Shown here one piece after another: positions 1-64,000 of a stretch of DNA of 64,000 nucleotides; position 1 is the first letter of the stretch; each line of letters begins with the position of its first letter. Below the pieces are notes generated by a model that saw only the letters and a list, made by a program, of their open reading frames with translations, searched no databases and was not told the DNA's origin. This DNA is from Crambe crambe (lineage: Eukaryota > Porifera > Demospongiae > Poecilosclerida > Crambeidae). Position numbers and translations under genes: made by a program. The stretch covers positions 5,649,404 to 5,713,403 of the forward strand of contig OZ004597.1 in NCBI GenBank assembly GCA_963924555.1, in the 5' to 3' direction.

Positions 1-3000
1 TCACAGTACAGCGTCCTTGTGGCCGTCCTATCAGACTGAATTATACAGACTCTGCTCAACTCAATCAGTGTGGATTCACTTTTTCTAGAGTATGGGAAGT
101 AAATGATGATTGCGGGCAATCTGTTCAATTCACTCAAATCATTCGTGTGCTGGATCAGCAGCTTCCTGACTCACCAATGAACGGATTGATCAATAGTCGT
201 TTAAACGAGCCCCTATCCTGGCCTCAGTATCCAGGAGCAAGCTCTTACCAACTCTATGTGTGGAGAGAAGCTGATGATCAGAGACCTGCAGAACCAATAG
301 CAGTTACCTCTTCACGACAGTATCAGCCAAGACCTAACTTCTACCCTCCTGGTACTAGAATGCTGTGGCAGGTTGAGTATGTAGTAGGTGTCAATATGAC
401 TATCCCTAGTCCAGTCTGGGGCTTTGAAACCGAGCGACGACCAGATCTTGAGGTTGTTGATGTTACTCTGCCTAACTTTGCTTATTCTGGTCAGTCGTTT
501 GATGTTGCATGGTCTGTTATTAACAGTGGAAATTTGAGTATCACTGGAAGTTTCTTCTACGATGATATCTACATGAGTCGTACCTCATCAATTTCCGATG
601 GTCGTAGAGTTCGACGTTTTATGCAACGAAGATTCCTGGATCCAATGGATGGCTATAACTCTGAAGTAGAAATTAATCTTGCAGATGATGATATCGGAGT
701 CTTCTATGTATTTGTAATCACTGATGGACTCTATCATGTAAGTAACTATCATAATTTAGGAAATATTTGCTGATATTCAGTGTTAGGAACCCTGCTAAGT
801 GAAAATGAATTCTGAATTTCTAATTTACTGTTTTTAGATGCAACTCTGATTTATAATTCATAGCTAATAACTGAACTTTTGAGTGGCCCAGCCTAGTCTC
901 GTTCCCAGACCGCTTTTTTCTCCCCATGCAATTTGGCACATGCGGAGGGAGGGGGAGAAAAAAGGGTCTGGTGACTTGCCTATTCAACCTGTCTCTTTGG
1001 CATGCATATATATAATTAGATTTGACTCACGCACGCAGTCGAGTCAGTCGATCACAGTTTGTGGATAGAGGACTTATCCAGCCTCAGGAGTGAGTTTTAC
1101 TCAGGAATAACAATATTCTATCAGTTTTTATTCCTCTTCTGAGAGATGTTGGGGCACCCCAGTCATCAATCGACAATCTTCAGCTTGCATGTACGTAGAA
1201 GGCTATATTTCTCTAACCTCCAGCAGTATTGCATAGCAGTATGACTTGCCATAGTCCGTTGGCAAAGCAGCAAAAACGTCGTTCCCTTACTTCTTGGTTT
1301 GGCTTTAAATTTCAAGCTATAACTCAGTGGAAATTTCGTATTCTGATTAATAATTGCATTTTTTTGGTTGCGCTCACATTCCAACGTAAGAGACATGAAT
1401 AGGCAAGTCACCTGACCCTTTTTTCTCCCCCTCCCTCTGCGCATGCCAAATTGCATGGGGAGAAAAAAGCGATCTGGGAATGAGACTAGCCCAGCCTTGA
1501 TTTTTCAGACTATGTCACTAAGTCTTGTGTTATTTGTATGCATCAATTATTGAGTTACTTGTTCAGACTTCATCACTTGAAGTGTTGTTATGTGCACTTA
1601 TAGGTCAGAGGAGATGTGGACAGAACAAATAACATCAGGATCAGCAATGCTCCTCTGCAAGTCCGCTTAACACCACCACCTAACCTAGTTGTGGAAAGTC
1701 TTATTGTTCCAGCATCTTTTTTCTCAGGTTAACTATGATAATCTCTATTCTTTACCCTCACAACTGAGTTGTGAGTCGGTAAGCTTTATCTATTCTCTTC
1801 ATAAAAAGAACAGTACTGCTGCTTTTCATGCATGTACTATAAGTGGTAGATTGTATAGCTGAAGGTTACTAGCCCAGAATACAGCATCTTCAAATGGTTA
1901 CCTATATAGCTAATCCAGCATCAAGATTTTGCTAAAATGCAGTAGTGTGTAACTCTTAATTTCAAATTTCAGTGAATTTTCAATCAGAATGTATGTCATC
2001 TCAAGCATGATGTGTGCATGGTTTGGTTTCCTTAGGTACCATAATTACTTATTTCTGTCTGTGCATGTTACTATTAGTATATATTTATATTTCAGACACC
2101 ACTATCACTGTAAGATGGACAGTAGTGAATAACGGAGTAGGTGTTACTGGAGTCAGTGACTGGTCTGATCGCCTTTATTTCTCACTTGACAACAGAACTG
2201 ACAGTCAGTGGCTAGCTAGCCATTTCATTTCCAAACTAACAGTCATTTAATTTAAATATATATTTTTACAGATAATAGAGATATTCTAGTGACACGCTCA
2301 CATCATGGAGTAATGCCAGTTGGATCTAGATATACTGAAGCAGTTTCCTTTCTGGTTCCTCATGCTATTCATGGACGCTACTTCTTTATTGTGGTTACAG
2401 ATGTGTTTGACAACGTATATGAACATGTTCAGGAAAATGACAACACCAACCAGACCATGGTAAAATTAGTGCACTTGGAGTGGGATTACTATTTCAGTGT
2501 AAATTGATACCTTTAGCAAAGACATGGAATAATATCTGCCGGCCATACAATCATCCATTGTTCCTATTATAGCTATATCAATCTTGTTGCTCTCTGTGTT
2601 AGGTTCAAGTAATCTTGGCTCCACCTCCTGACTTGGTGGTATCATCTTTGCAAGTCAGTGATAATGATTCTGTCAGGACTGGGGACACTTTGAGTATCAG
2701 ATATGTGGTCACTAATGAAGGAGCTGGACCTTCCTTTGAGACCTATTGGACTGACTACATTGTAAGCTTTTTAATAATGAAAATTTTTTATATACACATG
2801 TGATAGAACTTAAATATTAGATGCTTGGCCACTTTTCCATACTTTAGCTGTCCATAACTCATGACTACTAGTGGCCTAGGTCTTGAAATTTCAATCATTA
2901 TAGAACAGATGACAGAAATTTTGGGACAATTTCATCAAAACATGTTTGAGAAATTGCCCATTCAATTAAGACACTTAAAATGGGATTTCTACCTGTGATT

Positions 3001-6000
3001 GTCACACATAGTTTAATTCTCTTGCTTGTTAGCATGCTGATACTGGGTCTTGTTATTGCAGGCCTTGACTTCACTAACTCCTCAATATCATAGAGGATTG
3101 AGTTCCTATTACAGACGATACAACCGCATTGGAATTGAGTCATCTTACAGTGTGAATAATTCTTTTGTTATCCCACCAACGCTGTTAACAGGAAGCTACA
3201 ATGTTTCTGTCCGAACTGACTACAGGAACCAAGTCTTTGAGTTGAATTCAGACAACAATAACTTGCGTTGGATTTTGATTACTATCAGAGAGAGGTACTG
3301 TGATCTTATTGCAGGCAATATCTCGTACCACATTGAGGCTACCAACAGAGGCAATCTCCTTAGATATTCCTACACTGTTGAGAATATTGGAGGAGGTCCT
3401 ACTATTGGTGGTCCATGGATTGAGCAGCTCACGATATCACCAACTCATGAGAATGATGGAGATCAAACAGTTTTGCGCACTTTACTATCTCAATACAATC
3501 TGCCAGTTGGCCGTTCATATTGGAACAGCATAGTTCAAACTATCCCTCAAAATACACATGGAACTTTGTATCTGAGACTAGAGATCGATGTTAGAAACCA
3601 GATAATTGAAGAAGACAAAAGTAATAATGTTGCTAGAAGTTCTGCAGTTAACGTGCTACCACTTTATGCTGACTTGGCAGTTCAGAATCTTAGCATAATC
3701 AATGCTTCCAGAATACTAGGTGGAGATGACATCACGCTTCAGTGGTCAGTTATAAATCAAGGAGAAGTGCTTGCCCACCCACTGCACTGGTATGACAGTG
3801 TCTCTCTAAGTCCCACCCAAACATTGGACAATACTTTGAAGTTGGTAGATGTTATTGTGTATAATGATGCTCTAGAACCTCAAAGGACTTACCAACAGAG
3901 AAGAGTGGTTACTTTACCTTTGGAGTTAGACTACTCTTTGACCTACCGCCTCATTCTCCAAGTCAACAGCAGAGAACACGTCAATGAAAACGACCAACTG
4001 CAGAACAACTTGAGAAGCATGGTCATATCGATAACTCCACCACCATCACCAGACCTTCGTGTTGTGAGTGTCTCTTACACTTACTTCCCTCCCAGCAGGA
4101 TACTCACTGCTCAGTGGGAAGTTCGCAACATTGGCAACACAATGAGAAGTATAATGAGTTGGAGAGATCAGGTCTTCATTTCATCTCGATCGTCGTTCAA
4201 TCCTTCCACTAGCTTCATCTTGGGTCATCGAGACCAATCCTTGAGACTTTTGGCTGATCAAGTGTATACGCTGAGGGAAAGTTTCTTTGTACCTTCCTCT
4301 TTATCTGGACAGTTTTACATCTATGTAGTGACAGATGTCTCAAATAGTGTGATGGAAATAGGCGGAGAAGAAAATGGCGTACGGAGAAGTGATGCAACAC
4401 TCGCTGTGGCCCAGGCACCTACTGTGACTCTTAATATCAGCATCAATCACAATTCTCTACCACCATCTTACTTCACTGGACAATCCTTTACCATGGAATA
4501 CAGTGTCGTGAACAGTGGTGATGTAGCAGTGGGTACCACATCCTGGGTAGATGGCATATACTTGTCCAATGTGGCCAATCCAAGTCGTTCTTACTTGCTC
4601 AGCGAGGGCCTTCTATTAGTCGAGACTTTGAATAACATGCAACTGGACCGAAATGATTCTTACACTAAAAGGCTTGATGTCACTCTTCCTCATAATATCC
4701 GTGGTCAACAGTTTCTAACTGTTCTACTAGATATGAATAATGCATTGGATGTACAAACAGTTGGCACATCTGGAACTATCATAACTATAGAGCAAGGTTT
4801 TCTTCCAGACTTGACAGTGAGTGCTATTTCAAATAACCTCAACATCACATCAGGCCAGCCAGCAACCATAGAATATTCTGTCATGAATGAAGGTGAGTCA
4901 GCTGCCTCGGGTCTGTGGTATGAAGCACTGATACTGAGCACAGATGCTGAAATTGATCCATTTGATACAAGACTCAGAACTGTTAGAAATCCTCCAGTTG
5001 GATCTTTGAGAGTGAATGAAAGCTACAACCAAAGCATTGAAGTGTTCATCCCTTATGACTTGCCAACTTCATTCTATTACATCTTCATCATAGCGGACCC
5101 TCGGAATGATCTCCATGAAGAAATGACTGATAATAATCGAGACCATTTCATCTTGTTTATCACTGAAACTGTGAGCACTGATATTGCTGTATTCAATGTC
5201 AGAGTGTCTCCAACTAGCTCCACCTATGGAGACATGATGACTTACACATACACATTGAGGAACAATGGTAGTCTGCTAGCAAGAGGGTACAAGTGCGACT
5301 CCATTTATCTCTCAGAAGATAATACGTGGGATTTGAATGACTTTGAAATAGATTTGCCTGTATGCAGTCCAGTCACTATTAGTGGCTACCTCAACAATGT
5401 ACGCAATGATAGGATGTACTCACGACGTGCTATTGCTCCTTTCATAGCTAATGGAGGTTACTATGGACTTGTAAGAACGAGGACAAACATAAGGGACCCC
5501 AATTTGAGCAATAACATTGGGTCTACCTCTAGCATCATTGAGATCAATGCCCCCAACATCGTACTTGGTAGAGTGACAAGAATAGCCTTAGCACCTAATG
5601 ATATTCGAGTGTTCCAAATCCAAGGGGTTCCAGGAGGTGAAGCACTAGTGGCTAACTTGACAACAGACCAGCTCTATGTCTACCATGATCTGTATCTTCG
5701 TCACCGACAGACTCCTACTGGTGCTGAACACGATGCATTCTCGCAATTTGCTCTTTCCCCTAACCAGCGTGCTGTTGTACGGCACAGCAGAGAAGGCACT
5801 TACTATCTTCGTATTGAAAGCTTTACAAACAGTCGCATAAACTCCAACTACAATATTGATATTCTTGTTAAGATTGCACGTTTTGAGATCCTTAGCATAA
5901 CACCAATCACTGCTGCACCTCTTGGTAATGTCACCATCAAGATTTCAGGCACTGTCCTCAGTTACTTCTCCTTTGCCACCCTCATCGATTCAAGTGGTAT

Positions 6001-9000
6001 TGTGGCATTTGAAGCTATCAAAATGTACTGGTTCAATTCAGAGTCAGTCTTTGCGACATTTAATATAACAGGTGCAAGTCATGGTGAATATTCCATACGC
6101 CTTGTGGATGAGAAAACTGGAAATATTGCACAACTTAACAACAGTTTCAATATCTCAACAGGAATCCCTGGTCAACTAGCAACAAACGTCCAGGCTCCTA
6201 GACCTCTTCGTGTAGGTCAGACAGGAGAAACTGTCATAACTGTTGAGAATATTGGAAATACTGACATACTGGCTCCTTACCTAGTTCTAGTGAGCACAAG
6301 TAACGCTCACTTTAAACTTCTTGACACTTCTGGCCCCATCGACTTTTCTCAACAGATAGATTTCCTTTGCTTAAACCTTGAAGGTCCTGCGGGTATTTTA
6401 CCGCCAGGGGCATCTACTCGAGTCACTTTTAGAGTTGCTCAAGTAACATCACAACGAAATAGTCGAGCAAGATTCAGAGTGAAGATCGCTAACAACCAAA
6501 CTGCCCCTCATCCTTATTTGGACAAGAAATCCAGCTTACAGCCAAGATTCATACCTAATGAAGTGTGGGATACGATATGGGAGAACTTTATTAGCTCAGT
6601 GGGTACTACTCAGAAATCATTTCAACAGAGAATGTCTGAGATTGCTTCAGAATTAAGTATGGTAGGAAAAAGGACCTATTCTATCCAAGAAATGGTGACA
6701 TATCAGCTCCAAGTAGCTTATGGTCTTTTATCAGGTATATTCTAGCTAAACTATGATATTGTAGCTGATAAGATTTGAAAGTATTCTTAAAGTTATAGCC
6801 TAGAGGACAAGTGATTAGAGCTTTATATTCCTTTCTGAAATTCAGGTGATACTGTAATGTCTTTGGAGGATATGTTTGATGAAAGTGAGAGTTCATTCTT
6901 CCCATTGACTGTTGTAAGAGTGTATTCTGCTTACATTCATAAACGTCGAACTATGGGACCAGTGGGAGTGGGATGGCATCTAAATCTATGGTATGCATAA
7001 GAGTACAATAATTATGAATAAGTATGGATGACATGGGATGTCCTAATACAAAATTATAAAAAGATTAATCTCAGCATGCTCGTACATGAAAGCTAGAACC
7101 TAAAGCATTCTCAATTTCTGAACTACTTTACTCAGCATAAACTGCAACTTTATCTTCACGTGTTCACTTAACTCCAGTAGAAATGAACATGTGAAGATTA
7201 TGCGACATAGTCATATTAAGTTGTAGTGAAATAATGATCATAAAGTGTTGGCATAAAGACTATAGTGGAGTAAGAACACAATAAAGACATTGGTAGAGAA
7301 GATTGTAAGCAAAATTTGATGGAGCACACTTCACCCACAGCCTAACCTTAGCACTCAAGGAAACAATTTAATGAAGTAGGGATTTCTATCAGGATTAGCC
7401 TAAGGGTCAACTATAGAATTGGAGTTTGGGTTGAGTAAGTGTGTAGGGATATTTGACTTGAAAGTATTCTTGGAGGAACATCCTCTGGTTAAATGCCTTT
7501 TTGCCAACCATATGCAGCTCTTCTTACTTATTTTACATTATTACAGCAAACACTTTTAAAGTTGTGGAGATCATGCATTTCAATTTAAATTATGTAGGGA
7601 ATTGCATCTTGAAAATATCACATCTGATAGTATCACATTGTGGAAACAAAGGGAAGCTTACACCTTTCATAGAAGTGGTTCTTCATACCAGTTCAATGGT
7701 GAAACTATGGTCACCACTCCAGATGGTACGTCAAGCTGTTGCGCTTGAAATTAATTGGGGATAGCAAACAAAGCAAGAATTGGGGGATTTCTAATATTAT
7801 ATCTTGTCTGTTCTAACAGTTTTATGGTTAAACTGAGCATGTGCGCTCATTGCTTGCATTCCCTAATAATTAACTATTATATTTCTTTTATCTCGATACC
7901 TATTTAGGTATACGGTATTTTGATTCTGGTGGTGTGTTCCTGTATTTATTTGACTCATCTTCTGGTAAACTTACAAGTGTTGGTGGATATGTTCACAATG
8001 TCACACTTGCTTTATACTACACTGAGGGAAAACTTCACTACATAGAGCACTCCAACAGTGGGAAGAGACTGAGCATCAACTACACCACAAGTGGCTTGAT
8101 AAGGAGCATAGAGTTGCTGAATGCTGGAAACACAGTAGAAGAGGCACTGTATGTACTTTCTTTTGAATGTGCTGCTACAAACATAGACCATAATGACAAG
8201 AATCAGATACCATACATGAATGCCTGTGTATGGCTGTATATGCTGACCATGCATGGATGGCTGGGTATATCACACTTCTAGCTGAGATTTAGCAGCCATA
8301 AATTTAGTCTTCGATAACTGCTAATTGTATAACATTTTCTTTTTGCAGCTTCTATAGTTATGATCCATCAGAGAGATATTTAACATCAATCAATAGAGGA
8401 GATGTCACGTTGGAATACACTTACAGTGAAGATGGTGACCTCATTCGTGCTACTGATGAGTATGGAGCTAGTAAAGTCATCAGTTACAATCAGAACAACT
8501 GGATTGAAAGCATTGAGAACTTTGATTCTAACTCTGAGCTTGCCTCCAAAACTGATTACAACATAAGCTGGAATGGCAAACTAGACATTTTTGTCTCTCC
8601 CATTAATACTTCTCAAAGTATAGTCCATGATAAGAACGGAAATATTGTCTCCATAGCAACTGATAATGGTCTACCTGGGATGTTTATTGAATTGCCTTAT
8701 GGAAGGAGACTTGTGTTGGGAGATGAAGTGAGTAACTTACTCAAGTTTCCTAGATATAGCATACAATGAAGTCATTTTTATACTCTAGCTTAGCTAGTGC
8801 AATTAGATGTGTGCAGTATGCTTATCTATATCAAGGACCAATGATGCACGAAAAAGAACATCAATGTCTGACACATGGGTGGGACTTTCTATATTATAGT
8901 TCAATGTTCATATATAACCATGCATTCAGGTTGTAGCAGAGAATCGTGAGCGAGGCAACACTCTCTACAGTGTTGACTCTGATGGAGTAGAGTACAGGTA

Positions 9001-12000
9001 TGTACGGGATGATGAAGGAAGATTGATCCTCTTTGAAGATGGTGATGGCAATGACTATACGTACTCATACCTTGAGAATGGATTGCAGAACTCTTCTGGC
9101 TATCCAGATGGAAGCAAGACTAAGTTCACATATAGTGAGGAAGGTTATTTGACATCACTCATAAATCCAGACAACTCTACAATCAACTTCTCTTATGACG
9201 ATGATGATAACTTGGTGAGCAGGTGGGGGGAGAGATGGAGGGTGACTATTTTTGTTTTTGTTTATTGTTGTTGTTTTTTGTTTGTATACTACTTATGTAG
9301 CTGTTTAGACAATCTTGCTATAGCTACAGTATAAGGTTAACTATGAACCTCAGATAGCAACTAGACTCAGCTTAAAAACACTGACAGTTACAGTACTCTA
9401 TCATCCTCCAGTTGCCCAATATCCAGGTTCATACTTTACTACACTTCTAATCTTATTCTTAATATTTGCCAGATTTACCGTGGCAGTTCTGGTAATGAGA
9501 TGCACTTTGAATACAATGCCAATAGACAGCTCATCTTGGCTTACAATGGTAACAGTAGAGTGTCCATCACGTACGATGACAAGAGGTTCCCAAGTGAAGT
9601 CCGATACTCATCAGGATATACACTCTATTATGGCTATAACAATGAAAGGGGTCAGAGGTCATTCTTAGCTGACAATCATGGATACAACATCTCCTATATT
9701 TATGATGCACAGTCCAGACTGGTGGAAGTCCGCAAGTCAAATGATAGCAGTCTTATTTCCAGGTTCGAATATGTTGATGGCGTAGTGGTGAGGAAGACCT
9801 TGGGTAATGGAGCTTATAGTCTGTACACGTATGACAAACCCTACCGACTAGTACAACAAGATAACTACCTACCCAATCACACACTTTCAAGCTCAAACCG
9901 TTACGATTATGATCAGAAAGGAAGAGTGGTAAACATAACTGACTCAGCTGGTCAGACCTGGACATACAAGTATGACATTACTGGACAGCTAACTGGATGG
10001 ACCTCATCAAGTGGTGAAAGCATTCAATATACTTACGATCGCAGAGGGAACAGACTTTTGATACAAAGAGGAGCAGCTAATGAGAGATACTTTGTTAATA
10101 ACATGAACCAGTACACATCTTACAATGGTAATGAACAGTTTTCTTATGACTCAAATGGCAATTTAGTACAAAAAGTCACACCACGAGGAACAGAGAACTA
10201 CGAATTTGATGCCGAAGGAAGACTAATTTCTACTCAAACTCCTAATGACAGGTGCTGGTTTAGGCACATGATTAGAATTAATGCTAGTTGGCAATAATAG
10301 GGTTTCATTGACACAACTGTAGGAACATTATAGGCCATAAGTAAACAATAATAGGTAACTACAATACTGCAGTCTGGACCATCTCTATATGTTCTATTAT
10401 TCTCCAGACTTGTGCTCTTGAGATAAGCAAGAATAATTTAATACTGCACGAGTTGATAGATGTCTGAGCTTTAAATCAAAAGTTTAATAATAGACCAATA
10501 GCTAAGGATTCATCATTTACTTCACTAAACATATAATAGGTGTGCATATTCATATGATGCTTTTGGGAACTTGTATCTGAAGAACTGTTCTAGTGGTACT
10601 CATCGTTACCTGGTGGATCCATTTGGGACATTTGGAGCTGATATCATTGCTGAAGTAAGAAGTGTTTGGATATTGCATATTATACATAAATTTTATTTAT
10701 GTAGATTTCTGAAGATGGAACAACTTATTTTGTCTACTCTCGTGGTGAAGGGCTATTAGCAGCTCTCAATACAAATGGACGTTCAGACTTGTACTATGAA
10801 TTCAACATGGATGGGTAAGAGTTTGATAAACTATCTGACCTTATCTCACTAAAGAATGTCCTAGATTTGATTGAGATAGTGATGACTCCTAGTTATGTAT
10901 AATATATTTATTCATTATTCAATGCAGGGCTGTTGAAAAGGTCTTGGATGCCAGTGGAAGGATTCTTAATTCTTACAAGTATGATGCATTTGGGAGAATG
11001 ACCTATCACTCTGAAAGGACCAGGAACATCTTCAAGTACAGTGGATTGCTAGGAGTCATGCATGATGAAGAACTGGTGGATATCTACATGATGAGAGCTC
11101 GTCACTATGATGCACAACATGGACGATTCATCAGTATTGACCCAACCGGTTGGTATAATAATATGAGCAAGTGTGGCTACATGGCTAGCAAGTCAGTCTT
11201 AGACCCATCACAAGAATATAGGAACAGCAAGATTATAGTGTGTGCAAAAATTAAAATCACTGCCTAGTATTGATTATACGTAAGAAGAGTACTACTAAGC
11301 TATCAATGCGTGCATGCATGCATGCATGAGCTGTTAGGCAATTGAGCAAATGGAGAGTGCTACGTGTAGCTATATGTATATCAATGGTGAATATATGGCT
11401 GTGCATGTGTTCCAATTATAAACTCACTCCCTTTATAATTTCATCTTGGCGGCCCTGTCATAGGAGTGAAGTAGGAATGGTTAGCTCATAGTTCAGGAAT
11501 ATTGGTGATGGGTAAGGGGTTATTTGACTCTCTTATTCGTGAACTTTTTTGAACTGTACACAGCCATACCTACTTTTCTTTTTTAAATATTTTTTTCCTT
11601 TATATCAGAGCTTTCATACCAGAAGACTAAAATAGCTTTCACCCACTGAGTCTAGCAACGAATTTTCTAGCAAATACTGCCATAATAATTATTATGTATG
11701 GCATTATTATTGATTATCCTTAACTTTCAATATCTCTCTATAGGATTGAATGGGAAAAGCCCCAACTTCTATGTTTATGCACTCAATAACCCACTCATCA
11801 TTAAAGACCCAACTGGTCAAGTTTTTTTCGTGCCTTTTGTTCTACTGCCTGTTCTTGGTGCTTCTCTTAGTACAGGAGCGTATCTGATCTCAACACCAAG
11901 TGATCAACGCACATATGGAGGTGATATTATATAAACTGTACATGCAGCACGCTGACTTAAGACAACAATGTTCTCACTGACATAGCTAGCTAGTGTTTTC

Positions 12001-15000
12001 ACAATCTCATCATGCTGGAGCTATGTTGTAATACAGAATCTAAATCCTGACTATTTTATCCTTCATACATACTACATAAGCTGCAAAGGAAAAAAAATAA
12101 AGCAAGTAGACCATGATATAGATATAGTAGACCATGATATAGATATAGTAGACCATGATATAGATATAGTAGACCATGATATAGATATAGTAGACCATGA
12201 TATAGATATAGTAGACCATGATATAGATATAGTAGACCATGATATAGATATAGTAGACCATGATATAGATATAGTAGACCATGATATAGATATAGTAGAC
12301 CATGATATAGATATAGTTATGTTCTTGGTATCTTTAAGAGCTACTTACATACCAACTCAACAAGTATACCCACTGAACTTTGGACTTAGTTGCATTATAG
12401 GCAAAGATAATGCAGTTGCAGTAGCTATGTTGCACATTCTCAGTTCATTCAGCTCCTAGCTAGCTAGTATCATGCAATTCTCAATCTTGTCAAAAGAAAA
12501 ATAGTCTATGTTAAAGTAGTGTGGTGTCACTTTAGTAATGCCAACTTATTTCCATATTCCTCAAATTATCACTTTTCTTGTATAAATGATATGGTATACA
12601 TCTTTTTATTACAGGAGTTGCAGGTGCTGCAGCTGGTGGTTTACTCGGAGGATTAGGAGGCACAGGTTGATATTATCTTTATGAATCTTTCTATCACAAA
12701 AAAAATTACTAGTTCTGATCATAATTCTGGATAATATGTTTATAATATGTTCAAGTGCTGACATGAGATTAAATTGTGTCAAGCATAATCTTTTCTACCT
12801 ATGTCTCACACAGGTGTAGCATTATTTAAGGGAGCAGCTTTGGCTGCCCCAGTGGCAGCAGAAGTAGTCAAGTATGGAGTAAGCGCACTCTTGGGAGAAG
12901 ATACTAATTTAGCAGATTCACTCCATGATGCTGGATATGGTCTTGCCTGGAATCTTCTACCAGGAAAACTCGTCTTTGAACCCTTTGAGATGATCATAAA
13001 GAACGCTGGCAGTAAGTTTAACCACATATCTTTATCATGCTTTGCATGTAGTTATAAAATTCTGTGTACATATTTCTGATTTCCTGATCTTAAAGTATTG
13101 TTTTAATTTTCTTGCAGTTGGAGATTTACTCAGCTTTTTTTTAACAAAACGTAAGAAGACTGCTTTCTTAAAGTGTGTGGTAATTTTATTATTATTATTT
13201 TTTTTTTATAGCAAGAGAAGCTCTATTCAACACTTTATTGAAGAAATCTTATGATGAGAAATTTAAAAAGGATGTCCAAGAGCAGGATAAGATATTGAAG
13301 GAGACATTAGCTGATCTGAAAGAGACGCTTCAGGAGATAGCTGAAGAGACAGGAGAAAATCTTGATGAAATCTATGAGCACATTATTGAATGGATTGCAT
13401 CTCGAGATCCAGTAAGATTATTGGTTGTTGAGTAATACAAAATAGCCTTGCCCACATGCGTATGAGTCTACTCACAATAATTAAGATGTGGCTCTGATCA
13501 ATACAAGAATCATTTCTTTTCTTTTTTTATCAGCTTGTTTGGGCAGGAGAGAAAGTGATAACAAAAGAATAGGGAAGTAGCATAGCTATTAGCTAGCATT
13601 GAGTCAGCAAAGAAATGCAAGTGCAAAGCTTCAGCATATGTTCCCCCTTAAATATGATTGAATATCATATTATGCTTGTTTCTCTCCAGAATGACATGAT
13701 TGGTCCAGCTGGTTATGGAGATGCACATTTCATCCCACCTGAAGTCCAGCTTCATTACACCATTAGGTTTGAGAATCATCCTAATGCAACTGCACCAGCT
13801 CAAAGAGTCTTCATAAGAACATCCCTAGATGAAGATATTGACATGCGATCTTTTAGAGTTGGGACATATGGCTTTGGTAACTTTGTTAGAAATGTCTCCA
13901 TGAATCAAGCTATAATTCAGGTAAAAACCTTTCATATAAAAGATTTATCCTTTGAATCTTGATTATTTTGTTATAATAATTATAGGAAGTGCTTGACCTT
14001 ACCTCTTCACTCGGAGTGTATGTGAGGATGAGAGGAGGATTAGATATTATCAGGAGAGAAGCCTCTTGGGTACTGCAAGCCCTCGATCCAGTAACTGGTA
14101 AGACTCATCCTCTTATTCCTCATCTACTGCAGAATGCATTAAACTTAGCCAGTGCTAACTTATGTTTTGACCACAAGAATATATAATTTTTTTTAAATAA
14201 ATGCTTATACTTTTTAATTGGGTCATGTGAAGATTTAGCAATATAATTAGTCTGGTGTGTGCATGCATAGAGATAACACATAATGTAGTGACCAGCATAT
14301 GCTTTTCCTACCCTCCATCCCCTCAGGTGCACCTCCAGCTGATCCTAGTATTGGATTCCTGCCTCCTAACAATGGCACAACTGGGCAAGGCTTTGTGACT
14401 TTCTCAGTATTTGCTCATGAGAATGCTAGCCACTTGGCTAGGATAGATGCTGAAGCTAGCATCATATTTGATGCCAATGAGCCTATTGACACTCCACCTA
14501 TATTCAACACAGTGAGTTCCCCTCAGTTAGCTAGCACTCTCTAGATTTCATTTGCTAGCCAGATACTTCCTTTTTCAGTCATTAAGACTCATGTGCACCT
14601 GGCTTACCCTGAATCAAATTCATGCTGCTTGTTTTATAGATCGACAGAAGATACCCTGAAGTGAATCTTTCAATCAACAGTGAGCTACTCACAGCTGGAG
14701 TTCTAGCAGTGAACGTTGAGAAAAGAGACAATGGGTCTGGAGTTAGGGGTGTAGATCTCTACAAAGTTTTATCAGGTAATTATGATTGACAGCCCTGACA
14801 CAATCAGGTAATTTTTCATTTATTCATTTTAGGTGGTAATGAAATTGTACCAATTGTCAGTGGAACTAAGAATGACATTGTTCTATTACCACTTGGTGAA
14901 AGTACCCAATTTTCACTGCTCAGTACAGCAGTGGACAATGTTGGTAACAGAAAGCCACTGGGTGTTGCAATGCAAGACATACAAGAACTCGACTTCCCAA

Positions 15001-16302
15001 TCGTCATTGCCACTTGTCCTAACGACTGCACCAACAATGGAAATTGCACTGTGTTTGGAAACTGTATATGTGAAGATGGCTTTTATGGAAGTGACTGTAG
15101 CCAAAGTAAATATTATCTTACTGTTCCTCTCCTCTCCTCTCCTCTCCTCTCCTCTCCTCTCCTCTCCCCTCCCCTCCCCTCCCCTCCCCTCCCCTTCCCT
15201 CCCCTCCCCTTCCCTCCCTTCCCTTCCTTTCCCCTCTCCTCTTCTCTCTTCTCCTCTCCTTTATTCATTTGTTTATCTATTGCAGGGACTCCTCCATCAG
15301 AACCTCCTGTCTTTGAGATTCCCTATGAAGTCCATGGGATTGTGGATGAGCCTGTCCTCATTCCTATAGTAGCTCTCCTACCAGACAGGAATACTACTGA
15401 TGGCTTGGTAGTGTATGTTGATAATGTGCCCACACAGGCTAACTTCAGCAGAGGAACAAAAGAAGGGAACAGATGGACCTTCACCCCAGATGAATTTGGT
15501 GAAATACCATTCAGCTTGCCTCCAGGCTTTACAGGAATAATTGAATTAGAAGTTACTGCAATTGCTTTTGGTGCCAGGAGGCAGAGATCTCTGGCTATTT
15601 ATATCCGGCGAAGTATAAATTCTACAGAAATGTTGACTGTTTCGCCAACAATGCCTACTGAAGAGCCACCGAGTGTCTCAACAGAGATCACCAGTGAGCA
15701 GACAACAGAGATCACCAGTGAGCAGACAACAGAGATCACCAGTGAGCAGACAACAAAGATCACCAGTGAGCAGACAACAACCACCCCTACATCTGCAACA
15801 GTGATTACCAGGGAGACACCAACTACTGAAGACCAAATTCGAACATCAATTACCAGAGAGACACCAGCAAGTACTGATAGAATCAGTACGTATTGCTACA
15901 TAATTATTTCCATTCTAAATACACTCGTGCAACAACTATTTTGACACATTGCCATGTATTTTCCTCAGTTTTGAATGGTTGTCCATTCGGACCTGACTTA
16001 TTGTGGGATATAGTTTGGATAAACACTCCTCGTGGTGCAACTGACATCCAGATTTGTCCTGGAGGCCTAGAATCTATTGGTACATAATCTTATCACAATG
16101 ATTATGCCATGCATGCAGCTACGTATGTTATGGTATAGTAATTAATTCGTTGTATTTCATTACATGTACAGGACAAGCTACTCGTTATTGTGATGATAAT
16201 GGAATATGGTCTGAACCTAATGTTCTGGGCTGTGCATCAAGAGTGTTCATACAACTCTATGCTCAAGTATATATAGTGTCCTTTTTTCATTACTTCCTCC
16301 TA

Positions 16303-16394
<92 letters not shown>

Positions 16395-17149
16395 TTCCTT
16401 CCTTCCTTCCTTTCTTCTATAACATACATTCATGCAGGCTAATGAAGCATTTTCAACTAATGACCCTGAAGTCCTGTTGGAGCAGAGTAAAAACATTACA
16501 TCCCATCTAGCTGAAGCTACTTCTAGTTTTAACAGATCTCTCTTTCCTGCTGATATTCAGATAACTAATGCCATAGTTGATGATATAGTTGGAATATTAG
16601 AAGATACTGCTACGATTAACCCAGAACCTGATGAGGTATGCATTTAGTGCCACATTATGATTACCAATACTGTAACAACTATGTTTTGTTAATAGAATGT
16701 TATCGATGTTTTCAACAATGTCCTTGATGAGATGAACTCCAATGCTTGGACTGCTCTAAGAACTGTAAATTTTTTTTATAAACTAATTAGCTAGCAAAAA
16801 TTGACTTAATTCAAACTCTTCAAACACCAGCAGATGCACAATTTATTTTATTGCCAGTTAGAAATGTATGTCCCATATTCACCACAATGAAGCATTGCAT
16901 TTGACTGAGCAATGCCATGTCAGATTAAACATAGTTAAATTTCAATAACGCTCAAGTGAACATGAATTCTTTTTAGGCACTGACCTTTAGATTATTTTTG
17001 TGTATTGCTATCAGGTAAAAGTTGTCAATGGGAGTGAGCTTTTACTCAGTGCTTCTGAAAGATATGGTTTGGTGGTTGCAAAAGCAAATGGAGAATCTGA
17101 ACAACCAAGAAGACTATCAAGACCTAACATAGGTATATAATTTATCTAT

Positions 17150-17180
<31 letters not shown>

Positions 17181-20100
17181 GCATTATCAGCTAGAAGGTA
17201 CAATTCACAAGTGGAGCATGGTGACTTAAACTTTCCAACTATTGAGGACTTGGTTAATTTTACAAGTGACATCCAGTCTTTGATGTCCACAATATCTTCA
17301 AGCATTATAACAGAAAAATTGGAGAAGGAAGAGAAATCAGTAACATGTGAGTGTGTGCATGTACTATTTAGTCAATGAGAGTAGAGGAACTAGCTACTTC
17401 ATTGAAATTAGCTTTTGCAATAATAAGTAGGATTGTGGTTTAAAAAAGAAATCCAAAACTCTAATGGCAAATCCATGGAGTAATAGCACATAAAGACTTC
17501 TATGCATTATATTATATTTTTAATGGCACTTTGTGAGCATGGTTGTATACTAGTAATATGATCTTGGACTATTCAAAATTAAAATTTATGTTACTATGAT
17601 AATGTTTCATTGATGAAATGCAGCCATTCCAGTAGCACACATGCTCTTCAACAACCTGGAGACATATCTTTCATCTTCATTCCTCAGCTCCACAGATTTA
17701 CCCAAAGTAGCTTCAGTAATATACTCCATACAGCTAGGAGAGAAAAAATCTGTTAGTGAGCAGTCTGAAGTGCTTCAAGACACACCTATTATTCTTAATT
17801 TTGCTTTTTCAGAGGTATATTACTGCCTTAACACTAATTGCTGAAACTGATAATGTTTGATTTACAGCTTGAGAATATCTCAAATTACACTTGTGCATTC
17901 TGGACTTTTTCTGAACCGTAAGTATTATAGCTATAGTCATTTATTCACATGTTTCTTACTGTTAATAGCCAAGTAGTTTCAAAGCTAGCTATTAATTTTC
18001 TAGCATTGGCAAAGGAAGTTTCATTACTGATGGAGTGACCACAAACAGTAGCATTACTGAGGATGACATAACTACTGTTCAATGTCTAAGTAAGCATGCC
18101 ACTAGCTTTGCTGTTCTGGTTGATGTGGCTGGAGGATTGAAGGTTCGGAGAAACTTAAATGAATTAGCAACAGTGTAGTAACATCTTTTTTTCTAGGGAG
18201 TGCCACCTGCCGAGTTAAAAGCTCTTGAGATTGTTTCTTATATTGGATGTGCTATATCAATAGTGTGCCTCGTTCTTACTGTAATATTCTTCTTATTTCA
18301 AAGGTATTACATAATTATGTCCCATCAAAAGCATTGCTTTTATTATTGGTATTAATATAGGAAAAAGCTTTTCGAGTCAGTGAACCAATTTGTTCATTTG
18401 AATCTTGCTATCACACTGCTTGCTGCATTGATCGTATTTGTGTTTGGAATTGAACTTGGAAATCGATCGACGGTTAGTGATGATGCAGTAACTATATTTT
18501 ATTCAATAATATGTTGCACAATATTCAACATATTATCTTATATAGTTGCATGCATTAATTCTTTCAATTGCAACATGCAATTTTGGATTTGTTAATTCTT
18601 ATGGTCCACCTGTAGTTAATATAATACAGTGAGGGAGGAAGCTAGTAAGTTAACTTTCAGATAATGTCCCATAATTTCACATGTACAGTATTTTTGTCCA
18701 CTACCTATTTTGTATCTATTGCTGGCCACACTACATGAACATATTATTATGTTTGCCAAGAAGTGAGCTGTTCTGTTCTGGTTCAGTTTTGAGGTGTCTA
18801 GTGTTGGTTTCTAGTTTAGTAGTGATGCCAGCAAGAAATAAAATAAGAAATAAACTAGGGCAATGTTCAACATTCAGTTGACAGCGAGCGAGCAAGCATT
18901 CTTTAGTGCTACAACTCTTTAGAAGATTAGTTTATACAGGGGTGTATCCACCACTCTGGTTGGTCCAGTTTTCACCAGACCACTTTTATTAATAATTATA
19001 ATTTCATCCCATGCCTGCAGAGTTAGCTAAGTGATTATATGAACCCTCAAGAATCATGATCACATTAGCATCCTTGTGATAAGTGGGTTAAAGGATAAAG
19101 TGGGCGTGGTGATCCCACGCACAAGCACACCCGGGCCACTCAAAATTCTGTGGATACACCCCTGTTATATGTATTAGATAAGCGAAAACTACTATTTTAG
19201 CTTTAGACAGTGAGCAAGTGAGCATGATAGGCTCCAGTGCTTGATATTGCTTCAGAGACAAGAGTCATGTAAGTAACCAAAAAGCTCCACGCAACAAAAC
19301 CTGTAAATACTTACCACAAGCACTTAGATAAGCCAAGTGCCTACAATTCACTTTGATAGCACGCGCAGGCGCTACTATACACGACAAGTACCGTACCTAC
19401 ATACACCTGGGGCATTTTGGAGTGTAGACCTAGATATATATATATATATATTTAAAATTTCAATGAGTCATGACCTGAGAGTCAGCTCGCTCGCTGCAAT
19501 AAATAAGAAATAGCTGAAGCAGCAGTTGCAGTGCACTTGCTATTACACACAAACTTTGTGTGTAATAGCAAGCCCATGCCCTGATTAGTAGCTGATGCCC
19601 TACTGCATAAGTTCATGCACTAGGCACATGCTCCCTTAATGACTTGATTTCTTATATTATGCTTCTTATTATGTGTTTTATATTTCAGGCTGGTTGCTTA
19701 GTAGTGGCTCTTCTCTTGCACTATCTGTTCCTGTCTTCTTTTTGTTGGATGCTGTGTGAAGGAGTATTGCTTTACCTCCTATTGGTGGTCATTTTTAGCA
19801 CATCAGCTCGTAAATGGTGGCTATTTGTCCTAATAGGCTATGGTAAAAAAACATTTTCTTCAATTTCATTAATTTCATGAAAATTTAATAATTAACAGTT
19901 CTTCCAATTCCTATTGTGGTGATCAGTGTGGCTTCACGACATGCCTACTATGGAGTGCGTGATGAATACGGAAAATTGCAATTGTATGTAATGCAGCTAT
20001 AACTAATATTCAATTACACCATGTGTGTTTATTTCTAGTTGCTGGTTATCAGTGGAGAAAGGCACCATTTTTGCATTTGCAGCTCCTGTTATTGCTATTT

Positions 20101-22340
20101 TCATTGTGAGTTGTCATAGCTAGTTATCAGTAATCATTTATAATTTGCTTGTACTCTATAGATCAATATTGTGTTCTTAGCACTTGCTTTGAATAGTATG
20201 CGAAAAAGCAGGAGCAAGAAGCAGTACTCTCAAAAGAAAAATGATGAGAATAAGAATCTGGCTATGGCAAAGTATGTTTGAATATAAACAGCCCTACAGG
20301 GTGCCATGTAATAATAAGTTTGTTAGATGTGTGTGCATGCTGTAGCTCCTTTGCTTGCATTTCATTGTTGTGTGAATCATTTGCGAAAGCTATAGAAATT
20401 TTTACAAGTAAGCTGTGGATAAGGGAATTAAAAAATTTTTGGCAGTGGTAGCTGGCTATGAACAGAAAAAGCTACTCTTGATAATGTGCATGTACCATAA
20501 TGTGGCCTCTATATCACTTTTGCCTCTACAGATATCTTTTCTTGGCTTCAATAATCTTACTTCCTCTTTTGGGTTTGACTTGGGTTTTTGGAATGCTCAC
20601 CATCAATGTAAACTCAACAGTCTTTGCATGGTTGTTCACCATTTTCAACTCACTACAGGTTAGTATAGTGCTATATAGTAGCTAATGATAATCTCATTGC
20701 AATTTTGACTTCATTACGTATGCAGGGTGCTGCTATATTCTTCTTGCATGTAGTCCGAAGTGATAAGGTAGGTAAATTTAGCTAGCTATTTGGTGTATGT
20801 GACTTAAAGTATTGATGAATCAATGTATTAGGTATGGAGTAAAATATCTCCTAAATTACGAATTCGAAAGAGCAAACCTTCAAAATCCTCTTCAACTACA
20901 AAATGGGTAAGTAGAACTAGCTCCCAAATCAAATCAATATAGTCTTTTTGGTTTAGCTACATGCATCGTGTTGTAGAGTTAGTAGCTATGGCTACTGCTC
21001 ATACCCTCTCATTAGACAGAGCCAGAGACTGAGAGAAGGAAGAGTTAAATATAGAGAACTTGAGATACTTTACTTGCACACTTGCTCACTAATGTTTCCC
21101 TAGTTATAGGTATAGTTGATTATTATGATTTCTCATTATTTGCAGTCTGCCAGCAATGCTACATCTAGAAAAACCAGTTCCACAAATTTTGGTGAGTTAC
21201 ACAGCTGAATAGCTAGGCTATAAGTAGCTACAGTGGCAGTTAGCTATAGTATCATGTGGAATACGAGTTCAAGTAGTTTAGCGTGCACCTTCTAATGAGA
21301 TAGAAGGTGTTGTCTTTCCGGAGCAATCCCCAATTATCACCTCGTAACACCAATTATTATATCAAAGTACCCCTCTTAGAAATCACAAAATCACAATCAC
21401 ATGACTAAAAGGTCATGATGCACATGCAATTAATAATGAAAGCTACGACAAGAAGACAGCTGAAATTTACTCAATGATGATATCTCAACTATAGCATCAA
21501 TTTCTTATAAAGGAAAGACAACAGTCTCATACAATTCATGAATCACTTGAAGCTTGAAGGTAATAGTTACATCACTCGCATTAACTAAATGAAGAAACTT
21601 TGCTTCATGTGAGTTCAAGAGAAGATGAGGTGCTGTCTGCCCTAGGCATATAGGTAGTCTCGTGAACCAGACCCTAGGAAGGCGAGATCCCTCAACCTTT
21701 GACACTATACAATCCTGTGAAGCTGGTGAGAAAGTTGCTCCTTCTTAGTCAGACATCTCATGGTGACAAACAGTAGACTCTGTAAATGCTAGTATAGCTC
21801 TGGGCTGGAAAAGTAGTGTTATGTTGTGGAGCAACACAAGAGGACTGTGTGGAGCAAAAATCAGCCTAGTAGCTAGCTAAGTTCACTAATCATCAAAATG
21901 AACAAAGTGAAGTTATAGGTTGTTCATAGCATCTACAAAGATTATCCTATGCTTAAAAGTTGCTCATTATATATAATGGATTCTATACAGGTGGTAATGT
22001 GTATTCTGGTGTATCAAAGAAAGATCTAAGTTTACAACTTGATGACTCCAAGCCTGGTGGTGAATCAAAGGAAGATCGTATTGAAGAGGAAACAAAAATG
22101 GACTTGGGAAAGCTGCAGGAAACAGAGCGACAAGAGTTTTCTGAAAGTACTGCTCCTGACAGTGAAGGCAGCACAAAGAAAGTATTCCACAGCAATAATC
22201 CTCTATACCTTGAAACAGAATTCGATGAAGATGATTCTACTAGGCCTTCAGGAGATACCAAGAGGGAGGCTGCAGCCTCCAAATCTGTTAGTGATGTTAA
22301 TGATGAATCTGATGGTGAAAACAAACTTGCATATTTTTAA
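1..22340 (+). CDS. Giant adhesion GPCR with CARDB + Rhs/YD-repeat ectodomain (5' partial)
   Basis: Predicted cell-surface receptor; the 5' end lies outside the window. I joined 46 exons by GT-AG sites and phase: <1-737, 1604-1727, 2096-2203, 2272-2459, 2603-2761, 3062-6734, 6846-6990, 7598-7725, 7908-8148, 8349-8727, 8930-9214, 9473-10251, 10540-10654, 10705-10814, 10928-11148, 11744-11920, 12615-12665, 12814-13011, 13118-13150, 13212-13411, 13690-13920, 13986-14097, 14327-14511, 14640-14775, 14833-15105, 15286-15885, 15969-16079, 16172-16266, 16438-16635, 16696-16764, 17015-17132, 17182-17346, 17624-17814, 17868-17917, 18004-18142, 18197-18303, 18361-18472, 19689-19842, 19899-19983, 20039-20105, 20162-20271, 20532-20658, 20726-20767, 20832-20906, 21146-21191, 21991-22340. 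The total is 11,997 nt in frame, 3,998 residues (numbered from the codon at base 3). The ectodomain spans about residues 1-3574, seven helices 3575-3842, then a charged tail. Weak donors (10252, 11149) are the least certain joins. Transcript evidence is absent, so two abutting genes remain possible, though no stop or start separates the halves. Confidence 0.8.
3..440 (+). other. HYR-like and fibronectin-III-like N-terminal modules
   Basis: Residues 1-50 contain a Cys-containing strand pattern followed by RVWEVNDDCGQSVQFTQIIR, which resembles the 'W.a.D.CGn....Q.i.v.D' signature of HYR-like repeats in bacterial surface proteins. Residues about 58-145 contain LSWPQYPGASSYQLYVW, an Fn3-like pattern. 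The frame is open to the left edge, so more modules probably lie upstream. Assignment is by motif only. Confidence 0.45.
441..5560 (+). other. Nine CARDB-type beta-sandwich repeats of the receptor ectodomain
   Basis: Nine repeats each open with a P/A-D-L-x-V-x-x-[LVI] strand and carry 'v.n.G' and 'D.v.lS' motifs: PDLEVVDV (441), PNLVVESL (about 1677), PDLVVSSL (about 2627), CDLIAGNI (about 3299), ADLAVQNL (about 3670), PDLRVVSV (about 4051), an APTVTLNI repeat (about 4417), PDLTVSAI (about 4807) and TDIAVFNV (about 5178). CARDB (cell adhesion related domain found in bacteria) is mainly bacterial and archaeal. Repeats 4-9 lie in one uninterrupted 3,673-bp exon, while repeats 1-3 are split by short introns. 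Confidence 0.75.
894..1488. mobile_element. Non-autonomous TIR element starting TAGTCTC, 8-bp target duplication
   Basis: This lies inside the first intron of the receptor. The left arm (894 to about 990, TAGTCTCGTTCCCAGACCGC) is inverted at about 1392-1488 (ending TCTGGGAATGAGACTA). The flanks repeat gcccagcc at 886-893 and 1489-1496, a perfect 8-bp target duplication. No coding capacity is seen in the 595 bp. The shared TAGTCTC terminus links it to the element at 37710-38444. Confidence 0.8.
5561..6734 (+). other. Pre-peptidase-like, TIG-like and NEW-like linker domains before the YD shell
   Basis: After the last CARDB repeat, residues about 1272-1400 (VLGRVTRIALAPNDIRVFQI) resemble a bacterial pre-peptidase C-terminal beta-sandwich, with the ending motif GTYYLRIE. 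A stretch beginning EILSITPITAAPLGNVTI resembles an IPT/TIG domain. A final block from PRPLRVGQTGETVITVEN to IPNEVWDTIWENFISSVGTT matches, from memory, a module that precedes Rhs domains in large bacterial surface proteins. Family names are tentative; the beta-rich character is clear. Confidence 0.5.
6846..11920 (+). other. Rhs/YD-repeat shell with Rhs-associated core
   Basis: The shell opens with GPVGVGWHLNLW (residues about 1700-1711), the typical Rhs entry motif. At least ten YD repeats follow, such as YTYSEDGDLIRATDEYG, YDQKGRVVNITDSAGQTW, YDITGQLTGWTSSSGE, YDRRGNRLLIQRG, YDSNGNLVQKVTPRG and YDAFGRMTYHSE. The core is RARHYDAQHGRFISIDPTG split by an intron after DPT-G, then NFYVYALNNPLIIKDPTG. 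In known structures such repeats form a closed beta-shell that encloses a C-terminal peptide (bacterial Rhs, TcC, teneurins). Twelve or so short exons cover the region and all junction phases agree. Confidence 0.85.
11744..13411 (+). other. Hydrophobic Gly-rich segment and coiled coil after the Rhs core
   Basis: Directly after the core comes VFFVPFVLLPVLGASLSTGA, then a glycine-zipper-like GVAGAAAGGLLGGLGGTG (exon 12615-12665), an Ala-rich helix (exon 12814-13011) and a charged helix rich in E/K heptads (exon 13212-13411, from KKDVQEQDKILKETLADLKE). In bacterial Rhs proteins this position holds the variable C-terminal region, often begun by a similar hydrophobic stretch. No toxin catalytic motif is visible here. 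The segment could lie inside the shell or insert into a membrane; that is inference. Confidence 0.55.
12106..12318. repeat. 21-bp minisatellite, about ten copies
   Basis: The unit tagaccatgatatagatata plus g repeats head to tail without visible interruption in the intron 11921-12614. It creates long open frames by period (21 is a multiple of 3), but these have no splice or start support. Confidence 0.95.
13690..15000 (+). other. Bacterial-style surface module (DUF7619-like) after the Rhs region
   Basis: Exons 13690-13920, 13986-14097, 14327-14511 and 14640-15000 encode a module starting NDMIGPAGYGDAHFIPPE, continuing YTIRFENHPNATAPAQRV, then IGFLPPNNGTTGQGFVTF and IIFDANEPIDTPPIFNT. From memory this motif series occurs almost word for word in secreted proteins of planctomycetes, cyanobacteria and related bacteria. 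No enzymatic motif is seen. The family number is tentative. Confidence 0.55.
15007..15105 (+). other. EGF-like domain of the receptor
   Basis: The stretch CPNDCTNNGNCTVFGNCICE continuing to GFYGSDC has six cysteines in the EGF spacing (C-x3-C-x5-C-x5-C-x1-C-x8-C). It lies at residues about 2963-2996, between the bacterial-like ectodomain and the stalk, and is the first clearly metazoan-style module in the chain. Exon 15106 ends on phase 1, common for mobile EGF modules. Confidence 0.85.
15123..15260. repeat. CT-rich/CCCCT polypyrimidine tract in intron
   Basis: Imperfect CTCCT and CCCCT repeats fill the intron between the EGF exon and the stalk exon and lead into its polypyrimidine tract before the acceptor at 15285. 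Confidence 0.9.
15286..15885 (+). other. Cadherin/Ig-like strand block and Ser/Thr-rich mucin-like stalk
   Basis: The exon starts with a beta-rich block (PPVFEIPYEVHGIVDEPVLI; residues 2997 to about 3100) and ends in a Ser/Thr/Pro-rich stalk with four tandem copies of the 8-residue unit ITSEQTTE (24-bp repeat, 15688-15782). Such stalks are usually O-glycosylated and hold the ectodomain off the membrane. The 24-bp array is likely to vary in length between alleles. Confidence 0.7.
15969..16266 (+). other. Hormone-receptor-like (HRM) domain
   Basis: Two exons encode NGCPFGPDLLWDIVWINT ... IQICPGG ... ATRYCDDNGIWSEPNVLGC. The spacing of W, CP, the R-x-C pair and G-x-W-x-x-P-N-x-x-x-C fits the HRM family found just N-terminal to GAIN in many adhesion GPCRs. 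Residues are about 3197-3264. Confidence 0.7.
16307..16392. repeat. (CT)n microsatellite
   Basis: An uninterrupted CT dinucleotide run in the intron 16267-16437, upstream of the first GAIN exon. Other long (CT)n runs occur at 47303-47384 and 53053-53120, each in an ABCC intron near an exon. Confidence 0.95.
16438..18142 (+). other. GAIN domain with GPS autoproteolysis motif
   Basis: Residues about 3265-3574, seven exons. The helical subdomain (LLEQSKNITSHLAEATSSF, LFPADIQITNAIVDDIVGIL) is followed by the beta subdomain and GPS. GPS shows CAFWTFSEP (exon 17868-17917) and TTVQCLSKHATSFAVLVD (exon 18004-18142). The cleavage triad His-Ala-Thr keeps the essential His and the nucleophilic Thr. Of the four cysteines usual in GPS only two remain, one per pair position visible here. 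Cleavage before Thr would leave a tethered agonist starting TSFAVLVD. Confidence 0.85.
18937..19164. mobile_element. Short TIR element (CAGGGGTGTATCCAC), TTATA target duplication
   Basis: It sits in the receptor intron between TM2 and TM3. The terminal repeat CAGGGGTGTATCCAC is inverted as GTGGATACACCCCTG, and ttata flanks both ends. It is 228 bp with no ORF. The intron copy in the inverted paralogue (60687-61710) lacks it, so insertion followed the duplication, or it was lost there. Confidence 0.75.
19536..19572. repeat. Near-perfect 37-base hairpin in intron
   Basis: CTTGCTATTACACACAAA is followed at once by its inverted complement CTTTGTGTGTAATAGCAAG. It has an 18-bp stem with almost no loop, within the intron before TM3. 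The paralogue keeps only one arm, next to its CA repeat. Confidence 0.8.
20832..22340 (+). other. Cytoplasmic tail of receptor copy 1
   Basis: Exons 20832-20906, 21146-21191 and 21991-22340 encode a basic juxtamembrane stretch (KLRIRKSKPSKSSSTTKW) and a long acidic, Ser/Thr-rich tail of about 116 residues ending ENKLAYF at the TAA at 22338-22340. No catalytic domain is seen. The 800-bp intron 21192-21990 includes a TAGTCTCG-containing repeat fragment near 21657. Confidence 0.8.
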
Positions 22341-23044
22341 CCTAGCTACTGACAGTGCATGCATATAGTTATAGTGTGTTGTGTTGATTTTATAGCTTAC
22401 ATTATCGCTCTTTATAATACTATATTTGGGTTTATGATTATAATACTTAGACTACTATTAACCCTCAGTGCATGCGTTTTGTGGCTGTCAGAGCATATAA
22501 TTTTCACAAGAAATGAAACCAAATATAAAAAAAGTGTTTTCAGAAACTTCCTATTTGTCATGAAATCCACAAACATTTACTGATTATATAGATAAGACAG
22601 AGACACTGTATAAGTATTGGTAAAAAAGATAATTGCATTAGTGATTAGCTATGATCCTTTTCCAAGGTATTAAAGTTGCTACAGTTGATGACTGATGGTT
22701 ACTAAGGTGTGTGACCATAATTATTGGGATGGACCAACCTATCAGGTAAAAGGTTCCTGTCGTCTTCCTCATTTTTGCACTTCAAACACTTTCCATAACT
22801 CCTTCCCTTCACTTTGCTAAGCAGCTTCTGTATATCACAAAGTCAGTCACACTCAAGGGTGGAATTGCAATTGCCATTAGGAGGAAATGAAGGTAGACAT
22901 TCATTTGATAAGTGAGGTTATCATCTAGTTTGAATGGAGATAGGAATATCAACAAGAGGAGAATTGCTGACCATCCATAGAGCAGACTCTCTAAAGCATT
23001 CATGTAATTTTTCCTGTATGGGCGAGCTATGGCATACAGCAAGG
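22341..23044. other. Receptor 3' flank and intergenic DNA; one weak membrane-like ORF
   Basis: A short stretch just after the stop (to about 22420) still resembles the 3' flank of the inverted copy near 58380, marking the duplication edge. The minus-strand ORF 22809-23060 reads like two hydrophobic helices, but its start overlaps a gag-like frame and no gene structure could be built. Nothing else is recognised. Confidence 0.4.
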
Positions 23045-23434
23045 CCCGCAGCGGTAGCAATCTCTTTGTTGACCCTGTGGAGGTCGCTGTCTTGAAGCAT
23101 ACAGAATATCGTTCACTGAATTCGTCAGTGGCAATCCCACATCCATTGTTTTTGAATTTTTTTCTGCAGCCTCATTTGCCAGAGCATGTTCCAGGCCCTT
23201 CTTATATATAGGTTAAGTTATCTATTGCTAGTAATTATTGTTGTAGCCTATCCTTGCGTAGGCCACACACAAAGCAATCTCTCAGCGCTGTCTGCAGATA
23301 ACCTCCAAAATTGCAGTGAGTTGCCAGGTTTTGTAGAGCTGCATCGAATGCTGTAATTGTTTCTCTCATCTCTTGCTGTCTTTTGTACAATCCACTATTT
23401 CCACTCTCTTTGGCTCGAAATGTTCCAACAGTAG
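23045..23434 (-). pseudogene. Gypsy-type gag remnant
   Basis: Read on the minus strand from about 23434, the frame gives a gag-like segment with NFGGYLQTALRDCFVCGLRK, matching the conserved 'ALRDRFVCGL' motif of metazoan gypsy gag. After stops and a frame change come a helix (GLEHALANEAAEKNSKTM) and CYRCG, the start of a zinc knuckle. No LTR was found nearby. It is a short decayed insertion. Confidence 0.55.
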
Positions 23435-24494
23435 CTATTTGAACTAATCATGATTCACCAGGTGTCTGAATTCTGGACTGGACTATACTGACTGGCTTTC
23501 ACCTTAAAACCTGACCACAAATATAGCTATACCAAAATATTGGAAATTGAAGTAATAGCTGGTAGAACACTAGTAATTTTTTTAGAAGTGCTAGTCTCAC
23601 ACATGCCACAGACCCTGGTAGCTAGCTACCTGTATATTATGTGAGTACATAATTATCTATTAAAGATAAAAGTCTAAACAGGCTAAGCTCATAATTTAAG
23701 TAATTACTGCAGATATCGTCCTGAATGACACTTGTTGTTTTGCACAAATGTATGTTTGCAGTTAGTTATCACTTTAGCTGATAATAATAGCTAATGAAGC
23801 TAATGACAAAAGGATATGAAAATTACAGACTTACTATGACACTGACACCGTTAATAATAAGAATTCTTCTTGCTGATATTTGCTGTTAGCTATGAATTTT
23901 GCACTGTAATTTATAAGAATTAAATCAAGATCAGTGAGTATAGTAGTGTGATGGACTCATTGACAGTTTGTATGTGTGTAAGTGTGAGTTAAAATTATTA
24001 TTCTGTAGTGTGGTTTAATTGGTTGTGCATGTCTAAACCTGTTCTGTATTCTGCTGTCCTGTCATCTGTGTGGTTGTAATTTGTGTGCGAGAATTTTCCT
24101 GTTTTTCTGTATCAATGCGTGTTTTTTCATGTTAGTTGAGTTTTGTATAAAAGTAGGTAACAGATACAGTTGTAGAGTTTTTTTGAGAGTTGCCAGAGTT
24201 TGTTTGTCAGAGTTTTTGTTGAGTTTTCAGAGTGTTTTAGAGTTGAGTTTTGTTAGATTTGATTAAAATAGTTACTAACTGATTCAGGGTAGTCTAGATC
24301 TCTAGTTGGTAGCATACTCGGTCTACTACAAGTAGCTATTGTCATATTAGCTAGGTCACATCAAAATTAATTACTTGTTTGTCATCCCATGCAATTTCTT
24401 CAAAAAATAGGAGAGTCACAATTTTGAATCCTTGGAAATCTCCCTTTTGTGCTAATTAGCAGAGCAAATCCATTGACCATAGTTGTCTTCATGG
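23435..24494. other. Intergenic, no gene recognised
   Basis: AT-rich sequence with a T/G-rich low-complexity run at about 24080-24270 (repeats of 'agagtttt'). No exon-like frame, RNA gene or complete transposon terminus was found. Confidence 0.5.
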
Positions 24495-24500
24495 TTACCA

Positions 24501-26046
24501 CAAGGGTGTAGATAAGTTTTTTCAACTGGGGGGGCTAAATATGCATGCACGAATGTATATTATGTGTGAAATGCAGCACTGCATTATCTAGAGGGGTCCA
24601 GTGGCATGCTCCCCCGGGAAAATTTTGAATCTCAGGTGTTCTGAGATTGCTTCTTGTGTGATATGAGGTGATTACATCACTATTAATTTACTATATAACA
24701 GTACATACCAGGGACTGATCCAGGTAGGGGCCTAAGGGACCTGGGCCCCCCCCCCCCCCCCCCCCCCCCCTTTTCCATTACCATTAGCCACAGTATACTC
24801 ACTGCATGGTTCAATGTAGCTGTAGATATATTTATTGTGGTTTAAATGAAAGGTAATATACTTTGAGCCAGAGAAAGACTACATGTAGCTAGACAAGAAC
24901 AGAAGTATGAGCCAAAAATTTTCCATGTGCACAGGGCCGGAGCTAGCTATTTTATTGTGGTATGGCTTGTGACCACATACTGTGCAAAGTGCATCATCTT
25001 GGCCCAGAAAAAAAATTAGATTTTAGGGTGTCTCAGATTCAGTCTGGTGCAATATGGAGCATCAAATTTGTCAAAAATGATCTTAGTCTACCTTCTCTAC
25101 TACCAACAAATTAATTTGCAACTGAACTTGGATAAACTATCGGTTTCATCTGTGTGAATGTGCAGCACCATTAGGTTATTCAAAGCATCTCAGGTAAGGA
25201 CACTTGAGAATGCTAGTCTCTGAGTGATACAACTTTATTATATAATCATGAGCTTTTAAAAAGGGGTGAACAATAAATAGTGCCAAAATTTAGAAATCAC
25301 ATTGTGCACCCATGGTTCGCCATGCTTTCTTAAATCAGCTAGGCTATAGAATTACAACTTCATTGTGGGTGGATGAATACCACATAACTTGCAATTTCAA
25401 TCATTACTAGAGTAATGAAGTGTGAAATTGAAATTGCTGCAAGTTATGTGGTATTCATCCACCCACTAATTAGAGTAATGGAGTATGAAATTGCTGCAAG
25501 TTATGTGGTATTCATCCACCCACTAATTAATTAATGAAATACATTGGAACGGGATGTGGTGTGATCACAAATAATTTACACAATCTCACGGGTGAACACT
25601 TGCTAGCAAAACTTGTCTATACGGCCCTAAAGGACTGTTGAACATCAGACCCAGTGATATGCATCAGGTTTTTACAATGTGTTGCTCATTTGAGAGGGAC
25701 CCATTTCATCACTAGAGTTTCCACTACAGTTTTCTGGGTTTTGAAATAATTAATGATGCTTATGTTCATGCACTGAAATCCAACATCTTGATTGAGATAC
25801 TTCAAAGTTAACCATACATAATCAGGAGCTGATCCAGGGGCCATGGTGCAAGCACACGGCCCCCTCTTTCCAAAAACTCTGGATCAGCCCCTGCACTACA
25901 TGTACACAAGAACAAAACTGACCATTCCTTTACAGTTGCAAAATGAGTTCATCATATATAATACTAAATAATAAGATATACGATTCAAAAATTCTGGGGG
26001 GGCTTTAGCCCCCCAAGCCCCCCCCCCCCCCTTACCTACACCCTTG
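24501..26046. mobile_element. Non-autonomous TIR element CAAGGGTGTAG, TTACCA target duplication
   Basis: The left end CAAGGGTGTAGATAAG and right end CTTACCTACACCCTTG are inverted; both arms continue into a G-run/C-run and GGGGGGCT. The flanks repeat ttacca (24495-24500, 26047-26052). The 1,546 bp hold no transposase. Inside are a poly-C tract (24748-24777), a 65-bp tandem duplication with a further inverted copy (about 25365-25530), and a palindromic 70-bp insert with GCTGATCCAG ends (25823-25895). Confidence 0.7.
25365..25530. repeat. Tandem and inverted copies of a 65-bp unit
   Basis: The unit containing gaaattgctgcaagttatgt, continuing to ggtattcatccaccc, occurs twice head to tail (about 25420-25530), and part of it appears inverted at about 25368-25400. 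It forms a potential cruciform inside the TIR element. Confidence 0.7.
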
Positions 26047-27043
26047 TTACCAGGTGGGCATTGTTGAATATACATCTGTGCCTGTAGGATAATAGATGAT
26101 CGACCATAACAACGAACATGAATAATAAGTGTTGCACGTGTTTGGTGCCGAGGCAAAGTATACGGGCCTGCATGCTTCTGCAGTTGCAAGATTTGGAAAA
26201 CCGTAATAGTCACATGCAAATCTGGGTGCGAAAGGTTAATCAAATCATAGATATTAGCATAGATAGTAGACACGGAACAGGATTGGAAACTTAATACTAC
26301 CATGCGCGTGCTATCCGTGTTTGCCGGGAAATTTTGGCGCGAGATATGAATGCATAGTTACCACATAATAGTTAAGAATGAGTTCTGCAAAAGATATCAG
26401 AGCGAATATTAGTTTAGTAGCTTAATATTAGCTGGACTAGAGTGTTTCCATGTTGTGCTTTTATAAAAATAATAAAATTTAATATGAGACTAGATCTAGC
26501 TAGATAGTATAAATCTATGAGAGATTCAGTATCTCAAGTTTTGAAAGATGAAGAGTTTAGTCTTCCTCTCCAGCCATCTATAGATGCCCGTTCTTGTGCA
26601 GAGAGCTTTATGGAGTGGATAATAAAACATGATAATGCAAATAAATAATAGAAATGTAATAATAATAACTATTTAACCCATAGTTTAACACTGCAATCAA
26701 AAAAAAACTAACAGCTATGAATCAATATAACATATATCATCCGATAGACAAACTATTATACTACTAAAAGATATCAAACGCTTGACTTCTAAATTTATAT
26801 TAGTCCTGTTCTAGTCCCACAAATTGGTAGGCCTATAAAATCTTTAGCAACATATCCTACACCAAAAACAGTTATTACACTCTTTATTTCAGTCTATTCC
26901 AGTAAGAAACTTTACCTTCCAAACTTCTATAGGATAAAATTGCAAGAAAAACACTTGTACTCGTAGCTCTAGTCCCACAAAGTCTGTACCTCTCTTCCTC
27001 AGAAAATGTATTGCGACAATAGGGCTAAATTTTCTATATAATA

Positions 27044-27190
27044 GTTAGATAACGAGACCAAGGGATCTACGGTCTATTTAGAAACCTGAGAGCCCTGGGC
27101 TGTAGCGTCCCGAGCGCAGCGAGGGCGCTACTAAGGGCCCGAAGGTTTCTAAACAGACCGTAGATCCCGTTGGTCGAGGTGTCTAACTTA
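27044..27190. repeat. Long imperfect palindrome (hairpin element)
   Basis: The arm gttagataacgagaccaagg with ggatctacggtctatttaga is mirrored by tctaaacagaccgtagatcc and ttggtcgaggtgtctaac, around a GC-rich loop containing cgagcgcagcgagggcgc. It looks like a MITE-type hairpin. The GC content of the loop is well above that of the surroundings. Confidence 0.65.
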
Positions 27191-27498
27191 TTTAGACTAT
27201 AGCCAATCACTGGAGTTGTTTAACTTACTTCAACACGCACTTGGAAACAATAACCATGGTTTTTAAATGCAACAAACATGAATCAGAGCGCACCTAGAAA
27301 CAATAACCGTGGCCACCGCGATGCGTTGCTAGAATTGGACCAATTGGAATGACCATCTTTACCGGGTTTACCTAGGGCAAGTGAATTCTAAGTGCTATAA
27401 GGCGTGATTCTAAGTGCCATAAGGCGTGATTCTAAGTGAATAGAATTCACCAAATGGACCAATCAGATTCCTTGATTGTGACTAGCTATAGTCTAAGG
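27191..27498. mobile_element. MITE-like element with TTAGACTATAGC ends
   Basis: TTAGACTATAGC at about 27193 is mirrored by GCTATAGTCTAA at about 27487. The inside has two copies of ggcgtgattctaagtgc and a gaattc-centred palindrome. No coding frame. It lies 200 bp upstream of the ZMPSTE24 start codon. Confidence 0.5.
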
Positions 27499-27499
27499 T

Positions 27500-27696
27500 T
27501 ACAATGCGGATAGCATGCGCGAAATGTATTAGCTTAATGGGAGTGACGTCACATGACGTAGGCAGTTTCCAATCCTGTTCCGTGTCTAATATCTATGATC
27601 AAATTCATGAAGTTTATGTATTGCTACAGATATTCAAAGTCTGGGAAAAAAATTTGGGGGCGTGTCTAAGTGTCCACACACAAAAACGGAGACGAG
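27500..27696 (+). promoter_or_regulatory. Candidate ZMPSTE24 promoter with CRE-like site
   Basis: A perfect CRE/ATF palindrome TGACGTCA lies at 27544-27551 with a second half site TGACGTA at 27554, about 150 bp upstream of the predicted ATG at 27697. The segment 27500-27605 is partly repeated in inverted orientation at about 26236-26330 (shared gtttccaatcctgttccgtg), so part of it belongs to a repeat. Promoter function is inference. Confidence 0.4.
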
Positions 27697-30600
27697 ATGG
27701 AATATTTAGTTCCCTGCTTGGTTTTTGTTTGGTTAGCTTATCTCTGGAATACGTACCTCCAGTGGCGTCAGGTTAGTTAGTTTATCAGGCAGGACAGAAA
27801 TGGGCTAGTGGGCTTTAATGTAGTCTGTAGTCTGGTCATGGCAGTACACAACTAAGATTGCAAGATCATACTTTCTGAATCATTCTTATTTGTGTAGCGT
27901 GGAGTGTACCAGACTTGCTCTGGTGTTCCAGAGGAGCTGACAGACATAATGGACCAAGATACATTCAACAAGTCACGCTGCTACCAATTGGACAAAAGTT
28001 CTTTTTCTATGGCCCATGAACTCTTCAAGCAATTGGAATTCCTGGTAAGTTGAGTGATAACAGGTAGTCAAGGAAGCAATTACCGTACTCGATGGATTTA
28101 AAGCGCCACTTTATAATTTCTTTTTCTTTCTTTTGCACTTAAAGTGCCAAGCGCAATTGAATTATTTTGGGTGGCGCTTACTGATTTAAGGCTAACTTGA
28201 CATGATATCTTTGCACAAGTATTTCAAGAAGAGTTTTGAATCAGCCCCACTGACTGTTTCAGAAGGCCTACACAATAAGGCAGGAACAAGCCAGCCAAAA
28301 CAGAAGCGCCCAGTTGGTAGGCCTAGAAAGAGAACTAGAATTGATGAACCACCTGATCAGGCTAGTGTTCCAGTACCAGTACGGAGGCCTGAAGATCCTG
28401 TTGGAGACAGAGTTGGGGAGAAGGAAGCTGTTGTCACATCTCAGGCTACACCTTCATGTGAACAACAAAGTAAGTTAAAAACTAGACTAAATAGCTACTG
28501 GCCTTATGCTGTAGGTCCTACAAAACAAATGAGGACACGGTACACCAGGGCTCAAATGGCTAAAGTTGCATGCTATGCCAGGTTCCATGGGTCAAGAGCA
28601 GCAGCACGTCACTATTCTATTCATCATAAAAATGCTCAAGGTGGCTAAAAGAGGATCTTGATAAGGTTAAAATTACAAGGCGATCCAAACAAAAGAACAA
28701 GAAAGGACAAGGAAGGAAAGTAACATACCCACATGAGGTTGATGAAGAGTTAGCTATATAAATGGATTCTGGAAAAAAGAGAGGTAAACGTTTCAGCATA
28801 GATAAACGAGGGGAAAGGGATTGGCAACGCACTCCACTTCCTGTTATAGGCGCGCTTCGGATTATGAATAATTCATGATATTCACCACAGAATAGTAGCG
28901 CAATGCGCGCTAGGGTTGGATGGCTACTATGGCTAGTGCTAGTGCCTCTGTGAGTCTTGATGTCATACGTGGAGCTATCAAGACTGTGATTGCTGACAAC
29001 CAGGCTGTAGGTAGAAGTGTGAAGTCACTGCATTCCATGAACTGAGAGGCTTTTTCACCATTTTTACCTTCAAATTTTTTCATGGCCACATACCCACTAG
29101 CATATCTAATAGCATTTTCCTCCTCTGCCAAGATCGTAATTGTAGGCACGGCATTTTTTCCTGAATGCTCTGCTCTGAAATACTCCACCATCATGTAATT
29201 GAACAAGTGGCGGCTGATGGACTGATACTCTAATGCAGGAAGAGGTGGGATCCCAGCATCAGCACTCATCTTTTTCCAAATAGCAGGAAGTCTCCCAACC
29301 CTTACCAAGTGGAAGTTCTTCTGCACCTTCACTTTCATTGACCTGGTCTTCCTTCCACTAAAGCATGACTGCAAAGCAGAAATAACTTCAGTGTAGTCAG
29401 CACTGTCCGAAGCCAGCAAAAGGGGCCTCACTCAGATGTCAAATATAGGTGATGACGCTTCGTTTTATGACTACACAAAGAAGTGGGTTGAGAGTGTGAA
29501 CAGAGGAGGACTATTCCTTGTAAATGATAGCACTCTGAGGTTTTTCAAATCCATAGAAGTCAAGGTTCAAGAGTTATTGCCACATCACCTTGCCAAGTCT
29601 GGTGACAAGAAATCACTTATTCGCACAATAGTGAGTGACTCTGACATTGAATTCAACTGGTGCATGCTGTCTGTGGACATTAGAAAGGAAGAGGATGCTT
29701 CAGAGTTGCTACAGATAATAGTTGAGTCTTGGGTGACAATGAGAGGCTTTGCACTGACATCAATGTGGTTGGAAGAGTATAAGAGGGCTACAGCTAAAAA
29801 CGTGAAGAAAGGGAAGAGCCTTCATAAAGAACTACAGAAGGAGGAACAGACGGTGCAGAAAGGAACTGGGGGAGACATCCAAGAAGATATGCAGGAAGAA
29901 ATGGATGAAGAAATGGAGGAAACAGAAATACAAACACCTTGAATACTTAATAACTATTTAAATACTTTCTTTTGAAGCATGCCTCTTTTTCTGTATCATC
30001 AAATAGGCATCGCTTCCGACTGGAATTTCCACAAACTGGCATCAAGGCATGGCTACCCTGAACTCGAAGTGACTGGGCATTGTTAACACACGCTTGAACA
30101 GTGGGGTTTTGACTGTAGCCACCAGCAGCTCTTTGTCGGCCGAAGTAATTCTCGATTGGATCTTGAGAGAAACGCTCACTGAGCAGGTAGTGACCCGAGA
30201 CTTCAGGCCTCTTCAAAAGATAGCGGGTAAGTTCCACAAATGAGTTGACTGTATAATATTTAATTGATTATGATAGAGTATACTATTCGTTATACTGTGC
30301 TATACCTGTTACATGAAGTCCCTCTAGGGTCTCCCTGCTTAAGAGCATTTTTGTCTTCTCTGCATCTGAGAAGCCAATTCGTCCTTTGACAGAGTCATCC
30401 CACTCCTTGAGATACCCTAAGAAGTCTTTCTGTAACCACTAAAAATAAGCTAACATTAGTATTATAGCTACACACAGTGCTAATCATTTCTTACTGTCAA
30501 TCTATCATCATCGGCTTTGTAGTATGGCTTGAGGTTGGGTTTCTTCCGTTTGAAGTGTTCAACTTTATTCCGTCCATTCAAGCAATTGAAGAATGTAGCT

Positions 30601-33600
30601 ATCAAACATAGTACAGAACCTCTGGGTTTCAGCAGTTTGTGAATCACCACAAAATTCAAAACCCTTTGCCACACTGTTGCTTAAAACCTATACATAATAG
30701 GACATTCAAATTAACAAATACCTCTTTCTAGGCTTTGTTTCTACTTTAGTGGATACACTGACAATAGTAAAAATGAAGTGCATGCATGCTATATATAGTG
30801 ACATTAGTACACAGTGTACGTGCATGCATGCATGGATGCTATTATTGCTTGTGCCTTGTGTGTTTGTGGCCATGCCTGCTTATGCAGGAACAATGATGCT
30901 AACGAGCTTGTATTCCACACATACCTCTGCAGCAAGATCCTCCCTCATCCGACTGTATGAGGTCAACTGAACATGTTCTCTGCAGAGCTTCTTCAGAAAA
31001 AACAAACCTTGCGAGCACTTTGAAACACCACACTTGGCATCATACAAGTCCCACAAGTGTTTCCATGCTATAGTCTTCCCATTAATCTGTATGTTTTACA
31101 AGGCAAGTAAAATGTAGTGAATGCCTATTATAGCTGCATAATCTTACCCATAAATTCCTTGTTCCCTTCTCACTCAAATGTGACCAACAATTTCGGGTTG
31201 TCTTCATCAAATGTGGTACATCAGCAAAGAAGTAGATGAATCTCTCTTCAGTGACATAAATATTACAAGTCCGATAGGAGAGACCTCTTGAAGCAGCATG
31301 CATGCGGAAAAACTTTCTATTAGGAGAGCCTCCATCAGCAGTTAGAGCAACAACTTTCTTTCTAGTCTCTCAACTGCCTCCCACATGATAGAAAAAAGAT
31401 GTTCTCCAGCAACATCTTTAGTTGGAAAATGAGCAATAGGGAACTGCAAATCATTGAATACCCCCTAACCATCAGAGCCAGGATGTGAGTTGCAATCGGA
31501 CCATGAGAATCCTGGCTTGATTCAAGCTGTAGTAACTGGTCATACACATCATTCAAACCCAATGACATGAGAAGTGTTCTTGTCATATACTATGCTCTCC
31601 TTCACTTTCATCTCGTCAAATAGTATTGTAACATATTTTTGATGCTCTTCCAACGAATCCATCCCTACCTCCTTCATTAGCATCTGCTCCACCTCCACCT
31701 GGAAACCGGGTTTAGATTTTTAAAAATGAGTATAGTCTCTCAATGTCCTTTCAGAAGGAAGTTTGAGGAAACCAGATGTACGGAGAGAGTGATAGGCAGC
31801 TGATGAAAGTAGTTTTAAATTCAAACACCATTTAATCATGGTGGGATGCAATCACATTTGGCGTGCATTCCTCACTGTGGCACACTTCAGCTGTTCCTTC
31901 CAGAACAGATGCCTGAAGGTTCCAGGTGGAAATTTATCACTTATATTTGCATCATTATTTTGCATTATAGATAAAAGATCACCATGTAGGTTTGCATCAA
32001 CTTCAATGCCATTTCTTTCAGTGACATGCTCCATTTTCTCTGCCAATTTCTTAGCTAGCCTATCGGCACCAATAGCCTTCCTTTTAAGTGACTGTAGCTT
32101 GAAATTTTTTTGAGGTGTGTCCAAGTATCGATTATTAGTGAACTTGCTCAGTGAACCCAGCGACTGTGGAGAGCACGAAGTGTAGGCTCATAATTCTTAC
32201 ATTTGTCACATTTCAAACCATGAGTGAGTAGGTGGCAATCAACCGTTCGAATGGTGGTCAGAGGACTAGTTTCAAGAACAGCCATTGGTTGCTTCCTTGC
32301 TGATAAAAAGTTATCTTTTCTAGAGCGTGCCATGTCCAAATAGTGAGGTTGTGGGCTACCGGGACACAGTCGCTGAATCAAGGATGGAATAAAGTTTTAA
32401 GAAAGATGAGTGATTAAGGTGTTGGGGAATATCACACAGCAGGGCATTCGCTTGCTTTTCAACTTTGTGTCCAAACACTCCATGTCATATCTTGTTCAAC
32501 TATGAGAGACTGAGACACAAGAAGTGGTTCACTGGAAGAAGATGGGCCAGATGAAATTTACACAGACGTATTTTCTTCAGTGGAGTGGTGGTCTGATCAC
32601 TCCATGTGGGATTGAATGATGGTAGTGAGGAATAGAACTCACTAAAAACTATTGCTGGATCAGGTACATCAGAAATTGATACTTCTGCTGATAGAGTTGA
32701 GGATGATCCAGAAGGTGTTGATATCTCTGCTGCTGGTGGTGTCTCATCAGCCACTGGTTCATCTGCTACTGGTTCATTGGATGCCAGTTCATCCAATACC
32801 AGTTCACCAGCTACCAGTTCATCAGCAACAGGTTCATCAGCTGCAGGTTCACTAAGTACTTGCTCAGCAGGTACTCCCTACAGTATTATCAGTTTTGCTT
32901 TAATGTATATAGGCAGTCTTTATATACCTTCATTCGTCTTGTCTGTCTCTTCAACAGCCACTTTTTCTTTCTAGTCAACTGGAACTTTCTTGGCATCTCT
33001 GTGAATATATTATATGGCTATGTAATTTTGATTGCTCATGATAGTGCCCTCCACCACTGGCATCAGCTTAAATTTTGGTCCTAAAATTGTCCTCAGGTCA
33101 TTGCAGAACTCAGTGAGAGGGACTGAAACACTCCTGGTTACATGTAAGAACCCATAAATTAATTCAGCCTGAATATCTACCCAGTTACCTTCAGTGACCT
33201 ACTAAACATACTTTAGTATACTTATTTCAGCTTTAGCCCAGGCAGCAAAGGATCAGGAGGGACAGTAGTGATATTTTTGATCGAATCCAAGCAGGATCAT
33301 TGACAAAAAAAAGTATTCAATTTCTAAGCAGGCCAGGTTGTGCTGATGAGGCAACAAGGCCAGCTGCACTCGCATAAAAAATTAGAATGATTTCCTTAAA
33401 GGCTAAGGCATTGTCTTTAATCAAGCCTATACTTCAAGGCTTCTGATGGCTGGGTTCAAGGTTTTCATAGACGTTTCAATTTAGTAATGCGAGCATGAAC
33501 ATCTATTGCTCAGATGCTCCCTGCAGATCTCGAGAGCAAACTTACTAGACAGGAAGTGAAGTATATTCGGCAAAATGGTGATTTTCAATACTCCTATATT

Positions 33601-36600
33601 GCAAACATGGATGAAACCCCTATATATATGGATATGATACCAGGCAAAACCATTGATAAAAAGGGAAAGAAATCTACAAAGGTTCGCACTACCAAATCAG
33701 AAAAATGTCATGTTACTGCCAAACACCTCTCCAATAACTTCATCAATTTCTCTCCTGATCAAGTCATTTCTGATCAGTGCATCTTCATAGCCACCTAATG
33801 CATTGGATAGACCTCACAATACATTTCATTTGCCTCCACGATCCACTCAACAATGCGTTGTTTAGATGGCTTAGCTGGATTACCACTATTGGTATTCTGT
33901 AACATATAATCTTCCCATGAATGCCTCAAGTGGTTCTTGACTGGCTTGTTAATACTAACATCCAATGGCTGCAATACCGATGTTAATCCACCTGGAATGA
34001 CTATAATAGTAGTATTATACTGCTTGAATGAATCTTTTACAGCCTGAGTTGTATGAGCACTGAAACTGTCCAAAAAAAGTAAACTTGGGGCTTTTTCGGT
34101 GTACTTAATCCACACTTCCTTGATCCATTTCAGCATTTGTCCCTCATCAACCATGCTTTCTTTTGATAAGATATATAGCATTATTCGAGGTAACACCACG
34201 AATTGATCGAGCAGTTGTACCCTTAAATATCACCATTGGCGGCAACATGTCACCAGTTGCTGTACATGATAAGGCAGGGATGCTATGGGTTTTCAAGAAC
34301 CTCATTCAGATGGTGATTCATTTGAAAGTTCTGATGATGATGATGCTGATGACGATGTTCAAGGCAATGGTTCTGAAATTTCAGGTACAATTTCTACTTC
34401 AGCAGATTCAACGTCTAATCTAGAGCCATACTCCTTACTTATCGATAGTTCTGATGAACCAGATACAACTGCCACAGAATCAGATTCTATTTCAGCTCCT
34501 GAATTTGAACCATGGTCTGACAGTGATCACGATTTCTCATACTAATATATAGCAGCTAGCAATGATGATAAATGAAATGTTTAATCAAATAAGTTTGAAC
34601 TGTGCCTCTTCCAAAATTGTTCTAAGTTTAGCAATAATTAGTTTTTTCCCCTCTGAATGTATATATACAAGGGATCTCTAGTCCTCCTTCCAGAAGAACA
34701 GATCTCTGTTTATTTCCAGTGATTCTGCATGAGATTTCGGTTTCATCTCTGGCCAGGAAAACAAGTTTTTGATATTTCCCTTGGAATGTGCCCAACTACA
34801 CCAATGCCAGTCTTTATCACTGCTACAGCATATTGATCCTCAGGATTCCCATGCTCCCGTTCTGTAGTATGCACCTCACCTAAAAATTAACAATATCATT
34901 CTAGAGTAAACATATACCCATTTTAGTTACCTACAACAGGTGTCCAAAGTGATATATAAACATGAAATCCACGGACCACACTCACAATACTTGCTTCAAA
35001 TTAGTAGCAAGGCACCACGTATAGTAGAAAAAATTTTTTTAAACTTATAATTAGAGCTCGAACGTCACAGCTAATTAATTTTTCCTGGCACTTTAAATCC
35101 ATCGAGTAAGGTATATAACTGCTGGCCTCTAGATGTTCTGCTTGATGCAACTTTGAAATCATCATCCTCTGTGCTATATAGCTATTGTGTTAACAAAATG
35201 AATGAGCTAGGGCTAGACCAGGGTATGTATGTAAATTTTGCTGCAAATATCTCTTTAGGCAATAATTATTTTTGGGGGCATTCCTTCTGCTTGGAATATC
35301 TCAGGTGTTCTGATTGGTTACTATGGTTACAATCAGGACTATGAGGTAAGACTGGTCATGACTTGTGTTATGCTGAGTCAGCATATTTGATATCCATGTG
35401 AAGGTCTTGCAGTCAGTGACCTTTCTACTGGTGACATCAGTATATAGTGCCATTACTGGTCTTCCATGGATCATTTATTCAACTTTTGTTCTGGAAGAAA
35501 AACATGGCTTCAATAAGCAGGTCTGTTTTTAAGATAAAAGATTTGTCACTGAACTCTTGACTGCATTTTGTTACAGACGCCATGGTTCTTCTTCGAAGAT
35601 CAGGTGAAGAAGTTTGTGCTGAACTACATATTGATGAGTGCCAGCATGGCTGGTCTGATTGCCACCATCAAGACCATCAAGTGGGAAGGAGACTACTTCT
35701 ACATCTATGCCTGGCTATCTTTAGTAAGAGTAAGTCCCTAACTGCCATTAATCCCCCTGGGGGCAAGACCCCTATGTATGTATGTATGTATGTATGTATG
35801 TATGTATGTATGTATGTATGTGTACAAGTGACTATGATGACATATGGTGCAGGTCATGATGTTCATCTACCATGACTTCATTGCCCTGTATGATAAGTAC
35901 ACTCCCCTCCCTGAAGGTTCTTTGAGGACTGCCATTGAGAAACTAGCCTCATCCTTACAATTCCCTCTCAAGAAGCTGTTGGTGGTGGAGGGGTCAAAAA
36001 GGTCGGCTCACAGCAATGCCTACTTTTATGGCTTCTGGAATATTGTGTTATTTGATACATTGGTGGAAGAAGGGATTATGCCGTCCACCTCGTCAAAGGA
36101 AGCCACACACCCTGTTACTGAGAATGAGGAGGAGAGTAAACAGAATAGCAAGGAGAAGAAAGGCTGTAACACTGCAGAGATTCTGGGTGTCCTGGCACAT
36201 GAGCTGGGACATTGGAAACTCTCCCATAACATCATAAACTTGGTGATTGTTGAGGTTTGTCCATATGATGGGGCCCCTCCCCCAGTATTACTATGTATCG
36301 TTCTGTTTCTGTTTAGCTGAACTTGCTCTTCACACTTTTCTTGTTTGGGTACTTTATGAACCAGCAAGACCTGTATAACAGCTTTGGCTTCCCTTCCTCT
36401 CGTCCTGTCCTCATCGGTCTGATCCTTTTCTTTCAACTAATCTTCCTCCCTTACAATGAGGTTAGCCCCTTCTATCAGTAGTGCATTTACCCAATAGCCA
36501 ATGGCCCAAACCATGGTCATCATTTGGCAACAAAACTTCTTCTAGTGAGGATTAGTGATGTGCTTGCCCTGGCCTCATACCCAGGAAAAGAAAAGTCCTG

Positions 36601-37062
36601 CCCCTGTCATGTATGCATGTACCTCTGAGTAAATGACACTTTGGGATCAGCCACTTTGTCCTTTGTAGAGAGGTTGTCCTGAAGTTAAAAATGTACCAAT
36701 GCTATGGGAAAGGGGGCCAAAGAGCATCCTGGGAAGTTGTCCTTTCTTGAAGGGTCCTTTATCGGAGGTTCCACTGTATAAGAGAAATGGTGCTCTTCCT
36801 GAACATGACATAGCTCAGGCCAATGTACGTATATATTTTTCTGCAGGTGTTTTCCTTTCTGATGACCCAGTATGTTCGAAGATGCGAGTACCAAGCAGAC
36901 AGCTTTGCAGAAGGACTGGGTCATGCCAAGCCACTTTGCTCTGCTCTCATCAAACTCAACAAGGACAACCTCATAGCAGATCCCCTCTGTTCTGCTTTCC
37001 ACCACTCCCATCCTACACTCCTTGAACGGCTCAGAGCACTTAACACCAAGAAGACAGACTAA
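27697..37062 (+). CDS. ZMPSTE24: CAAX prenyl protease 1 homologue (ZMPSTE24/Ste24)
   Basis: Membrane zinc metalloprotease of the ER and inner nuclear membrane that removes the -AAX tripeptide of prenylated proteins and, in animals with lamin A, cleaves prelamin. Exons: 27697-27771, 27898-28044, 35259-35345, 35404-35520, 35577-35729, 35853-36254, 36317-36460, 36847-37062; 446 aa, close to the roughly 475 of vertebrates. The active site HELGH lies at residues 309-313 and the third ligand, in CEYQAD, is Glu389. FGGIP, GLPW, EEKHGFN and NAYFYGF are family landmarks. The start ATG gives a first hydrophobic helix ([16 protein letters not shown]). A few residues are missing after YFYGF relative to vertebrates. 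Intron 2 is 7.2 kb and filled by transposons, yet all junctions keep phase 0. Confidence 0.9.
28202..28830 (+). pseudogene. N-terminal part of pogo-like transposase (AT hook + HTH)
   Basis: The open frame runs from ATG 28202 to 28648 and has a classical AT hook (RPVGRPRKR, residues about 38-46) and a helix-turn-helix-like [17 protein letters not shown] frameshift near 28645 moves the continuing HTH homology to another frame ([11 protein letters not shown], then a stop near 28759). The continuation of the transposase lies 4.5 kb downstream, beyond the nested P-like element. Confidence 0.65.
28910..29945. pseudogene. Accessory transposon ORF, split by an inversion
   Basis: The minus-strand frame 28910-29431 ([31 protein letters not shown]) and plus-strand frame 29436-29942 ([45 protein letters not shown]) look like the two halves of one transposon-associated protein known from other invertebrate genomes. 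They now point away from each other from about 29433. The plus part ends 4 bp before the stop of the convergent P-like transposase. Function unknown. Confidence 0.5.
29947..33140 (-). pseudogene. P-element/THAP9-like transposase, decayed
   Basis: Fragments on the minus strand occur in the right order. An N-terminal block lies near 33060-33140 and an acidic repeat ([13 protein letters not shown]) near 32790. A Cys-containing block ([15 protein letters not shown]) lies at 32150-32380 and [20 protein letters not shown] at 31870. RTLRDYTHF lies near 31750, [12 protein letters not shown] near 31600, [14 protein letters not shown] near 31200 and the C-terminal [20 protein letters not shown] near 30150. 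These are hallmarks of the P superfamily (DDE nuclease with inserted GTP-binding region). Several frame breaks and stops separate them, some possibly introns. Confidence 0.75.
33741..34285 (-). pseudogene. Inverted C-terminal DDE part of the pogo-like transposase
   Basis: The minus strand encodes [18 protein letters not shown], then [13 protein letters not shown] (second catalytic Asp) and [20 protein letters not shown]. This block belongs directly after the plus-strand part that ends near 33735 (KCHVTA). An internal inversion of about 550 bp therefore splits the catalytic domain. Confidence 0.75.
35775..35822. repeat. (ATGT)n microsatellite
   Basis: A tetranucleotide tatg run in the ZMPSTE24 intron 35730-35852. 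It is open in several frames but flanked by clear splice sites. Confidence 0.95.
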
Positions 37063-37700
37063 TAACATACAAACATAATCATGCCACATAACACAACGAT
37101 GCCACTCACACACATGCACACGCACTATATTATACCAGACTTTATTATTATACCAGACTTTATTATACCAGACTATTACTTTATTATTAGCTATAAGGGA
37201 AAAAGCATTCCGTGAAATGAAAAAAGATGTAGGGATGACCACTGCTCAAAAAAGTAAGGAAACAAGAAGGATCAATCTTTGTTCTGTATATCCAGCCAAC
37301 AATCCCTCAATCTGTTCTGTATATCCAGCCAACAATCCCTACATGCATATATACGTATATTACTGCACTATAATCTGAAGCTACCCGACGTATATGTAGG
37401 AATGTACTCTAATTATTGAGCTTTTTCTTGGCAAGGGAATGCACACATTTGGAAAACATAGGTGGAGGGCATGAAGGAATAACTACTTATAAATTGGGGT
37501 CACTAGAAACTTCACTTTTACAAAAAAGGTACGCAAAGACACACCCAGCAAATGTGAACTATTGGCTGAAACTCTTGAATACATGTAAAGTTCACTACAA
37601 TTTAGGTATGAGGGCATGAAGTAGAGTGTGTATACTAAACTCTGAAACTGTAAGTTGCTTTCGTGTAAGGAGATACAGGTACACAAAGCCAAAACAGGCT
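37063..37700. other. ZMPSTE24 3' flank, no gene recognised
   Basis: It contains short duplications (ttattataccagact about three times near 37130-37170, and tctgttctgtatatccagcc twice near 37279-37330). No conserved frame. Confidence 0.5.
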
Positions 37701-37709
37701 GGCTGGTGT

Positions 37710-38444
37710 TAGTCTCTGTCCCAGTCCCCTAGCTCACAGCACTGGATGTATTGCATCACCAGCACGCGAGGAAGGGGTCTGGTGGTCGGGCTGCAGTGGT
37801 CACGGAACTGCGCCGGAATTCAGGCGCACCCAATGATTAGATTTCCATTTTACCACACATTAACTTTCACGTGAAAAGGGGTGTGGTAGGTGAAACTTGA
37901 GAAGAGGCCAGATGATAAGCAAGCTGCTGTGGATGAAGCAATAAAGTATGCCTGTTCAACTCTGAATGTAATGGGAATGCTCTCAACACCATATGTTGAA
38001 CCAATCTTGCCCCTCAATTTGATGTCCAGTGTCTGCAGTTCATTTTGAATCTCTTGAACTCGCTTTAACTCTTTATAGCATGGATGTTTGCAGATCCAGG
38101 GTCCACCATTAGCTATTGGAGAGATCATTGCAGGGTTTATCCTTCCCTGGGAGATATACTTCTCTAGAACAGGTAGCACTTCCTTGTTAGCACTACTGTG
38201 GAGAACCCTGCGCTCTCTGTGATTAGTGAGCTCTTTCCCACAGACCCTGCAAGAAAGCTGCCTCATTGCTGCTGCATGCAATAACTTTTTCCACGCGGCA
38301 AAATGAACACGCATGCGCATAATTATTGAATTTCAAACATTCCTCAGTTCCGTGACCGCTGCAGCCCGACCACCAGACCCTTCCTCGCGTGCTGATGATG
38401 CAATACATCCAGTGCTGTGAGCTAAGGGGCTGGGACAGAGACTA
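37710..38444 (-). mobile_element. TIR element (TAGTCTCTGTCCC), 9-bp target duplication, zinc-finger-like ORF
   Basis: The terminal inverted repeats are about 100 bp (37710-37810 and 38345-38444) with few mismatches. The target duplication ggctggtgt is perfect at 37701-37709 and 38445-38453. Long TIRs with a 9-bp duplication suggest a Mutator-like superfamily (inference). The minus-strand ORF 38320-37850 encodes a C-x2-C ... C-x3-C protein (LSCRVCGKELTNHRERRVLH, CKHPCYKELKRVQEIQNELQ) resembling N-terminal zinc domains of transposon proteins. At 735 bp it is too short to encode a transposase. Confidence 0.8.
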
Positions 38445-38552
38445 GGCTGGTGTGGGTGTCCTAGCAGCAAAAAATTCGCTTTTTTCACGAGTAAGGTGGT
38501 GAAGTTACTAGCTATGCTATGGACTTACTTCTGAACCTCGAGAGGTCTATTC

Positions 38553-38829
38553 TGTGATAAAGTCGCCTGTCAGGACGCGATGCAGAAGTCAAATATTAAT
38601 AGTAAAAGTAGAGTTTCAGGATGACACACAAACAAAAACGAAACAAGAGCTCTCTATTCATCTATATCTGTCCTTTTTATACCAAGTCACTACCACTCTA
38701 GAACACAGACAAAGATTCACAAGCACACAGAGAATGATACAATTTTTAAACTTAACACACAGAAATGATAATTAGGTTACAAACATACAAACAGAGGTGT
38801 TGAACATACAAGGTCCAGAGTTCATCACA
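38553..38829 (-). repeat. 3' LTR of the gypsy element
   Basis: 277 bp with the same termini as the partner LTR. The inner edge is followed by the purine tract of the element (complement of ttcccttccccttctcc). The left flank (tattc) does not match the right flank (ccctg), so no target duplication is present. Confidence 0.9.
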
Positions 38830-38854
38830 TTCCCTTCCCCTTCTCCTGCGACAT

Positions 38855-40104
38855 TCATGTCGGAATTGGTAAACGTGAGAGGGCATCAGCATTTTGGTTA
38901 TCCTTGCCTTTCCGATAACGAATGGTAAAGTTGAATGGCTGTAAGGCCAAGCTCCAACGGGTCAGACGGTTGTTATTCTCCTTCATCCGCTCCATCCATT
39001 CCAAAGAGTGATGGTCTGTCTGGATTACAAAGTGACGTCCTAAGAGGTAGACTCGAAAAGCTTCCACAGCTAGCTTAATGGCCAGACACTCTTTCTCCAC
39101 CGTTGAATAGTGCTCTTCTCGGGGAAGAAGTTTCCGACTGAAGAATCCGATTGGATGTTCATCTCCACCCTCGTCGACTTGGCTGAGAACTGCCCCCACT
39201 CCTCGATTGGATGCATCTGTTTGGAGGATGAAACTCTTGGAAAAATCTGGGTTGTGTAGCACTGGCTGGGAGCACATCTGTTTCTTCAACATCTGAAAGG
39301 CTTTTTCACATGCTGGTGTCCATTCCACATTGGATGGTGCATTTTTGCGGGTAAGATCTGACAGAGGAGCTGCAGTGGAAGCAAAGTCTTTGATGAATCT
39401 CCTGTAATAACCTGTCAGTCCCAGGAAACAACGAACTTCCTTCTTGGTTTCTGGTCTTGGGAATGAGCTGACTACATCCAGTTTGGTTCCTTCTGGTTTT
39501 ACCACTCCGCTCCCAACAACATGACCCAAGTATACACAATGGGCCATCCCAAACTGACACTTCCGGAGCTTCAGTGTGAGGCCGGCATCTTGCAATCGCT
39601 TTAGCACCTGTCGTAGATGTGTGAGGTGGTCTTTCCAGCTGGTACTATAGATGACAACATCGTCTAGATATGCAGCTGAGAAATCTTCCAGTCCCGGTCC
39701 ATTAGTCGTTGAAAGGTTGCTGGAGCTCCTTGAAGGCCAAAGGGCATGACCTTGAATTGGTACAGTCCGAAGGGTGTTGCAAATGCTGACTTTGTCTGGG
39801 CTCCTTCGGTGAGGGGTACCTGCCAGTACCCTTTGGTCAGATCCAAAGTGGTGATGAATTTGGCTCGTCCAAGCTGGTCAATCATCTCATCAATGCGTGG
39901 CATCGGATATGCATCTGTTTCAGATATTCCATTCAGTCGTCGATAGTCTACACAAAATCGAATGGTACCATCCTTTTTCTTCACCAATACAATCGGGGCA
40001 GACCACTCACTAGTAGATGGTTCGATCACACCATGTTCTAGCATTTCTGAGATCTCTTTCTTGACTGTATCTCGATACGCATGTGGTAGACGGTAAGGCG
40101 GCAA
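38855..40104 (-). pseudogene. Reverse transcriptase and RNase H
   Basis: RT begins PPYRLPHAYRDTV and shows KKDGTIRFCVDYRRLN, LDLTKGYWQVPL and FGLYQFKVMPFGL (39664-40104). A frameshift near 39685 precedes the catalytic YLDD box, which is present in another frame. The thumb and connection (38855-39607) contain FLGLTGYYRRFIKDFA, and RNase H starts FILQTDASNRGVGAVLSQ and ends NQNADALSRLP. RT/RH is the last part of pol, directly before the polypurine tract. Confidence 0.85.
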
Positions 40105-40168
40105 TCGGATTGGATGTGCTGTTCCAGTCTCAATGTCATGCTCGATAACATCAGTCTTTCCTGGTGTG

Positions 40169-41000
40169 TTAGCTACTCATGACTTCAGTGAATTCAGCTG
40201 TCAACTGACGAAGGTCTTGTTGCTGTTCTTCATTTAACTGCTCATCCAGTACAACTTCCTTCATGGAATCTTCGCTATCTTTCCACAATGGGATGTCATC
40301 AGTGGTGTCTCCTCCCCTCTCTGTCTCCTCCTCTGCCCAGAGATTTCGAACTGTGGGAGTGTTCCATTTCCGTAGCATGTTGATGTGGAATACTCTTCGC
40401 CGCTTCTTGTGGTCAAACATATCAACCTCGTAAGTCACTGGTGAGATGACTTTCTTCACAGGGTACGGACCCTGCCATTTTGCTAGTAGCTTGTTGGTCG
40501 AGGAAGGTAGGAGGACTAACACATTATCTTCCACTTGTAGCTTCCTCTCTCGTGCATTGCGGTCATACCACTTCTTCTGGGTTGACTGAGCTCTTGCAAG
40601 GTTCTCACTGGCTAACTCAGACATCTTGGTGAGCTTCTCTTGAATTGTCAGAACGTAAGACACAACACTCTCGGTGGACTTCTTGCTGGCTTCCCATGTC
40701 TCCTTGAGGACGTCTAAGGGCCCTCACACTTGCCTGCCATACATCAACTCAAAAGGAGAACCCTGTAGACATCTGGGGAACCTCCCGATAGGCAAATAAG
40801 AGGTATGGAATTAACTGGTCCCAATCTTTTCCCTCCTCAGTTGCTGTCTTACACAACATGGCCTTGAGAGTTTGGTTGAATCTCTCGACCAACCCATCAG
40901 TTTGGGGGTGGTAGGGGCTGGTCTTAATGGGTTGGATCTTTAACAGACGATAGAGTTCAGCTAACAGGCCAGATGTAAAATTTGCACCCTGATCCGTCAA
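40169..41000 (-). pseudogene. Integrase core end and C-terminal domain
   Basis: The second and third acidic residues of the integrase are seen in LTDQGANF and DGLVERFN (40749-41000). A small deletion near 40755 shifts the frame and another TGA lies near 40720. The C-terminal part (40169-40663) has the GPYPVKKVISPVTYEVD motif of gypsy integrase tails. No chromodomain is evident. Confidence 0.8.
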
Positions 41001-41006
41001 GATCTC

Positions 41007-43385
41007 TCAGGGAATGCCTACCCTCGTAAAGAATACCATAAGCTCTTTAGCCACATGCTCAGCATCTATGGCTCGTAATGGAATAGCTTCAGGGTACCTC
41101 GTACTGTAGTCACAAATTACAAGTATGTACCTGTTTCCAGCTCGACTGCGAGGAAGGGGACCCACGATGTCCATGGCGATGCGTTCAAAGGGCTCCCGGA
41201 TGATGGGTAGAGGAACCATTGGTGCACGCTGCTTCTTCCCCACTGCTGTCTTCTGGCACTCACTGCACGTCTGGCATAGCTGCTTCACATCTTCAAACAC
41301 TGTCGGCCAATAGAATCGTTGAAGGATTCGTTCCACTGTCTTCCGTTGACCCATGTGGCCGGCCATCGGAATGTGATGAGCAAGTGACATCACAACACTG
41401 TGACATGGTTCTGGTAGTACTAGCTGCTGAATGGTGGTGTTCTCGTCACCCTGAGGTGGTGTCCACTGTCGGTAGAGAAGACCATTCTCCTCGTAGAAGA
41501 CTCTCCTGGTCATCTTGGTAGGGTTTCTGACCTTTGCTCTGATATCCTCTAGGGTCACATCTTCTTGCTGCATTTTCCTGAGTCCACTGGTTGAGAGGTC
41601 AAGGGGGTGTGTCTGGTTCACCTGGGCCATTTGATGTCTCTGCTGACGTTTCTCTCTCCTAGACAACTGGGGACGCTCCTTCACATTGATGAAGAGATCT
41701 GGATCCATCTCAGCACCTACTGGCTTCTCCATTTCCTGGTTGACAGGTGTGTCCATGACAATCTCCTGGTCAGACATATCTGTAGCTGTCTCGAATTCCA
41801 TGGGGTTTGGCTTGACTCCTACTTCCTGCTGTTTCCTCTCCTGCTCCAATCTGTCTTCTTCCAATCTCCTAGCTTGTGATCTGGTCACTACAGCAAGGGC
41901 TTCTTCTGTCTGGAATGTCAAGTCCTCCTTCTGGTGACTCTGCAACATGTCGATCAGGCCTGGCACATCCCGCCCAAGCAGTACTGGTTCTGGCAAGCTG
42001 CTAGAGACTGCTGCTTCCACCTGAAATTTTGCTTCACCGATTCCAATCTCAATACTGGAAAGGGGGTATTCTCTGGTATCTCCATGAGCACATCGGATGC
42101 GAACACGGCCTACTTCAGTCTTCTGAGGTACAAGGTCTCTCCTCACCATCGTTCGGGCACAGCCAGTGTCAAGGACGATGTCTTCCACGGTCTTGCCTTC
42201 TATGGTGCCGGACCTTGTGATCCTAGGATCCACAGGTTGACTTGCTTCTACATCTCCATTCATGTACACGATTTCATCAACTTCAGTAAAGAGTGCTGGC
42301 TTGCTAGGGCATTTTGCTGCAATATGTCCCATCTCCTGGCAGTTGTAGCACCTGATTTTGCTCTTCTCTGTCTTCAGCTTGCTGGCCCCGCTCTCGTTGG
42401 CTTTGTCAGCTATCGCCTTCCTGCATTCTTTGGCAAGATGACCCTTCTTTTTGCAATAGTGGCATCTTCTGGTTACTTCTGACTCACTGCTGGATCGATT
42501 TGTCTCCCTTGATGGCTCCTTGGACTCTAGTCGACGGGAATGGATGTAGCTGTCTGCCAGTTTTCCTGCTTCTTCTCCGGTTGTGGGCTTCCTGTCGTTG
42601 ATCCATATCCTCAGGTCCCTTGGCATCGTCTCCAACAATTGTTCCACCACGATCTTCTCCTTGAGTGCCTCTAGTGTGGTACAGCTAGCCGTCCACTTCT
42701 CAAGTAGATTTCTCAGTCTTGTTGCCAGCTCCAAGTATGCCTCCCCCTCTGCCTTCTTTGCAGTCCGGAAGCGCTGACGATAAGTTTCCTCGCTGATATC
42801 GTAGCGTCGTAGAATGGCTTTCTTCACCTCAGCGTAGTCGGCAGTATTCTCTGGATTCATCGCTGCGAAGGCCTGCTGTGCCTTCCCGGTGAGCTGAGGA
42901 GCCAACTTGAAGACCCACTTCTCCCTCTTGACCTCAAAAGCTTTCATCACCCGTTCAAAGGTGGTCAGATATGCCTCGATGTCTTCTGTGTCTGTCAGCT
43001 TTGATAGCGTCAAGTGTCGTAGATCTTCTGCCCGCTTGGTCCTCGCTTCCTCCTGAATCTGGCTTCGGTCCATCCAGGTCTTCATCATCTCGATCTGTTC
43101 TTGCATTAGCCTCACTCGCTGCTCGTTCTCTCTCTCCCGACGCTCCTGCTCTTCGGTTCTCTCTCGTTCTCGTCTCCGATTCTCTTCTTCTCGCTCTCTA
43201 GCTCTCGCCGCTGCTTCCTCGTCACGCTTTCGACGATCCTCCAACAGCATCTGTAGTAGCTCCGTCATTCCAGCTCCTGTTTCAGCCATCACTTCTAGAT
43301 CTTCTCTTTCACCACTCTCTGTTTCTTGTTCAACACTGTTTTCTGACTCTGCTCTGTAGACTCTTCCTGTCCTAGTCTTCGACAT
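41007..43385 (-). pseudogene. gag-protease-integrase N-terminal part of the LTR element
   Basis: 792 codons from ATG 43385. Residues about 50-130 are a charged coiled coil rich in E/R. Residues 135-300 are capsid-like, with EQLLETMPRDLRIWINDRKP and GEEAGKLADSYI strongly recalling the SCAN domain. CCHC knuckles are CHYCKKKGHLAKEC and CYNCQEMGHIAAKC. The protease motif is VLDTGCARTMV. The integrase H2C2 finger ends CQTCSECQK, followed by the first catalytic Asp in MDIVGPLPRSRAGNRY. The frame stops at a TGA (41004-41006) inside the integrase core, where an Arg codon is expected (CGA to TGA). Confidence 0.85.
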
Positions 43386-43431
43386 GCACCTCTCTCTCGT
43401 GGATCTCGAACGAACAACTGTCTTCGATTAA

Positions 43432-43448
43432 TCCCACCGCTGCCACCA
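43432..43448 (-). other. Primer binding site, tRNA-Leu type
   Basis: Two bases inside the 5' LTR, the minus strand reads TGGTGGCAGCGGTGGGA. As recalled, this is the exact complement of the 3' end (with CCA) of animal tRNA-Leu(AAG). A check against sponge tRNA genes is needed for the isoacceptor. Confidence 0.7.
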
Positions 43449-43450
43449 AG

Positions 43451-43761
43451 TGTGATAAAGTCGCCTGTCAGGACGCGATGCAGAAGTCAAATATCAGTAA
43501 AATATTAATAGTAGAAGTAGAGTTTCAGGATGACACACAAACAAAAACGAAACAAGAGCTCTCTATTCATCTATATCTGTCCTTTTTATACCAAGTCACT
43601 ACCACTCTAGAACACATCAAAGAGTTACAGATTAACACAGACAAAGATTCACAAGCACACAGAGAATGATACAATTTATAAACTTAACACACAGAAATGA
43701 TAATTAGGTTACAAACATACAAACAGAGGTGTTGAACATACAAGGTCCAGAGTTCATCACA
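43451..43761 (-). repeat. 5' LTR of the gypsy element
   Basis: 311 bp, begins TGTGATAAAG and ends TCATCACA on the plus strand. Relative to the left LTR it carries two extra segments (11 and 23 bp) and only scattered substitutions, so the two LTRs are similar but not identical. Its outer edge touches GPCR copy 3 directly at 43762. Confidence 0.9.
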
Positions 43762-44402
43762 CCCTGTAGGGCTGTTTATATTCAAACATACTTTGCCATA
43801 GCCAGATTCTTATTCCCATCATTTTTCTTTTGAGAGTACTGCTTCTTGCTCCTGCTTTTCGCATACTATTCAAAGCAAGTGCTAAGAACACAATATTGAT
43901 CTATAGAGTACAAGCAAATTATAAATGATTGCTCACAACTAGCTATGACAACTCACAATGAAAATAGCAATAACAGGAGCTGCAAATGCAAAAATGGTGC
44001 CTTTCTCCACTGATAACCAGCAACTAGAAATAAACACACATGGTGTAAGTTATAACTGCATTACATACAATATTCGTCACACACTCCATAGTAGGCATGT
44101 CGTGAAGCCACACTGATCACCACAATAGGAATTGGAATAAGATTTTCATAAAATTAATGAAACTTGATTGAAAATTTTTTTTTTTACCATAGCCTATTAG
44201 GACAAATAGCCATCATTTACGAGCTGATGTGCTAAAAATGACCACCAATAGGAGGTAAAGCAATACTCCTTCACACAGCATCCAACAAAAAGAAGACAGG
44301 AACAGATAGTGCAAGAGAAGAGCCACTACTAAGCAACCAGCCTGTAATATAAAACACATACAAGAAGCATATAAAATATTATGTGCATACACTTATGCAC
44401 TC

Positions 44403-44572
44403 AGAGCATGAACTATACTAGTCAGGGTATGGGCTACTAATCAGGACATAGACTACTACTCAGGGTATGGGCTACTAATCAGGGCATGGGCTACTAATGA
44501 GGGCATGGGCTACTAATCAGGCATGGGGTACAATCAGGGCACTGGCTACTAATCAGGGCATAGGTTACCATT
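44403..44572. repeat. 19-20-bp minisatellite shared with the paralogue intron
   Basis: Imperfect repeats of gggcatgggctactaatca. A matching array lies at about 60765-60895 and a single degenerate unit occurs inverted in copy 1 near 19570-19605. The array therefore expanded after or during the duplications. Confidence 0.8.
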
Positions 44573-44875
44573 TGATGTGTGCCTGCTATGCCAGATTAGG
44601 GGATTTGATCAAACCCCCGAACCCCCTTTGCATACGGGCCTGCTCTTTATCTGGCTACTAATAATAATTATTTTCATCATCATAGGTCATGTGGACTTTG
44701 TTAAAAATGGATCTCCACACCTATTCTATAATTATACCACTTTTTGTTTTCAATTAATATCAAAACAGAACAAAACAGCAACAACAACAACAACAAACCA
44801 CCAAGAAGAACATAATGCAAAAAAACAAATTTTGAAAAAATACAACTAGCTATTGTAAATTCTATTCAAAACATT

Positions 44876-45109
<234 letters not shown>

Positions 45110-45337
45110 AACATACACAAAATGCCCTTGCTATTATACACACGACAGTGTAGATGGAGGAATGCTCTTATCAGATTATACCATTCATATTATACTTCCA
45201 TCTCTAACTGCCTATGTAACCAGATGACAAAATTAATCCTTGGACTGTGAAGGTTTCATTTTTCATACTTCAGCTGCTCACATGCTAAGCTAGCTAGCTA
45301 CAACACTAGTTAGATACACACCTCAAAAACAGAACAG

Positions 45338-45636
45338 CTGCAAGCTGTGGATGCATGATACTGCATCTAATCAAGCTCAGAAAGTGGAAGAGAAGCTCTT
45401 TAGCATACAGCATATAGTACTATTCCATGCGCGCAATAATGTGACGCAGTGTGACGCACGCAAATCATTAGCACTTTCTTTTTTGCTGAGTGTGCAGAAC
45501 GAAATGCTCATGCCGACCATAGATATAAGACAGTCTTATATCTATGTGCAGACCCTTTCCCTTCCCTTGGGTTGTTTAAGGGTCGGCCCGCGAGACTAGC
45601 TTTTATTTAATAGCCATAGTCTGCTGGAATCGCATC
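45338..45636. other. Upstream region of the ABCC gene
   Basis: After the edge of copy 3 comes about 300 bp of unique DNA, including a short inverted repeat (agatataagac/gtcttatatct near 45520-45545). A promoter is expected here, but no TATA box or initiator can be singled out. A tandem gcatcgtg-like motif is not present. Confidence 0.35.
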
Positions 45637-55434
<9,798 letters not shown>

Positions 55435-55616
55435 GATTATATATGATCATGAAGAACAATAATTTTAGCCCTCATATTGATACTGATAATCACTACTTGT
55501 ATCAAGTCAATCAATTTCTTGTCAGTAGTTTTATGTGTTAGGAAATGCAACATATATAACATGCGTATGGCGCGCGCGTGAGCAAGAACATGATCCCTTC
55601 CTATTAGTCAGTGATA

Positions 55617-56060
55617 TTATGGAGGTAGAGGTTGGTTTGCGAGTGGTTCGTGGGCCAGACTGGGAGTGGGGTGAGCAGGATGGAGGAGAGGGTTACATAG
55701 GGACAGTGGTGGAGGTTGATGAGGCAGTGAATGTGGAAAGCGGGAGATCAGTGGTGGTGCAGTGGGACCTGTGGAGAAAGGTGCAGGTATCGCTGTGGTG
55801 TGGAAGGCAAGTATGACCTTAGAGTCCTGGACAGTGCACCTACAGGTATTAAGTAGATAAAACTAGTGAGCATTGATGTTTCATCCACCAGGCATACAGC
55901 ACCAGTTTGAGTGCTATGTGTGGAAATAACGGGCATCATGTGGCAGTGTAACAAATGCCTCAAGTATTCAATGTGCACCAACTGTTACTTGAATGGAAAA
56001 CATACCTCGATCCTATCATGCTTTCAGTCAGATTGATACAATTACAATCAGAAGTAGGCC
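55617..56060 (+). pseudogene. MIB/HERC2 domain plus ZZ finger remnant
   Basis: ATG 55619 opens a frame with [20 protein letters not shown] and [10 protein letters not shown], a near-complete MIB/HERC2 domain of Mind bomb-type ubiquitin ligases. A 1-bp shift near 55785 moves the rest ([20 protein letters not shown]) to another frame, ending at a good donor (55846). Further on, another frame shows MWQCNKCLKYSMCTNCY, a ZZ-type zinc finger. No ankyrin or RING part follows. It is most likely a decayed fragment of a MIB2-like gene. Confidence 0.65.
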
Positions 56061-58448
56061 ATAGCTATGCCATCCAATCCTGCAGGGAGGGAGTGGCAGA
56101 GGGGATCAAGGAAGGAATGGGAGTGAGAGGACAGGGGATTCTGATACACCCACCTTAGTGAGGATATTGTTGTTAAGAACAAAGATCCTCAAATTGGAGT
56201 AACAAACTAACACGGTCCCACCTCTTCATAGAGCAACAACCACACCCACTTGACCTATGTACTGCAACAGACAATAACAGAATGTAAAACTAACAGAGGA
56301 GAGTTGGAGCAAGCTGTGCTTGCTTGCTTGTTTGCTCCATGGTTCTCTTGGGCGACCCTGAACTGGTCGGGGTCCACCTACACCACAACAGAGTCGCCAG
56401 TTGTCAATCCACACGGCAAAGACATATTCTTACAATCTGCAGAAAGTAACCCAAATCCCTCCATGGTTGAAACTTAGGGATAATTATTACCCAATTGGGA
56501 GGTGGAGTGGATAGTAGTTGCCACCACTAGAAGGAGTCAGCATCGTTCATGTCCCATCCATTGTCACACACAGTACCCCGTGTCATTTTGACAGACTTCC
56601 ACACGTCCTTGGATTATTGAGACATTAGTCCTGCCTTCTACCAACCTCACTTCTCCTCCAATACATCCAGACACATCATGTGGTCATATAAAAAAAGTAA
56701 ACAAACAAGGAACAATTAAAGCAGCTTGGTGAGAGGCAGTGATGTAGGGATTATTATTGAAGGCAGCATATTATTTTGATGTTTGTTCACAGAACTGCTA
56801 TAGGTAAAAGTACAGAACAGACTTAACACTACATGGCCTTTTTATTTAGCATAATTTTTTCCCTTTCATATTATTATTAGCTATAGCTATGGAGTTATTG
56901 AAATGGTAAAATGGTAATTAAAAAAATGTAACCTATTTTTGTGCTGCCTACAATCAGTGCAGTTTTTATGATCATTTAACTCCTGTGAAGTCATATCCTA
57001 TATCCAGCATCATCATCATAATGATGATTATCATAATCGATACACACTCACATCCAAAGGTTCAAGTGTCACAACATCACTCCAAATACCCTTCCTCATG
57101 TGGTATGGAAGTGAAGGATCCTTTCCTTCTTGTGGTGAAAGCTGATAGTCTTCAGGGATTGGGATGGTAAGGAGAGAGGGATCTTGAACATGAGTGGAAA
57201 GAGTTGGTTTTTGAGCATGATGCTGCTTCAGAAGGGTTGAGAGGAACAAGCATGTTTGATGATTGAAGCAAGCCAGATTCTTTACGAAACATTTCATCCA
57301 AATACTGAAGGACTTGTGAAGATGGAAGACATGACTGCGTAATGATAGAGCTGTTGATCATGACAGACTTGTACAGTCCTGAGGAAAGATATCATAGAGC
57401 ACCCATCATTGTGTAAGTGCTGATTAATATCTTGAAGATGGTGTGTGAAAGGTGGTTTCGTGATGATCAGCTAGCTATAGCCAATCTCTAACCTTATTCA
57501 ATTCAAGATGATATCTGCAAACTTCTCTCCCTGAAATACATTAGCTAAAATTACTTCTAGCTTTAGCTATTCTTACCAAGACATTCCTTCTTCTGCTTGA
57601 TAATAAGAATAAAAGATGTATACTTGTATGGAGAATTAGGTGTTAACACTGAGAACGCAAGGACTCAAAGTCATTTTCAGAACTTCCTTCATGTCTTTGT
57701 AACAAAGGCAAGATGTCGACTTTATCCCCTGCATGCAATGATAAGTATTTGTTGTAGCTTAGCTATCTGTTGGTGGTTAGCCTAATTCACTGCATGTATA
57801 GCTAGCTAACTGCCTATTCACTTGTACACCAGGACAGCCAGATATTTCAGTATAACTTCCATGTACTCTAAAACAATCCATATAACTTCTGTCCAAGTCC
57901 ATAGTTTTCAGCAAGAGATCACGATGTAGCTCTATAGCTTATTCAGTAAAAGCAACTATTAGCCTGCAGAATTTTCCAAGATTTGCTAACTTTTACATGT
58001 ACTGTTTGTTGATCCTATCCATTCAAACGAAAGACTCGATATTTTAATTGAGTTTGAGACAGTATGCAAACCACATACAGTTGGCATACAAGTAGAAACC
58101 ATGGGGAGGAGATTTTGCACATTGCAGTTCATGTAGCTAGCTAGCAGTATGGAAGAAAAAAGTTGATGACATTGTTGATATGTAGCTATATGCAAGGACA
58201 AGGAAAAACTTCTGCATTGCATGGAGAATTACGACTGCAAATAACAGCTAGTTATAGCTAACTACATATGCACAGGCATGGTCATATGAGTAAAGCTAAT
58301 CACCTTCATTATAGTGAAATAATTATTATATGTAATCATAACTTGATGCTATTGCAATCAAAATTAGTCTATAGCAATGGTAGCTACAAAATTAACACAA
58401 CACACTATACACTAGCTATAGCTAGCATAGTTATTCATTGTCAGTAGG
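56061..58448. other. Intergenic between MIB-like remnant and inverted GPCR copy
   Basis: No supported gene. Minus-strand frames at 57031-57361 are open and Ser/Pro-rich but show no family motif or splice structure. A catcatcatcat/atgatgattat palindrome lies near 57010-57035. From about 58360 to 58448 the sequence resembles the 3' flank of GPCR copy 1. Confidence 0.45.
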
Positions 58449-61163
58449 TTAAAGATATGCAAGTTTGTTTTCACCATCAGATTCATCATTAACAGATTCA
58501 GAGGCTGCAGCCTCCCTCTTGGTATCTCCTGAAGGCCTAGAATCATCTTCATCGAATTCTATTTCAAGGTATTGAGGATTATTGCTGTGGAATGCTTTCT
58601 TTGTGCTGCCTTCACCGTCAAGATCAGTTGACTCTTGTTGCTCTGTTTCCCGCAGCTTTCCCAAGTCCATTTTTGTTTCCTCTTCAATATGATCTTCCTT
58701 TGAGTCACCACCAGGCTTGGAGTCATCAAGTTGTAAACTTAGATCTTTCTTTGATACACCAGAATACACATTACCACCTGTATAGAATCCAATAATGAGC
58801 AACCATTAAGCATTATGTCAGTTATTAGCTACATGTAGAAATAGGATAAGATACTATGAGTAATCTCACTATTACAACTTCATCTTCGTTCATCTCACAT
58901 TGTTCACTTTGATGATTAGTGAACTTAGCTAGCTACTAGGCTGATTTTTGCTCCACACAGTCCTCCCGTGTTGCTGTACAACATAACTTTACTTTTCCAG
59001 CCCAGAGCTAACTATAGTGAGCTTTATGGAGTCTGTACTGTTTGTCACCATGAAGAGACAAGATGCAGCCTGTTCTAGGAGGGCCAGGAGACCGTTATTT
59101 TTAAAAAAAAATTAGCTTCCATGTGATTTCTAAGAGGGGTAGGTACTTTGGGCGTGCTCCAGTTATGCTGTTACATCTCATTATAAGCATTTACACCTTC
59201 TAACCATCTCATTAGAAGGTAGATTGCATATGCAATTACCTACTGCACATGCTATACCTTTAAACTCACCAAACTTTGTGGAACTAGTTAACTGTGAGCT
59301 GGTTTTTCTAGATTTAGCAGACTGCAAATAATAAGAAATCATAATAATGAATATTTCTATACTACATGTGCTAATAAAATAACTAGGGAGTACTGAAGCC
59401 AAACCAAACAGATTATTTGATTCGATTTGAGAGCTAACTCTACTTACCCATTTTGCAATTGAAGAGGATTTTGAAGGTTTGCTCTTTCGGATTCGTAATT
59501 TAGGAGATATCTTACTCCATACCTAATACATTGATTCATTGATATATAGCTACTCTAAGTTAATGCACATCAAATAATCTATACATACACCAAATAGCTA
59601 AGTTCACCTTATCATTTCGGACTACATGCAAGAAGAATATAGCAGCACCCTACATACGTAATGGAGTTAAAATTGTTATCATTAGCTACTAGCACTATAG
59701 CTACTAACCTGTAGTGAGTTGAAAATGGTGAACAACCATGCAAAGACTGTTGAGTTTACATTGATGGTAAGCATTCCAAATACCCAAGTCAAACCCAAAA
59801 GAGGAAGTAAGATTATTGAAGCCAAGAAAAGATACCTATAATATATAAGTGATAGAGGCCACATTATGATACATGCACATTATTAAGAGTAGCTTTTTCT
59901 GATGGTTAGCTATCATTCATAGCTAGCTACCACTAAAAAAAATTCTTATCCACATGCAACTTAACTTACTCATAATTATTCCTAAACCTTTACAAATGAT
60001 TCACACAACACTGAAATGCAAGCAAAGGAGCTACAGCATGCACACACATCTAACAAACTTATCATTATATGGCACCCTGTAGGGCTGTTTATATTCAAAC
60101 ATACTTTGCCATAGCCAGATTCTTATTCCCATCATTTTTCTTTTGAGAGTGCTTCTTGCTCCTGCTTTTTCGCATACTATTCAAAGCAAGTGCTAAGAAT
60201 ACAACGTTGATCTATACAGTACAAGCAAATTATAAATGATTACTGATAACTAGCTATGACAACTCACAATGAAAATAGCAATAACAGGAGCTGCAAATGC
60301 AAAAATGGTGCCTTTCTCCACTGATAACCAGCAACTAGAAATAAACACACATGGTGTAATTGAATATTAGTTATAACTGCATTACATACAATTGCAATTT
60401 TCCATATTCGTCGCGCACTCCATAGTAGGCATGTCGTGAAGCCACACTGATCACCACAATAGGAATTGGAATAACTATAATCATTAGATTTTCATAAAAT
60501 TAACGAAACTTGATTGAAAAATGCTTTTTTACCATAGCCTATTAGGACAAATAGCCACCATTTACGAGCTGATGTGCTAAAAATGACCACCAATAGGAGG
60601 TAAAGCAATACTCCTTCACACAGCATCCAACAAAAAGAAGACAGGAACAGATAGTGCAAGAGAAGAGCCACTACTAAGCAACCAGCCTGCAATATAAGAC
60701 ACATACAAGAAGCATATAAAATATTATGTGCATAAACTTATGCACTCAGAGCATGAGCTATACTAGTCTGGGTATGGGCTACTAATCAGGACATGGGCTA
60801 CTAATCAGGGTATGGGCTACTAATCAGGGCATGGGCTACTAATCAGGGCATGGGCTACTAATCAGGGCACTGGCTACTCAGGGCATAGGTTACCACTTGA
60901 TGTGTGCCTGCTATGCCAGGTTAGGGGATTTGATCAAACCCCCGAACCCCCTTTGAATACAGGCCTGCTCTTTATCTGGCTACTAATAATAATTATTTTC
61001 ATCATCATAGGTCATGTGCACTTTGTTAAAAATGGATCTCCACATCTATTCTATAATTATACCCAATTAATATTAAAACAGAACAAAACAGCAACAACAA
61101 CAAATCACCAAGAAGAACATAATGCAAATTTTGAAAAAAATACAAATTCTATTCAAAACATTA

Positions 61164-61222
<59 letters not shown>

Positions 61223-63053
61223 TACACAAAATGCCCTTGCTATTATACACACGACAGCGCAGATGGAGGAATGCTCTTATCAGATTATACCATTCATATA
61301 TACATCTCTAACTGCCTATACGTGACCAGATGACAAAATTAATCCTTGGACTGTGAAGGTTTCATTTTTCATACTTCAACTGCTCACATGCTAAACTATC
61401 TACAACACTAGATACACACCTCAAAAATAGAACAGCTGCACTTCTTGGCAAACACGTGGACACAATAAATATGTCCTTGCTATGTGCCAAGGTAGCAGAC
61501 AATAAAATGACATGTGAAATTTTTAGAGGACATGATCTGAAAGTCAACTCACTTGCTTCCTCCCTCACTACAAATGGACCACAAGAATTTACATGCAACT
61601 AGTTCAAAATAATTGCATGTTGCAATTGAAAAAACAAACAAATAATGCATGCAACTATATAAGACGATATGTTGCCCAATAATAAATATAGTTACTACAT
61701 CATCACCAACCGTCGATCGATTTCCAAGTTCAATTCCAAACACAAATACAATCAATGCAGCAAGCAGTGTGATAGCAAGATTCAAATGAACAAATTGGTT
61801 CACTGACTCAAAAAGCTTTTTCCTACATTGATAATAGCAATAACAAAAGCACTGCTTTTGATAAATTACAAATTATTACCTTTGAAATAAGAAGAATATT
61901 ACAGTAAGAATGAGGCACACTATTGATATAGCACATCCAATATAAGAAACAATCTCAAGAGCCTTCAACTCGGCATATCCCACTCTCTGGAAAAAAGGTG
62001 ATTAGTTAGCTATAATAATTATAGCTAATTCATTTAAGTTTTTACGAACCTTCAATCCTCCAGCCACGTCAACCAGAACAGCAAAGCTAGTGGCATGCTC
62101 ACTTAGACATTGAACAGTAGTTATGTCATCCTCAGTAATGCTACTGTTTGTGGTCACTCCGTCAGTAACAAAACTTCCTTTGCCAATGCTAGAAAATTAA
62201 TAGCTAGCTTTGAAACTACTTATGAAACATAATTAGCTATAGTTATAATACTTACGGTTCAGAAAAATTCCAGAAAGCACAAGTGTAATTTGAGACATTC
62301 TCAAGCTGTAAATCAAACATTATCAATTTCAGCAATAATTATTAGTGTTAAGGCAGTAATATACCTCTGAAAAAGCAAAATTAAGAATAATAGGTGTGTC
62401 TTGAAGCACTTTAGACTGCTCAGTGACAGACTTTTTCTCTCCTAGCTGTATGGAGTACATTACTGAAGCTACTTTGGGTAAATCTGTGGAGCCAAGGAAT
62501 GAAGATGAAAGATATGCCTCCAGGTTGTTGAAGAGCATGTGTGCTACTGGAATGGCTGCATTTCATCAATGAAACATTATCATAGTAAGCTTAACATGAC
62601 TTTTAATTTTGAATAGTCCAAGATCATATTACTAGTATAGCTAACCATGCATATTTTATATGGCATGCCATCACAAAAAATATATAATGCATGGAAATCT
62701 ATTCATGACTGTATTTGCAACTAATATTAATGCCATTAGAGTTTTGGACAATTCAAGTGAAAAAAGGGTCAACAATGAATACATTGTTCCTTCTTTATAC
62801 TATAGTCCTACAATTTCAAAAGCTAATTTCAATGAAGTAGCTAGTTTCTCTTCTCTCACTGACTAAATAGTACATGCACACACTCACATGTTACTGATTT
62901 CTCTTCCTTCTCCAATTTTTCTGTTATAATGCTTGAAGGTATTATGGACATCAAAAGCTGGATGTCACTTGTAAAATTAACCAAGTCCTCAATAGTTGGA
63001 AAGTTTAAGTCACCATGCTCCACTTGTGAATTGTATCTTCTAGCTGATAATGC

Positions 63054-63100
<47 letters not shown>

Positions 63101-64000
63101 ATAGATAAATAAATAATATACCTATGTTAGGTCTTGACAGTCTTCTTGGTTGTTCAGTTTCTCTATTTGCTTTTGCAACCACCAAACCATATCTTTCAGA
63201 AGCACTGAGTAAGAGCTCACTCCCATTGACAACCTTTATCTGATAGCAATACACAAAATAGTCAAAAGGTCATTGTATACATTTCAAGGTTTATAAAAAA
63301 TAATAGTGTTAACTAATGAAATTCAAAGTCTGAAATTTTCAATGTTGATTTATTTTTGTGGTCATGCTCAACAATGAAAATTGATCACATGAAATCTAAT
63401 TAACTGTAAACATAAATTATTATCTAACAAAAATTTCCCTATTTAAGGTATTCATGTTCACTTGAGATATTGAGGTTTTGCATTTTTCTGTCTTGCTCAG
63501 TCAAATGCATGAAATGCTTCATTGTGGCGAATGGCATCTCTATACTTGGTTTATGGGACATACATTTCTAACTGGTATAATAAAATGTACCGTGCCACCA
63601 TAAATTGTGCATCTGCTGGTGTTTGAAGTTTGAATTCAGTCACTAATACTTACAGTTCTTAGAGCAGTCCAAGCATTGGAGTTCATCTCATCAAGGATAT
63701 TGTTGAAAACATCGATAATATTCTATGAGTGCAAAAAATTTCTTCTAAATAAAAAGTGAAGTAGGGATAGCCATAAAATTTAACTGCTTTAGCTTTCAAT
63801 AACTACACCTATATCACCCAACTTAAATCCCTACTTTACTCCCCCTTCAGCAACAAGTGAGTCTCTCAAGTAATTATACTACCAAATTAACATACCTCAT
63901 CAGGTTCTGGGTTAATTGCAGCAGTATTTTCCAATATTCCAACTATATCATCAACTATGACATTAGTTATCTGAATATCGGTGGGAAAAAGAGATCTGTT
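58449..64000 (-). CDS. Inverted paralogue of the adhesion GPCR (GAIN-GPS-7TM-tail; 5' partial)
   Basis: Receptor paralogue, truncated by the window edge within the first GAIN exon. Exons (5' to 3'): 64000-63896, 63722-63654, 63239-63122, 63052-62888, 62555-62365, 62305-62256, 62188-62050, 61986-61880, 61822-61711, 60686-60533, 60474-60390, 60334-60268, 60211-60105, 59835-59709, 59649-59608, 59522-59448, 59321-59270, 58777-58449; 2,094 nt, 697 codons plus stop, no frameshift. All splice sites match copy 1. Indels in coding parts are -3, +6 and -21 nt. In the TM6/TM7 exon three base differences from copy 1 are all synonymous, and the TM3 exon looks identical. GPS keeps CAFWNFSEP and SEHATSFAVL. 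Whether the CARDB/Rhs ectodomain is also present lies beyond the window. Confidence 0.9.
61165..61217. repeat. (CA)n microsatellite in the paralogue intron
   Basis: About 26 CA units in the intron between the TM2 and TM3 exons of the inverted copy. It corresponds to the far longer run at 44876-45105 in copy 3. Confidence 0.95.
63055..63115. repeat. (TAAA)n microsatellite, matching TTTA run in copy 1
   Basis: Intronic run between two GAIN exons. Copy 1 has the same tetranucleotide in the same intron (17142-17180, as TTTA) but shorter, so the run predates the duplication. Confidence 0.95.

Follow-up and report, generated by a model that had tools for sequence, protein, structure and literature searches.

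A bacterial-type YD shell and a latrophilin-like adhesion GPCR in one predicted sponge polypeptide

Bilaterian teneurins bind latrophilins in trans, and a locus of the demosponge Crambe crambe raises the question of whether a YD shell and an adhesion GPCR may also be carried on a single chain and, if so, how such a chain arose and what the shell might do in it. The locus lies in a window of 64,000 nucleotides (the whole stretch of DNA analysed, from contig OZ004597.1), for which a sequence-only reading had proposed one open frame of 11,997 nt running from CARDB repeats through the shell, EGF, HRM and GAIN/GPS to a 7TM domain. Rebuilt from the DNA, the gene (copy C) has 46 exons on the + strand at 3-22340, all 45 of its introns are GT-AG, and its sole stop is the terminal one; the single frame stood, and its length was revised to 11,964 nt, divisible by three and encoding 3,987 amino acids. 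The junctions that had been flagged (11148/11744, 13411/13690 and 15105/15286) are the same ones in the rebuilt model. Since the splice sites of copy C were picked by hand to hold the frame, its openness, taken alone, is weak proof. The gene extends upstream of the window into Ig/HYR-like exons and then, further 5', into an SRCR array whose motifs run to the outer edge of the upstream DNA examined; no start was found in the window or in that upstream DNA. This upstream part, the DUF7619 module and the paralogues on the same contig were absent from the earlier reading.

The order of modules, all on the + strand, comes from the gene model and from a Pfam scan of the window part of the protein, done in three pieces at E values up to 0.01. 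Exons 1-6 (3..6734; aa 1-1662) encode the last of the Ig/HYR-like part, followed by the CARDB array (CARDB 1.6e-39), and exons 7 to part of 16 (6846..11820; aa 1663-2478) the YD/Rhs shell with its Rhs-associated core (RHS_repeat 9.6e-29; NCBIfam Rhs_assc_core at 57.5 against a cut-off of 32.5; DUF6531 under its cut-off, 20.1 versus 24.1 bits). The rest of exon 16 through exon 20 (11821..13411; aa 2479-2672) forms, by the gene model, a linker that is hydrophobic and Gly/Ala-rich and then helical-looking by eye, in the position of the cargo in bacterial Rhs proteins. There follow the DUF7619 module ('DPNDMIGPAGYG...IFNTID'; 1.6e-14) and the start of the next Ig-like stretch in exons 21-24 (13690..14775), that Ig-like stretch with one EGF module in exon 25 (14833..15105; EGF_2 under its cut-off, 19.6 versus 22.1 bits, and a weak match to EGF_TEN), and an Ig-like domain with a Ser/Thr-rich stalk in exon 26 (15286..15885), which has phase-1 introns on both sides and a 24-nt tandem repeat in its stalk (15679-15779). 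Beyond intron 26 (15886..15968) lie an HRM-like domain in exons 27-28 (15969..16266; HRM 7.7e-5, 23.5 bits, under the cut-off of 26.2), GAIN and GPS in exons 29-35 (16438..18142; 1.8e-15 and 1.5e-5; CLSKHATSFAV), and a 7TM domain of the secretin/adhesion type in exons 36-43 (18197..20767; 7tm_2 4.6e-50).

The gene has close company. Matches to RHS and DUF7619 fell in five clusters on one contig, C20 (14 of 14 and 9 of 9 among those listed), i.e., the complete copies A, B and C, a fourth (D) with an assembly gap at the joint, and a fifth (E) with a single-pass end. Copy A was projected exon by exon from C, each exon being aligned together with its flanking sequence and without any demand on the frame, and all 46 exons were recovered with AG/GT borders, one terminal stop and only three length differences from C (+3, -72 and -9 nt). 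Copy B likewise has 46 exons (11,826 nt) and one terminal stop, with exon 26 placed by hand, the exon 27 acceptor taken 9 nt downstream and exon 43 fitted to hold the frame; exon 26 is 72 nt shorter than that of C in A and 126 nt shorter in B. The 3' part of copy D (GAIN-7TM-tail) occupies 58452..64000 on the - strand and continues past the window, where the DUF7619, shell, CARDB and SRCR parts that belong to D follow across the gap; its frame agrees on either side of the gap. Introns have diverged by 11.4% between C and A and by 8.6% between C and B, and dS between C and E is 1.23. An assembly artefact was rejected because the order RHS-DUF7619-7TM is repeated in four copies, in both orientations and over ~300 kb, with D gapped at the joint.

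Could the splice model nevertheless have merged an adhesion GPCR gene with an adjacent gene for a single-pass YD receptor? In favour of two genes, shell-less GAIN-7TM relatives are present elsewhere in the same genome and in Geodia, whose P0121 was the best match in the receptor search; the YD half occurs without a 7TM domain in copy E and in other animals; and introns 15, 16, 17 and 22 of C contain AATAAA or ATTAAA hexamers, as also do introns 7, 30, 32, 37 and 41. Crinoid and bivalve relatives, however, have everything up to the Ig domain in one chain, so that only introns 26-28 could separate two genes. The lengths of these three are 83, 92 and 171 nt for C, 82, 82 and 236 nt for A, and 153, 97 and 410 nt for B. 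Neither hexamer occurs in introns 23-29 of C, a hydropathy scan found no transmembrane segment in stalk exon 26 itself, and nothing clearly resembling the start of a signal peptide lies near the HRM by a simple hydropathy scan of aa 2450-3600 (best 11-residue mean 1.65). The joint also keeps the frame in all three complete copies, and in D falls inside the gap. From the evidence of the paralogues, the intron lengths, the scan for starts and the poly(A) hexamers, we regard two merged genes as very improbable, and the gene structure, with shell and adhesion GPCR in one predicted polypeptide, as well supported.

At the receptor end, GAIN (57.4 bits, cut-off 26.5) and GPS (25.9, cut-off 22.5) both score above threshold, and the GPS lies directly before TM1. 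The cleavage tripeptide is His, Ala, Thr, within HATSFAVLV in copies A-D; the residue before the Thr is usually Leu and is Ala in the copies, and two of the usual GPS cysteines are missing from copy C. When the receptor was compared with solved structures, ADGRL3 (latrophilin-3) was the best match (6.6e-50) among 60 matches listed of 92, and the best match outside ADGRL in the same set was ADGRD1 (8.1e-45). With its GAIN-GPS-7TM unit and HRM-like domain, this end of copy C resembles latrophilins (ADGRL), from which the protein differs in an ectodomain of SRCR-CARDB-shell-DUF7619-EGF-Ig.

Relatives of the ectodomain were found in a crinoid (Antedon, P0001), a bivalve (Mya, P0002), an oyster (Saccostrea, P0004), a coral, and three metagenomic proteins (P0003, P0005 and P0130) that were counted as eukaryotic by N-terminal and EGF features together with TSP1 or TM ones. 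P0001, P0002, P0003 and P0005 are collinear with C over at least aa 2-3014, P0004 is so in two pieces, and the exon 25 region (Ig-like/EGF) aligned in P0001-P0005; the domain scan reported no SRCR in P0001 or P0002. A strong C-terminal hydrophobic helix is found in P0001, P0002, P0004 and paralogue E, and by eye in P0130; the coral relative ends before its C-terminus, leaving its anchor out of view. Among the five sponge copies only E has the single C-terminal helix, A-D having 7TM. We group P0001, P0002, P0004, P0130 and E as animal single-pass CARDB-YD-DUF7619 receptors, a grouping made in this analysis; they share the collinear CARDB-shell-DUF7619-EGF-Ig order of copy C and differ in ending in one TM helix and not in HRM-GAIN-7TM. 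Because paralogue E ends in this way, as do its counterparts in crinoid and bivalves, it seems that an older single-pass receptor gained the GPCR end, and the passage from stalk to HRM/GAIN/7TM, across the 83-nt intron 26, is the only new joint in the predicted chain. The suggestion that the shell had been newly joined to the receptor as a ligand thus gives way to another history, in which the shell already lay within an older single-pass ectodomain and the anchor was replaced by HRM-GAIN-7TM. As to how widespread the fusion is, proteins with 7tm_2 and either RHS or DUF7619 numbered 0 among 120 matches listed of 271, 0 among 120 of 655, and 0 of 9, in searches whose candidates were restricted by length and word sharing; within those limits the predicted fusion is known only from the Crambe crambe genome. 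A first search of genome contigs gave no relative; for a second, alignment-based one, the names and match ranges of the best 80 of 222 relatives were used.

The origin of the shell is a separate matter. Its top matches among solved structures were Rhs proteins (one at 2e-42) and two chains called teneurin-like protein, assumed to be bacterial from their name and residue numbering, and none of its 23 solved matches at E up to 10 was a metazoan teneurin by name; no metazoan teneurin of solved structure is as near in sequence to the shell of copy C as the solved Rhs/teneurin-like proteins are. A tree was built quickly under LG+G4 from 47 rows, namely C, E, the seven eukaryote-like proteins and the 38 best-scoring long bacterial-type ones of 242 matches, with no teneurins; in it the sponge shell groups with the eukaryote-like proteins (crinoid, bivalve, coral and metagenomic), apart from bacterial Rhs-DUF7619 proteins. 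In this tree 31 rows fail the composition test, the long Mya and Saccostrea branches meet, and the sister group given to the sponge rows has no support (59). The bacterial Rhs-DUF7619 giants, which occur in Cyanobacteria, Planctomycetes, Chlorobi and others, have the same succession of YD shell, Rhs core, linker and DUF7619, in many cases after arrays of CARDB or other Ig-like domains; they differ in showing no 7TM among the matches listed and in standing apart from the eukaryote-like set.

A divergent teneurin fused to the receptor would be the obvious alternative source. The EGF beside DUF7619 is weakly like EGF_TEN (19.3 bits, cut-off 65), EGF_Teneurin scores above cut-off in P0003, and the protein database assigns PF25023, the teneurin YD-shell, to the relatives, although also to most of the bacterial matches; it was not among the families that domain scans at E up to 0.01 gave for C, P0001 and P0002. 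Teneurins and copy C do share a YD shell with an Rhs-associated core, EGF, a place at the animal cell surface and bacterial ancestry by gene transfer. Copy C, however, has CARDB before its shell and DUF7619 after it, with no FN-plug or NHL before and no ABD or Tox-GHH after at E up to 0.01, and whereas teneurins are type II proteins with the TM N-terminal to EGF, the 7TM of copy C and the single TM of its relatives are C-terminal. It also keeps the core autoprotease signature, the residues of which are reported absent from mammalian teneurins in the available part of PMC13018210. On the solved-structure matches (the shell tree held no teneurins), a teneurin origin is disfavoured, and we consider it extremely improbable. 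The route by which the YD shell came into animals seems to be separate from that of teneurins, and the pairing of YD shell and GPCR, which had been offered as possibly independent of teneurin and latrophilin, looks to be so from the tree grouping and the solved matches. Sponges, like the other non-bilaterian animals, are reported to lack teneurins in the available parts of PMC6428715, PMC6425310 and PMC13018210.

The core signature, defined after the available part of PMC13018210, consists of an Arg, an Asp 13 residues on, a second Asp 24 further, and a PxxxxDPxG box. In copy C it spans aa 2437-2478 (11100-11148 and 11744-11820, + strand, split by intron 15), with Gln after the Gly of the box. 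The Arg/Asp/Asp and PxxxxDPxG signature is present in all five copies and in five of the seven eukaryote-like relatives; it was not found in the oyster P0004, and C, E, P0001 and P0003 have the first DPxG intact, while P0002, P0005 and P0130 have it altered. The residue following DPTG is Gln in the copies, but Lys in E; in bacterial-type matches Leu is the commonest at this place (55 of 78), so the cleavage may have been lost. The autoprotease residues are kept in the sponge copies, and the core may still cleave. Selection bears on whether the shell matters at all. Overall dN/dS is 0.19 for C-A, 0.29 for C-B and 0.16 for C-E; shell, DUF7619 (0.085, C-A) and 7TM (0.097, C-A) are under purifying selection. 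The linker is weakly constrained (0.40 C-A, 1.25 C-B on 5 changes, 0.79 C-D, 0.77 C-E) and poorly alignable: of its 194 residues, 84 could be aligned with those of copy E, at 40% identity.

Two readings give the shell other roles. It could be an inert spacer, a passenger from the single-pass receptor, with signalling through SRCR/CARDB binding and GAIN alone; binding probably lies with the SRCR arrays and the CARDB repeats, and the linker is weakly constrained. A shell dN/dS of 0.15 in C-A and C-D and 0.147 in C-E (0.36 in C-B, on only 7 changes) and the recurrent Arg/Asp/Asp signature argue against this, and we hold it rather unlikely. The shell could also be a built-in ligand folding back onto the HRM/GAIN/7TM of its own chain, by analogy with teneurin-latrophilin binding in trans and with the ADGRL3 match of the 7TM part, but the available part of PMC6422961 gives the RBL domain as latrophilin's main teneurin contact, and the three window pieces contain no RBL lectin or olfactomedin domain by Pfam (the upstream part was only sampled). 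The same shell architecture also occurs in relatives that end in one TM, and a built-in ligand is therefore less likely; we find it improbable.

Taken as a whole, the locus is probably best explained as a bacterial-type shell receptor whose membrane end was swapped, giving a giant adhesion GPCR sensor. The ancestor would have been a single-pass protein of SRCR array, Ig/HYR, CARDB, YD shell, linker, DUF7619, EGF, Ig, Ser/Thr stalk and one TM, its CARDB-shell-DUF7619 block derived from bacterial Rhs-DUF7619 proteins and not from teneurins; at the phase-1 intron after the stalk, its membrane end would have been exchanged for the HRM-GAIN-GPS-7TM of a latrophilin-like adhesion GPCR. If the gene is transcribed as a whole, as we presume, the long ectodomain would extend and bind a surface, be it a microbe, matrix or another cell, and the shell would be a rigid cage enclosing the hydrophobic linker. 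Load on the ectodomain would pass along the DUF7619-EGF-Ig-stalk strut to GAIN and, with the GPS presumably cleaved, expose the tethered agonist (TSFAVLV) for a putative G-protein signal. The Rhs core may, in addition, cleave the chain just before the linker, in which case the SRCR-CARDB-shell part would be tethered to the membrane only by the caged linker, which would keep shell and receptor joined. A receptor of three chains with two self-cleaving joints (Rhs core and GPS), in which the pulling out of the caged linker acts as a one-shot force or release sensor, is possible, although we lean against it.

Relatives of the protein are present in coral, bivalve and crinoid, and in Crambe crambe shell and latrophilin-like receptor are linked in cis, so two questions can now be tested: whether YD shells and adhesion GPCRs pair by a general mechanical fit or by shared descent, and whether the core protease of bacterial origin has stayed active within an animal receptor. 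Were the three-chain arrangement true, a bacterial toxin cage would have become the safety catch of a receptor, and the single-pass form of bivalves, crinoid and Crambe crambe would be a second, undescribed family of animal YD receptors beside teneurins. No description of a YD-shell/adhesion-GPCR architecture was recognised in literature judged mostly without full text, with subscription journals thinly covered. The nearest sponge likeness is to Aq712029 and Aq715659 of Amphimedon queenslandica, adhesion GPCRs with SRCR repeats in a species with at least eight adhesion receptors bearing HRM, according to the available part of PMC4302439, whose available main text contains no 'rhs', 'cardb' or 'yd repeat'; Aq715659 has been proposed as a possible latrophilin homologue (PMC6428715, available part). 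At the other end of copy C, the cytoplasmic tail with its stop (exons 44-46, 20832..22340, + strand, by the gene model) has a dN/dS near 1 (1.11 for C-A on 5 changes, and 0.84 for C-B on 39).

The gene in the window, here called C, was modelled as 46 exons between window positions 3 and 22340, its donors and acceptors being picked by hand so as to keep frame and the resulting strings then checked by script. The 45 introns are GT-AG throughout, with a median length of 143 nt (range 49 to 1216), and the joined frame of 11,964 nt encodes 3,987 residues before its terminal stop. The N-terminal part of the predicted polypeptide runs from an Ig/HYR-like end through a CARDB array, a YD shell with its Rhs-associated core and a linker, hydrophobic and then helical-looking by eye, to DUF7619, and the C-terminal part continues with an Ig-like stretch, EGF, an Ig-like domain, a Ser/Thr stalk, an HRM-like domain, GAIN, GPS, 7TM and a tail; the HRM, EGF and DUF6531 scores were under their family cut-offs. 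The window's first base is already inside the gene, and the 10 kb upstream (L009) holds SRCR exons (6 of 6 pieces submitted to Pfam matched SRCR) as well as Ig/HYR-like ones; by eye, the last SRCR exon runs on in frame into the first Ig-like exon. Since the SRCR motifs run up to the edge of the DNA examined, the N-terminus of C probably lies beyond it. A perfect 21-nt tandem repeat of 10 copies sits within intron 16 (window 12105-12317).

Because the exons of C had been picked to keep frame, its paralogue A was the telling test, and A was aligned to C one exon at a time with no frame imposed. Each of the 46 exons had AG and GT borders, three differed in length from those of C (+3, -72 and -9 nt), and the frame of 11,886 nt had one terminal stop. 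Across the genome (143.1 Mb, 119 contigs), RHS and DUF7619 matches were confined to the same contig, C20 (14/14 and 9/9 of those listed), in five clusters, given by protein-to-DNA alignment as copies A (+), B (-), C (+), D (-) and a diverged E (-). B also has 46 exons, GT and AG at 45/45 introns, and a single terminal stop in 11,826 nt, in a model where exon 26 was placed by hand, exon 27 starts 9 nt later and exon 43 was a frame-keeping choice; D is open in exons 1-22 and 30-46, with a 2,500-base N run spanning exons 23-29. The sequence-only reading had put a shell and an adhesion GPCR in one open polypeptide, and the frames of C and A bear this out: on several lines of evidence, the shell-receptor architecture is real in the Crambe crambe genome at the gene level. 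Stray GPCR exons (about 38-41, one of them matching exon 38 at 98% protein identity) at window 43785-44341 (-) look like a partial duplicate, and a further partial GPCR 3' end, comprising the tail and some of the TM exons, lies between A and B at C20:5452381-5454996 (-), in L029, with no shell match near it on the same strand.

Most of the question of one gene or two is answered by relatives that are single chains. In the crinoid Antedon (P0001), Mya (P0002) and two metagenomic proteins (P0003, P0005), one BLAST alignment each ran from C residue 2 to 3014 or beyond, which places CARDB, shell, linker, DUF7619 and EGF on a single chain; the oyster Saccostrea (P0004) matched in two pieces, order kept. 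By these alignments, the sole new joint in C is that from stalk to HRM. The intron there measures 82 nt in A, 153 in B and 83 in C, and the two introns past it 82 and 236, 97 and 410, and 92 and 171 nt, respectively. No AATAAA or ATTAAA occurs in C introns 23-29, and a simple hydropathy scan of residues 2450-3600 found no convincing signal-peptide-like stretch after any Met (best values 1.65 at 2588 and 1.52 at 2940). Introns 25 and 26 of C are both phase 1, as is the end of the E stalk exon, a pattern that is in keeping with exon shuffling there. P0001, P0002, P0003 and P0005 have in common a conserved N-terminal region, starting THFRG or SHFRG by eye, that seems to have been replaced or preceded by SRCR domains in the sponge copies.

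E is 70% identical to C over 3,008 aligned residues, CARDB to Ig, and the DNA examined around it gave no match to the HRM/GAIN/7TM part. Past its stalk (L036:700-2200 (-), C20:5250700-5252200) comes a single hydrophobic helix, then an in-frame TAG or, with a 60-nt GT-AG stretch read as an intron, a basic cytoplasmic tail. P0001, P0002 and P0004 end C-terminally in one strongly hydrophobic helix (the scan also passes weaker stretches within CARDB or the linker of P0001 and P0004), as by eye does the eukaryotic-looking metagenomic P0130; P0003 and P0005 end past a TSP1 domain, and coral P0018 stops within the Rhs core. For the receptor half, relatives lacking a shell occur in the genome, e.g., C1:3040574-3044844 (receptor part compared), and it is 44% identical to P0121 of Geodia barretti, which has GAIN-GPS-7TM, a weak HRM and no shell family. 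Given single-pass YD relatives and shell-less receptor relatives, it is likely that a single-pass receptor had its anchor replaced by an adhesion GPCR end.

The best solved match of the receptor half, latrophilin-3 (6.6e-50), is a best match and no classification; among the best 60 of 92 matches, the top one from another subfamily was ADGRD1 (8.1e-45). In A-D the GPS tripeptide reads His-Ala-Thr, in a shell-less C1 relative His-Leu-Thr. In the accessible parts of the sources, SRCR-repeat adhesion GPCRs are already known from sponges (PMC4302439), and one of these, Aq715659, is named a possible latrophilin homologue (PMC6428715). The terms "rhs" and "cardb" appear neither in the main text of PMC4302439 nor in the accessible parts of PMC12716839 and PMC10855680, the last having 7tm_2 in its domain table. 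The giant gene would be an adhesion GPCR, a known kind, in new form.

Among solved structures, the shell matched Rhs proteins (2e-42), two teneurin-like protein chains (1.5e-28), taken from name and residue numbering as the bacterial ones of PMC13018210, and also TcC; none of the 23 sequences matching at E up to 10 carries the name of a metazoan teneurin. The earlier interpretation, in which the shell was a possible ligand for its own receptor or the YD-GPCR pairing had a separate origin, is partly right, the separate origin being supported. NHL, FN-plug and Tox-GHH families were absent from the C domain scan. On the other side, the EGF next to DUF7619 bears a weak resemblance to EGF models of the teneurin type, and PF25023 is annotated for relatives in the database, yet absent from our own domain scans. 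Judged from its sequence, the shell is most probably not a teneurin.

In a quick shell-DUF7619 tree under a simple model (47 rows, 31 deviating in composition, with two long branches joining), the 9 eukaryote-like and 38 bacterial-type rows stood apart with SH-aLRT 100. Bacterial proteins with matching domain order come from Cyanobacteria, Planctomycetes, Chlorobi and others. The chromosome of Candidatus Paraprochloron terpiosi (L106), a cyanobacterial symbiont of the sponge Terpios, codes for a match limited to the query's DUF7619 end, possibly a lead to where the module was exchanged.

An Arg, two Asp and PxxxxDPxG are linked to core autocleavage in the accessible part of PMC13018210, which gives this motif as missing from mammalian teneurins; unlike these, copies A-E have it. 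Our pattern (Arg, the two Asp spaced roughly as published, last DPxG) was present in 5/5 copies, in five of seven eukaryote-like relatives (P0004 is without it and P0018 ends upstream) and in 78 of 111 bacterial-type matches reaching DUF7619, 72 of those with the P box. An intact first DPxG is seen in C, E, P0001 and P0003, a changed one in P0002, P0005 and P0130. Cleavage activity in A-E is uncertain, because the last Gly is followed by Gln in A-D and by Lys in E, versus Leu in 55 of the 78.

Shell and receptor are both maintained by selection. By Nei-Gojobori, dN/dS between C and A is 0.19 over all (CARDB side 0.16, shell 0.15, linker 0.40, DUF7619 0.085, EGF-Ig-stalk 0.24, HRM-GAIN-GPS 0.32, 7TM 0.097, tail 1.11 on 5 changes only), and between C and B 0.29 (CARDB side 0.20, shell 0.36 on 7 changes, linker 1.25 on 5, DUF7619 0.042, EGF-Ig-stalk 0.36, HRM-GAIN-GPS 0.37, 7TM 0.23, tail 0.84 on 39), with intron divergence of 11.4% and 8.6%, respectively. 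C versus D gave 0.22 across exons 1-22 (0.15 in the shell, 0.79 in the linker) and 0.48 across exons 30-46, and C versus E (dS 1.23) 0.16 over all (shell 0.147, DUF7619 0.152, EGF-Ig 0.27, linker 0.77 over 84 codons). The linker and tail show no clear constraint.

As to how such a receptor may work, the very long ectodomain could bind a surface via its SRCR and CARDB parts, while the shell would cage the linker, which lies where bacterial Rhs proteins hold cargo, the place being taken in C by a hydrophobic stretch. Cleavage by the core would leave shell and receptor as separate chains held via the caged linker; load on the ectodomain might then pass through DUF7619, EGF, Ig and stalk to GAIN, whereupon the tethered agonist would activate the 7TM.

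Elsewhere in the window, by eye, are an exon with an HELGH metallopeptidase motif, similar to Ste24-type proteases (35841-36320 (+)), an LTR retrotransposon with Gag-like (CCHC) and reverse transcriptase/RNase H-like open frames (38855-43427 (-)), and exons resembling an ABCC-type ABC transporter (51172-55265 (+)).
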